Shown here piece after piece: positions 1-64,000 of a stretch of 64,000 nt of DNA. The translations under genes were made by a program, and so were the position numbers. Source of the DNA: Cornus controversa (lineage: Eukaryota > Streptophyta > Magnoliopsida > Cornales > Cornaceae). The stretch is from contig CM048848.1 in the NCBI GenBank assembly GCA_026545225.1, forward strand, positions 24,096,806-24,160,805, in the 5' to 3' direction. A model generated the notes under the pieces. That model saw only the letters and a program-made list of their open reading frames with translations. It searched no databases and was not told the DNA's origin. How positions within the stretch are numbered: position 1 is the stretch's first letter; every line of letters begins with the position of its first letter.

Positions 1-717
1 TTTTCTAGAACTTGGGAAGTACTAGACCAGAGAAATATATGCCTTTTATTGAAAAAGTGTCTGTTATGACTTGTTGAATAACTTGCTATAAAATCAGGGT
101 ATTCTCTAATATCCAAACCTTATTATAGGAGCTTTTTATTTGGCTAAAAACTAGGTTGGTGGGATGAATTCAATTGCCGGTATCATAGGTATGAAACCAT
201 TATTTTGTGGTATGTTATGCATCTAACAACTGTGACAACAAACACTTAATTTTTTTTGTTCAAATTAATGTCATCAGTGTGAAAATACTCTTCCTACAAA
301 ACTGAAATCCAATGTACATTGCCAATTGTTGAAAAGATGGGGAACCAAGGTCAAATCATATATTTTGTATGTTTTACTCAACAATTAATCACTTATGTTA
401 GTGAACTTACTCAAGAGATCTAAAGGATAATAGTGATAATAATTAATCTACATACTTAGTTTATGGCTGGATTCTTTCAGTCATGCAGTCATTTTTAATG
501 ATATCTTAGAACTTTCAAGGAAATGGCCGACACCTAATAGCTTAGACATTACTAGAGCTTTGTCTAGTCCATTTCCCAATTCTAACATTATCAATGAACA
601 TCGAGAAAAAGTCAAATCTTGAAAAAATAGGAGAGAGCCTGAATTTCCTTCACACTTGCTGTATTGACTCAGAAGGTCAATTTGGTCATTTGGTTGAATG
701 ATGGTGGAGTGAAGTAG
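1..717 (+). repeat. Downstream flank of an NLR tandem unit, copy 1 (left part)
   Basis: Non-coding, AT-rich DNA. It aligns by eye, in order, with about 52940-53930, for example 'acttgttgaat', 'atttggctaaaa' and 'tcatgcagtcat' against 'gccatgcaatccat'. That second copy lies downstream of the NLR and its relic, so this stretch is probably the 3' flank of an NLR unit left of the window. No gene is visible in it. Confidence 0.75.
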
Positions 718-913
718 AGGTAGACATTAAGAAAGAATAGGTAGAAGAACACTATCTCCTCGAAAGGATTTTGTGGCAATAACCATCAAACATGGCCTCT
801 GTTATGGCTTCACCCTGTGTTGTGTTGTCATGTATAATCTCAATGTGATTGGCTTAATAGTGGGAAAAGGGAATGGAGCAAGGCAAATTGAAGATATCAG
901 TGCCCAATTTTAA
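718..913 (+). repeat. Flank duplication, left copy (196 bp)
   Basis: This segment recurs at 10016-10212 with only four differences by eye (three substitutions and one inserted A). The homologous flank at about 53933-54125 has it once. The two copies bracket element D. They therefore act like a target-site duplication, but are about forty times longer than the usual 5 bp. Confidence 0.85.
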
Positions 914-2121
914 TGGTGGTGGAATCCAAAACCTAACAAAAGTTGATTTAAAACTTGACACAGTCCGACCATAGATTAAATTCATGAAGCTTCTAATTAT
1001 TCATTTATTAATTTTCAAATTTGGAGTAGCAATCAAGAAATCAATCTATTGCTTACTCAAGATTTAACAATAAAGCACTATGAAAAATACATTAAAAAGG
1101 TAGATTTTCCTTCGCTTTACTAGTGTAAAATTCTAAGCATCCTATGTATCCAATTTAATGAAAAACATAAGATCAAAGATTATCACTTTTAAGAAATACA
1201 AACCCAAGCTTAGATTAATTATAATACTTTCTAACTACAACATATACATGATATAGATGGTGAAAGAATTATAAAATAATTAATCACAAGAAGCAAAAAT
1301 CATAAGCAATTAAATCACACACATGAGAATTAATTAATGAACAAAAGAACTTCACTTCATTAATGGAGATTTCCTTCTCAACCCTAGTTGAGGAGTTTAG
1401 TTACACATAGTAGAAGAAGAAGATAACAATATAATAAAAGACATAATGAATAAATAAAACCCGAATTATCTCTGTCTTCTCTGCCTTGGCCTCCTCTTCT
1501 TTTCTCCACCCCTCAAAACAGCCACCAATTCACCTCTTTATACCCCAAGAGAATATATAAAGTCCTAATCCAATTAGGAGATAAAGTCCTAATCCAATTA
1601 GAAGAAAATTAGGGTTTTCCCGTAGCCCAAAATAGGTAGATTTTTCTGCTGACTTTCGGCCCAAGTTTTGACCCAGTAGAAGTCCGATTCACGAAATTTA
1701 CGTGAAATACAAAAGTGTCCAGAATCGAATTTCATTCAACCCAATCAGAATTAAGTCGAATTGACGCTCAAAAATAAGGTTTTCAGTCCACTTTCCAAAA
1801 CGGGATTAAAATTGGATTAAGTGTAGAATTGGGCTTCAGGCCCGTAATTTTCTTAAGCAGTTGTAATTCTCTAGAACCTCTTCCTTGGGCTGATTTGAGT
1901 TGAAATATGGAGTTGAATGGACCCATTAGATGTAGGCTTCATATAACCTTCTTGGATATCATCTTTAAAAGCCCAAAATCATGGTTTTATCTGAAATAAC
2001 CATTAAGGCCCTGAAAAAGACAGAAAATACAAAAATAGAGTAAAATCACATATAACCTATCACTAAGAGAATAAAATATGCAAATTAAGAGGCTAGAATG
2101 CGTAACATTCAACGCCCATCA
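914..2121 (-). repeat. 3' LTR of element D (1208 bp)
   Basis: Read on the minus strand it starts TGATGGGCGTTGAATG at 2121 and ends CCACCA at 914, so it has TG...CA termini. Its first half resembles the LTRs at 10805-12317 and 61600-63107; the second half differs, so it is a separate subfamily. A TATA-like 'GGTATAAAGAGG' occurs on the minus strand near 1540. A polypurine tract abuts the start. Confidence 0.85.
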
Positions 2122-2134
2122 CACCCCCAAACTT
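2122..2134 (-). promoter_or_regulatory. Polypurine tract of element D
   Basis: The minus-strand sequence AAGTTTGGGGGTG lies directly upstream of the 3' LTR start. This is where plus-strand DNA synthesis is primed in LTR elements. The same tract adjoins the 3' LTR of element B at 27855. Confidence 0.8.
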
Positions 2135-3943
2135 ACATATTGCTAGTCCCTTAGCAATTGAACAAAATAAAACTAAAACAAAGGAAACTAACTAAACACA
2201 AACTAAACTACCCAACTCCTCTTTCGTGGGAGAAACGATTGCATTTAGCATATGCAACAAGTCTTTGAACCCCTAGGTTCCCCTAGTGGACGAGTTATAG
2301 TCTCGTGAGGGTTTCCAGAAATGTTACCCACAAACATTCAAAATTTATGTTTAAACATTAATCAAAAAGAAGATTACAATATATAGTTACAAACTTGCAT
2401 TCAAGAATAATTTCAAATTTTCAAATCCTATAATTCAAAGTAATGGTCCCCACACATAATTCACATCAACATATCTCAAAGTAACCAATTCTAGCTCCCT
2501 CGTGAAAAGTGAACTAGCAATCCTCTCATGTGGCATTACCCAGCTCCGAATATATTAAGACACATACTCCTTCAACTCACTAGCTCCCCTTATTGAAATC
2601 ATACTTCCAGACATGAATACATGACTTTTTCATATATTTTTTTTTCATTTTTTTTATTGCTTTATTGGTTGTGCAATGTCTTGATCTATTAAGCTTTCTG
2701 AAAGACCCATGTAGCAAGCTTTCAGTCAATGACTCCCAAACTAGATGGCTTTAGGGCACTAGGTGTTAAGACACCCCGAAGAACCTAATTACTCAAATCA
2801 GTCAGGCTACAAATTAAGACAACAAATGCTCATCTTTTCTCACCCTTTCACTTTTGACGCGAACACTCCGTGCTTCCTGAGGCATAGAGGCCTGGTTACT
2901 CATGAAAATGATCAAATTGATTTTCTATTCATCACATATTCTTTTTTTCTTTTTTTTTTCTTTTTTTTTTCATTGAAATTATGTAAATCACATCATCGGT
3001 ACTCATTCTCAAGGGATACCAATTAATATCAAGTATATGTAACCCAACAACTCAAAGCCAAAGTCTATACCCCATAAGATTTTGCTAGTGTGCCTATGCA
3101 TGTGAGGAAACTAAAACCAATCACCCCAAGGCATGTCAATGCAAATAATGATTTAAACCACTAATTCAAACCATAGTTTCTAAAAATTTAAAACATACTC
3201 AAAAATTACAAGTTAAGCACTTACATAGAGTATTAATCTCTTGAAAATGTCAAAACATCCTATCTAAAAATAAAACAAAAGAAAATAAATAAAAAACTAA
3301 GAAAATAATGTAACCAAAAAGTCCTAGAACAAGAAAAATTTCATAAAAATTTCCCCCACTTCAATAAAGCACATAAAAGGCATCACCTTACCCCCAAACT
3401 TAAACTGTACATTGTCCTCAATGTACATCCAATCGAAGCATAGAGAAGGGTTAGAACAATATTACCAGAAAACGGAAGTAGTGGCAAGAAAATAGAGCAA
3501 ACTAATAGCATGTAGGTAATGAGGCCACTCCCCCAAACTTGGATGCTACATCCTGTCAAAACAACGACTATACTCCAACGACCAAGTAAAATAATATGGG
3601 TGAAAATAAATATGAAACAGAAAGTAAATCTTTTTTTTTTTTTAAACCTAATCTTTACGTGAAAATCACGGGAACTACTTTGCTCTCCATTCTCTGAACT
3701 GGTGGGTCCCAATTTTTCAAGATGTATATGTGATAAGATATTGATTATCCAGATACGCTAACGTATAGAGTATAAAGGGGTTGCCTTTATTTATTAAAGT
3801 CATACTGGTTGAAGCAATCTCGACAGTATTGGGTATTGAAACCAGACTTTAATAAACGGAAATCATCAACTTTATCAATCATATCACAAATTGTAGAATT
3901 GGTACTACATACATAGTCAGAGAATGAGAGACTATACCGGACC
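2135..3943 (-). other. Non-coding 3' region of element D
   Basis: No credible reading frame is present; the short ORFs here are composition artefacts. Conserved blocks shared with element B include a second polypurine-like tract (cccccaaactt on plus, 3391-3401) and the 'acattgtcctcaatgt' block just after it. Poly-T runs lie at about 2635-2660 and 2940-2970. Confidence 0.65.
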
Positions 3944-4801
3944 ATTATTGAAATACCCCCCAGAAAATTTCGCGCATGAGGTGGCCAGTCTCATACACAA
4001 AACCTGGAAGATACATACAACTAGTAGCAACAAGCATAGAATACAAAAGATATAATGAACAATTTTCTAATTGCAGAAAAGAAAGTTCCTCTGAATAAAA
4101 AAAATAACTGTTAACTAAACAAGTATGTCTGGTAATACAATTTGGAAGTCTTGTAACCCAAGGACCCCTTAACCAGAATGAACCAAAGTTTTTAATTCTA
4201 AAATTAATACTAACAATCAAAGTCTTAAAAGGTCATAGTATGACTCTTGAAGAAGACAAGTTCCTACCCTGTAACTGATGAGATGAGACGTCTGCTACAA
4301 CCAAACCCTAAAACTCTATCCTCGCGGTGGAACCTGTCTGAAACCTGAAATATCAATAAAGTGGGTTAAACCCACAAGCAAGTTCTATCTACTACATCCC
4401 AATCAGAGAACCAATATACATACCCTCAATATAAGGGACACAAAAGAAAACAATAGATTTAACATACAATCTATTCTTATTCCAGTTTCATGTTTTCAAA
4501 ATAATAGTCATTAATTATAATATCCCACCCAAATCCTTATTACGCAAAAGTGATCACATTTCTTATGTTCAGCAGAAATAAACATAACATGAAATAATAT
4601 CAAGTTTAAGCAATCCTAACATGCCATCATTTAATCTTTTGATACCTTAATAGGTATAGATATATACATACTAGTCATTTCCTATTTAGTTCATATTTTT
4701 CAGAAGTAAAATCATCTTATACATTGTTCCAACAAACCCTTATCATCCAACAATGAACACATTCTTTAAGTTCAAAATAAAGAAAACATATGCATACATG
4801 T

Positions 4802-4936
4802 ATAGATACCTTATTTGGTATGGGCGATCCTGACACGCCAGGCAATCCTTACATGCCAAATAAAATACATAGATACCTTATTAGGTATGGGCGATCCTGA
4901 CACGCCGGGCAAACCTTAAATGCCAAAATAAAATGC
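4802..4936. repeat. Two tandem units of 67-68 bp
   Basis: Units 4802-4868 and 4869-4936 both run from 'atagatacctta' through 'ggtatgggcgatcctgacacg' halves to 'atgccaaa'. They lie inside the nested solo LTR. Confidence 0.85.
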
Positions 4937-5309
4937 ATAGATACATTCCAATATGCAATACAAAATAACAAGGTGCATTATGATTTAATTTGCACAAACC
5001 GTTATTTCAAATCATTCAACATGAAATTATCATCATAAGATAAATCGTTCACAAGTAGACTATAATCAAGTATTTGATGGGCATTTATATCCTTAAAGAA
5101 AATTACATTCAAGTAAATCAAATAGCTCAAACATCCATTAAAGAAGCAATTTCCCAACTCAACCTTCAATGTACTCAAATATATGAAGGAGTCTAAACCT
5201 AACTTTTATCTAGGTTTCTGGGCATATTCTACTGCTAAGAACCCTATTAAATCATGCTGAAATTTCCTAGAATTTTTTAGAATTTTAAAAAATATTATTC
5301 TAGCAAAAA

Positions 5310-5950
5310 GAAAATAAACATAATTTGAGGCATACTTTCACAACCAACACAATCACAAGGGAGACTCAATTTGACATGAAATTTAAAACCTAAGTGAATT
5401 TTAATCCTATAAAGCTACCTAAATTTTTCTAGAATTTTCTGGAATTTTAAAATATTTTCTAAAAATAAAAGAAGGTGAAAATCCAACTTTTAGACACTTT
5501 AAAAATAAATTGAACAACAAGGAAAGATTATTTTGAGTTGAAAATTTAAACCCAAGTGTATTTATCCTCCAGAGAATTACAGTAAAAATTTGGGAAATTT
5601 TGGGATTATAAAAGTATTTTCTAAAATTACAGAATGTGAAAAACCCAACTTTTGCACACTTTAAAAATCAATTGAATAACAAGGAAAGATTATTTTGAGT
5701 TGAAAATTTAAAACCAAGTGTATTTAGCCTTCAGAGAGCTACAGTAAAATTTTCGGAATTTTTGGAAATTTCTAACTATTTTCTAAAATTAAAGAGGCTC
5801 AAAAATCCAGTTTTTAGACAATTTAAAAATTAATTTAACGACAATGGTAAATAATTTTGATATGAAATTTAAACCCCAAGCTCCTTAAACTCCCAGGAAG
5901 TTGATATAAAATTTTAGGAATTTTTAGAATTATAAAAGTATTTTTTTAAA
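5310..5950. repeat. Degenerate tandem repeat, period about 160 bp
   Basis: Recurring blocks such as 'acttttagacactttaaaaa' (about 5490), 'acttttgcacactttaaaaa' (about 5650) and 'tttttagacaatttaaaaa' (about 5812) are spaced about 160 bp apart. Each is followed by a 'ttgaaaatttaaa'-like block and a 'ttttggaatt'-like block. There are three to four decayed copies inside the nested LTR. Confidence 0.65.
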
Positions 5951-7404
5951 ATCATTTTTCCAGATTTTCAAGTTTTCCCAAAAATTTCAAAAATACAAAA
6001 TAAATATCAAAACAATTCGGAATGGGCCCATATTGGACCCAGAGGTGGGCCCCCAAGAGTGGGCCCCAAAAATAATTTTTCGGCCACCGGCGCCTGCGGC
6101 ACGCGCCCCCACGGGCCGGCGAACACGTGGCCCCTTTTCTTTTTCTTTTTTTTTTTTTTCTTTTCTTTCTTCTTCCTTCTTCCTCGGCTGAAGCTCCAGC
6201 GGCCAACAATGGAGGCCGAGCTTCCCGATCACTTTCCGATCACTTCCGAGCACCGAATCGCGCATATGAATATACCATTGAACTCGTATCGATCTAAGCT
6301 ACGTATTGGTACCAAAATTATTTCCTCTCGCAGACTAAATCAAAAACGCCCAATTTCAAGTTTCGAAAATCTAAAATTTTAAACTCAATTTCTCGTCAAT
6401 CTACCCAACGGTTCATAACGAAACTTTCAAGGATTGTTCTAGGAAGTAAGATCTACCTTTTAATCGGAACAAAATCCCTCAAAAATGATAAACACAGTAG
6501 ATCCAAATTTCATGTTCGTATATATATACACCCGCCTATACAATCATATATACGTGTATATACATATGCAAAAATATTCTAAAACAGTACCAAAACTCCA
6601 AAATCCTAATGTTTAATTCACAGAATTATCTTAGCATGCAAAATCATTTAATTTCATAATTAAATGCATACAAATTTCTAGCAACATGTCTATACAATTA
6701 GCATAATTAATTCTCACAAAATTTATCAACAGAGAAAAAAAAAAGCATACAATTATATACAATTTTCCAAAATAAACACAATCCTCAAACCTAGACTATG
6801 CATACGGATTCAAAGGGGAAGAGAAGAATCAAACTTGCCTCTTTGACGATTCAAACACTTGTTCACCCGAACTCCTTCTCTCTTTCGTTTACTCTCCTGA
6901 TTTTTTTTTGTGCGTAATGCAAACGGCAGAAACCCTAATTTCTATTATCTTTTGTCCTAATCATTTTTATTCTATTATTATTATTATTTTTTCTAAAAAC
7001 TAAATAACCAAAAATAATAATAATAATAACCATAATAATATAACTATAACCATGGCCCAACAACTTAAGCATATCCTTAGCCCAACCATTCCAGCCCAGA
7101 TTCCTCCCTAACCCAATCCAAAGCATTTAAAATATTTAAATCAAATAATACACAATCAATAAACAATTAATATAAATTGATAAAAATAAAAATAGAGCAA
7201 TTCACATGAAATGAAATAATTATAAAGACAACCAATTCACATAAAATAATAATTGTATAAAGACCTAACAATTCACATAACATGATAAAATGCATATAAA
7301 GGCATTCCACATGAATTGAAAAATAATAATAATAATAATAATATAAAGAAATTTAAATTCTTTAAAATAATAGACGTCCAAATTTTTCGGGGTATTACAA
7401 TTAT

Positions 7405-7564
7405 GAAATTTTTTTTCTTTTTCTAAAAAAAATTAAATACACAAAATGAAAGAAAAAAAAAACACTTGACACAAACGAAAAAGAAAAAAAAAATAATAAA
7501 AAGACACAAGTCCTAGAAATTCTAAAACGAATAATGTACAATGATGATAAAAATGGATTAGAAC
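7405..7564. other. A-rich spacer after the protease frame
   Basis: Low-complexity A-rich sequence lies where reverse transcriptase would begin in a complete Athila element. Nothing coding is visible, so the whole RT-RNase H-integrase block has been deleted between here and about 3943. Confidence 0.6.
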
Positions 7565-10015
7565 TCAACCTATACTTAGGCTTTCCATCTTGGCTTTCCA
7601 TTTTTCGGTGTCTATAAAGTGGACTGAATTCAAGGACACATTCACATCCACTAAAGCATTCACATTTTTACAGACACTATCAGTATCAAAATCACAGCCA
7701 AAACTAGTTAGGCTTGCCTCTAAAGGGTCCTTATGACTAGCATGAATAAAAGTATCCTGATTTAGACTCTCTATTAAATTTACCTCACAAATATCCTCAG
7801 AGTCTGATGGTTGTCGGTTTACGTTAAAAATATTAAGCTCAACCGACATATTTTCAAAAGAGAGTTTTACAACACCATTCCTACAGTTGATTAGAGCATT
7901 TGAAGTGGCTAAGAATGGACGACCTAAGATGACAGGAATCTGGCTAGTAGGATTAGCTACAGGTTGAGTGTCTAAGACAATAAAGTCTACAGGGAAGAAG
8001 AATTTATCAACCTGAATAAGCACATCCTCAATAACACCACGAGGTACCTTAACTGAGCGATCTGCTAATTGGAGTACCACCTTCGTGGATTTCAACTCAC
8101 CAAGACCTAGTTGCTCGTAAACAGAGTAAGGCAACAAGTTCACACTCGCACCCAAGTCAAGCAAAGCTTGCTCAATTTTTTGATCACCTATGGTACATGA
8201 AATTGTAGGACATCCAAGATCCTTAAATTTAGGTGGAGTGCGATGTTGGATGATTGAGCTGACTTGCTCAGTAAGGAAGGCTTTCTTGTGCACATTCAAG
8301 CCACGTTTGACCGTACACAAGTCCTTTAAAAATTTTGCATAAGAGGGGATCTGTTGAATTGCATCAAGAAATGGAATATTAATTTTGACTTGTTTAAACA
8401 CTTTCATAATCTCATTATAGTGATTCCCCTTCTTAGGCTTTTGAAGTCTTTGAGGATATGGTGCAGTAGGAACAAAGTTTCTAACTGGTGGACTTATTGG
8501 AGATGGTGGGTCAAGACTAGGGATTTGAATTTCTGACTCAACTTCAGATGTAGTTTTGTCCTCCCTTCCTAAACCGCTAACATGGTCATTTTCAATTTTC
8601 TCAGTATGTATAGGCATTTGGACTTCATTATCAACTTGTTTGCCTGATCTTAGAGTTGTGATAGAGTAAACCTGCTCATGTGAACAAGAAGTGGACGGGT
8701 CACTAATATGAAATTGGCCTTTTGGGTTAGGCACAGGTTGACTAGGAAACTTTCCCTTCTCCCTCTCTCCTACAATAGTGGCTAATTGACCTATTTGAGT
8801 TTCTAACTTAGAAATTGACTGACTGGTCTGTTGCATGACCTGTTGGAGAGTATCCTCTAAAGTTGGTCTTTGTTGAGGTGGGGGAACATATGGAGGGGCA
8901 TTTTGGGACATGAAAGGATATAAAAATTGTGGTTGCCCTTGGGGTTGCATAGGTTGCACCCCTTGGTTGTTCCGAGGTTGGTCTTGCCTCCAAGAAAAAT
9001 TAGGATGGTTCCTCCAATTAGGATTGTATGTGTCAGAATAGGGGCTGTCAAATGGTTTCTTATAGAAATTTAGGGCATTGGCTTGTTCGGCTATACACTC
9101 ATGAAAAGTTGCAATAGATGGACAAGTTTGAGCTGTATGGGAAGAACTCTCACACAATTGACACACCTCACTAACTGCACGAACATAAGAATTACTTCCT
9201 TTACTAATCTCTATAGCCTCCACTTTCCTAGTTAGACTAGCTATCCTTGCACTCAAATTGGTCTCCTCTCGGACCTCATAGATTCCTCCCTTTTTGGGTT
9301 CTGAGAGAACTGATATAGAACACCTTTCAACCCTCCCTGAGTACTCCCATTGTTGAGAGTTCTCTGACAACACATCAAGGAATTTCCATGCTTCATCCTC
9401 ATTTTTAGACATGAATTCTACCCCACCTCGTGACTCAATTAGTTGACGATTATGGGGTGACAACCCCTCATAAAAGAATTGAACTAATTGCCACTTGGCA
9501 AAACCATGATGGGGACACTTAAGGAGAAGATCATTAAATTTTTCCCAACACATGTAAAACTCCTCACCCTCTCTTTGAGTAAATTGCATGATATTTCGAC
9601 GAAGGGAGTTAGTTTTGTGCATGGGAAAGAACTTGGTAAGGAATTTGGTGCATAACCCATTCCATGAATTGACAGACGCGGGTTCCAGTGAGTATAACTA
9701 AGATTTTGCTTTTTCTTTCAAAGAGAATGGAAATAACCGCAATTTAATTGACTCCTCAGTAATATTTTGAAATTTTAGTGTGGAACAAATCTCTAAAAAT
9801 TCCTTGACATGGAGGTATGGATAATCAGAGCTAAGACCTCTAAAAGTGGGCAGTTAATTAATTATTGCCGCCCGTATCTCAAAATGTCCTTGTTGGGTAG
9901 CAGGTAACACAATGCAAGATGGGTTTGTAATATGCACGGGAGTGTAATAGTCCTTAAGGGATTTAGTTTCAACAGGATCTGCCATCTTGGGCAAAGAAGA
10001 ATCTTTAACACTAGA
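7565..10015 (-). pseudogene. Truncated gag-protease gene of element D
   Basis: Gag forms the capsid-like particle and the protease cleaves the polyprotein. The frame is open from 9622 to 7565 (685 codons). It continues upstream in the same frame through an in-frame TAG (9700-9698, where relatives have Trp) and a further TAA near 9856, and is cut off at 10015. Gag motifs include 'KLRLFPFSLKEKAKS', 'CPHHGFAKWQLVQFFYEGL' and a zinc-knuckle-like C-x2-C-x4-H-x4-C (CQLCESSSHTAQTC). The retropepsin motif is LLDLGASVNLLPYSVY, the Athila form of D-T/S-G. The frame ends shortly after the protease. Gag and protease are fused in one frame here, whereas element B has them in different frames. Confidence 0.85.
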
Positions 10016-10212
10016 AGGTAGACATTAAGAAAGAATAGGTAGAAGAACACTATCTCCTCAAAAGGATTTTGTGGCAATAACCATCAAACATGGCCTTTGT
10101 TATGGCTTCACCCTGTGTTGTGTTGTCATGTATAATCTCAATGTGATTGGCTTAATAGTGGGAAAAAGGGAATGGATCAAGGCAAATTGAAGATATCAGT
10201 GCCCAATTTTAA
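10016..10212 (+). repeat. Flank duplication, right copy (197 bp)
   Basis: This is the partner of 718-913. It begins at the truncated 5' edge of element D, sharing 'aggtagacattaag', and ends 'cccaattttaa', after which the host flank resumes. Confidence 0.85.
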
Positions 10213-10799
10213 AATACACTTGCTCAAATAACATCACTAGGGAAATTAGTGTAAGAGCAAATCAACCATATTTTGGCTAGTGTTTAGTGGAGAAAGCAAA
10301 TTTGTCAGGTCCAAATTTTTCATAAAGCCTACAGAAGATCAGACTATTTCGTAGTTATGGTGAATTTAGTGAGGTGATGAACAATTTAACTGCCAAATGT
10401 TCTTTTTGGTCATAGAAATTTGGAAACAGTTGTATTACAAGAAAGAGAGTATTCAAATTGCTAATACTTTATGAACCACACTACTAGATGCAATGTTCAA
10501 AATGAATAATACATATAAATGTGTGAGTTGCGTCGTATTTAAGAAACCGAGATCTTATGGACCAGTTCAGCTAAACCTTGACTAGTCCAACCTTGTAATT
10601 TTTTTTAAAACAAGTTCAAAAATCTTATTTTGCAAGGTCAGAACCACCCAGTTCAAAATATATGTGTTCTCACCACTTTACCTGGACTACACATGGCTCT
10701 CATACTTGATCAACGATGTACACATGTATTCAGATCCATCCGAAAACTTCAATCGAACAAATCATTGTTCAGATGCCTTTTTCTAAAGTGTCAAGCTTC
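10213..10799 (+). repeat. Downstream flank of an NLR tandem unit, copy 1 (right part)
   Basis: Up to about 10370 this aligns with 54150-54300 ('tgctcaaataac', 'tagtgtttagtggagaaag', 'atggtgaatttt'-like), so it continues the flank interrupted by element D. From about 10370 to 10799 I see no gene. Confidence 0.65.
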
Positions 10800-10804
10800 A
10801 TACC

Positions 10805-12317
10805 TGATAGGCGTTGAATGTTACGCATTCTAGCCTCTTAACTTATGTATTTTATTCTCTTAGTGATAGATTATTTTGTGATTTTACTTTGTTTTAGTGT
10901 TTTCTGTATTTTCAGGGCCTTAATGATTATTTCAGTTAAAACCAAGTTTTTGGGCTTTGAAAGAAGACATCCAAGATGGTGAGATGAAGCCTACATCAAG
11001 GAGATTCACTCAACCATTTATTCCAACTCAAATCAGCCCAAGAAAGAGGTCCAAGAGAATTACAGCTGCTTAAGAAGGTCTCGGGCCTGAAGCCCAAATC
11101 TGCGCATAATGCAGTCTTAATCCCGTTTTGGAAAACGGACCAGAAGTCTTATTTTTGAGCCTCAAATTGACATTATTTTCGAGTGGGGTTGAACGAAATT
11201 TGATTCTGCACACTTTTGTATTTCACGAAAATTCCGTAAAACGGACTTCTAGTGGGTCAAAAGTCGGGCCGAAGTCAGCAGGAAAAACCCACCTGATTAG
11301 TGCAGCGGGAAACCCTAATTTATTCCTAATTGGATTAGGACTTTGGGGGATTCTTTTGGGAAATAAAGTGAGGACTTGGAGGCTGAATTGAGAGAGCTTA
11401 CACAGAGATTGGAGAGTCTGAGAGGGCTGAAGAGAACAGAAACATATTGCAGAGCCATTGGAGAACGAAGTCATACGCGTAATTCAGAAAGATGATGTCT
11501 TCTTCCTCAACAGTTGAAGCTTCTTCTTCTACCATGAGCGGCTAGTTCATCCACTAGGGTTTTGATGTAGCCCTAACAAAGCATCAATGGTTTGATTGTT
11601 TTAATTATTGGGGACCTTTATATACATGCATAGATTGTGTAATTGTGAGGATTCTTATTAAGGAATTGAGCAATAAAAGTCTTGTAAATTCAATCTCAAT
11701 GATTTCTTATCTTGTCTTAGATATTTAGTTGTTGTTATTGAACTCAATCTCTTTTGTTTTCTGTGATCATGAGAGAGATTATTACACAATGGTAATCACT
11801 GAATATATTGTTATGAGTTTTGATGGATTATGTCTAGAGAAGATGAACCATACTGCACCCTAGATTAGAGTAGTTAGGCAGATGGCCCATGCCAATCGAA
11901 GATAGTCCATGGCTTAGCCTTAATCATACGTTATCTTCTTGACGGATGAAGGTGAGCTTGTAGCCACCGACACCACTTATGCATGATGTAATTCTCCTAT
12001 AGTTGATTCAATTGACCATTGATTGTGGAGTTAGTGGTGAAGTCAAACACCCTAGGTTTCTCTCCTATTATCTTCACTATCTTGTTTACTTTGATTTATT
12101 TTATTTTATCTTTTTAATTAGTTTAGTTTAAAAATCAGAATTCTTTTCTTATAAATTTAATTAGAGTTAATTCTGTATTCCAACTCGTCAGAACATAATC
12201 CCTGAGGTACGATACCCATTCATTTCGATAGCCCTATTCTGCAAGGAATTCGTTATATTGCGAAGTGTGGAAATTTTTAATTGATATACTTTTTGAGTCA
12301 CACTCACACACGAATCA
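10805..12317 (+). mobile_element. Athila-like solo LTR (1513 bp) with TSD ATACC
   Basis: It begins TGATAGGCGTTGAATG and ends CACGAATCA. It is flanked by ATACC at 10800-10804 and 12318-12322. It matches the 5' LTR of element E (61600-63107) almost end to end. It is not followed by a primer-binding site or preceded by a polypurine tract. That is the signature of a solo LTR left after recombination between the two LTRs of a full element. Short ORFs within it are LTR sequence, not genes. Confidence 0.93.
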
Positions 12318-12322
12318 ATACC

Positions 12323-12686
12323 TTTGAAAAACATTTACATGGTTGGTATAGAAATTCATGTTCACTTTGAGACTTCAATTATATGATCAATTAGAATAAT
12401 ATAAAAAAAAGATTACAACTCGATCATGTCAAGTTTTGACACCGAAGATTGTCAATGATAAAAATATATGTCACAATATCTCCTTTTGGCAATTTCATGG
12501 CAAAATCAACTTAGATTAAAACCTAGAGAGGGATTATTACGTTTATTCATTTTCTGTTTAATTTTTCAAATTATTTCAATTTTAAATCCGGTTAAATATT
12601 AAAATAATTTCACAAATCAGATAAATAGATAAAGTACTGAAAAGTAACTAGATATGCGTGGAAAATCTAAATTTAACCTTATACCC
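12323..12686. other. Intergenic DNA, no feature seen
   Basis: AT-rich host sequence between the solo LTR and the hAT-like element. No reading frame or repeat with support. Confidence 0.5.
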
Positions 12687-12694
12687 TCAAAACC

Positions 12695-13523
12695 TAGAAA
12701 GCACAGACACTTCGTATAGAGGTGTCGTGCTCGTGTTGGACACTCGGACACTTTTCGGACACTCGGACACTTCTCGGACACGTGTCGGACACTCCTTAGA
12801 AGTGTCTTGGATTTTTTTTTAAGGACAAGGCTGGGACACGACGGGGACACGGATAGGACACGTGGGGGACATGGCGAGGTACATTTTATAATTTTTAAAA
12901 CTGCAAAAAAACCCCTGAACTTTTTCAAAGTTATAAAAAGACCCCTTTGAATTATTTTTTTTTAACATTTTAGCCCCTCATCTTCTAAAAGTTGACATCT
13001 TGACCCCTTGAAATAACTATAACGACATATATACCATTTAATATGACTATTATGCCCTTTTCTCTATAAATATAGTATTTTCTAAAATAAAAAAAATTTA
13101 AAATAAAAAATAGTTAGATAAAATTCCTAAATAATAAGTTTAGAAACAAAAAAATAAAAAAGCCAATAGAACTTTATTTAACATAAAGTCATGTTGGTTT
13201 ATTTGGTATTTTGTATTTAAATTTATTTGTTTGTTATTAGAAAAATAAGTAATGTGTAAGATTTTAGTAATGAGTTTGAATATAATGAACACTCTTTTTG
13301 AAAATACATTAATTGCTTGATAATAAATTGAAGTATCTGTGTAATTTATTCTTTTTTTATTATTAGATTTATGGTACTGTGGTATTGGTTAACTTGTTGA
13401 ATATATATTAATATATTATTTTATAGCGGTATCCCTGTCGTGTCGTGTCGTATTTTTTTGAAATTTGTCGTGTCGCCATGTCTGTATCGTGTGGTACCCG
13501 TGTCCGTGTCCATGTTTCTTGGA
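12695..13523. mobile_element. Non-autonomous hAT-like element (829 bp), TSD TCAAAACC
   Basis: An 8-bp direct repeat, TCAAAACC, flanks the unit (12687-12694 and 13524-13531), the TSD length of hAT transposons. The ends form imperfect inverted repeats: TAGAAAGCACAGACAC on the left, and TCCAAGAAACATGGACAC as the complement of the right. Subterminal regions are full of GGACAC/GTGTCC and GTCGTGTC motifs (12740-12870, 13430-13510), like the iterated transposase-binding sites of hAT elements. No transposase frame is present; the middle is AT-rich. Confidence 0.72.
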
Positions 13524-13859
13524 TCAAAACCCTTAAAAATGCTGGTCAGTTTTTTTTGACTCTGGTCTCCAAACATCAGTTTACTCTCTCCCTCACATTT
13601 GCCCGCGAACCAGCTAAACATGGTGTTGAACAACCCGGACGGAATTTTCCTGGAACCGAACACTTCTGGTTGAAAATTTCAGACATCCGAACCATATATA
13701 TTAGTCAGAAACCAAAGAGAGAGATACACAGATGATTCATTTTTATTGCACTCTTTTCTACTCTGGTCGAGTGCTATATAGAATGAGAAAGAAACCGTAG
13801 AAGTACCTTCGTTTTGTGAGCTTTGTTTCTGATGATTATGTGAAGAAGGGGAAGCTATC

Positions 13860-14134
13860 ATCGCTAATGGTGTTTCAACACGGAGCTTATTTATCAAAAA
13901 AAAAAAATGGTGTTTCAACAAGGAGCTGAAATTGGGGCAAGCCCCTCTCTTGAGATGCTCTGAGGCGGTTCTTGACGGGTTTGAAGCCGAAAACACTGTG
14001 TCGCAGAGAGTGCACTTGAGCTTCACGGCCTTGGGAAGGTTTCTAATCAAAATGGGTTCAAGAGTGCTTGAGAGTGGTTCGGGGGCAATCGATACACACA
14101 GTGTTTGGTGAAAGTACTGAGTGGGGTTTGGCAC
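13860..14134 (-). pseudogene. Fragment of a BED-type zinc-finger (hAT-related) gene
   Basis: The minus-strand frame from 14134 contains 'LEPILIRNLPKAVKLKC' followed by 'CTLCDTVFSASNPSRTAS' and 'EHLKRGACPNF'. This matches the N-terminal BED-like zinc finger (C-x2-C ... H-x5-C) of the plant nuclear protein family derived from hAT transposases (DUF659/hAT dimerisation type). The rest of that protein, normally several hundred residues, is missing. Homology stops near 13927, at a 22-bp duplication with an A-rich insert (13866-13927). I infer a captured or decayed gene piece and assign no activity to it. Confidence 0.65.
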
Positions 14135-15255
14135 TTCATCAATTTTCCTTTTTGTCCCTGTGCTGGTTTGGTTTGACGGCTTTTGGGTTCTTTAGCTTTT
14201 TCTTTTAATCTTTATATTTTAGTTGGCATTAACTAAGGTTTATCTGGGTTTTCAATTGGGGTGTTGATTCCTGGTCTCTTGTAAAATTCTGAAATCTTCT
14301 TGTTGTATTCGATTTTAATAACCGATTGCTGGTTCTTTGGTTCCGGTTCTTTTTTCAAATTCTATTTTATTGATTTTTGAATGACTTTGACTTTAGATCG
14401 TGTAACTTTGGTGTGGTTCTTTCAAACTTGGGTTCTGTTCCAGAGTGAGAGAGAAGGAAAACAGAGAGCTCATAAATTTTCAAATAGTCTCACGATATGG
14501 AGAGTTCACTTGTTATACATACTGTATATGATAATTAATATACGGATATATATGGTTGTTTTAAAGACATAAATAATAGTCACTAATTACGCTTTTATGA
14601 ATGTAACTATTCTTCCAATTAAACGACATCAAAGTCTATTCAGTTTACTTATGGGGTCTGTCTCGTAGGAACACGTAAGGAACCACTGCCTGCCATTTCG
14701 CAAATTAGAGGCCACACATTTGATCATTCCATAGTACAGTATATCATTTCTCCGTGGTGAGTCAATCCCGTCGTTCTGCTCTAATTGCACCAGAATCTTT
14801 CTTCATTTTCGTCACAGTTTTTCTTGTTTCTCCAAACATTTTTTCATATGCAGCTCACTTTCTCTCTCTTTTCCTTTTTTTTTTTTTTTCCTTTTGTGTT
14901 TAATTGTTACCTTGCAGATGCTGGAATCGAAGTGAATGAGTGCATCAATATTTCTCTAGGTATGAGTTTTTGTCTATTAATTGTAATTATCAGATTTTTG
15001 GAACAGTTAGCAACTGAGGTGTGAACAGTTGTAATCATTTCAATTTTGTTTTAAGAATACCCACAGCTACGTTCGCTTTGCATCGTGTTTGATCCCTTCG
15101 TTAAAAATAGCTGTTAATTTGTGGAGAGTGTCATCCACCCAGAAATTATTGGGTACTCGCACGGTCGAACTATGTCAGTCTTTGATGCATTTAAACAGTT
15201 GATGCAAAAATTTTGAAGGGAGGGAGATCATCTATCGATCCAGAGAGAGAGAGAG
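14135..15255 (+). promoter_or_regulatory. Upstream region of the NLR
   Basis: Non-coding DNA leading to the NLR start. The block 14691-14732 (tgccatttcgcaaattagag...) recurs at 57879-57930, which suggests a conserved promoter-side element of the tandem NLR units. A T-rich, pyrimidine-rich tract at about 14865-14895 is followed by 'gttaccttgcag' (ending 14918), which could be a 5'-UTR intron acceptor. The ATG at 15256 follows a GA-rich leader. Confidence 0.5.
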
Positions 15256-16597
15256 ATGACGGACAGCGCGCTGGATTTTGTGTTGGAGAAGATGATGCAG
15301 CTAATGAACTCCGGCGAGGAATTGTTTTTGATTGAGAAGGTAGAAATGGAATGGGTTTATGAGGAGATGCAGTTCCTGCGGAAGTTCCTCAAGGATTCAG
15401 AGGACATACGCGACGACGAGCTGAAAGAAATTGTGGCAAAAATTAGAGATGTCACTTACCAAGTTGAAGATATTATTGACTCATTGGTACTGTTCAACAC
15501 TGTCTTGAAGATGGATGGAAGCGTTGCTGGCGTTGAATTTCCTCTCCTCGTCAGTAGGTTCAATGACATTACGAAGATGAAAGAGATTTATTGTGATTCT
15601 GTTGTCATGTCTAGAAAATTAGTGATGGGTCTAAGACTTTGATGAAAGATATTGATTGTATCAAGAGATCCAAGACACAGATCATAGAGAATATCTCATG
15701 GTTTGCAGAGAAAATTCATCACTATGGACATGGCTTTGATGATGATGACGGTCATAGTGTCATAGAACAAGAAGAAGAAGAGATCAAGTCTCTCATAAAT
15801 CAGGTGATGGAGATTTATGAGAAGGGATTGAGTACTCTTAGATGGCTTGAGTCTTTTCATGTGTCTGAAGAAGTTGATCTCCTCCGCAATATGTCCGATA
15901 AGGTGCTCTACTGGGGTGAGAAAGACCCTGATCCCATGGCTTGTTACAAACGAAGGATTTTGTTTGGAAGGTTCTGTTTCCATATCCCATGGATTGTTCC
16001 TCTCGTCTTCCGTAGGTTTAACGACATGGTCGACCTGGCTAAGAAAATTCATCATCAATTTGGCGGTGTCGTGGAAGAGCTCAAGCCTATCATGATACTA
16101 CTGATGAAAATTCATCAGAAGGGATTGAGTGTCTCATCGCTTCAGTCTGATAACATGGCATATCGAATTTGTCTCCTCCAAATTCCGTTGGAACAGATAA
16201 TCAACCTGGCTGAGAAAATCCATCATGAATTTGGCGGTGTCATAGAAGAGAGCAAGGCTGTCAATACAGAGGCAATGGAGGCTGTCAAGTGGGGAATAAA
16301 TGAATTTATTAGGTATATGCATCAAGGTCTTGACAATGTGAAAGAAGATATTAAGTCTATAAAGAGAGAGGGGATGGAGATTTATGAGAAGAAGATAGAT
16401 GGCATCGGAGGAGTCCTGCAAGTTGGAAGTTCTTCCCATGGGGCTTCATCAAAACCCGTCAACCCCGTACTAGTGGAAGGAACAGTAGTTGGTTTCGATG
16501 ATGACATAAGGACAATAATGGAGTTGCTTACCGAACAACATGAAAAGGATCTTAAAATTATACCCATTGTTGGAATGCCTGGACTCGGTAAGACAAC
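15256..16597 (+). pseudogene. NLR resistance gene, 5' part: coiled-coil domain and P-loop (broken)
   Basis: NLRs are cytoplasmic receptors that detect pathogen effectors. The first frame (15256-15642) encodes an Rx-type coiled-coil start, 'MTDSALDFVLEKMMQLMNSG', with 'VTYQVEDIIDSL' (the EDVID position). A frameshift ends it at 15640-15642, and the frame resumes from 15639. The second part holds three related helical modules marked FAEKIHH, LAKKIHH and LAEKIHH (residues 22, 133 and 190 of that frame), then 'VVGFDDDI' and the P-loop GMPGLGKTT at about 16572-16598. Element A inserts in the last codons, with TSD ACAAC at 16593-16597. The best family guess is the R1/late-blight-like CNL class. Later parts of the gene are at 39173-39343 (minus), 25950-26426 (minus) and 48656-50169. 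Confidence 0.9.
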
Positions 16598-16901
16598 TGT
16601 AGGTACAGAAAAATTGTAATTACACTTAATCAGATCCCTTTTTCATTACAAACTCGATCTTTTAAATACATTCTCAAATGCCATGATCATGCCTTTGATT
16701 TCTCCCTTTCTTTTTACTTGAGGAATAGCACCTCTTTACTTGCCCTGAGTTCAGTGCTTGAACATAGGTATCAGTCGGAGGAAATTCCGGGATTCTTTAC
16801 TATATTTATGTCACCTAAATTTAGGTGATATGGATGGTGACGTGGTTGCCACGCATTGTGTTGGTCGCACGTGTCACCTAACGACTCTTTTTTCCACTAC
16901 A
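16598..16901 (-). repeat. 3' LTR of element A
   Basis: 304 bp, TGTAGGTACAG...CCACTACA on the plus strand. It differs from the right LTR at about seven positions by eye. A TATA-like 'ATAAATATAG' is present on the minus strand (about 16796-16806). Confidence 0.92.
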
Positions 16902-16923
16902 GCTTGCCCCAAAAACCCCTTCC
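16902..16923 (-). promoter_or_regulatory. Polypurine tract of element A
   Basis: The minus strand reads GGAAGGGGTTTTTGGGGCAAG plus one base, directly before the 3' LTR. An identical tract lies at 48330-48351 in A'. Confidence 0.8.
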
Positions 16924-17169
16924 AATTTTAGTTGAAATTTGAAAGGGTTTTTCTGTTATGATCGTCGCTTCGTTTGTTCCGCCAGGTCGCGTTTGGGCTT
17001 CGTGCCTCTGACGGCCGCCGTAATGTCACTTCCACATAAATGCCTATACTTGCTCTTGTATTTTTCGGATCGTTGTAGATTTTGGGTGATTCTGGGAATA
17101 TTTTCTCGTCTGCTGAGGTTAGTGATTTCCTTTTCCTCCTACTACTGTTTTCCTTTTTTCTTCGAAGAT

Positions 17170-19279
17170 ATGGGTAAGGCGAGAAGTGTCGAGATTGTTG
17201 ATGAGTTTAGACCACTGAACCGCTATCAGTCTATTGACGAGTTTCTGGGTGAGGATGAGTGTGGTCAGAGTCTCCCAGAGGTTCCTTCTGTTCCTCCAAC
17301 ACTAGCCAATCCCTCTTCTTCGAAAGATCAGAGTTCTTCGGATTCTGATTTAGAGGACGCTGATCGAGACCTAATTAGGACTCCTGTGAATTTGGGAAAA
17401 CACAGACTTGATTGTGAGATCTCGTCCGACGTTACTCTTAGGAATTATCCTCTTGATTTTGACTTCCGATCTGGATATGGTTTGGGTGATGATGACATGC
17501 TCTTCTCGGCTAGGCATTTTCCCGCCTTTCGTTTTCCCCTTCACCCTTTCTATCATCTTGTGCTTAACAAACTGAATTTGGCTCCCTTGCAAGTGAACCC
17601 TAACTTCTTTAGGGTTATATCCAGTGTTCTTGCCCTTAATCATACTCGTGATTTAGAGTTGGGATTGGACGATCTCCTTCTTTGTTATCAGGTCTGTGCT
17701 ACAAAGAATGAGAGGGATCGGTTCCATTTATTCCCACGTCCAGGCAAATCGGCTCTGTACCGGTCATCCCTCTTCTGACAAGGGCTGGAAAGCCCAACTT
17801 GTGGTGGTTGGGGGAAACTGGAAGGTCTCTTCTTCTAAGAAATTTCTCATCCCTCAGAAATTTGGTGGATTAGGTATCCCGCCTTCTGACTTTCTATCTG
17901 AACCTCATTGTGACTGTATTATATGTGATGTTGTGCGCTTTAATCAAATTCGGTCTTTTGTTGGCGCGGTTAGAGATCTCCTTCCTCGTTCGGAATTAGC
18001 GGCACGCTTGAAGACACTTGCTGAAAAGGTGTGGAGGAAGGTACCCAAGTCCTCCCTTCTCTTGTGCTCTTCAGTACTCAAAGTTATCTCAGAGAGTTCA
18101 GACGGCGTAAAAATGAAACTTCCGAAAACTACTCATACCAAAACAAAGAAGCTGTCTGAAGGGGACAGCCTCATCAGTCCCCCGACTGATCGAGAAGTAG
18201 AAGTGGCCTCGATCCTGCGCAAAAGGCATGCCGAGGAGGCAACGGCGGAGAAGTCACTTCCTGCTGAAGTGATTGAAATAGAGGAGCCTGCTCCTCCTTT
18301 GAAGTCTCAGAAGGCCACTATCTCAGCTTCTCCTTCGGTTCCGGGACCTAGGGGGCCTCTAGTTGTTAGGATGGCTGGGATGGGTTCTGATGCCCCAAGC
18401 TCCTCTGCGGTGGAACCGTGGGTTCATCGGATGGTGAAGGAGAATGGTATGCCTTTATCTGTTGAAGACTCCATTCTCGAAAGCAGAGAATCGATGAAGG
18501 CATTTCTAAAAGAGATGTGGCCCCCCCGAGACGTAAAGATGATGATGGAGCTTTCTGTTGGAAACCTTTTGGACTCATGTCGTGATGCGGCCCTCAAGGT
18601 GAGCAGTGTAGGACGTGTTATCGGTTTCATCCTATGCTCTTCTGTTATTTATCTTTGATGGTTTCATGTGCCTTTGCAGAGCCTGTTTGGTGTGATGACC
18701 ATGTGTAAATTGGTCGAGCAGGCGACCGTTAAGGTCAAAAAGGCGGACGTTCAGATTAGAAGGGCTGAGGCAGACTTCGTGGCGGCCATGCGTGAGGTCA
18801 ACAATGAGAAGGCCAAGTCCCAGGCTCTACTGCTGGAGAACGAGCAACTCAAGTCTCAAGTGGAGGACCTCTCCAAAAAGAATGAGGAGGCTGAGTTCCA
18901 GAGAGCATTGGCTGAATCCCGAACGGCCGAGTCTGAACAGAACGTTAGCTATTTGCAGGATAGATCGACTAAGCTGGAGAAGGGTGCCAAGGCTCTGTTT
19001 GATCGGTTATCTCTTACTGTTCAGATCAGAAATGCAGAAGCTTATCGTCAAGGCTTTGAGGACGCTTTGGCTCCCGAAGCTAATCGATCCTATCCTGGTG
19101 GACCTGCTGAATATGATCGAGAGATGGGCTTAACAGGTCCCCCTTACTAGGATCCAGAAGAAGGGGACGAGGAGAAGGAGATCGCCAGCATCTTCGAGGA
19201 TGCTCATACTTCTCAGAAAGATGCGATTCCACAAAGTGGGGAGCCTGCCAATGCCTCGGATTCTCCTTCAGCGCATTAG
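17170..19279 (+). pseudogene. Antisense accessory ORF of element A (gypsy-type 'transposase_28'-like), spliced, broken
   Basis: This gene is encoded opposite to gag-pol, as known for Tat elements such as Grande. Exon 1 (17170-18598) starts MGKARSVEIVDEF. It carries 'FPLHPFYHLVLNKLNLAPLQ', resembling the putative gypsy-type transposon domain (PF04195-like), and a 'KGWKAQLVVVGGNWKV' block. A one-base insertion near 17750 shifts the frame relative to A'. Exon 2 (18680-19279) is a long heptad-like coiled coil ('NNEKAKSQALLLENEQLKSQ') with an acidic tail. A TAG at 19148-19150 replaces the CAG found in A'. The acidic region before exon 2 is S/P-rich and may be nuclear. Function is unknown. Confidence 0.75.
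18599..18679 (+). other. Intron of the antisense ORF (81 bp)
   Basis: The donor is AAG|GTGAGC and the acceptor TTTGCAG|AGC. It is phase 0 and contains stop codons. The frames on both sides join without shift (codon ends at 18598, next begins 18680). Confidence 0.8.
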
Positions 19280-19599
19280 TTCGCCAACATATTCTCTTCT
19301 TTCTTTTGTAATGCTCTTTGGGGCAGCTTTCATCTGTAAAAGCCTTTTGATTTTAATAGAGAATGTTCCTTTGATTCGTCAAAAATTCGTATACTTGTTT
19401 GTTGTTTGTACTTTACGTTTATGCGATTCCCTATTATCTTCATGGGGTTAACCGCCCAAGGTACATGCTTTTCGCTCCTTCGGCTACTCAGGCTTTCTGT
19501 TATTTGAGACCCCCAGTTGATCATGCGGGAGTATCCTTTGTTCTTCCATGACATTCGGTTGTTTGTGCCGATGACTCGTACATTCCTTTTTGGCGTTAG

Positions 19600-20170
19600 G
19601 CTGTTCATGCCTTCGCTATTTTCTTTGACTTGAGACTTTCAGCTGACCATGCCGAAGTCTCGTTCAATCTCTTTAGTGTTCGGCCATTCACGCCTTAGCC
19701 ATTTTCTTTCATTTGAGACCTTCAGCTGGTCATGCTGAAGTCTCGTTCATTCCCTTCTGGCGTTCGGCTGTTCATGCCTTTGCCATTCTTTTTCATTTGA
19801 GACCTTCAGCTGGTCATGCCGAAGTCTCGTTCATTCCCTTCTGGCGTTCGGCTGTTCATGCCTTTGCCATTCTTTTTCATTTGAGACCTTCAGCTGGTCA
19901 TGCCGAAGTCTCGTTCGTTCGTTCTGGCGTTCGACTGTTCATGCCTTTGCCATTCTTTTTCATTTGAGACCTTCAGCTGGTCATGCCGAAGTCTCGTTCG
20001 TTCCTTCTGGCGTTCGGCTGTTCATGCCTTTGCCATTCTTTTTCATTTGAGACCTTCAGCTGGTCATGCCGAAGTCTTGTTCATTCCTTTCTGGCGTTCG
20101 GCTGTTCATGCCTTTGCCATTCTTTTTCATTTGAGACCTTCAGCTGGTCATGCCGAAGTCTCGTTCATTC
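19600..20170. repeat. Tandem repeat, 84-bp period, in element A
   Basis: At least six units contain 'gagaccttcagctggtcatg' and 'tggcgttcggctgttcatgc', starting near 19717, 19801, 19885, 19969, 20053 and 20135. Decayed units extend upstream to about 19510. The array lies between the end of pol and the antisense ORF, as in A'. ORFs through it are repeat translations. Confidence 0.9.
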
Positions 20171-20361
20171 TCTGGAAAATCTTTTGCAAAATGTTTAAGA
20201 CAGTGGCATTGCGCTGCTTTTACTTGCCGCGCAAGGCCACTGTCTTTGTGCAGGGTATGTAGGATTCATTATATTAAATGAAGAAAGACCTGACACTTAT
20301 CCGATGTGGAATTAAATCAAATAACAGACTTTCAATTCTTTATTTAAAAGTGCTCTAGGGC

Positions 20362-23202
20362 TTACATGTAGTACCTTTTCAGGTGCATTGCGTTCCAAGG
20401 TTTTTCGACCATGGCTCTATTGTCGTGCATTCTTCGCAGTCTGTAAGCTCCCTTTCCAATAGCTTCGACTATTTCAAATGGACCTTCCCATTTTGCTGCA
20501 AATTTTCCTGCGTTAGGTTCTCTGGTGTTATTGGTGACTTTGCGTAAGACCCAGTCCCCCTGCTCGAACGATCGGGGTCTAACCTTTTTGTTGTAGGCTC
20601 TACGGAGTCTTTGCTGGTAAGCTGCTACCCTTATTTGCGCAGCTTCTCTCTTCTCCTCAATCAGTTCGATGTCGTGCTCGATCAGCCGATTGTTTTCCTG
20701 CTCATCGAACGACTTAATGCATTCGGTCGGGATGTCAAGTTCGACTAGGATTACTGCTTCCATCCCATATGTCATGCTGAAGGGACTACTCCCCGTAGGT
20801 CTTCTAGGGGTGGTCCTGTAGGCCCAGAGTACTTTCGGCAGTTCTTCTAACCAGTGCCCTTTTCTCTCTTCTAACTTCTTCTTGATATTCTCAAAGATGG
20901 TTTTATTGGTGATCTCTGCTTGCCCGTTTCCTTGTGGGTAGGACCTTGATGAGAGTCGGTGGTTGATTCCATACTTCGCAAAGAACCTCTGGACGAATTG
21001 ATTGTCCAAATTTTTCCCATTATCCATAATTATCGCCGAAGGTATGCCAAAGCAGCATATTAAGTTGTTCCAGATAAATTTCTCGACTTGTGTGTGGGTT
21101 ACAGAGGCGTATGCTTCTGCCTCAACCCACTTGGTGAAATAGTCCGTTGCCAGAAGAACATATCTCTTCCTTTGGGTCGCGATCGGCAGAGGTCCCACCA
21201 TGTCCATCCCCCATTGGGCGAAGGGCCAAGGGCTGGTCATTGGATTCAAGTTCTCTGGTGGTTGATGTAGCAGCTGAGCGTGCTTTTGGCACTTGTCGCA
21301 ATTTCTGGAGTATTCTGCAGCGTCGTGGGACATGTACGGCCAGAAGTATCCTATTGTCAGAGCCTTGTGGGCTAGCGATCGTCCCCCAGAATGATTGCCG
21401 CAAACCCCTTCATGGATTTCCTTCAAGACCGTGTTGGCCTCCGAAGGCTTCAGGCACTTTAATAGTGGGCCTGAGAATGACCTTCGGTAAAGGTTATTAT
21501 TGATGATTGAATACCTTGAGGCCTTCATTCTCAACTTTTTTGCCTCTAATTTTTGCTCGGGGAGGGTTCCATTCCTAAGATATGCTTCTATCGGATCCAT
21601 CCAACTCTGCTCTCGTGGGATTACAAGTACTTCTATTGGTTTTTCGATGCTCGGCTCTCTCAGCTCTTCCACAGAGGATACTCTGGTCATAGATTCGTCT
21701 GCGTTGGAGGCCGAGCAAGCTAACCTGTCAGCCGCCTCGTTCTCCTCACGCGGTATGTGCTTTATGATCACCTCATCAAAGTTCCTCATGTCTTCACGTA
21801 CTGCCTCTCGGTAAGCGTTCATCTTACCATCTCTGGTCTGGAATTCCCCATTAATTTGACTCACTACCAATTGTGAGTCACTGAATAATGTCAGCTTCCT
21901 GATCTGTAAAGATTTTGCCAGCCGAAGTCCCGCAAGGAGAGCCTCATACTCTGCTACGTTGTTTGTGGCGTCGAAATCAAATCGGATGGCATGGTGGAGC
22001 ATGATCCCGTCGGGAGTTCTTACCTCGATTCCTGCTCCTGCTCCGGTGTGGCAAGATGAACCGTCTACATAAATTTTCCACTGGGGTGGATCTTCTTTCT
22101 CTTCCACCGGTTCGTCGTATTCTAATAGGAATTCGGCCAATACCTGCCCTTTGCGGGCTGTTCGAGGTATGAAGAGATTGTCGTAGGCGCTGAGGTCCAT
22201 GGCCCACTTCATCATTCTCCCTGTCATGTCCAGCTTGCTTAGTATGGCTTTGAGTGGCAAATTTGTTGGGACAACTATTTGATGTGATTCAAAATAGTGT
22301 CTCAGCTTCTTCTTTGCGTGTATTAAAGCCAAGATCGTCGTCTTGCTGGAGTAATACACTCGGTGCTGCTTCCCGTCCTCTTCCCTGACCAGCGTTGCAC
22401 TTGTCGATATTTTCGATACAGCCAAGTATAGATGTAATTTTTCCCCGGGTTTGGGTATCGAGAGTATTGGTGCTGAGGCCATATACTGTTTTAGCATTTT
22501 TAGGGCTTCCATCTGATCTGTTCCCCAAATTTTGCCCCTCTTCTTTCGGATAACGTCAAAGAATGGTTTGCACTTATCTGAGAGTCGTGATATGAATCTG
22601 CTAAGGGCGGCTATTCGCCCAGTAAGGACCTGGACATCTCGCTGAGTTTTTGGTTCCGTCATCTGAATCAGTGCCGAAGATTGGGATGGGCTTACTTCTA
22701 TCCCCGTTCTGCTGACCATGTGGCCGAGGAACTGTCCGGATAGCAGTCCGAATGAACATTTCGAGGGGTTAAGCCTTAACCGATGTCCCCTAAGGGTGTC
22801 GAACACTTCTTGTAGATGTCGCACATGGTCTTCCCTCCTTTTACTTTTGACCACCATATCATCTATGTAGGCTTCCACGGTCTTACCTATCTGATCTCTG
22901 AAGACACGATTGACCATTTGCTGATACGTTGCTCCTGCGTTCTTTAAACCAAAGGGCATTACTTTGTAGCAGTAGGTTCCTTGTTCAGTAATGAACGAAG
23001 TTTTCTCCACATCCTTCGGATCCAATGGAATCTGGTTGTATCCTGAATAGGCATCTAAAAAGGTTAGCAACTCATAGCCTGCAGTGGCGTCCACCTTTTG
23101 GTCTATTTTGGGTAACGGGAAGCTATCTTTCGGGCAGGCCTTGTTTAGGTTCGTGAAGTCAATGCAAACTCTCCACTTTCCATTTTTCTTTCGTACCACC
23201 AC
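20362..23202 (-). pseudogene. Element A pol: reverse transcriptase, RNase H, integrase
   Basis: This open frame of 946 codons copies RNA into DNA and inserts it. In order it has: RT with 'FLDAYSGYNQI', 'MPFGLKNAGATYQ' and the catalytic 'YIDDMVV'; RNase H with 'IYVDGSS', 'NVAEYEALLAGL' and 'LFSDSQLVV'; the integrase HHCC finger ('CDKCQKH'); and the integrase core with D in 'GMDMVGPL', D in 'IIMDNGKN' and E in 'GNGQAEITNK'. The C-terminal part includes 'FEIVEAIGKGAYRLR' and ends RYYM. Fourteen codons (TMTDAENRYSKAEK-like in A') are missing after 'VYYSSKT', removing part of the RT-RNase H link. The upstream part of pol is frameshifted, so the product could not be made as one polyprotein. Confidence 0.92.
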
Positions 23203-23570
23203 GACATTGGATAGCCATTCTGGGTATTTTACTTGATAAGATTAGCTTGGAGCAGGCGATGGATCTCTTCGGCTATTATCTGGTTTCTTTCAGGTTCGAA
23301 CCTCCTCTGCTTTTGTTTGACAAGTATGCTATGGGGGTCCACGTTCAGGGTGTGTTTCGCCAGATTGGGGTCTACCCCTGGCATGTCCAGGTGAGTCCAG
23401 GCGAACACGTCCCTGTTCCTTCTTAATACTTCAACCAGCTCTTCTTTTTCTTGATTCTGGAGCATCGTCCCGATCTGCGTATCCTTGTTTTCATCCGGGT
23501 TACCTAGCTGAATTGTTAGGAGCCGTTCTACGGGTCTGGCCACGCTTTCGGCCTCTTGTGGCTCAGGCAT
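23203..23570 (-). pseudogene. Element A pol, linker upstream of RT (frameshifted)
   Basis: The frame 23570-23229 starts MPEPQEAESVARPVERL and includes 'RNRDVFAWTHLDMPGVDP', the conserved 'F.W...DMPG' stretch before RT in Tat and other gypsy elements. It ends 'LQANLIK' and a stop, because four bases present in A' (in 'atcagggaagtaaa') are missing near 23235. RT then resumes in another frame. Confidence 0.85.
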
Positions 23571-24155
23571 GCCCGACTTCTGTGATTGCTATTGATCGCT
23601 AATCTCTGCAACTTTTCTATCTCTCGATGTGCTTCTGACAGTGAGCGAGTAGCATTCTTTTGCTGCCACCTGATCGCCCCGAAGATCTATTGTTCCCCTT
23701 CCGTTAGGGGTTAGACACCTCATTACTTGGTGTAAGGTTGATGGTACCCCCTGCATCCTGTGGATCTAACCTCTTCCCATTATGAGGTTGTAAGATGAAT
23801 GAACGTCTGCTACCACGAACGTCTCCCTGAGTGTTCTCTGAGCTGCCGTCACGGATAGTGCGATTGTTCCTGTCGGCAATACTTTGTTTCCGTCGAAACC
23901 TACGAGTGGCCCATCGGCTCGTTTGATCTGATCACTCCCATTTCCCACTTGCTTGAAAACTTCCAGTGTCATTATATTAGCACTTGATCTAGCATCAATG
24001 AGCACTCTTTTTATCCAGCAATTTGCCACCAGTAAGCTGACTACCAATGGATCTTCGTGGGGGAGTTGCACTCTCAGTAGGTCCGGATCTCCGAACGTGA
24101 TTTGAGCATCGGCACCCATGTTTTGGACGGAATTGACCTCCGTCATTTTCTGCAA
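23571..24155 (-). pseudogene. Element A protease region
   Basis: The frame contains 'RVLIDARSSANIMTLEVF' at the retropepsin active site. The expected D-T/S-G-S is D-A-R-S here, so the conserved Gly is replaced by Arg. A' has the same change. 'SYNLIMGRG' is followed by TAG (about 23767), where A' has TGG (Trp). Beyond that the frame continues toward a stop before the next block. Confidence 0.8.
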
Positions 24156-24286
24156 TTTTTTAGCTTGGCGGACGACTGATCTAGACGATCTTTGATCTCC
24201 TTGGGTAGCATAACCATGTATTGTATTGATCGTTCTGACCGTATTTGGATTCGGGTTTTTTTTTCAGTCGGGACCTATTCGTTCAT

Positions 24287-25536
24287 TCACTCTCGGTGAT
24301 CTTTCACCACATATTCTGTCAGACCTCCTTTGGCAATGATCGCCTCCGTTTGTCCTCTGAGATTACGACATTCATTAGTGGTGTGCCCGTAATCCTGATG
24401 CAGGGCGCAATGCTTATTCTTGTCTCTGAGCTCGGCTGGGATCCGGATGGGTGGGGGTGTTCGGAATATGCCTCTACCCTTGTTTTCCTGGTATAGCCTT
24501 GCTAGAGTGCATTTCAGGGGTGTGTTCTTCTCCTCGAATTTGGGACGCTTCCCTGATGTTGAGGGTGGGAGGGGGATTCTGCCCTGACCCTTCTGTTTAT
24601 CACCTTTTTCCTTAGGTAATGGGCCGACGCTTATCAAAGCTATCCTTTGCTGGCGTAGAGCTTCATCTTCTTCGAGGCTGAGGTATCCTTGTGCCTTCGC
24701 GTTCAGGTCCCCCATGGTTTTGGGGGTTTTTCTGACTAAAGATGAATGAAATTTCGAGCCAGGAATCATGGCTATTTTGAAGGCTTCCACCGCCGCTGCT
24801 TGGTCGCAGCCATCGATCAGGGACATTTCCAGGTTGAATCTGGTCATGAAGGATTTCAATGGTTCTCCTTTTTTGCTTGCCTCATGGTAAAAAGGGAAGA
24901 AATTGTTTTCTTCTGTCTCCGGTTGCCAATGTACTGTGCAATGAAAAGCTCACATAGTTTTGTAAAACTGGGGATGGTGGTCGAAGGACGTTGTTTGAAC
25001 CACGTTAGGGCAGCGCCGGACAGGCAGGTTGGAAAAACCTTACACATTAGGTTTTTGTCTTCAGCGTGCAAAGTCATCCTCTGCTGCACATGAAAGAGAT
25101 GATCAACAGGGTCTGTCGTTCCGTCGAAGGTGATGAAACTCGGGAGCCTGAACTTCCTTGGGTTCGGCGATCTCCTTATTTCGTCTGAAAAAGGAGACTG
25201 TATCACTTTGCTGGCTACTTGGGTTGCTAGATCTGCTGGGGTCAGGTTCTTCAGGTCTTTAATGTCAGCGTTAACTTCCTCCAGACGTCGGGTCAGTGCA
25301 TCAAAACTGGTTCGGGTTTGGTGGTTCGGGATTCTGGCTGATCTGCGACTCGTCCTTCGTCTCGAGCGGAATTGTACTCCACAGATGCTTCCCTCTCCGG
25401 CGGGGCGGTCTCCGGCTGTTTTTCAATGAGTCGCGCGATCTTTTCTTGGAGCAGGTCATTGCTCCGGTTGGATTCCTCCAACTGATTTCGTAGTTCCTGT
25501 AGGAGCTACTCTTGTGTTTGATTTGGATCCATCGTG
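24287..25536 (-). pseudogene. Element A gag (frameshifted)
   Basis: Gag starts MDPNQTQE at 25536 and meets a TAG at codon 9, exactly as in A'. The coiled region 'LLQEKIARL' follows, then the frame shifts near 25310. The capsid part, 25206-24856 ('CLSGAALTWFKQRPSTTIPS', 'FIAQYIGNRRQKKTI'), is followed by another shift near 24865. The last part includes 'FNLEMSLIDGCDQ' and a knuckle-like 'CALHQDYGHTTNEC' (C-x2-H-x4-H-x4-C). A' keeps these parts in one frame. Confidence 0.85.
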
Positions 25537-25625
25537 TGACTCAGAGTGGGTGGTTTGTGCCCCATTATAGTCTCGGAACGTAGCTGTATAGGCATAAACT
25601 CCCAAAGAATCTATGGATTGCTTCG

Positions 25626-25643
25626 TTCCCACAGACGGCGCCA
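25626..25643 (-). promoter_or_regulatory. Primer-binding site of element A
   Basis: The minus strand reads TGGCGCCGTCTGTGGGAA, three bases inside the 5' LTR. TGGCGCC is the complement of a tRNA 3' end. I do not assign the tRNA; it is not the Asp type used by B and E. Confidence 0.75.
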
Positions 25644-25646
25644 AAG

Positions 25647-25949
25647 TGTAGGTACAGAAAATTGTAATTACACTTAATCAGATCCCTTTTTCATTATAAC
25701 CTCGATCTTTTAAATACATTCTCAAATGCCATGATCATGCCTTTGATTTCTCCCTTTCTTTTTACTTGAGGAATAGCACCTCTTTACTTGCCCTGAGTTC
25801 AGTGCTTGAACATAGGTATCAGTTGGAGGAAATTCCGGGATTCTTTACTATATTTATGTCACCTAAATTTCGGTGACATGGATGGTGACGTGGTTGCCAC
25901 GCATTGTGTTGGTCGCACGTGTCACCTAACGACTCTTTTTCCCACTACA
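25647..25949 (-). repeat. 5' LTR of element A
   Basis: 303 bp. It shares diagnostic bases with the left LTR of A ('ccctgagttcag', 'attccggg') rather than with either LTR of A'. The right-hand flank is CATGG (25950-25954), the complement of CCATG right of A'. Confidence 0.92.
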
Positions 25950-26426
25950 CATGGTTTCAAGTGATGAGGCAAATGGTTAAAACTTAGTGCTAGTGTCTCC
26001 ATGTATTGCTCTGGTTCACTAGCCATGTATGAACTCACACTTTCAGCAACATACCTCCACCATTCTTCTGTTTTGTCATTCTTTGCCAGAAGTCCAGATA
26101 CTACAACAATTGCAAGCGGTAATCCTTGACATTTTTTGGCAATTTGATTCCCAATTTCCATCAACTCTGGAGGCAGTTTTCTTTCCCAAAAGTCTTCTCC
26201 CTTAAAAGATCCCAACTTTCATCTTCATTTAAGAATCGCAAGTTGTATGGGTTAGCATGCAAAGCCACATCGACAAGTCGACTAGTGAACATAATTCTGC
26301 TTCCATTGTGGTCATTTGGGAAATATCTTTTCAAATCATCACAGGCTCTAAGTTCCCATAGATCATCCATGACAATGAGATACGTCTTGCCTTTCAAATA
26401 TTTGTAGAGACTTTCACCCAACTCTT
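25950..26426 (-). pseudogene. NLR NB-ARC middle part, now inverted (kinase-2 to RNBS-D)
   Basis: The minus strand from 26426 to 25950 reads GESLYKYLKG, kinase-2 'YLIVMDDLWE', RNBS-B 'GSRIMFTSR', RNBS-C 'YNLRFLNEDESWDLL', GLPL 'CQGLPLAIVVVSGLL', then 'SFNHLPHHLKPC'. These are the ATP-binding and switch motifs of an NLR. A one-base deletion near 26172 shifts the frame between 'KTFGKEN' and 'PPELMEIG'. The right part of the motif (FLYFGAFPED-like) is at 48656 on the plus strand. The frame is continuous across the CCATG target site. The orientation is opposite to the P-loop part because of an inversion. Confidence 0.92.
26422..26426. repeat. Target-site duplication CTCTT of element B (left)
   Basis: CTCTT here and at 39173-39177 exactly flank the 12.7 kb element B, showing that B inserted as one unit and has not been rearranged at its ends. 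Confidence 0.95.
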
Positions 26427-27854
26427 TGATGTGGCTAAACTGTGATTATATTGTAAGCTTAATTTTGCCCATTTTATCAAAATATAATTTAACCACTCGC
26501 AAGAGCACGAATCTTTGTAGATAAGGTTCTATATAGAAGGTATCGATCCTACGAGGACTAGTCGCAATTGTCTTAAAGGAAGATTAATTCTACTTTAATC
26601 CTAAAAACAGGTTTTTTGAGTTTTGTTTATACACTATTGCATAAATGAAATGACAATAAAAGTAAAGAGTTTAAAGTTGGGAGAGAGAACTAGGGTTGGT
26701 TTCCACCACTAGCCATTCACATGTTCATAAGTGTAGCAAGCATGGGATTCATGAATTAAATGCCTAACAATGTCATTAGGCTTGTGACCTCAATGACATA
26801 TCAAAAGATCAATGTGTGTGCTAACCTATCATAATCCATCTTCAACAAGCATAGCTCTTCAACCTAACTAACTACCTAATTACTCTACTCTCTAAGTGAA
26901 CGCTACATGCATCCAAACTACCTTGTCTTGGCATGGTCTATACAAACTAACATCACACATTCATTTAAACACCATTATTTAGCCATCATTTGCACTTCTT
27001 GTGGAATATGCAAATGTTGTGCATTCAAGTGACAAAATCTACTCTAAGACAAGAATAAATTCCAAATCAAATGAATATATATAAGAAATGTATTTGTGTA
27101 CATATTCACTAGGTTAAATAATCAACATTTAATTACAAATCCCAAGTGCTACAAAAAGGAACATGTTTACATGGCTAGGGCTTCAACAACACCCTAGTAT
27201 GGAAGTTAGTTGCTCATGGTTGCCTTGCACCCTTCCATTGATGGAGAAGATAAAGCTTCTTGGTCTGGTTCAGCTCATTCTCCTCTCTCCCGAATGTCTC
27301 TCCTTCTTCCCTGGTCTGATGTCTATTGAGAGATATATGAGATATGAGAGATATGACCCTTTTTGTACTTTTTGGCTCCTTTTTCTCCCTTGGGGACCCA
27401 CCATATATATATATATCAATATATATATCTCTTGTATCAAGAAGGCACCCAAAAGTCTTGTTCAAGTCAGACAATCCCCCTAAGTCGTGCAAAAAGGGGG
27501 ATTTTGTTGCAAGTGGGAGAGCAGGTGAGCAAGTGGGCAAGTGGATTCTGCAGATGCTCGATTGATCGAGATTGGATCTCGATTGATCGAGATTTCGATC
27601 AATCGAAATGAGATCTCGATCAATCGAGATTTCGATTAATCGAGATTAACATCTCGATTGATCGAGATGCCTTTGGCTGCATTTTTTGATTTCTTCTCTT
27701 GACTGCAGAAAGCTTCAAACTTTGCTCCATTTACTCCAATACCTGCAAAACGTCAAAAATACAAAAATACCGTAAACATATCTCGATAAACGCAAAAACG
27801 GAACTAACATATGCAATAAAAAGGGTTCAAATGCATGGAATTGAACACTTATCA
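26427..27854 (-). repeat. 3' LTR of element B
   Basis: On the minus strand it starts TGATAAGTGTTC and ends CCACATCA. It holds a (TA)n stretch near 27405-27430 and seven copies of a TCGATYRATCGA-type motif at 27555-27675. ORFs of 60-108 codons here also occur in the other LTR and are not genes. Confidence 0.93.
27555..27675. repeat. Array of TCGATTGATCGA / TCGATCAATCGA motifs in the B LTR
   Basis: The two 12-mers are reverse complements of each other and alternate, with AGAT/ATCT or AAAT/ATTT flanks. The array is repeated in the other LTR (38870-38990). Confidence 0.85.
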
Positions 27855-27867
27855 CACCCCCAAACTT
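27855..27867 (-). promoter_or_regulatory. Polypurine tract of element B
   Basis: The minus strand reads AAGTTTGGGGGTG next to the 3' LTR start. A second near-identical tract lies about 1.1 kb inside the element at 28947-28958. Confidence 0.85.
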
Positions 27868-29650
27868 ACATGTTGCTAGTCCCTTAGCAATACGATATTA
27901 CAAAAAAAAGTAAAACTAACTATCTTATACAAAAGTTTAATCAGGCTCGGTTATCAACTAGATAAAGGACGATCATCCGTCCATTTCACATTTGGCAAAT
28001 GCAACAAGTATTACAGAATTATGCGGTCATTAGCAAAAATGCACTTTTACAAGCTATAAATAAACGACGGTCCCCACATAATGGCCAACCCGAGCAAACA
28101 TACCAATTCTGACCCCAAAATCCTCTTTGAAAAGTGAACATGCATTCTAACGCGTGGCTTTTGTCATATTTGGAGAAGAAAACGAACAAATCTGTTTTTA
28201 AGAGAAAAACTCATTGAAAACGCTCGACACAGCCGTTCATTATCACAAAACATTCATGATTGCTCATGTGCGGATGACCGTGCAATGCTTAGCTCTTTTT
28301 GCTTTCTTGTAAGCCCATGTAGCGGTATTGGGCCAATGACTCCCAAACCAATTGGTTTTAGGGCATTAGGTGAAGAAACACCCCTCGGACTTAATAACTG
28401 AGCTTACAAGGCAATGAGCTTAAGCAAGCCACCCGCTTATTGTTGCTCAACCTTGCACACTTATACGCGAATATTCCCTACTTTGAGGCATAGAAATCCG
28501 GTTTATTGAGCGAGAAGGCTTATTGCAGATTTTCTCTCTTTTTTTTTTTTTTTTTCCAACAACCGGAAGAACTTATTCTTTAAGTTGTTCAGATAAAAAC
28601 AGAAATTTACAAAATTCTCCCTCAGACTTATACCCCACAATTTAAAATGCATGTGTGTGAATTTGTCCGGCTAAGGACAAATTTAGGGCAAGAATTGTAC
28701 GTGCTCGTATTTGGACAAAAATGTAGACCGTTCTAGCCTACTATATAGCTTGCAAAAGTGCGGGTATTTACAATGCTAAAGTTCTTAACTACCTGCTGCA
28801 TTTACCTCGGACATTTATTCGAATGACTTCCTTTAAAAAGCAAGACATCATAGCAAGTATGCAAAATATCAAGAAAACTGCTCTACAATAACACTCAATA
28901 TAACGACTGAACATTGCATGCATATGCAAGTGGTATAGCATACCGCACCCCCAAACTTAACCGCAACATTGTCCTCAATGTGTGGACAAGGAGAACAAGG
29001 AAAGAATTTACCGGGATGGCAGAATGCGACAAAAATGGTGTTCTATAGTAGCGGTCATCCGGCAAATAAGAAAAACCTGCACAGAACACCAACTGGATAC
29101 CACGAGCATTAAAAGGAACAAAAAATAGATAAACAGAACATAATTAAATAATGACAATGCCAATATCACTGTATATCTAAGGGTCTGAACTGGTGTTTCC
29201 CAATTGTCTAAGAGGTCTATGCGATAAGATATTGACTATCCAGGCACGCTAACGTATAGCATGCAAAGGGGCTGCCTTTCTTTATTACCGCCATACTGCA
29301 TTGAAGCAATCTCAACAGTATTGGGAATTGAAACCAGACGGTAATAAACGGAAATCATCAACTGAATCGCATATAACAAGTAGGCAAGTGGTACTACATA
29401 CATAGTCAAAGTATAGAGAACAGAAATATTGACAGAAAACAAAAATAAAGACAGTAAAGATAACAGATGTGATAACAGAAAAGATAACTGTATTCTATCA
29501 ATATATAAAATGAGTTCAGTACAAAGTGTACATGCATCGGGAATACTCAAGAAAAGAACTAAAAAGGAAAGAAAACAAGGCCAACATGGCCTATCAAACA
29601 TAAAGAAAGAAAAAGAAATATGGAAAGTAAAACAGAAAAGACAAATAAAA
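27868..29650 (-). other. Non-coding 3' region of element B
   Basis: No supported gene. It contains the second polypurine-like tract (28947-28958), an 'acattgtcctcaatgtg' block, and a stretch (29215-29410) conserved with element D (3720-3930). Conservation between two diverged Athila elements suggests a cis function such as RNA packaging or processing; that is inference. Confidence 0.6.
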
Positions 29651-29655
29651 TGCAG

Positions 29656-30869
29656 CTACTCGAGGGCGGGTGGTGGTGGTGGTGGCAGCTCGGTGGGAGC
29701 AGAAGTGGAGGTGGAAGCCCGTCCTGCAAACAGGAACTGCAGGTCCTGCCGGAAGGCTCGGAACTCGTCTAGAATCGCCCTCTGACCCTGTGCCAGAGAA
29801 GAAATGTCTGAACGAATGCCCTCCAGCTGACTCTGCGTCACCTGGACGTGCTCGTCAAAATCCTGCTGGAGCCGCTCTACGTCAGCCGCCAAGCAGGAGT
29901 AGCCAGTCACTAAGATGTCATGCCGCTCTGCAGCCATATCCATCTCCTCCTCCTCCATCTCCTCGTCCTCTGACTCAGCCCCTGCAGGCTCTCCCTCATC
30001 CGTCTCCACCGGGGCATCCATATCTACATCATCTGGTGGATCACCCTGGTGGTTTTGCCGCTCTAAGTGTCACCTCACCCGCTCCCAATGAGTAGATGTG
30101 AAACGGGCGGGCGGTGCCAACTGGATGTCAGTCTGACTGACCGGTATACTGGCACTGCTGAGAAAAGTGGCGATCAGGAAAGGGAAAGGAAGCCGCCAAC
30201 TCGCTGCTCGCCTCATTCTCTTGTTGATGAGGCCGTCATCTGCCCCCAGATCAGTGATGGGACAGAAAACCAAGTGCCCGTGTCGAAAGCATAGAGGCAA
30301 CGGAGGAGGTTGCCCCTGCGCTCTGCCACGTGCTGCAGAGGACACGCGTTCTTGATGAGAACAGTGTCCAAGAACCAAAACCTGCTCGGGCACATCGATT
30401 TGGACGTGCAGTTGTGACTGGGCGTGGTAAACGCCCCGCCACACATGTCCATCACGATCGAGAACAGTGTCGTGTCTGCTGGGAGTGCGGCCCTGTAAAG
30501 TGGTCGACCATCCTGGTCAACCATGTCCGGTGGCTGTTGGTGAGGGATGCCGAGCATCTGAGCAATATGGCTTGGCGTAATCGTAATAGTGACGGTGCCC
30601 ATGACCGTCTGTAGTGTATCTGGCGCAGTGCAGGAGTAGGTCATGTGATCGTAAAAGATCTGCACTAAGCGCTCGTGTGCCACGTCGGTGGGAGGCACAC
30701 ATAGTCGGTCGAGGCGACGCCTCCTGAGCTCGGTGACAGTCCATGCAGTGTCGGGACGACTCTCGAACTCTGCCAAGGTGAAAATCTGCTCCGAGTGAAA
30801 CTTCCGAGACCGGAAGACTCGCCCGGGCACGTCTCTAACTGCACCGGGGGCATTCTTCACCCTCGCCAT
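29656..30869 (-). pseudogene. Element B envelope-position ORF (plant transposon protein-like), broken
   Basis: This ORF lies between integrase and the 3' LTR, where Athila elements carry their third ORF. It starts MARVKNAPGAVRDVPGRV at 30869 and includes 'AHERLVQIFYDHMTYSC' and 'ITITPSHIAQMLGIPH', like the 'putative plant transposon protein' family. A frameshift near 30270 moves it to the frame holding 'DDGLINKRMRRAASW' and 'SASIPVSQTDIQ'. That frame has a TGA at 30072-30070, then continues from 30021 with acidic stretches, a heptad-rich coiled coil ('LAADVERLQQDFDEHVQ') and a proline-rich end. No transmembrane span is evident, so I do not call it an envelope protein. Confidence 0.72.
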
Positions 30870-32060
30870 AGCCTCGGAATAGTCTGCACTTTATTCCAAA
30901 AATTACGTAAATAAAAAGATAAAATAAGAGGAAAGCTAAACTAAGAATAAAAATAAAAGAATAAAAATGAGGTCCTAGTCCATGGTGCTGACAAGAATTC
31001 AAAAAGTCACTCTCAAAGAGGCGGTGCGACCGGATGCAACCGAAACGAAGGGTCCGTAGTCACAAACCGTACACTAAGTATTTGAAACAAAAAGAGTGCA
31101 GAATCTCACCCATACATGAATTCCTACCCCCCGAAACCCACAAAATCTCATTACAGGTATCGCAATCGCACCCATCCAAACCAACATCATCTAATTATGT
31201 TTAGTATGCCGTAAAACTATCAAAAATAGCGGGAGAGTACACAAAATGTAGCCATGCATCACTTACCTCAAGAGGAAGAAGATGAACGGCTCAAATAGAA
31301 GAAGATCCACTCGCAGCCGCGAAGAGAAGAGCGCGCGATGCTAGCGGCGGCTTCGGACGATGTCGAACGGCGGGGAATGATCGGCAATGGAAGATCACGT
31401 GCCGAATGGTGCTTGGAGGGCTCTGGATCGCTCGGAGAAGAGAAGGAAGTCGGATGGTTGTTTTGAAATGAGAGGGAAGCCCAACGGTTTAAATAAGAGT
31501 TCGGCTCACGTGCAGGCATCGCGTGCATCTCGATTGATCGAGATGTGCATTGCGATTAATCGAGATTTCGATTGATCGAAATCTCACTTCGATCAATCGA
31601 AATCAGCTTCGATCGATCGAAATTCCTTCCTCGATCAATCGAAAATTCCTTCACTGAATCGAGTTTTTACTTCGATCAATCGAACTTTTAATTCATTCAA
31701 TCGAAATTTTATTTCGATCAATCGAAATCTTCAATCGATCGAAGACCTATCGAAGTGCAATCGAAGAATACTACCTCTCGGGACTTTTGAACTTCTCAAA
31801 TCTCTGCAATTTTTCGATTGATCGAGACCAAAATTTCGATCAATCGAAATCTCAATTGATCGAGATCCTGGTTTCGATCAATCGAGATGCTCAAAAACAG
31901 TCAGCTTGAGTTATGCTTCAGGGACTTGGATTTTTTTGGGAATTAGATACTAAGTTGCTTAGATACAAAACCTACTTTGGATTAAAGGGACATCATGGAA
32001 GCATGATAGCTACCATGGCTTCGCCACCTTACACGTCTATGGCGCGACGTTCGGATCGGC
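30870..32060 (-). other. Spacer between pol and the third ORF of element B
   Basis: Non-coding. It contains the larger TCGAT-motif array at about 31525-31890. The short ORF at 31268-31528 has no recognisable domain. Confidence 0.55.
31525..31890. repeat. Array of TCGATNNATCGA motifs, internal to element B
   Basis: More than ten copies of TCGATCAATCGA, TCGATTGATCGA, TCGATCGATCGA and one-base variants, in both orientations, with irregular spacers. The same motif forms the array in both LTRs. Confidence 0.85.
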
Positions 32061-33217
32061 TCACGAGTCAAAATATACGGGATCCGTCAAAGTGACGACA
32101 TCCACGTATTCGGTGGTGACTTGGTCATCCACGCACACTTTTAAGCGCTGCCCATTTACTTTGAACAACGAGCCGTCTTTCAAGTCCTTTAATTCCACTG
32201 CTCCGTGGGGAGCGACAGAATTAATCAAAAATGGACCATCCCAACGGGAGCGAAGTTTTCCGGGAAACAAATGGAGGCGGGAGTTGTACAACCATACTTT
32301 TTGGCCCGGCGAAAATGTTTTGACTCGAATATTGCGATCATGAAAGGCCTTGGACTTTGCCTTATAGATTTTAGCGTTCTCATACGCGTCATGTCGCAAT
32401 TCTTCCAATTCATTTAATTGAAGCTTTCGATTAGATCCGGCCTTTTGCATGTCAAAATTGAAAGTTTTAGTGGCCCACATAGCTTTATGCTCCAATTCTA
32501 CCGGAAGATGGCACGCTTTGCCATAAACCAACCGATAAGGTGACATTCCAATGGGAGTTTTATATGCGGTTCGGTATGCCCATAATGCATCGTTTAGTCG
32601 CAATGACCAATCTTTCCGGTTGGGCCGAACAGTTTTCTGAAGAATGTTCTTAATCTCCCTATTGGATACCTCTACTTGGCCACTGGTTTGAGGATGGTAT
32701 GGGGTGGCTACTTTGTGTGTGACGGAGTATTTGGTAAGCAAGGTTCGAAGGAACCGGTTACAGAAATGTTTACTTCCGTCACTGATGATGGCCCGAGGCG
32801 TACCAAACCGGCTAAAGATATTAGCTTGAATGAATTTAACCATGACTGCGTGATCATTGGTTTTGGTAGCAACGGCCTCAATCCACTTAGATACGTAGTC
32901 CACCGCCACAAGTATGTACTCATAACCAGTAGAGGGTGGAAATGGTCCCATGAAGTCAATGCCCCACACATCAAATATCTCAACAATAAGAATAGGGTTA
33001 CGCGGCATCATGTCCTTCCGAGACATCGCACCGAGGCGCTGACATCGCTCACAAGAGCGGCAGAATGAATATGCATCCCGATGAAGCGTTGGCCAGAAAA
33101 ACCCGCATTAAAGAATTTTTTCGGCGGTTTTCTTAGCACCAAAATGTCCCCCACAAGCGAGTGTATGACAAAACTTGAGAATGCTTTAGAATTCACTGTT
33201 GGGTACACACCTTCGAA
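32061..33217 (-). pseudogene. Element B integrase
   Basis: Integrase joins element DNA to the genome. The clear frame, 33026-32061 (321 codons), has the catalytic triad D24 ('GIDFMGPF'), D83 ('IISDGSKHF') and E119 ('[10 protein letters not shown]'), with 35 residues between D83 and E119. '[18 protein letters not shown]' follows in the C-terminal domain. The zinc-finger part lies just upstream ('[14 protein letters not shown]' in frame), but the frame is broken between 33100 and 33217, so the N-terminal HHCC domain is not continuous with RNase H. Confidence 0.88.
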
Positions 33218-35902
33218 TTATTTGATCGGGGCAATATTTGAATAATTGAGGATCGTCCCAATAATATGATCGTGATTGGGAGAGAAAACGATCCTTCTCT
33301 TGCTTGGTCCAAGAAGATGGTATTTTACCGGTTGCCAAGTAATTAACCACATTCGCATACCAAGGGATACTCTCTTGAGAGATGACAAAGAGTTGTTCAT
33401 CTGGGAAGGATTCACAAACTGGAATGGAATTATGGAGGGATTCAACAAGAATTCTAGACAGGTGTCAGCCACCACATTTTCAGTTCCCTTTTTGTCTCTA
33501 ATCTCAAAATTGAACTCTTGCAATAAGAGTATCCATCGGATCAACCTAGGCTTGGTGTCCTTTTTGGCCAAAAGATGCCAGAGGGCAGCATGGTCCGAAT
33601 AGACAATGACCTTTGAACCTAATAAATAAGCTCGAAATTTGTCTAATGCAAATACTACCGCAAACAATTCCTTTTCCGTTGTTATATAATTGATTTGAGC
33701 CTCGGAAAGGGTTTTACTTGCGTAGTAGATGACATGTGGCAGTTTGTCTACTCGTTGCCCTAAGACTGCACCCATGGCGTAATCGGATGCATCACACATA
33801 ATCTCAAATGGGAGAGCCCAATTTGGAGGGATTAGAATTGGAGCGGTTGTAAGCATGGTGCGTAGTTTTTCAAAAACGCTAAGGCACGCTTCATCAAAGG
33901 TAAAGCAAGACTCTTTTTCAAGAAGGCGACACAAAGGCCGAGAGATCTTGCTAAAGTCTTTGATGAAACGGCAATAAAAGCCCGCATGCCCAAGGAATGA
34001 ACGAATCTCTCTCACCGTTGATGGTGGAGGAAGTTTGGAAATGAGCTCAACCTTGGCTTTATCAACCTCTATTCCTCTCTTAGACACAATGTGCCCTAGG
34101 ACAATACCCTCTTGAACCATAAAATGGCTCTTTTCCCAACTAAGAATTAGGTTGGTCTCTTGACATCGTTTGAGAACACAAGCTAGATTTTGGAGGCATG
34201 ATTCAAATGAAGGCCCAAAAACGGAAAAATCATCCATGAACACTTCCAAGAATTTTTCCACCATGTCCGAGAAGATAGACACCATACACCGTTGAAAAGT
34301 CGCCGGTGCATTGCACAACCCAAAGGGCATGCGTCTATAAGCAAATGTGCCGAAGGGACATGTAAAGGTGGTTTTCTCTTGGTCCCTCGGGTCTATAGCA
34401 ACTTGATTATAGCCGGAATATCCATCCAAAAAGCAATAAAAACTTTGCCCGACTAATCTCTCCAATATTTGATCAATAAATGGGAGGGGGAAGTGATCTT
34501 TCCGAGTGGCTGAATTTAATTTCCGATAATCAATACACACCCTCCATTCTGTGTTGGTGCGTTGGGGAACTAATTCACCCTTATCATTGGGTTGCACCGT
34601 AATACCAGACTTCTTCGGAACCACTTGAGTGGGACTAACCCACTTGCTATCTGAGATGGGGTAAATGATTCCCACATCTAGTAACTTCACCACCTCTTTC
34701 ATTACAACGTCCTTCATGTTGGGATTTAATCGACGTTGTGCCTCCCTTGAGGTCTTTGCATCCTCTTCCAAGTGTATGCGGTGCATACAAATAGAAGGGT
34801 CTATTCCCTTAAGATCTGCCACACTCCATCCTATTGCCTCCTTGTGCTCTTTTAGCACCTTAATAAGTTCCATCTCTTGATCATTGGTAAGATTGGAAGC
34901 AATAATGACTGGAAGGGTCTCATTAGCGCCCAAGAAAACATACTTGAGTGTAGCCGGTAGGGGCTTGAGCTCAAGTTGTGGTGGGGAAATTAAAGAAGGA
35001 GTTTGGGAAGTTTTGGACAAAGGGGGCAAGGGTTCTCTCGGAACTTTCCACTTAGGCAAATCCCTGACGGTTGTGACATTGAGCATTGAATTAACTTCAC
35101 AAATGGATTGCTCAATGTCAAAATCATCATAGTTGAAGTGATTTAGGCATGCCTCTAAAGGATCCTTGGAAAGAATAGAAGGAAGTGTTTCTTGAACAAG
35201 GTCTTCCACAACATCGACACAAAAGCATTCACTTTCATCTTCGGATGGGTGGTGGGAAGCATTGAAGATGTTCAAGCGGACTTTCATATTCCCAAAAGAG
35301 ATGTCCATCACTCCGGTACGGCAATTAACGCAAGCGTTTGCCGTAGCCAAGAATGGACGACCTAGAATAATAGGAATATGTCGATTTGGATTTTGGACCG
35401 GTTCCGTGTCAAGGACTATGAAGTCCACCGAAAAATAGAATTTGTCCACTTGAATGATTACATCCTCAATTATGCCACGTGGTTGCTTCACAGAGCGATC
35501 AGCAAGTTGCAAGACAACCGTGGTATGCTTGAGTTCCCCCAAACCTAGTTGTTGGTAAACTGAGAATGGAAGCAAATTGACACTAGCCCCTAGATCAAGA
35601 AGTGCCTTTTCAAAAGATTGATTTTTGATGGTGCACGAAATGGTCGGAGCACCCGGATCTTTGAATTTAGGAGGGGCTTGGTGTTGGAAAATGGAGCTTA
35701 TGTGCTCAATTAAGAGGACTTTCTTAGGAACATTATTCCTAGATTTTCGCTTTTGAGTGCACAAGTCCTTCAAGAATTTCGCATAGGAGGGAATTTGTCG
35801 AATAGCATCAAGGAGAGGGAGATTGATCTTTACTTGTTTGAAGATCTCCATCATGTCTTGGAATTTCTCTCCTTGCCTCCCGAAATGAGAAGATTCCTTC
35901 AA
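33218..35902 (-). CDS. Element B pol: protease, reverse transcriptase, RNase H
   Basis: An open frame of 894 codons. The retropepsin active site is DLGAS at residues 103-107 with 'IILGRPFLATANA' later. RT carries 'WRVCIDYRKLN', 'FLDGYSGYNQ', 'MPFGLCNAPATFQRCM' and the catalytic FMDD at 555-558, the Athila form. RNase H starts near 'FEIMCDASDYAMGAVLG' and includes 'TEKELFAVVFALDKFR' and 'VYSDHAALWHLL'. After 'ENVVAD' the expected H-L-S-R-L is lost and the reading goes out of frame, so the last part is not genuine. It shares two bases with the end of gag, in another frame. Element D keeps gag and protease in one frame, so B has probably lost or gained one base near 35915; programmed frameshifting is less likely. 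Confidence 0.9.
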   Translation of the reverse strand: MKESSHFGRQGEKFQDMMEIFKQVKINLPLLDAIRQIPSYAKFLKDLCTQKRKSRNNVPKKVLLIEHISSIFQHQAPPKFKDPGAPTISCTIKNQSFEKALLDLGASVNLLPFSVYQQLGLGELKHTTVVLQLADRSVKQPRGIIEDVIIQVDKFYFSVDFIVLDTEPVQNPNRHIPIILGRPFLATANACVNCRTGVMDISFGNMKVRLNIFNASHHPSEDESECFCVDVVEDLVQETLPSILSKDPLEACLNHFNYDDFDIEQSICEVNSMLNVTTVRDLPKWKVPREPLPPLSKTSQTPSLISPPQLELKPLPATLKYVFLGANETLPVIIASNLTNDQEMELIKVLKEHKEAIGWSVADLKGIDPSICMHRIHLEEDAKTSREAQRRLNPNMKDVVMKEVVKLLDVGIIYPISDSKWVSPTQVVPKKSGITVQPNDKGELVPQRTNTEWRVCIDYRKLNSATRKDHFPLPFIDQILERLVGQSFYCFLDGYSGYNQVAIDPRDQEKTTFTCPFGTFAYRRMPFGLCNAPATFQRCMVSIFSDMVEKFLEVFMDDFSVFGPSFESCLQNLACVLKRCQETNLILSWEKSHFMVQEGIVLGHIVSKRGIEVDKAKVELISKLPPPSTVREIRSFLGHAGFYCRFIKDFSKISRPLCRLLEKESCFTFDEACLSVFEKLRTMLTTAPILIPPNWALPFEIMCDASDYAMGAVLGQRVDKLPHVIYYASKTLSEAQINYITTEKELFAVVFALDKFRAYLLGSKVIVYSDHAALWHLLAKKDTKPRLIRWILLLQEFNFEIRDKKGTENVVADTCLEFLLNPSIIPFQFVNPSQMNNSLSSLKRVSLGMRMWLITWQPVKYHLLGPSKRRIVFSPNHDHIIGTILNYSNIAPIK

Positions 35903-37563
35903 TCTTTGAGGAAAGGAACCGGAGGTTCAAAAGAAGTGTCAAGATTTGGAATGGATGACGACACAACTTCACTTGCCTTTCCTTTTGGATTTAAAGGGAT
36001 GATATTCACATTTGGATTTAAAGGAAACAATTTTGGATTTAATTGGGATTCTTTTGGATTTTTAGGTTGCTCTTGGAATTCCTTTCTCTCTTCCTCCCCT
36101 ACCTTGGAGTTAATGATTTTACCACTCCTTAAGGTTGTGATTGATTGAACTTGCTCCGGAGGAGCATTACAAGTTGAAGATGATGGATCCTCAATCACAT
36201 GGACACCTTTGGGATTCACCACCGGTTGACTAGGCAACTTACCTTCCTTCCTTCTATTTAAGGCATTAGCTAGTTGCCCGATTTGAGCTTCTAACCTAGC
36301 CATAGATTGAGCATTGGCTTCAAGCTTAGAGATTGATTGAGAGTGAGTTTGCAATAAGTGGGTATTGGCCTCAAGATTGCTTATCACTCTTTCTTCAAAG
36401 CTTTGGCTTCTCGGAGGAGGTGGTGGTTGTTGGTAATTGGATCTTTGATTGTAAGGTTGAGGATTTGGCCTATAATGAGGCTGTTGAGATTGGGAATTAA
36501 AAGAATTTTGCCCTTGAAAAGAGGGACTTGATTCTTGAGGTTTCCATGAAAAAGCCGGATGGTTCTTGTAACCAGGATTGTACGTGTTTGAATATGGATC
36601 ATTCATTTGTTTAGAGTACAAGGCATTCGCTTGCTCTTGAGCATAATCGGGAGATTGCCCGGCAATAGGACAATCTCGCACAAAATGCGAAGTGCTATAG
36701 CAAAATGAACACCCTTCCTGATTTTGGACAGATTGGTTTGGAGTAGGCAGCCCATTTTTCATGATTAAATCTATTTTTCGGGATAGGGCTTCTACTTGCA
36801 TGGCAACCTCATCTACCCGTGAAATTTCATGCACTCCTCTACAAGGTTGGGTGACCTTCCCTTTCCTAGTGGAGGAGCGTTGAGCTGAATTGTTGCTTAG
36901 GGTTTGAAAAAGTTTCCATGCCTCATCGGAGCTTTTCAAAAGGTACCCACCCCCACACGCGGAGTCTATCATTTGTCTATGTTGCTCATTCACCCCATCA
37001 TAAAAACTTTGCACAAGCTGCCATTTTGGGACAGCATGATGCGGACAAGATTTTAATAGATCTTTTAACCTCTCCCACGTCTCATGGAATTGTTCTTGGT
37101 CAATTTGGGTGAATCCGGTGATTGCTCGCCGAATATCACTTGTCTTACCCATCGGGAAGTATTTTTTTAAGAACTCTATTTGCATCTCCGCCCAAGAATG
37201 GATTGAGTTAGGTTCTAAGGAGTTGAACCAACTTCTAGCTTTATCTTTTAGGGAGAAGGGGAACATACGCAGCTTTAGATCATCCTCCGTAAAGTGTGGT
37301 ACACGAATAGTGGAACACACAGAAAGGAAATAATCTAAGTGCCGGTATGGATCCTCATTAGGGAGACCGTGGAAGCTATTAAGAAGATTGATGGTGGAGG
37401 ACTTTATTTCGAATTGAGTTGCCGCTACATCCGAAAATTGGATACATGAAGGTACTTCAAATGTAGTCAGAAGGTAAAAGTCCATAAGCAACTCTCCTTG
37501 AGGAGGTGGTTGTTCATGATTAAAAGGAGGTAGTCCGGGAGGTTGTCTTTCATTTGGGTCCAT
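35899..37563 (-). CDS. Element B gag
   Basis: 554 codons from MDPNERQPPGLPPF. The capsid region has 'KLRMFPFSLKDKARSWFNSL', 'EFLKKYFPMGKTSDIRRAI' and 'CPHHAVPKWQLVQSFYDGV'. A zinc knuckle C-x2-C-x4-H-x4-C (CSFCYSTSHFVRDC) follows, then a Q/P/N-rich tail. Gag packages element RNA into particles in the cytoplasm. This frame is intact to FLKD and its stop, where the protease frame takes over. It starts about 155 bases after the primer site. Confidence 0.92.
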   Translation of the reverse strand: MDPNERQPPGLPPFNHEQPPPQGELLMDFYLLTTFEVPSCIQFSDVAATQFEIKSSTINLLNSFHGLPNEDPYRHLDYFLSVCSTIRVPHFTEDDLKLRMFPFSLKDKARSWFNSLEPNSIHSWAEMQIEFLKKYFPMGKTSDIRRAITGFTQIDQEQFHETWERLKDLLKSCPHHAVPKWQLVQSFYDGVNEQHRQMIDSACGGGYLLKSSDEAWKLFQTLSNNSAQRSSTRKGKVTQPCRGVHEISRVDEVAMQVEALSRKIDLIMKNGLPTPNQSVQNQEGCSFCYSTSHFVRDCPIAGQSPDYAQEQANALYSKQMNDPYSNTYNPGYKNHPAFSWKPQESSPSFQGQNSFNSQSQQPHYRPNPQPYNQRSNYQQPPPPPRSQSFEERVISNLEANTHLLQTHSQSISKLEANAQSMARLEAQIGQLANALNRRKEGKLPSQPVVNPKGVHVIEDPSSSTCNAPPEQVQSITTLRSGKIINSKVGEEERKEFQEQPKNPKESQLNPKLFPLNPNVNIIPLNPKGKASEVVSSSIPNLDTSFEPPVPFLKD

Positions 37564-37718
37564 GTTTTCAGTTCTTTTCGATGCCCGCTATGTGGTATAT
37601 ACCTAAAATCAAGAAGTTTGAGCAATAAGAACAAAATATATACACTAATAATGAAAGAATTTCTAGCCTAAGAATTAAACCAGATTTAATCTTCCAATGG
37701 CGACAATTAAACCGTAAG

Positions 37719-37736
37719 TCTCCGGCAACGGCGCCA
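37719..37736 (-). promoter_or_regulatory. Primer-binding site of element B (tRNA-Asp)
   Basis: The minus strand reads TGGCGCCGTTGCCGGAGA. It is complementary to the 3' end of plant tRNA-Asp(GTC) at 17 of 18 positions. Element E has the perfect 18-base version. Confidence 0.88.
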
Positions 37737-37742
37737 AAATTT

Positions 37743-39172
37743 TGATGTGGCTAAACTGTGATTATATTGTAAGCTTAATTTTGCCCATTTTATCAAACTA
37801 TAATTTAACCACTCGCAAGAGCACGAATCTTTGTAGATAAGGTTCTATATAGAGGGTATCGATCCCACGAGGACTAGTCGCAATTGTCTTAAAGGAAGAT
37901 TAATTCTACTTTAATCCTAAAAACAGGTTTTTTGAGTTTTGTTTATACACTATTGCATAAATGAAATGACAATAAAAGTAAAGAGTTTAAAGTTGGGAGA
38001 GAGAACTAGGGTTGGTTTCCACCACTAGCCATTCACATGTTCATAAGTGTAGCAAGCATGGGATTCATGAATCAAATGCCTAACAATGTCATTAGGCTTG
38101 TGACCTCAATGACATATCAAAAGATCAATGTGTGTGCTAACCTATCATAATCCATCTTCAACAAGCATAGCTCTTCAACCTAACTAACTACCTAATTACT
38201 CTACTCTCTAAGTGAACGCTACATGCATCCAAACTACCTTGTCTTGGCATGGTCTATACAAACTAACATCACACATTCATTTAAACACCATTATTTAGCC
38301 ATCATTTGCACTTCTTGTGGAATATGCAAATGTTGTGCATTCAAGTGACAAAATCTACTCTAAGACAAGAATAAATTCTAAATCAAATGAATCTATATAA
38401 GAAATGTATTTGTGTACATATTCACTAGGCTAAATAATCAACATTTAATTACAAATCCCAAGTGCTACAAAAAGGAACATGTTTACATGGCTAGGGCTTC
38501 AACAACACCCTAGTATGGAAGTTAGTTGCTCATGGTTGCCTTGCACCCTTCCATTGATGGAGAAGATGAAGTTTCTTGGTCTGGTTCAACTCCTTCTCCT
38601 CTCTCCCGAATGTCTCTCCTTCTTCCCTGGTCTGATGTCTATTGAGAGATATATGAGATATGAGAGATATGGCCCTTTTTGTGCTTTTTGGCTCCTTTTT
38701 CTCCCTTGGGGGCCCACCATATATATATATATATCAATATATATATCTCTTGTATCAAGAAGGCACCCAAAAGTCTTGTTCAAGTCAGACAATCCCCCTA
38801 AGTCGTGCAAAAAGGGGGATTTTGTTGCAAGTGGGAGAGCAGGTGAGCAAGTGGGCAAGTGGATTCTGCAGAATCTCGATTGATCAAGAATGGATCTCGA
38901 TTGATCGAGATTTCGATCAATCGAAATGAGATCTCGATCAATCGAGATTTTGATTAATCGAGATCAACATCTCGATTGATCGAGATGCCTTTGGCTGCAT
39001 TTTCTGATTTCTTCTCATGACTGCAGAAAGCTTCAAACTTTGCTCCATTTACTCCAATACCTGCAAAACGTCAAAAACACAAAAATACCGTAAACATATC
39101 TCGATAAATGCAAAAACGGAACTAACATATGCAATAAAGAGGGTTCAAATGCATGGAATTGAACACTTATCA
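37743..39172 (-). repeat. 5' LTR of element B
   Basis: 1430 bp, near-identical to 26427-27854. It includes the TCGATNNATCGA array at 38870-38990 and a (TA)n tract near 38720. CTCTT follows at 39173-39177. Confidence 0.93.
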
Positions 39173-39343
39173 CTCTTCATCACTCATTTTGTCAATTTTA
39201 TCTTTAAGTTGGATTTGTGCAGAACTTAAAATGCTGAGCAGCAAGCCTCTCTTATTGTATACTTGAGACACATAAGTCCATGCACGAATATAGAAGTGAT
39301 ATACTATGAAAGGATCATTGTATAGTTTTATGGTGAGAGTTGT
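39173..39343 (-). pseudogene. NLR NB-ARC piece after the P-loop (RNBS-A), now inverted
   Basis: The minus strand from 39343 reads TLTIKLYND, then 'AWTYVSQVYNKRGLLLSIL' (RNBS-A) and 'QLKDKIDKMSDEE'. Its first bases, ACAAC on the minus strand, repeat the target site left of element A. The P-loop frame GKT|T therefore continues into it without shift. Its other end, across element B (TSD CTCTT), joins GESLYKYLKG at 26426. It is a short segment but carries strong NLR motifs. Confidence 0.92.
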
Positions 39344-39647
39344 TGTAGTGGGAAAAAGAGTCGTTAGGTGACACGTGCGACCAACACAATGCGTGGCAAC
39401 CATGTCACCATCCATGTCACCCAAATTTAGGTGACATAAATATAGTAAAGAATCCCAGAATTTCCTCCAACTGATACCTATGTTCAAGCACTGAAATCAG
39501 GGCAAGACAAGAGGTGCTATTCCTCAAGTAAAAAGAAAGGGAGAAATCAAAGGCATGATCATGGCATTTGAGAATGTATTTAAAAGATCGAGGTTATAAT
39601 GAAAAAGGGATCTGATTAAGTGTAATTACAATTTTTCTGTACCTACA
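39344..39647 (+). repeat. 5' LTR of element A'
   Basis: 304 bp, starting TGTAGTGGG and ending GTACCTACA. It differs from the right LTR of A' at about seven positions, and from the left LTR of A at about eleven. Confidence 0.92.
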
Positions 39648-39650
39648 CTT

Positions 39651-39668
39651 TGGCACCGTCTATGGGAA
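39651..39668 (+). promoter_or_regulatory. Primer-binding site of element A'
   Basis: TGGCACCGTCTATGGGAA. It differs from that of A by two G-to-A type changes (TGGCGCC to TGGCACC, CTGTGG to CTATGG), consistent with methylation-driven decay. Confidence 0.72.
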
Positions 39669-39761
39669 CAAAGCAATCCATAGATTCCTTGGGAGTTTAT
39701 GCCTGTACAGCTACGTTCCGGGACTATAACGGGGCAACAACCACCCACTCTGAGCCACACG

Positions 39762-41030
39762 ATGGATCCAAATCAAACACAAGAGTAGCTCCTGCAGGAA
39801 CTGCGAAATCAGTTGGAGGAATCCAACCGGAGAAATGACCTGCTCCAAGAAAAGATCGCGCGACTCACTGAAAAACAGCTGGAGACCGCCCCGCCGGAGA
39901 GGGAAGCATCTGTGGAGTATAATTTCGCTCGAGACGAAGGACGAGTCGCAGATCAGCTAGAATCCCGAACCACCAAACTCGAAGCCAGTTTCGATGCACT
40001 GACCCGACGTCTGGAGGAAGTTAACGCTGACATTAAAGACCTGAAGAACCTGACCCCAGTAGATCTAGCAACCCAAGTAGCCAGCAAAGTGATACAGTCT
40101 CCTTTTTCAGACGAAATAAGGAGATCGCCGAACCCAAGGAAGTTCACGCTCCCGAGTTTCATCACCTTTGACGGAACGACAGACCCTGTTGACCATTTCT
40201 TTCATGTGCAGCAGAGGATGACTTTGCACGCTGAAGACAAAAACCAAATGTGTAAGGTTTTTCCAACCTGCCTGTCCGGCGCTGCCCTAACGTGGTTCAA
40301 ACAACGTCCTTCGGCCACCATCCCCAGTTTTACAAAACTATGCGAGCTTTTCATTGCACAGTACATTGGCAACCGGAGACAGAAGAAAACAATTTCTTCC
40401 CTTTTTACCATGAGGCAAGCAAAAGGAGAACCATTGAAATCCTTCATGACCAGATTCAACCTGGAAATGTCCCTGATCGATGGCTGCGACCAAGCAGCGG
40501 CGGTGGAAGCCTTCAAAATAGCCATGATTCCTGGCTCGAAATTTCATTCATCTTTAGTTAGAAAAACCCCCAAAACCATGGGGGACCTGAACGCGAAGGC
40601 ACAAGGATACCTCAGCCTCGAAGAAGATGAAGCTCTACGCCAGCAAAGGACAGCTTTGATAAGCGTCGGCCCATTACCTAAGGAAAAAGGTGATAAACAG
40701 AAGGGTCAGGGCAGAATCCCCCTCCCACCCTCAACATCAAGGAAGCGTCCCAAATTCGAGAAGAAGAACACACCCCTGAAATGCACTCTGGCAAGGCTAT
40801 ACCAAGAAAACCAGGGTAGAGGCATATTCCGAACACCTCCACCCATCCGGATCCCAGCCGAGCTCAGAGACAAGAATAAGCATTGCGCCCTGCATCAGGA
40901 TTACGGGCACACCACTAATAAATGTCGTAATCTCAGAGGACAAACGGAGGCGATCATTGCCAAAGGAGGTCTGACAGAATATGTGGTGAAAGATCAACCG
41001 AGAGTGAATGAACGAATAGGTCCCGACTGA
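39762..41030 (+). pseudogene. Element A' gag with an early in-frame stop
   Basis: The gag ATG at 39762 (MDPNQTQE) is followed by TAG at 39786-39788. The same frame then runs open to 41030, about 414 codons. Features include a coiled start ('LLQEKIARL'), capsid 'LPSFITFDGTTDPVDHFFHV', 'CLSGAALTWFKQRP', 'RFNLEMSLIDGCDQAAAVEA' and the knuckle-like 'CALHQDYGHTTNKC'. A has the same early TAG, so the lesion predates their separation or is tolerated by readthrough. Confidence 0.85.
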
Positions 41031-41138
41031 AAAGAAAACCCGAATCCAAATACGGTCAGAACGATCAATACAATACATGGTTATGCTACCCAAGGGGATC
41101 AAAGATCGTCTAGATCAGTCGTCCACCAAGCTAAAAAA

Positions 41139-41705
41139 TTGCAGAAAATGACGGAGGTCAATTCCGTCCAAAACATGGGTGCCGATGCTCAAATCACGTT
41201 CGGAGATCCGGACCTACTGAGAGTGCAACTCCCCCATGAAGATCCATTGGTAGTCAGCTTACTGGTGGCAAATTGCTGGATAAAAAGAGTGCTCATTGAT
41301 GCTAGATCAAGTGCTAATATAATGACACTGGAAGTTTTCAAGCAAGTGGGAATTGGGAGCGATCAGATCAAACGAGCCGATGGGCCACTCGTAGGTTTCG
41401 ACGGAAACAAAGTATTGCCGACAGGAACAATCGCACTATCCGTGACGGCAGCTCAGAGAACACTCAGGGAGACGTTCGTGGTAGCAGACGTTCCTTCATC
41501 TTACAACCTCATAATGGGAAGAGGTTGGATCCACAGGATGCAGGGGGTACCATCAACCTTACACCAAGTAATGAGGTGTCTAACCCCTAACAGAAGGGGA
41601 ACAATAGATCTTCGGGGCGATCAGGTGGCAGCAAAAGAATGCTACTCGCTCACTGTCAGAAGCACATCGAGAGATAGAAAAGTTACAGAGATTAGCGATC
41701 AATAG
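41139..41705 (+). pseudogene. Element A' protease region
   Basis: 188 open codons with 'RVLIDARSSANIM' in place of the D-T/S-G-S active site, 'VVADVPSSYNLIMGRGW' and 'EVMRCLTPN'-like end (here QVMRCLTPNRRG). The frame stops at 41703-41705 before the next pol block. The Arg in the active site is shared with A and would be expected to inactivate a retropepsin. Confidence 0.82.
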
Positions 41706-41723
41706 CAATCACAGAAGTCGGGC

Positions 41724-43097
41724 ATGCCTGAGCCACAAGAGGCCGAAAGCGTGGCCAGACCCGTAGAACGGCTCCTAACAATTCAGCTAGGCAACCCGGA
41801 TGAAAACAAGTATACGCAGATCGGGACGATGCTGCAGAATCAAGAAAAAGAAGAGCTGGTTGAAGTATTAAGAAGGAACAGGGACGTGTTCGCCTGGACT
41901 CACCTGGACATGCCAGGGGTAGACCCCAATCTGGCGAAACACACCCTGAACGTGGACCCCCATAACATACTTGTCAAACAAAAGTAGAGGAGGTTCGCTC
42001 CTGAAAGAAACTAGATAATAACCGAAGAGATCCATCGCCTGCTCCAAGCTAATCTTATCAGGGAAGTAAAATACCCAGAATGGCTATCCAATGTCGTGGT
42101 GGTACGAAAGAAAAATGGAAAATGGAGAGTTTGCATTGACTTCACGAACCTAAACAAGGCCTGCCCGAAAGATAGCTTCCCGTTACCCAAAATAGACCAA
42201 ATGGTGGACGCCACTACAGGCTATGAGTTGCTAACGTTTTTAGATGCCTATTCAGGATACAACCAGATTCCATCGGATCCGAAGGATGTGGAGAAAACTT
42301 CGTTCATTACTGAACAAGGAACCTACTGCTACAAAGTAATGCCCTTTGGTTTAAAGAACGCAGGAGCAACATATCAGCGAATGGTCAATCGTGTCTTCAG
42401 AGATCAGATAGGCAAGACCGTGGAAGCCTACATAGATGATATGGTGGTCAAAAGTAAAAGGAGGGAAGACCATGTGCGACATCTACAAGAAGTGTTCGAC
42501 ACCCTTAGGGGACATCGGTTAAGGCTTAACCCCTCGAAATGTTCATTCGGAGTGCTATCCGGACAGTTCCTCGGCCACATGGTCAGCAGAACGGGGATAG
42601 AAGTAAGCCCATCCCAATCTTCGGCACTGATTCAGATGATGGAACCAAAAACTCAGCGAGATGTCCAGGTCCTTACTGGGCGAATAGCCGCCCTTAGCAG
42701 ATTCATATCACGACTCTCAGACAAGTGCAAACCATTCTTTGACGTTATCCGAAAGAAGAGGGGCGAAATTTGGGGAACAGATCAGATGGAAGCCCTAAAA
42801 ATGCTAAAACAGTATATGGCCTCGGCACCAATACTCTCGATACCCAAACCCGGAGAAAAATTACATCTATACTTGGCTGTGTCGAAAATATCGACAAGTG
42901 CAGCGCTGGTCAGGGAAGAGGACGGGAAGCAGCACCCAGTGTATTACTCCAGCAAGACGATGACCGACGCCGAAAACAGATATTCAAAGGCCGAGAAGAT
43001 GATCTTGGCTTTAATACACGCAAAGAAGAAGCTGAGACACTATTTTGAATCACATCAAATAGTTGTCCCAACAAATTTGCCACTCAAAGCCATATAA
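41724..43097 (+). pseudogene. Element A' pol: linker and reverse transcriptase
   Basis: The linker frame (41724-41987) ends in TAG after 'ILVKQK', where A has a CAG-type codon. Reading continues in the same sense to the RT frame (42096-43097) with 'WRVCIDFTNLNKACPKDSFP', 'FLDAYSGYNQI', 'YIDDMVV' and 'LTGRIAALSRFIS'. It keeps the 14 codons ('MTDAENRYSKAEKM') deleted from A. The frame ends at TAA (43095-43097) in place of the Leu codon seen in A. Confidence 0.9.
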
Positions 43098-43109
43098 AGC
43101 AAGCTGGAC

Positions 43110-44974
43110 ATGACAGGGAGAATGATGAAGTGGGCCATGGACCTCAGCGCCTACGACATCCTCTTCACACCTCGAACAGCCCGCAAGGGGCAGGTATTGG
43201 CCGAATTCCTATTAGAATACGACGAACCGGTGGAAGAGAAAGAAGATCCACCCCAGTGGAAAATTTATGTAGACGGTTCATCTTGCCACACCGGAGCAGG
43301 AGCAGGAATCGAGGTAAGAACTCCCGACGGGATCTTGCTCCACCATGCCATCCGATTTGATTTCGACGCCACAAACAACGTAGCAGAGTATGAGGCTCTC
43401 CTTGCGGGACTTCGGCTGGCAAAATCTTTACAGATCAGGAAGCTGACATTATTCAGTGACTCACAATTGGTAGTGAGTCAAATTAATGGGGAATTCCAGA
43501 CCAGAGATGGTAAGATGAACGCTTATCGAGAGGCAGTACGTGAAGACATGAGGAACTTTGATGAGGTGATCATAAAGCACATACCGCGTGAGGAGAACGA
43601 GGCGGCTGACAGGTTAGCTTGCTCGGCCTCCAACGCGGACGAATCTATGACCAGAGTATCCTCTGTGGAAGAGCTGAGAGAGCCGAGCATCGAAAAACCA
43701 ACAGAAGTACTTGTAATCCCACGAGAGCAGAGTTGGATGGATCCGATAGAAGCGTATCTTAGGAATGGAACCCTCCCCGAGCAAAAATTAGAGGCAAAAA
43801 AGCTGAGAATGAAGGCCTCAAGGTATTCAATCATCAATAATAACCTTTACCGAAGGTCATTCTCGGGCCCACTATTAAAGTGTCTGACGCCTTCGGAGGC
43901 CAACACGGTCTTGAAGGAAATCCATGAAGTGGTTTGCGGCAATCATTCTGGGGGACGATCGCTAGCCCACAAGGCTCTGACAATAGGATACTTCTGGCCG
44001 TACATGTCCTGCGACGCTGCAGAATACTCCAGAAATTGCGACAAGTGCCAAAAGCACGCTCAGCTGCTACATCAACCACCAGGGAACTTGAATCCAATGA
44101 CCAGCCCTTGGCCCTTCGCCCAATGGGGGATGGACATGGTGGGACCTCTGCCGATTGCGACCCAAAGGAAGAGATATGTTCTTCTAGCAACGGACTATTT
44201 CACCAAGTGGGGTGAGGCAGAAGCATACGCCTCTGTAACCCACACACAAGTCGAGAAATTTATCTGGAACAACTTAATATGCCGCTTTGGCATACCTTCG
44301 GCGATAATTATGGATAATGGGAAAAATCTGGACAATCAATTCGTCCAGAGGTTCTTTGCGAAGTATGGAATCAACCAACGACTCTCATCAAGGTCCTACC
44401 CACAAGGAAACGGGCAAGCAGAGATCACTAATAAAACCATCTTTGAGAATATCAAGAAGAAGTTAGAAGAGAGAAAAGGGCGCTGGTTAGAAGAACTGCC
44501 GAAAGTACTCTGGGCCTACAGGACCACCCCTAGAAGACCTACGGGGAGTAGTCCCTTCAGCATGACATATGGGATGGAAGTAGTAATCCCAGTCGAACTT
44601 GAAATCCCGACCGAACGCATTAAGTCATTCGATGAGCAGGAAAACAATCGGCTGATCGAGCACGACATCGAACTGATTGAGGAGAAGAGAGAAGCTTCGC
44701 AAATAAGGGTAGCAGCTTACCAGCAAAGACTCCGTAGGGCCTACAACAAAAAGGTTAGACCCCGATCGTTCGAGTAGGGGGACTGGGTCTTACGCAAAGT
44801 CACCAATAACACCAGAGAACCTAACGCAGGAAAATTTGCAGCAAAATGGGAAGGTCCATTTGAAATAGTCAAAGCTATTGGAAAGGGAGCTTACAGACTG
44901 CGAAGAATGCACGGCAATAGAGCCATGGTCGAGAAACCTTGGAACGCAATGCACCTGAAAAGGTACTACATGTA
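43110..44974 (+). pseudogene. Element A' pol: RNase H and integrase
   Basis: Open from 43110 to a TAG at 44775-44777 (CAG in A), with C-terminal coding resuming to RYYM at about 44974. RNase H has 'IYVDGSS' and 'LFSDSQLVVSQINGEF'. Integrase has 'CDKCQKHAQ', D in 'GMDMVGPL', D in 'IIMDNGKN' and E in 'GNGQAEITNK'. The catalytic residues are kept; loss is by stop codons. Confidence 0.9.
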
Positions 44975-45164
44975 AGCCTTAGCACACTTTTAAATAAAGA
45001 ATTGAAAGTCTGTTATTTGATTTCATCCCACATCGGATAAGTGTCAGGTCTTTCTTCATTTAATAAAATGAATCCTACATACCCTGCACGAAGATAGTGG
45101 CCTTGCGCGGTAGGTAAAAGCCGCGCAATGTAACTGTCTTAAACATTTTGCAAAATATTTTTCA

Positions 45165-45670
45165 GAGAATGAACGAGACTTCGGCATGACCAGCTGAAGG
45201 TCTCAAATGAAAAAGAATGGCAAAGGCATGAACAGCCGAACGCCAGAAGAGAATGAACGAGACTTCGGCATGACCAGCTGAAGGTCTGAAATGAAAAAGA
45301 ATGGCAAAGCCATGAACAACCGAACGCCAGAAGGAATGAACGAGACTTCGGCATGACTAGCTGAAGGTCTCAAATGAAAAAGAATGGCAAAAGCATGAAC
45401 AGCCGAACGCCAGAAGGAACGAACGAGACTTCGGCATAACCAGCTGAAGGTCTCAAATGAAAAAGAATGGCAAAGGCATGAACAGCCGAACGCCAGAAGG
45501 GAATGAACGAGACTTCTGCATGACCAGCTGAAGGTCTCAAATGAAAGAAAATGGCTAAGGCATGAATGGCCGAACACTAAAGAGATTGAACGAGACTTCG
45601 GCATGGTCAGCTGAAAGTCTCAAGTCAAAGAAAATAGCGAAGGCATGAACAGCCTAACGCCAAAAAGGAA
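45165..45670. repeat. Tandem repeat, 82-84-bp period, in element A'
   Basis: Five to six units with 'cgagacttcggcatgaccagctgaaggtc' halves and 'aatggcaaaggcatgaac'. This is the counterpart of 19600-20170 in A with fewer clean units. Frames through it are not genes. Confidence 0.9.
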
Positions 45671-46019
45671 CGTACGAGTCGTCGGCACAAACAACCGAAT
45701 GTCATGGAAGAACAAAGGAGACTTCGGCATGATCAGCTGGGGGTCTCAAATAACAGAAAGCCTGAGTAGCCGAAGGAGCGAAAAGCATGTACCTTGGGCG
45801 GTTAACCCCATGAAGATAATAGGGAATCGCATAAATCATAAAGTACAAACAACAAACAAGCATACGAATTTTTGACAAATCATAGGAACATTCTCTATTA
45901 AAATCAAAAGGCTTTTACAGATGAAAGCTGCCCCAAAGAGCATTACAAAAGAAAGAAGAGAATATGTTGGCGAACTAATGCGCCGAAGGAGAATCCGAGG
46001 CATTGGCAGGCTCCCCACT

Positions 46020-48083
46020 TTATGGAATCGCATCTTTCTGAGAAGTATGAGCATCCTCGAAGATGCTGGCGATCTCTTTCTCCTCGTCCCCTTCCTCTGG
46101 ATCCTGGTAAGGGGGACCTGTTAAGCCCATCTCTCGATCATATTCAGCAGGTCCACCAGGATAGGATTGATCAGCTTCGGGAGCCAAAGCGTCCTCAAAG
46201 CCTTGACGATAAGATTCTGCATTTCTGATCTGAACAGTAAGAGATAACCGATCAAACAGAGCCTTGGCACCCTTCTCCAGCTTAGTCGATCTATCCTGCA
46301 AAGAGCTGACGTTCTGTTCAGACTCGGCCGTTCGGGATTCAGCCAATGCTCTCTGGAACTTAGCCTCCTCATTCTTTTTGTAGAGGTCCTCCACTTGAGA
46401 CTTGAGTTGCTCGTTCTCCAGGAGCAGAGCCTGGGACTTAGCCTTCTCATTGTTGACCTCACGCATGGCCGCCACGAAGTCTGCCTCAGCCTTTCTAATC
46501 CGAACGTCCACCTTTTTGACCTTAACGGTCGCCTGCTCGACCAATTTACACATGGTCATCACACCAAACAGGCTTTGCAAAGGCACACGAAACCATCAAA
46601 GATAAATAATAGAAGAGCATAGGATGAAACCGATAAGACGTCCTACACTGCTCACCTTGAGGGCCGCATCAAGACATGAGTCCAAAAGGTTTCCAACAGA
46701 AAGCTCCATCATCATCTTTACGTCTCGGGGGGGCCACATCTCTTTTAGAAATGCCTTCATCGATTCTCTACTTTCAAGAATGGAGTCTTCAACAGATAAA
46801 GCCATACCATTCTCCTTCACCATCCGATGAACCCACAGTTCCACCGCAGAGGAGCTTGGGGCATCAGAACCCATCCCAGCCGTCCTAACAACTAGAGGCC
46901 CCCTAGGTCCCGGAACTGAAGGAGAAGCTGAGATAGTGGCCTTCTGAGACTTCAAAGGAGGAGCAGGCTCCTCTATTTCAATCACTTCAGCAGGAAGTGA
47001 CTTCTTCGCCGTTGCCTCCTCGGCATGCCTTTTGCGCAGGATCGAGGCCACTTCTACTTCTCGATCAGTCGGGGGACTGATGAGGCTGTCCCCTTCAGAC
47101 AGCTTCTTTGTTTTGGTACGAGTAGTTTTCGGAAGCTTCATTTTTACGCCGTCTGAACTCTCTGAGATAACTTTGAGTGCCAAAGAGCACAAGAGAAGGG
47201 AGGACTTGGGTACCTTCCTCCACACCTTTTCAGCAAGGGTCTTCAAGCGTGGCGCTAATTCCGAACGAGGAAGGAGATTTCTAACTGCGCCAACAAAAGA
47301 CCGAATTTGATTAAAGCGCACAACATCACATATAATACAGTCACAATGAGGTTCAGATAGAAAGTCAGAAGGCGGGATACCTAATCCACCAAATTTCTGA
47401 GGGATGAGAAATTTCTTAGAAGAAGAGACCTTCCAGTTTCCCCCAACCACCACAAGTTGGGCTTTCCAGCCCTTGTCAGAAGAGGGATGACTGGTACAGA
47501 GCGATCTGCCCGGATGTGGGAAGAAATGGAACCGATCCCTCTCATTCTTTGTAGCACAGACCTGATAACAAAGAAGGAGATCGTCCAATCCCAACTCTAA
47601 ATCACGAGTATGATTAAGGGCAAGAACACTGGATATAACCCTAAAGAAGTTAGGGTTCACTTGCAAGGGAGCCAAATTCAGTTTGTTAAGCACAAGATGA
47701 TAGAAAGGGTGAAGGGGAAAACGAAAGGCGGGAAAATGCCTAGTCGAGAAGAGTATGTCATCATCACCCAAACCATATCCAGATCGGAAGTCAAAATCAA
47801 GAGGATAATTCCTAAGAGTAACGTCGGACGGGATCTCACAATCAAGTCTGAGTTTTCCCAAATTCACAGGAGTCCTAATTAGGTCTCGATCAGCGTCCTC
47901 TAAATCAGAATTCGAAGAACTCTGATCTTTCAAAGAAGAGGGATTGGCTAGTGTTGGAGGAACAGAAGAAACCTCTGGGAGACTCTGACCACACTCATCC
48001 TCACCCAGAAATTAGTCAATAGACTGATAGCGGTTCAGTGGTCCAAACTCATCAACAATCTCGACACTTCTCGCCTTACCCAT
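46020..48083 (-). pseudogene. Antisense accessory ORF of element A'
   Basis: This is the homologue of 17170-19279, starting at 48083 on minus. A TAA replaces the GAG of A near 48015 ('SID*FLGEDE'). The frame is then open from about 47990 to 46656, covering the domain with 'FPLHPFYHLVLNKLNLAPLQ' and the intact 'HPGRSLCTSHPSSDKGWKA' junction that is shifted in A. The coiled-coil exon 2 ends at 46020 after 'SQKDAIP'. The intron (46655 to about 46575) keeps its GTGAGC donor, but the acceptor CAG has become CAA (46575), so normal splicing is lost. Confidence 0.75.
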
Positions 48084-48329
48084 ATCTTCGAAGAAAAAAG
48101 GAAAACAGTAGTAGGAGGAAAAGGAAATCACTAACCTCAGCAAACGAGAAGATATTCCCAGAATCGCCTAGAATCTACAACGATCCGAAAAATACAGGAG
48201 CAAGTATAGGCATTTATGTGGAAGTGACATTACGGCGGCCGTCAGAGGCACGAAGCCCAAACGCTACCTGGCGGAACAAACGAAGCGACGGTCATAACAG
48301 AAAAACCCTTTCAAATTCCAACTAAAATT

Positions 48330-48351
48330 GGAAGGGGTTTTTGGGGCAAGC
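48330..48351 (+). promoter_or_regulatory. Polypurine tract of element A'
   Basis: Purine-rich tract GGAAGGGGTTTTTGGGGCAA plus GC, directly before the 3' LTR; identical to that of A. Confidence 0.8.
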
Positions 48352-48655
48352 TGTAGTGGGAAAAAGAGTCGTTAGGTGACACGTGCGAGCAACACAATGC
48401 GTGGCAACCACGTCACCATCCATGTCACCCAAATTTGGGTGACATAAATATAGTAAAGAATCCCAGAATTTCCTCTAACTGATACCTATGTTCAAGCACT
48501 GAAATCAGGGCAAGAAAAGAAGTGCTATTCCTCAAGTAAAAAGAAAGGGAGAAATCAAAGGCCTGATCATGGCATTTGAGAATGTATTTAAAAGATCGAG
48601 GTTATAATGAAAAAGGGATCTGATTAAGTGTAATTACAATTTTTCTGTACCTACA
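48352..48655 (+). repeat. 3' LTR of element A'
   Basis: 304 bp. It shares 'ccctgatttcag' and 'attctggg' (complement strand) with the left LTR of A', not with A. The flank CCATG follows at 48656-48660. Confidence 0.92.
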
Positions 48656-50169
48656 CCATGTTTCCTCTATTTTGGTGCATTCCCTGAAGACTATGAGATC
48701 CCTGTTAGGCAACTGATATGGTTATGGGTTTCTGAGGGATTTATACGACAAAATGAGCAAAAAAACATGGAGGAAAAAGCAGAGGATTACTTGATCGATC
48801 TAATTGACAGAAGTCTAGTAGTTGTGTCCAAGAAAAGGTCTAATGGTGGAATCAAAGCATGTCGTGTACATGATCTCTTGCGTGATTTGTGCCTGAGAAT
48901 AGCACAGGAAGAGAACTTTCATCAACAGATTTTCGGGTATGACCCTACTTCTTCATCTTCTTCTTCCTCAAGTCCTATTCCAAATAAACAACGTTGCTTA
49001 TGCATCCATTCTCACCTTGTTGACTATCCTTCTATAAAGCATCATGTGTTACACGTGCGCTCTTTTTTGTCCTTTAACGTTTCATTTTATGATTTACCTA
49101 AGAGGGATATCTCATTTGTTTGTAAAGCATTCAAATTTCTTAGAGTTTTGAATTTATTGTCCATTGAAGTACCCTTCCTTCCTATACAAATAGAGGTACT
49201 ATTTAATTTGAGGTATTTAGCACTTAATGTTGGAGAGAGTGACTATTTCCAGTTACCAATATCCAAACTCTGGAACTTAGAAACCCTTTTTATTAAAGGA
49301 TCAAAAGGTTTGTTAGTTTTATCAGATGATATCTAGAAGATGGTAAAGTTAAGGCATCTGTATTCTAAGCGGTCTATTAAAATCCTTGGTGAATCTATTG
49401 ATGGCCATCCCTTTTTATTGGATAACCTACAAACCATTGGCAAACTAGATCTTGAATAACTAAATCTTTACGGACTGTACATGAAATTCTTGAAAAGGAA
49501 TCCCACCAGTCTAATTGACTTCAAAATTTTAAAAGAATCATTGGGTGTGTACAACAGTCATTTTGCTAAATGGATTCCCAATCTTAGGAAACTAAGATGT
49601 GTGTGCAAACATTTTCCTGAATTGGACTTTTTAGTTTGCCTTGAAACATTGAATGTAGTATACCGTTGGTCCAGGACAATAATGTTTCTCCATTTGAATA
49701 AGTTTCCCCCAAATCTCAAAAGCTTAACTTTATCAGCTTCAGTCTACCCTGGAACCAAATGTCGACCCTTGGGAGGTTGCCCAACCTTGAGGTTCTCAAA
49801 TTATCATACAAGGCATTCGAGGGGCCAAGATGGGACACAAGTGATGGGGAGTTTCGGAAACTCAGATACTTGAAATTTCAACGCCTGGATATTAAGCTAT
49901 GGAATGCCTCTGCTACTCACTTTCCCTGCCTTCAGACATTAATGTTGGATGACTGTAAACTACTCAAGGAGATCCCATCTGATTTAGGAGATATATGTAC
50001 ACTACAAATGATCCGACTGAGATATTGTAGCCACTCTGCTGAAAACTCGGCTAGACAAATTCACGAAGAACAACAGAGTATGGGAAATGATGAGCTAAAT
50101 ATCATTATTGATCCTTGGGATCCTGACTTGACAGTCTTCAAGGATGACTCTGGCAAAATGGGTTTCTAG
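48656..50169 (+). pseudogene. NLR 3' part: end of NB-ARC and leucine-rich repeats
   Basis: The frame opens in the CCATG target site (LKP-C) with FLYFG/FWCIPED-like RNBS-D, 'VRQLIWLWVSEGFI', the MHD-equivalent 'RVHDLLRDLCLRIAQ' (V for M), then LRRs with 'FLRVLNLLSI', 'LFNLRYLALNV' and 'LPNLEVLKLSYKAFEGP'. Lesions are a TAG at 49334-49336 (the relic at 51.4 kb has TGG, Trp, here), a TAA at 49457-49459 and a frameshift near 49757. It ends TAG at 50167-50169. The LRR domain is of ordinary R1-like length and supplies recognition in intact relatives. Confidence 0.9.
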
Positions 50170-50990
50170 CATACATGCAGTTGTCTCTGGCATATTCGTC
50201 AAGTGTTGCAATCAATTGGTTGGTCAGGTACCAATGACAACTCAATCTTTCTCTCTCTATTCATTTGCTGCTTTACTTTTTTGTACAGTTTTTTCTTTCT
50301 ATTTTTGGCTGTGGAATTCCGTTCCATAAATCTTCACATTTGTGTTTCAATCTTTGTTTATTATATATTCTAATTAGCACTTCTTGGTTTTGTATTTCTA
50401 ATTGATCTCCATTTATTATACAATTTAATTGATCTCCGTTAATCATGTGTTTTTTGTATCAATGGATCAGAGGAAAAAAATGTAGACAAGTTTACAACAT
50501 GAATGATAGAATGGCAAGGTGCACTTCAATGTTTTGCTCTGATATGAACTGATATGTGTGTGTGTGTATATATTTGCACATATATGTTATATTATATTTT
50601 GGTGGTGATCAGTTGAAAGAAAAGCATATGTTGTTTTTAGATGAAGCTGGGACCTTGTGTATGCTTTTTTTATAGCTTTGGAGATTTTTTATATGATATA
50701 TTACTCACCAAAATGATTATATAATGTGAACGGCCCAAAATGTGAGAACTAAATTCTTGCAGGGCTAATGAATGGAATATCAACTAGAAGTAAAGATATA
50801 TTAACAATGATTGGATAGCCATAAGTTGTTGATGTAAATGCAGAAAGCCCTTCTTGCACTATCAGTTAGTTCAAATAACATTATCCACTTAATCTATATT
50901 AGATTAGGAGGGCACTAGACACTTTTGTTCAGAAATGTGAATCAATAATAAGAAAATTATAGAGGTTGAGGAGATCAATACATGATGTTG
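50170..50990. other. 3' flank of the NLR, no gene seen
   Basis: AT-rich sequence with a short (GT)n at about 50557. Only short random frames. Confidence 0.5.
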
Positions 50991-50999
50991 CCACTAATA

Positions 51000-52060
51000 A
51001 TCATCTCTTTCTGAGATGATCGGTGGTATATACCAGAAGATTGATGGTATTAATGAAAAGGGAAGAAGAGAAGCCTTGCTGAGAAAATTGGTCATGTTCT
51101 TTATCCTGATTAAATGCTCACCGATGACCTCAAAGAGATTACATCTATAAAGTTTGAGGTGATGCAGATTTGTGGAAAGAAGTTGTATAGCATTAGAGAC
51201 CCACAAGTTTGAATATCTTCCCATGGAAGTTCGTCTAGTGCTACTGCTCCAAATTTAGATGAAGAAACTATGGTTCGCTTTGATCATGAAGTAGAGCGAC
51301 TTACTGAAATAGAGAAGCAACTAGAAGTTAGCCTTTGATCAATGTATGATGCCAGTTCAAACAACATACCATAAGAGATCTGGAAAATTGTAAAGTTAGG
51401 GCACCTATGCTTTGCAAGAGAAAATTATATTGGAGGAGCAACAATCTGTCATGGCTATCCCATCCTATTAGTTAACCTTCAAAACATCTAACTTCTATGT
51501 CCTACAAGGTATTTTGAAAGCACTCCCTATCTTCAGAAGCTGGAATTTTGTGGAAGTTTTGAATTAGACAGTGACTGTTTTTGGTTTTCTGATCTAGACT
51601 TCCTAAACTACCTTGAAACATTGAAGTTGTTAAATAGATTTGTTCCTTACCATCATAGGTTCATTCTCGAAGGCGTTAAATTTTCCTGAATCTTAAAAGT
51701 TTAACTTTATCAAATACTGCTTTTGAGTTGAAGGAAATGTCAATCCTTGAGATGTTACCCAAACTAGAGTTTCTAAAATTGGAATATCAGACTCAAATGC
51801 TTGAGATTGTATTACATGAATGTTGAACAATGGAACGCCTCCAACATTTGTTTTCCAAGCCTCTAGCATTTGGAGTTGCATAGATGTCGTAAACTCAAGG
51901 AAATCCTATCTGAATCAGGGAATAAACATACACTACAGAAGGTTGAGGTAAGTTGTTGCAGTGATTGTGCCATAAATTCTTCCATGAAAATTCAGAAAGA
52001 TTCACAAGGGGTACTAGTTTAGAAGTATCAGCTGGAGTTACAAAATATTAGCAATTTGAA
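51000..52060 (+). pseudogene. Decayed NLR relic lacking NB-ARC
   Basis: 51040-51310 resembles the end of the coiled-coil region ('cagaagattgatgg', 'tcttcccatggaagttcgtctagtgct' versus 'tcttcccatggggcttcatc' at 16432). From about 51365 the sequence matches the LRR part ('gagatctggaaaattgtaaagttaggg' halves versus 49328). The whole NB-ARC is absent. Many stops and shifts; no long frame remains. Its second half parallels 49700-50060 ('aatgtcaatccttgagatg' versus 'aatgtcgacccttgggagg'). Confidence 0.75.
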
Positions 52061-52939
52061 TAATCTCTTTCTGATAGTACGAGTGTTGCAAACGTTTCAT
52101 GAAAAAAAGAAAAAAAAAAAGAAGAAAATTTGGCAGTTAAAAAATAATTAAAAGCTAATGCCTTTCTTAGATGAGTCTGAGCAATTGAATTAGCAAATAT
52201 CTTTAATTTATCGAATTATAGGCTTGATAAATGACTGAAAAGCCCTGTTTGAACACAAAAGCCGATGACCCAAATTTGTGTTCCAAACAGGATGAAGAAT
52301 GATTGTATTACCCTATTAGTTTGTTTTCTTTATTTTTTTTGCTCTTCATATAGTCTGTTTCCCCAACACGACTTAAAATTAGAGAATTTCAGGATTCTAA
52401 AGCAACCACAATTCAAGCCTCATATACTCAAATCCTTCAACTGAGATAATATGATTTTGGGTAAAATGACCCAACAAATTATTATCAAGCATGTATCAGT
52501 TATTCTCAAAGAAATTAAATATACGCAGGTTCATGTCATTTGAGTTAGAGGTGAAGTAGGTATCAAAAACAGGACTGATGGTGTGTAGTTCTTAGTTGCT
52601 GTCTATGGGTGGTCTCGAAGAAACCCAGTTTCTTTTTCTGTCAAGGGCTGAGGTTCTATTTGAGCACAAAGGGATTCCCGACACTCACGTGAAAAATCAG
52701 ATGTCATCAAGGAGATCCTTCAGTAATCCAGCAAGGGATAGCAGACAAGTTCAGAGAAATATTAGGTACCAGTTGCAAGTTTTGACATGAAACCATTTTA
52801 CATTCCTTAGCCTATAGTTGTAAAAGTGACATGTTAACATCATTTTCCTTGATGCAATAGTTTGAGATAAATGGGCATTTTGGCAGCATAAATCATCACT
52901 TGCATTGAGACCAACTGCAAATTTTTCTGTTTGCTATTA
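52061..52939. other. Intergenic, no supported gene
   Basis: Contains an A-rich stretch near 52105 and a small ORF (52596-52790) without recognisable features. Confidence 0.45.
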
Positions 52940-54420
52940 TAGAACTTGGGAATTAAAGGACCAGAAAATTATTTGCTTTTTATTACAAAAGTATCTGTTT
53001 TGACTTGTTGAATCACTTTCTATCAGATCAAGGTCTTCACTAATATCCAATTCTTATGACGAAAGCTTTTAATTTGGCTAAAAGTTAGGTTAGTTGGATG
53101 AATTCAACTGTTGATATTATAGGTATGTAACCTTGAATATGTGATAGGTTATATATCTGACAACTCTGACAACAATTACTCAAAATTTTGTTAAAATGAA
53201 TGTTGTTAGTGTGAAAATACTCTTCATAAGAAACTCAAATCCAATGTTGCAGTGCCAATATTTGAAAAGATAGGAAACTGGAGGTCAAGAACAAATACAC
53301 TGGACAGTAAAAAAATCACTTGTGGGAGACATAAGTTCAGTTTTGAATGAATGACTCAAATCACTTATGTTGTAGATAATAATTAATCAAAGTTTAAATA
53401 AGCCTTGAAGTTGTGTTAAAAAAGGTTACTTGGATGACTTTCACAACTGAAACTGTTAAGTGTGGATCCAGGTTCTAAGGGCAACTCATGTAAGGATTAA
53501 ATAGCTAAAAACACAACATAATTTTTTTAAAATATCCTTAAAATCATTATTTGTTTTGAAAGAATGATTCGAAAAAGTAACCAGCACCATAACCAAAGTG
53601 AATTTCTATGTAATACATGCTATTTATGATATGAAAGATGCAATTTTCTTAATTAATATTTCTGTAGACAATCTATGTAGGCACTGGGTGGCTCTGAACA
53701 GCCATGCAATCCATGCTAGTGATATCTTGTACTTTCAGTGAACTGCTGACATGTGACAGCTTAGACATTTTCCCTGTCTCGTCACACAATTCTGGAATTA
53801 TCAATGAACACCAAGAACAAATCTCCATATCTTTAAAATGGAACCTAAATTTCCTTCACACTTGCAGACTTGCTATATTGACTCAAAAGGTGACTTTGAT
53901 GGTTTCTTCTATGACAGTGGAGTGAAGAAGAAGTAGACATTAAGAATAAATAGAAGCACACTATTTCGTTGAAAGGATTTGTGGCAATAACCATCAAACA
54001 TGGTATCTTTTGGCTTCACGTTGTGTTGTCATGGGTGATCTTAATGTTATTGGCTTAATAGTAGCAGAAGGAAATGGAGAAGGAAAATTGAACATATCAG
54101 TGCCTGTTTTTTTTTCTTTTTCTTTTTTTACTGCAATCTGATGGAGTTGACCTGCTCAAATAACCACACTAGGAAAGTCAGTGTAAGAGAGAATCAACTG
54201 TATTTTGACTAGTGTTTAGTGGAGAAAGAAATTTCCTCCAGTCTCATGAAGCCTCTATAGGATCACATTATTTCTTAGCCATGGTGAATTTTGAGTCTCG
54301 GTAAAGGTCCTTTTTACGTTGAATTCAATGTGGGTAACTTCCAATCAATATGCTGAAACAGTAGAAAAGGCTAGGATGCATATGTTAAGGGATCTAATAT
54401 GCTTTGTCTTGTTTAGAAAA
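52940..54420 (+). repeat. Downstream flank of an NLR tandem unit, copy 2
   Basis: Aligns with 1-913 and then 10213-10370 in order. It carries the 718-913 block once (about 53933-54125) and has no insertion there, so it shows the pre-insertion state of the element D site. Confidence 0.75.
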
Positions 54421-54977
54421 TTTTAAAAATGGGATAGACTTTAAACATGAGACTTATTGCCACCACAGATAGCTCTCAGATAGGATGTTCAAAAGTTACA
54501 CGAAATAAAATGCCAATTTCAATAGGTATATGTTTCTGTTGGAGGGTTTTTTGTAATTCCATAGCAATAAAAGATAATTTTTTTCCCAGAAAGGGTTCAT
54601 CTCCATTATGCTCAATCTGTTCCCTAGAGCTAGTACAAGTACAACACATATTATATATACAGTTGTAACTTGTCTATTAAAGTCTGGTTTTACAGCATTC
54701 ATCTGATACTGAACCCCACTGCAGTTATTTTATACTTGAGCAGTTCATAGAATTAATCAAACAGCTTCAACCAGATCTCTATTAAATCTGGAGAAAAGCT
54801 GCTTTTAGAAGGATGTGTTTCTAGAAGCTCCCAAGTCCCATTTGTACCTTCGCTGTCGTGGGAAGAATTCATGTCTTTAGAAGCCTAGAGTCAATTCTTT
54901 CATTGGTTGGTCCTTCAGGTGGCTATAGTAGTAATATTAACAGAGATCCCTCTTGGAAAGTCCACTCTATTATAGAA
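54421..54977. other. Intergenic, no supported gene
   Basis: Non-coding DNA between the flank repeat and the small LTR element. Confidence 0.45.
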
Positions 54978-54982
54978 GTTTA

Positions 54983-56223
54983 TGTTAGGTATTTTTGTGT
55001 CTCAAATTCTATTGTAATTAAGTTTCTATTTTAAAGTTGTATTTGGTAAATTTTTGTTAGACAAGTATTGGGCTCCAAGCAATTGTAATTCTTATCCAAT
55101 AAGAAATTGGGTTCTCTATAAATAGATGCCTGGGGTATGGGTTGAGACTTATGAGTTGAGAGAGATGTAATCTCATGAGGGAGTTGAGTTGATGGGTAGA
55201 GGGAGTTGACGGGTTGGCAGAGTTGAGAGAACACCGATGGCAAGAGGGAGTCTCGTGGAGTGGTACATGTGAAGAGCTAGTTTTTGTCCATAGTCCGGTG
55301 TTAGGTATTATCCGTTGTAATATCTCTACATTTTAATGGAACTCTTCTCATCCGTGGGTATAGGCCGTATTAGGCCAAACCACGTATATCTTGTGTTTTG
55401 TGTGTTTATTTTATTACTTTTGCTTCCGCTGGCCCCAACAAGTGGTATCAGAGCCAGGTTCATGTTGGGACGTTCAGTCTTTATTCAAAAGAGATCCATA
55501 AAACATAAATTTCAATTGCAGGTTGGAGTCAATCAATCAACTTGTTTGGTCATGATAGTCAAAAAATCATGATGGGTTAAATGGCATAGAACTCGAGTAG
55601 TCAAGTTGGAGCCTTTGGAGGTTTGACTAATCGAGGAGCATACAATGGGGAAAATCTGAGTTGTGCAACTCAATTGCTGTTGGAAGCGATGATTGACGCG
55701 ATGAAATTTGAGCCAATGTGGAGATTGTTATGTATTGTGTCTCAAATTCTACTCAATAAGGTTTTCTATTTTAGAGTTGTATTTTATTAGGTAATTTCTT
55801 GTTAGGAAAGTCTTGGGCTCCAATGGATTGTAATCCTTGTCCAATAAGTAATTATGTTTTGGGTTCTATAAATAGATACATAGGGTGTGGGTTGAGACTT
55901 ATGAGTTGAGAGAGATGTAGTCTTATGAAGGAGTGGAGTTGATGGGTAGAGAGAGTTTACGGGTTGGTAGAGTAGAGAGAGAACACTAATGGCGAGAGGG
56001 GGTCTCGCGGAGTGGTACATGTGAAGAGCTTTGGGCCAAGAGCTAGTTTTTGTACACGGTCCCGTGTTGGGTATTGTCTACCGTTGTAATATCTCTACGT
56101 GTTTGAATGAAATCTTTTCTCATCCGTGGACGTAGGCCGGATTGTGCTGAACCACGCATATCTTGTGTTTTGTTCGTGATTGTGTGTGATTGGTTTTATT
56201 GCTTTCACTTTAGGTGCCCAATT
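54983..56223 (+). mobile_element. Small non-autonomous LTR element (1241 bp), TSD GTTTA
   Basis: The left LTR is 54983-55440 (TGTTAGG...CCCCAACA) and the right LTR 55726-56223. GTTTA flanks both sides (54978-54982 and 56224-56228). Between the LTRs are 285 bases with a tRNA-iMet primer site and a purine-containing stretch (AATGTGGAGAT) before the right LTR, but no protein gene. It is a TRIM-like or deletion derivative of a Ty1/copia-type element that would depend on proteins from elsewhere. Each LTR has a TATA box (tataaata at 55117-55124 and 55867-55874). The right LTR end has drifted (CAATT for CAACA). Confidence 0.9.
55443..55454 (+). promoter_or_regulatory. Primer-binding site, initiator tRNA-Met
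   Basis: TGGTATCAGAGC, two bases inside the left LTR; the standard complement of the plant initiator tRNA-Met 3' end. Confidence 0.93.
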
Positions 56224-56228
56224 GTTTA

Positions 56229-57840
56229 CATTTTGGCACCATAGATGTTTCTATATCTCTTTTACTTCCCGACAAAAGTTTGAAGATTCAAATTCCAATT
56301 GAAACAAGGTGGATTTGTGAGTTTGTCTCGAGAAGAAAAAGAAATTTGACTTTTGTTATTGTTGGAGTTAAATATCAAAATTACACATTCTCTAACAACT
56401 TAAGTTTTTAGATTAGATGGATGTTAAGATGGTGAAATTGAATACATAAAGTACTAGTAACACATAATATCCATTAAAAGAAAAAAATTGAATACATGAA
56501 GTACTAGTAACACATAATATCCCTTTCTTAACCACATGATAAAGTTTAAAAAAACAGGATTCTGGCTTCGATAACTGATTTGTCTTTAATTATCAGGATT
56601 CTCGATTCCATTTCCCTAGCTACTCTTTTTTCTTTCCTTCTCAAATATCATCTCTGTATAACTATGTTGATGAGTTGGTTTTACTCCCAGGCATACCTCT
56701 TATATGTCTTCTTTTTCAGTACTTTTTATGTCATGTTAATTCTTTGTTTCATCTTTGCATTATTATCATCTGTCTTCTCTCAAAGCATTCTCATCTTTTC
56801 ACTGTTTGATCATATCCTTTTCCTTGCACCATCTTTAATTATGTTCGATCCATGCTAGTTTAAGTCTGGTTTGCCTTTGTGGTACTGATATTAAATGGCT
56901 CTACCCAAAACCAGAGCATCATTAATTTGTATTAGTTCGTTTCAGTTCAGTTTGGGTCTAACCAGAACCATAGTCTGTACTCATCTTCTTGCTGTACTTT
57001 ACTGCTAATTAATCATTCCTGGTACATATATAACAGCATTCTGTTTTCCTGTTTCTTTCTAGATAAGGGAATATACATCTTGTATGAAGATGTGAACTCC
57101 TGCTAAATTCTTGGAGGAATATACATCGATTAAGTGGCAACCATGAGATCTCTCATCTTGACTAAATTCTGTTTGAATGCTTTGCGGTGGAGATTTTGCA
57201 GTTTTGAGCATGGTGGGAAATGTCTTGGTTGTGTTAGTATTGAAACTTTTTCAATTCCTTGTATATGTAACATTGATGGGAACTTTGTACTTTGAACTCT
57301 TTGATGGATATAAAAGGAGTGAGATTTATTTGTTTGTGATTAGTTGGATATAGATGCAAATTTACTTTTCTTTTATGCCTTGAACTCTTTTTTTTATTTA
57401 GCATCATATTGTGTTTGAACAAGGCTTGGTGTGTATATATATATGGCTAAGCGGAGTTTTGGTTGTGTATTGGTGGAATAGGAGGCATTGGATGAGCAGT
57501 GATGTTTGGTAGTAGAGGCAGGGGAAATATTCAACGAGCTAATATATTTTCATTTTCAAATTTATTTTAATTTTTATATTTTATTTTTTAGATGTTATAT
57601 GTGGTATGACTTGTCAGTATGTATTTATTTCATTAATTTTGTAAAAATAATAATACTAAACATTTTTAATAACGATAGCGATTTAGAATTTATTAATAAG
57701 TCATTATTTGTGTTAAATGATTTTTAAAAATTTAATAAAAATCACTAAAATTCACTAAAAATCCATCATAATTTTAAAATATCGCGTATCGGTGTAATTT
57801 GAGCAACATTATGTGTGAGGTTGAGAAAAATTCACAGTTG
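56229..57840. other. Intergenic, no supported gene
   Basis: AT-rich, with short ORFs (for example 56580-56858) of hydrophobic, low-complexity composition and no homology I recognise. Confidence 0.45.
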
Positions 57841-57878
57841 TAACCGATTCCCGATTGCCTCCTCGACATTAGTAAACT

Positions 57879-57930
57879 TGCCATTTCACAAATTAGAGGC
57901 CACATATATGATCATCACATATTAGACCAT
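57879..57930 (+). promoter_or_regulatory. NLR promoter-side block, second copy
   Basis: The block (tgccatttcacaaattagag, then gccacat and tgatcat) matches 14691-14732, which lies 550 bp before the NLR start. It suggests that another NLR unit begins here, cut off by element insertions at about 58.25 kb and beyond. Confidence 0.6.
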
Positions 57931-58250
57931 TCCAAATTTCTTTGGTGAAGTGACTTTGCAAAGAAATTCAAATTTGCATTCTACACTTTCAGAGCTTCTT
58001 TCAACTAGCCATTGACTGTTTCGGCCTGAGGCTTGCAATGTGAGCATTCAAGCTACTGATGGTGTACGCTAAGCATATTGCCTTGAGCTTCATTAGCATC
58101 ATCCTCATCAATGAGGTCCGCCTTGGAGTTGGAGTGGTCCATGATGGTAGCCCTAGACCCTTAGAAAGATACCTAATCTCTGTGATTGTTTCGTTGGTTG
58201 GATTGAGGTTCTTGTCATCTTGAAGAGCCTTATTTACCCTCTCTATGATG

Positions 58251-58591
58251 TGTTATGTATTATGTCTCTAATTCTAGTTTAATAAGATTTTTTATTTTAG
58301 AGTTGTATTTTATTAGATAATTTCTTGTTAGGAAAGTTTTTGGGTTTAAGGGATTGTAATCCTTGTCCAACAAAGAATTGGATTTAAGACTATGTAAATA
58401 GATGCTTAGGGTATGGTTGAGACTTATGAGTTGAGAGAGATATGATCTCATGAGAGAGTTGATGGGTAGAGAGGGTTATATGTTCGGTAGAGTGAAACAC
58501 TTAGGGCGAGAATGAGTCTCGTGAATTGGTATATGGCGAGTGCTCTAGGACGAGAGCTTATGTATACGATCCAGTTTTGTGTATTCTCTAT
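58251..58591 (+). repeat. Partial LTR of the small non-autonomous family
   Basis: Starts TGTTATGTATTATGTCTC and follows the LTR at 55726 in order, including 'gagacttatgagttgagagaga'. It stops at 58591 because element C inserted into it; the rest should lie beyond element C. Confidence 0.85.
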
Positions 58592-58983
58592 TGATGAAGC
58601 AAAAAATTCACCCCGAACTGGTCAAACTCCGACCTGTGAAAAAGGACAAAAGAAGGGTAATTGAGAAGACACCGGTGCGGTGCCGGTTGACTACGCTCTG
58701 ACGATTAAGTCAAAAATTGGAAGGGCACTCAAAGTTGTTGGTCGACTACGCTCCGACGATTAAGTCAGAAATTGGAAGGGCACTCAAAGCTGTAAAGGAA
58801 CTAAAAGCGTATTAATTGCGTACCTGGTATATGGACTGTCACTGTATTTATAGCGGTCAAGTGAGACTGTGTCATAGTAGGAGACTGACTCTTAGGGATA
58901 GATTTAGAATAGACTTCCTATCCATGTCATCTTGAATTCAACTGTCATTACACGTTTCACAATTCTAGTCAAATACTCTATCA
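58592..58983 (-). repeat. 3' LTR of element C (392 bp)
   Basis: On the minus strand TGATAGAGTATTTG...CTTCATCA. A TATA box, CTATAAATAC, is on the minus strand at about 58848-58857. Two near-identical 60-base units (ctacgctc-gacgattaagtca ... ggaagggcactcaaag) lie at about 58690-58800. Confidence 0.8.
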
Positions 58984-58999
58984 GTTGCCCCCTGTTTAT
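58984..58999 (-). promoter_or_regulatory. Polypurine tract of element C
   Basis: The minus strand reads ATAAACAGGGGGCAAC, abutting the LTR start. Confidence 0.75.
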
Positions 59000-59094
59000 G
59001 AGGGTTGATTGTCCGGCCTTATGAACACTTTGGATGGCTTGCTAAGCTTTGTCTTGGCCTGTAAATTACACATACAGATATAAATACCTTTTTC

Positions 59095-59150
59095 TCCTTT
59101 TTTTTCTTTTCTTTTCTTTTCTTTTTTCTTTTCTTTTCCCCCACCCCCCC
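59095..59150. repeat. Pyrimidine microsatellite (TTTTC)n
   Basis: Runs of TTTTC ending in a C-rich stretch, inside element C. Confidence 0.9.
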
Positions 59151-59698
59151 TGCGCGTGAGCACGAGCCGAGTGGGCCCGGCGGTGCCAGGCCAGCTCTCA
59201 GCTGCGCCCAGTTGCTCCATGCTAGGTGGGCCCGTCCACGCCCGGCGATTTGGCCATGCTCGTCCAAGCTCTGTGTTGGCTCTTGTGCTTTTGCTCCTGC
59301 AACATGTTCAATTAGTGTTAGCTTTCCTTGTGACCGTTTGGCTTGTGAACGTTACAAAAGGGCCTTATGGATGTTGCTTGACGACCGTTGGGATAAAGAG
59401 CCATTGGGGGGGTTTGTAACGGTTGTCTTCTTTTGCCTATATAAGCAGCCCCATCTTTATTTATCCTTCACTCCAACATCTTACTACTAGTCCCCTCTTC
59501 ATTTATAACTCACTCCGGCATCTTACTACTAGTCCTCTCTTCACTTATAATATACTTCACCTGTCCATGCCCTACATTATCATACCTTCTCTTTCTCGTT
59601 GTCTACATATCATTGATCGCAATTTTGGCAAGCCGAGCCCAGAGTCCTTTGCCCCCGGTTCTCCTATTGTCCAAGTGTTTGATTTCGTCCATTCTATA

Positions 59699-61560
59699 AT
59701 GGCAAACTATAGCGAATGCCAGGATATTAGCTCTACTATAACCGATGCCGAGATGGAGGAGCTAGCAACTTTATTTTCTTTTCCGGATAGGGTTATAGCT
59801 AGAGCTCCTCTACCCGCAGAGAGGGCTTTCTCCATTTGTCCAGGAGAGACGTGTTTCTACGAAGGCTACTTTCTTTCGGGCCTACGATTCCCAATCCCAT
59901 ACTTCGCTAAAGAGCTGCTCCAGTACATCAACCTCTATCCTTCTCAACTTACGCCTAACTCTTGGCATATTATCATGGCTACCCTGGTCCTCTGGAGGTC
60001 TATCAAGCTTACCCCTCAACCAACTGTTAATGAGTTCCTTTCTTGCTATACTCTTCTGAAAAGCAAAGACTAGCGTCACATACAAGGCCGGTCTCGCAGG
60101 GCAGGGAGTCTACCTAAAGGACTGGTGGTTCTTGATAGCAGTCAACGGATAAAAAATTGGAAGGAACGGTTCTTTTTCGTCTTGGGAAACTGGGAGCTTC
60201 CCCCTCACTGCATTCCCCGTTCCTGGATTGACGGGGTTATAACTGGTGAGCTTTTTCTACCCTTTCCTTCTTTTATGCTATTTCCACCTTCTCATGCATG
60301 TTCACACGGATTTATTTATTTTAACAAATCAGCGGTCAGAGTTGAGCCAGAGGTGAGTCGAGAAGAAGAAGACAGGTTAGACATCATTTACGACCTTTGG
60401 ATGAGAGACGAGGTGACCTTAACCTCTGACACGGGACTGAGTACACTAGGTTACCCTCCTCGCGCGATCAGAGATAGGCAAGGTATATTTTTACGCTTTT
60501 CACTTTCCATTCCGTTTTCCTCCTTGAGTTGAGTAATGTAAGTTTACCCATACACTCGTACAGGATCTCAGAGAAGGCCTGATCGAGACATTCTTATATT
60601 GGCGAAAGGAAAAGGTGTTGCGTCATCCTCGTCCCCTGCTCAAAAGAGACGGCGCCAGCCTGTGGTTATTAGGAGTACCGGTCTACCTACAGGTGGGGGC
60701 TTGTCATCTCCTCCCTCTATTGGGAATTCTCCCCTCCCTGCTGCCGCTATGAGTACTCCGACCCTTGGCCCCAGCCCATTTGGGATACCTTCTACTCCTC
60801 TATTTGCGGGCAATAGTCTGGCGGACCCAAGTGTTTTTGGGGTGCCGGCAACTCAACTCTTTGGCGGAGGCAACTCGCATGTATCTTTCTCTCCAGCTAC
60901 TAGCCACACCGGGATATTAACCCCGGCGGCCAACTACACCAGATCGTTGCTGTCTGACACATCCTTTGCTATAAAAAGAGCCGGGGAGTTTGTTCTCTCA
61001 CGTGATCTTAAAAAGGTGAACGCTATCGACTCTGTTTCCTTCACCGAATATCTGCTGGCTAATATGGCTAAGGTGTGCCCCTAGTCTTCTTATCATGCTT
61101 GAGTGGAATTCTCATCTTTCTTTTATCTTTTTTTAGCTGTGTGCTTTCCCTGTGTGTTTAACAGGGGCAGACGATTGCCCATGGTCTCTCCAATCGCCTC
61201 TTATGTGCGGAGGAGGAGCTGGAGAAGCAGAGAACTGCCTTTGCCATGGAACGCGCCTCCTTTGCTAGCGAACGTACCATTTTCAACTCATAGCTTGAGG
61301 CCCTTTGTGCTTCTCATGGTGAGGAAATAAATACCCTCAACTCCTAGCTTAGTCATGAACGGGAGGAGATGGCTCGGTGGAATACCGACCTGCTCGGGAT
61401 TAAAGAATTGGCTGTCGAGCATTTCAAGGATTCGCCTGATTTCGACAGGGCCCTCAACCGATCATATATTGATGGGTTTGAGTATTTTCGTGAAGTGGCA
61501 CAGGATCAATGGCATGATATGAACTTCTCCGGTCTACAACTTGGAGATCCTGACGCCTGA
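59699..61560 (+). pseudogene. Antisense accessory ORF of element C (degenerate, spliced type)
   Basis: The ATG at 59699 (MANYSECQDISSTITDAE) opens a frame with 'GLRFPIPYFAKELLQYINLY' and 'PSQLTPNSWHIIMATLVLW'. This is the same domain as 'FPLHPFYHLVLNKLNLAPLQ' in A and closer to the usual gypsy-type transposon domain. It stops at 60073; 'ERFFFVLGNWELPPHC' continues in a shifted frame. Later pieces (60599-61084, S/P-rich; 61369-61560, ending 'DGFEYFREVAQDQWHDM') look like exons separated by AT-rich introns with GT...AG-like ends (for example after 60244 and around 61070-61165). Function unknown. Confidence 0.65.
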
Positions 61561-61599
61561 GTTAGAGTCTTTTTCTTTTGGCACCTATGTAATGCTCCT

Positions 61600-63107
61600 T
61601 GATCGGCGTTGAATGTTACGCATTCTAGCCTCTTAACTTATGTATTTTATTCTCTTAGTGATAGATTATTTTGTGATTTTACTTTGTTTTAGTGTTTTCT
61701 GTATTTTCAGGGCCTTAATGATTATTTCAGTTAAAACCGTGCTTTTGGGCTTTTAAAGAAGACATCCAAGATGGTGAGATGAAGCCTACATCAAGGAGAT
61801 TCACTCAACCATTTATTTCAACTCAAATCAGCCCAAGGAAGAGGTCCAAGAGAATTACAGCTGCTTAAGAAGGTTTCGGGCCTGAAGCCCAAATCTGCGC
61901 ATAATGCAGTCTTAATCCCGTTTTGGAAAACGGACTAGAAGTCTTATTTCCGAGCCTCAAATCGACATTATTTCCGCGTTGGGTTGAACGAAATTTGATT
62001 CTGCACACTTTTGTATTTCACGAAAATTCCGTAAATCGGACTTCTAGTGGGTCAAAAGTCGGGCCGAAGTCAGCAGGAAAAACCCACCTGATTAGTGCTG
62101 CGGGAAACCCTAATTAATTCCTAATTGGATTAGGACTTTGGTGTATTCTCTTGGGGAATAAAGGGAAGACTTGGAGGCTGAAGAGAGAGAGCTTACACAC
62201 AGAGATTGGAGAGTCTGAGAGGGCTGAAGAGAACAGAACATATTGCAGAGCCATTGGAGAACGAAGTCATACGCGTAATTCAGAAAGATGATGTCTTCTT
62301 CCTCAACAGTTGAAGCTTCTTCTTCTACCATGAGCGGCTAGTTCATCCACTAGGGTTTTGATGTAGCCCTAACAAAGCATCAATGGTTTGATTGTTTTAA
62401 TTATTGGGGACCTTTATATACATGCATAGATTGTGTAATTGTGAGGATTCTTATTAATGAATTGAGCAATAAAAGTCTTGTAAATTCAATCTCAATGATT
62501 TCTTATCTTGTCTTAGATATTTAGTTGTTGTTATTGAACTCAATCTCTTTTGTTTTCTGTGATCATGAGAGAGATTATTACACAATGGTAATCACTGAAT
62601 ATATTGTTATGAGCTTTGATGGATTATGCCTAGAGAAGATGAACCATACTGCACCCTAGATTAGAGTAGTTAGGCAGATGGCCCATGCCAATCGAAGATA
62701 GTCCATGGCTTAGCCTTAATCATATGTTATCTTCTTGACGGATGAAGGTGTGCTTGTAGCCACCGACACCACTTATGCATGATGTAATTCCCCTATAGTT
62801 GATTCAATTGACCATTGATTGTGGAGTTAGTGGTGAAGTCAAACACCCTAGGTTTCTCTCTTATTATCTTCATTATCTGTTTACCTTTGATTTATTTTAT
62901 TTTATCTTTTTAATTAGTTAAAAATCAGAATTCTTTTCTTATAAATTTAATTAGAATTAGTTCTGTGTTCCAACTCGTCAGAACATAATCCCTGAGGTAC
63001 GATACCCATTCATTTCGATAGCCCTATTCTGCAAGGAATTCGTTCTATTGCGAAGTGTGGAAAATTTTAATTGATATACTTTTTGAGTCACACTCACACA
63101 CGAATCA
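61600..63107 (+). repeat. 5' LTR of element E (1508 bp)
   Basis: TGATCGGCGTTGAATG...CGAATCA, followed five bases later by the primer site. The short ORFs in it mirror those in the solo LTR. Confidence 0.93.
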
Positions 63108-63112
63108 ATTTT

Positions 63113-63130
63113 TGGCGCCGTTGCCGGGGA
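63113..63130 (+). promoter_or_regulatory. Primer-binding site of element E (tRNA-Asp)
   Basis: TGGCGCCGTTGCCGGGGA, a perfect complement of the last 18 bases of plant tRNA-Asp(GTC). Confidence 0.93.
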
Positions 63131-63254
63131 TTATCTATTTGATTGATTGGATTTTACAGAATTAGTTTTAATTGGATTTTTTTTAGTTTAGGAAATTTTT
63201 ATATTTTATTTTTATTCTTGTTTTTGTTTTCTTTTCAGGTGCTTTTAGTAATAT

Positions 63255-64000
63255 ATGCAAGGTCGTCGTTCTGTGGCTGATCCTTTGATACCTCTTGATC
63301 CTGAGCCTGAACGTACTCTTAGACAACAGAGGAACATCCCTGTTGATACCATTGTGCAAGAGGAAGAAATAATTGAAGACATGGCAGAAGAGAGGAATAA
63401 TAACCTTGTTCCTAATGCTGATGGAGAAAGAGCTAGATTGCTTAGGGACTACTATGTTCCTGAGACATATACCTCGCCAGCAGGTTTTCAACTGCCCAAT
63501 GTCACAGCACAGAATTATGAGATCAAGTCCAGCATTATTCAGATGCTACCATCTTATTTTGGGCTGACTCAAGAAGACCCTTACAAGCATCTGGATGACT
63601 TCATTGAAGTGTGCTCAACTACAAAAATTCACAACTTCTCTGAAGATGCTTTCAGAATGAGACTTTTTCCATTCTCTTTGAAAGACAAAGCAAAGTATTG
63701 GTTCAACTCTCTACCGGCTGGTTCTATCACGACTTGGACTCAGATGCAACATGAGTTTCTCAAGAAGTATTTTCCGATAGGGAAGACCAATTAGTTCAGA
63801 CGTGCTATCACTGGTTTCTCCCAACATGAGGGGGAACAATTTTATGAGACATGGGAAAGATTCAAGGACCTTCTTAGGAAGTGTCCCCATCATCAAGTTC
63901 CTAAGTGGCAACTAGTGCAGAGTTTTCATGAAGGGCTCACAGAAGCTAACAGACAGATGGTTGATGCGTCATGTGGAGGTACTTTTATGTTGAAGAGTGA
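63255..64000 (+). pseudogene. Element E gag, 5' part, with an internal stop
   Basis: Starts MQGRRSVADPLIPLDPEPER. Capsid motifs are 'IKSSIIQMLPSYFGLTQEDP', 'MRLFPFSLKDKAKYWFNSL' and 'HEFLKKYFPIGKTN'. A TAG at 63792-63794 interrupts the frame where B has a sense codon; then 'FRRAITGFSQHEGEQFYETW' and 'CPHHQVPKWQLVQSFHEGL' continue in the same frame to the window edge. The one stop is the only lesion seen here. Confidence 0.88.

Follow-up and report, generated by a model that had tools for sequence, protein, structure and literature searches.

Two LTR retrotransposons of one family, here called A and A', interrupt an NLR gene of Cornus controversa, and the short target-site duplications (TSDs) at their ends match from one element to the other and not within either of them. 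This raises the question of how the flanks, the elements and the pieces of the gene came into their present arrangement. The window, which is the whole stretch of 64,000 nucleotides that was analysed, corresponds to C4:24096806-24160805 in an assembly of 772 Mb in 61 contigs. A first-pass annotation had read the locus as an inversion between the two retrotransposons inside one NLR gene.

Orientation and flanks of the two elements

Elements A and A' and their target sites are given below with the evidence for each.

16598..25949, minus strand: element A, Ty3-type LTR retrotransposon with pol on the minus strand (edges, Pfam, alignment to A')
16598..16901, minus strand: outer LTR of A, 304 bp
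25647..25949, minus strand: inner LTR of A, 303 bp (LTR comparison)
39344..48655, plus strand: element A', of the A family, with gag and pol ORFs on the plus strand (edges, ORFs, Pfam, alignment)
39344..39647 and 48352..48655, plus strand: inner and outer LTR of A', respectively
16593..16597: 5-bp target site ACAAC, left of A; partner GTTGT at 39339
25950..25954: 5-bp target site CATGG, right of A; partner CCATG at 48656
39339..39343: 5-bp target site GTTGT, left of A'; partner ACAAC at 16593
48656..48660: 5-bp target site CCATG, right of A'; partner CATGG at 25950

The four 5-mers and the four element edges were recovered at exactly the bases where the first-pass annotation had placed them, and the flank check agreed that neither A nor A' has matching flanks of its own. 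Read in element orientation, each 5-mer flanking A pairs with the opposite end of A'. The TSDs are exchanged between the two elements, as after an inversion by ectopic recombination, and homologous, oppositely oriented elements stand at both ends of the inverted segment. Given the frequencies of 5-mers in the window, the chance of one reverse-complement 5-mer match was calculated to be 0.00132 and that of both to be 1.7e-6, which bears out the earlier view that the two matches are a strong signal. Element B, which lies between A and A', has a perfect TSD of its own, so the absence of matching flanks is peculiar to A and A'.

Aligned end to end, A and A' were inverted relative to each other, as had been claimed, and differed by 234 mismatches in 9265 gap-free columns (97.5% identity). 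The strands of their Pfam domains indicated that A points left and A' points right, and both begin with TG and end with CA. In the Pfam search, A had reverse transcriptase, RNase H and integrase domains on the minus strand (pol domains 20362-23202), and A' had gag on the plus strand (39813-41030). Taken together, A and A' carry the TG...CA LTRs, 5-bp TSD, gag, reverse transcriptase, RNase H and integrase of a Ty3-type element, where the domain scan covered the gag of A' and the pol of A.

Reading frame of the NLR gene across the junctions

Exchanged TSDs that lie in an exon can be tested by the reading frame, and four pieces of the NLR gene were available for this. X1 in the list is a paralogue described in the next section.

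15256..16597, plus strand: 5' part of the NLR, from the coiled-coil region to the P-loop GLGKTT (ORFs, start of Pfam NB-ARC, tblastn with the X1 protein)
25955..26421, minus strand: inverted NLR piece, remaining NB-ARC up to ...HHLK (frame, homologues, X1 tblastn)
39173..39338, minus strand: inverted NLR piece LTIKLYNDPF...KMSDE, which follows the P-loop in the uninverted order (frame, homologues, X1 tblastn)
48656..50169, plus strand: 3' part of the NLR (CFLYFGAFPED, winged helix, LRR), with a frame break and stops (ORFs, Pfam, X1 tblastn)

The two inner pieces, 25955-26421 and 39173-39338, code on the minus strand and their order is swapped, while the frame left of A ends with GLGKTT in the P-loop and the frame right of A' starts with CFLYFGAFPED. 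Turning the segment back rebuilt both the P-loop as GLGKTT|LTIK and the CFLYFGAFPED stretch, and when one copy of each TSD was kept, the frame was continuous at all three insertion sites (3/3), the break inside 25955-26421 apart. The NB-ARC score was 124 bits in the turned-back arrangement versus 20 bits for the left piece alone and 21 bits for the left piece with its present neighbour. In the same way, WH_DRP scored 80 bits across the CCATG junction versus 34 bits for ORF 48767-49336, which begins 111 bases to the right of that junction. The Pfam scan covered the window pieces, and with these arranged in the order of X1 the LRR_14 match was below its cut-off.

Homologous proteins were then mapped onto the window, 120 of them being listed out of 764 with E <= 0.001 among 7996 scored, and contiguity was judged with a tolerance of 4 residues, picked after inspection of seven homologues. 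Among the listed homologues, 116/120 were contiguous across site 1, 116/120 across site 2 and 112/120 at both, and the eight that failed overran the edge, ended before it or had a gap nearby. No plus-strand match among these 120 started in the inner NLR pieces. The closest named relatives among the listed homologues were Cornus florida NLRs at about 60% identity, and going by the names of the homologues, the window gene and X1 would be CC-NLRs of the R1/RPP13-like type. The window NLR has frame breaks near 15615-15639, 26104-26191 and 49708-49789 and stops in its 3' part; broken beyond its three elements, this copy looks dead.

An intact paralogue with the uninverted order

A genome search with the inner NLR piece located X1 (L014) through a 98% match at C4:28444009-28447536 on the minus strand, where an open frame of 1175 aa is element-free and uninverted. 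Its protein aligns with the window NLR pieces in tblastn. X1 reads uninterrupted through window positions 15261-16597, 39338-39173, 26421-25955 and 48656-50115, and it is 98.0% identical to the window over 3427 aligned bases, plus 45 gap columns. ACAAC and CCATG are present once each at the two sites, and at the site of B there is a single target copy that differs by one base (read in gene sense, ACGAG where the window has AAGAG). The single target sites of an uninverted relative were thus found in X1, which is a paralogue and not an allele. The first-pass annotation had proposed a search for the uninverted order in relatives, and had named uninverted relatives with different flanking 5-mers as evidence against an inversion; this paralogue from the same genome has the uninverted order, and it shows ACAAC and CCATG instead.

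The order in X1 is shared by other paralogous loci. Among the best 19 of 39 matches besides the window, the uninverted order was found in 19/19 at site 2 and in 18/19 at site 1, the remaining match stopping before site 1, which indicates that the uninverted order is ancestral and that the window is in the derived state. Exchanged TSDs, the strand and order of the coding pieces, and the element-free, uninverted paralogue X1 all agree, and on this sequence evidence an inversion whose ends lie in A and A', between two retrotransposons in one NLR gene, is supported as first described.

Proposed course of events and extent of the turned segment

The course that very probably led to the present locus is two opposite insertions of one family, followed by an inversion through recombination between A and A'. 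The NB-ARC exon of an R1/RPP13-like NLR received two near-identical Ty3-type copies in opposite orientation, with about 0.63 kb between them, and the P-loop thereby gained a second ACAAC and the CFLYF stretch a second CCATG. Recombination between these inverted copies would then have turned the intervening segment over, so that the middle of the NLR now reads backwards and the two elements, presumably chimeric, have exchanged TSDs. B could have inserted into this middle before or after the inversion. Of the earlier wording "recombination between inverted copies", the inversion itself is supported, while homologous recombination is the most likely mechanism that we infer for it, with the inversion probably coming after the insertions.

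How much DNA was turned depends on B:

26427..39172, minus strand: element B, Ty3-type LTR retrotransposon (Pfam, TSD, LTRs)
26427..27854 (1428 bp) and 37743..39172 (1430 bp): LTRs of B
26422..26426: TSD CTCTT of B, left copy
39173..39177: TSD CTCTT of B, right copy

The LTR divergence was 1.8% for B and 2.0% and 2.3% for A and A', and a comparison of these values did not show whether B or the inversion came first. The turned segment would be smallest, at about 0.65 kb of NLR and the ends of the elements, with B as the later arrival, and largest, at 13.4 kb together with those ends, with B already in place. The first description had 13.4 kb including B flipped; this holds for the inverted NLR pieces, but 13.4 kb is only the upper bound, and B may postdate the inversion.

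Collapsed copies and the timing of the insertions

Copies with A-family insertions were sought with the end of A and with the inner NLR piece, and the matches listed included S1 (C4:21.81 Mb) and S2 (C4:20.41 Mb), which share 99.6% identity over 15.0 kb and match the window on both sides of the NLR. In both of them A, up to about 19844, is fused to A' from about 46328 onward, so that the outer parts remain and everything between is gone; the join lies in or beside an 84-bp tandem repeat of A, near a CGTTCGG common to both partners. The outer junctions ...ACAAC|TGTAGG and CCTACA|CCATG are at bases identical to those of the window. Since S1 and S2 carry both outer junctions, both insertions predate the duplication that separated S1 and S2 from the window. 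The host flanks diverge from the window by 0.7-0.9% in S1 and S2 and by 2.8-3.1% in X1, and taking X1 as never invaded, both insertions would date between the split of X1 and the split of S1 and S2. With their centre lost, S1 and S2 are uninformative on the order of inversion and duplication.

We also counted the sites that distinguish A from A' in the outer 2.3 kb, leaving out columns with gaps and a single column that had three or more states. The A/A' differences common to the window, S1 and S2 were three, all of them in the LTR and all in place, and outside the LTRs of this outer 2.3 kb no A/A' difference was common to all three locus copies. With so few common differences, A and A' must have been almost the same at the time of the split, whether from one burst or because they had been homogenised, and the two insertions need not be independent in time. 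At position 1141 the pattern was swapped relative to S1 and S2, as it would be if a crossover had followed the split; the change there is a CpG transition, however, and under equal rates about 0.2-0.4 such swapped sites would arise by coincidence. At three other sites the two window copies differed from the four S copies, where about 0.5 are expected under equal rates. Read literally, the three LTR sites and position 1141 would put a crossover later than the split from S1 and S2 somewhere from position 296 to position 1141, a placement that we do not claim, one site being too little to carry it.

Alternative explanations

The main rival to an inversion by recombination is an assembly error, in which the segment between the 9.3-kb inverted repeats was placed backwards, so that the insertions are real and the inversion is not. 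An assembler that switches between inverted repeats would give exactly exchanged TSDs, and a single assembled locus supplies the inner junctions (25949/25950 and 39343/39344): among the matches listed, S1 and S2 alone also have A plus A', and both are without these junctions, while of the three matches to the inner NLR piece at 92% or more, an A-family element adjoins in the window only. Against this, the window contains no N, the 61 contigs for 772 Mb suggest that long reads were used, and A and A' differ about every 40 bases, which is enough for accurate long reads. We consider an assembly flip unlikely.

A further rival is one event without a later crossover, in which two sister cDNAs integrated at both sites with their ends swapped; the exchanged TSDs would then date from the integration itself and would owe nothing to recombination afterwards. 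If complete insertions recombine in their interior, the simplest expectation is that LTRs pair by TSD, that is, outer A with inner A' and outer A' with inner A. We counted 6 and 7 LTR substitutions within the physical elements versus 11 and 9 between TSD partners (inner A versus inner A', 6; outer versus outer, 14), and three grouping sites joined the LTRs by physical element and none by TSD. This pairing is the opposite of the simplest crossover expectation, and so counts against two insertions followed by recombination and in favour of a single event. The lack, outside the LTRs of the outer 2.3 kb, of any A/A' difference common to the three locus copies and the distance of 0.63 kb between A and A' within one exon also speak for a single event.

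The polarity of the LTR sites was determined by comparison with S1, S2 and two outgroup copies. Positions 141 and 152 were derived in the window locus and common only to the two LTRs of A, and the third grouping site, position 191, is a C/T difference within a CpG. The pairing by element is accounted for by conversion within A after the split from S1 and S2, as indicated by positions 141 and 152, and such conversion within an element also mildly favours the assembled order. A crossover inside an LTR, which the LTR pairing had suggested, was dropped as unnecessary with 141 and 152 derived in A only and 191 in a CpG. In fifteen plant species, potential conversion was reported in 25% of LTR pairs, and conversion was much commoner within than between elements (PMC7251063). 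The similarity of A and A' would also follow from a family burst or from conversion between inverted repeats, and the text returned by our literature search held no precedent for the single event, which we regard as very improbable.

As NLR clusters often hold fragments, one might also suppose ordinary insertions with mutated TSDs among unrelated NLR fragments and no inversion, but nothing in the present data favours this reading; it has next to no chance of being right and is refuted by the strand and order of the coding pieces, by their base-exact continuity with X1 and by the 112/120 listed homologues that are contiguous at both junctions.

Relation to known systems

For an inversion by recombination between A and A', the literature search found precedents of mechanism and, in the text that it returned, nothing on this locus; the kind of mechanism is already known, and the locus is a tidy plant example within one gene. 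Inversion 2z3 of Drosophila buzzatii was generated by Galileo (PMC2775673), and the reported account shares with the window the opposite copies at both breakpoints, the exchanged TSDs and the single targets in the uninverted arrangement. However, Galileo is a DNA transposon and 2z3 a chromosomal inversion, whereas here LTR elements bound an inversion inside one gene; the Galileo copies are reported as chimeric, whereas the chimerism of A and A' is only presumed; and the comparator here is a paralogue and not an allele, unlike the uninverted chromosomes of 2z3 (PMC2775673). In maize centromere 10, three chimeric complete centromeric retrotransposons with mismatched TSDs were described (PMC4806543). 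These are likewise complete plant LTR elements with non-matching TSDs among recombinant sequences, but in the portion of that account available to us they are not paired as the ends of an inversion, while in the window both exchange partners and, through X1, the uninverted order are at hand (PMC4806543). The RGA08 cluster of Musa balbisiana is also an NLR cluster with LTR elements, duplication and inversion, and the exchanged TSDs inside one NLR gene that we found here do not appear in the available part of the RGA08 account (PMC3017797).

The record here is unusually complete: an element-free copy in the uninverted order, the inverted product and the collapsed product with its centre deleted are all found on one chromosome of one genome, so that much of the order of NLR duplication, insertion, inversion and decay can be read there. 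A resistance gene broken by two retrotransposons can thus be rearranged through those same elements.

As to the lineage of the elements, the Tat-type Ty3 retrotransposons have a second RNase H domain and an extra ORF opposite to the pol strand. In Pfam, one ORF of A matched RT_RNaseH plus RNase_H/RVT_3, and an antisense ORF of A' gave a weak Transposase_28 match, below the cut-off.

Duplicates of the NLR locus and nearby tandem arrays

The two duplicates of the window NLR locus, S1 and S2, both had A joined to A' (the inverted copies of one Ty3-type LTR retrotransposon within the NLR gene), and the whole interval between the two elements was missing. What remained of A/A' in each duplicate was an inverted pair of unequal length, about 3.2 kb on one side and 2.3 kb on the other. 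A genome search with the end of A showed that matches recurred at a spacing of 3254-3255 bases in three stretches of C4, and one such tandem array of an A-related unit lay beyond every copy of the locus (window, S1 and S2), at distances of 79-158 kb. The arrays look like a retrotransposon-derived tandem repeat within a large segmental duplication.

Duplicates and arrays on C4 (array counts are lower bounds, among the matches listed)
21806000-21825000: S1, A-A' fusion (L009+L010)
20401500-20420500: S2, A-A' fusion (L011+L012)
21911270-21928544: array, at least 6 A-end matches
20487056-20501076: array, at least 5
24271844-24276102: array, at least 2

Other features of the window and of the paralogue

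Comparison of the loci showed that 914-10015 was missing from S1, S2 and the element-free, uninverted paralogue X1, so this stretch probably inserted more recently. On either side of it stands one copy of a direct repeat about 197 bp long (718-913 and 10016-10212, 98% alike), which far exceeds the usual length of a target-site duplication. Also missing from all three was 10805-12319, which forms a 1.5-kb repeat pair with 61600-63109 (96.7% alike) and looks like a solo LTR.

A and A' each contain a tandem repeat of about 84 bp, within a stretch where their alignment shows gap differences. The remains of a second NLR were found further along, in which the region directly before the NB-ARC was followed immediately by LRR sequence; homologues gave no NB-ARC match between the two parts.

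Repeat stretches and NLR remains (window coordinates)
19550-20175: ~84-bp tandem repeat in A
45164-45703: ~84-bp tandem repeat in A'
51063-52013: second NLR, remains
51066-51329: its pre-NB-ARC region
51354-52013: its LRR sequence

About 16 kb from X1, an additional NLR (L036-L037, approximately C4:28463759-28466508) runs in the opposite orientation; identity within its matched parts is 70-79%.
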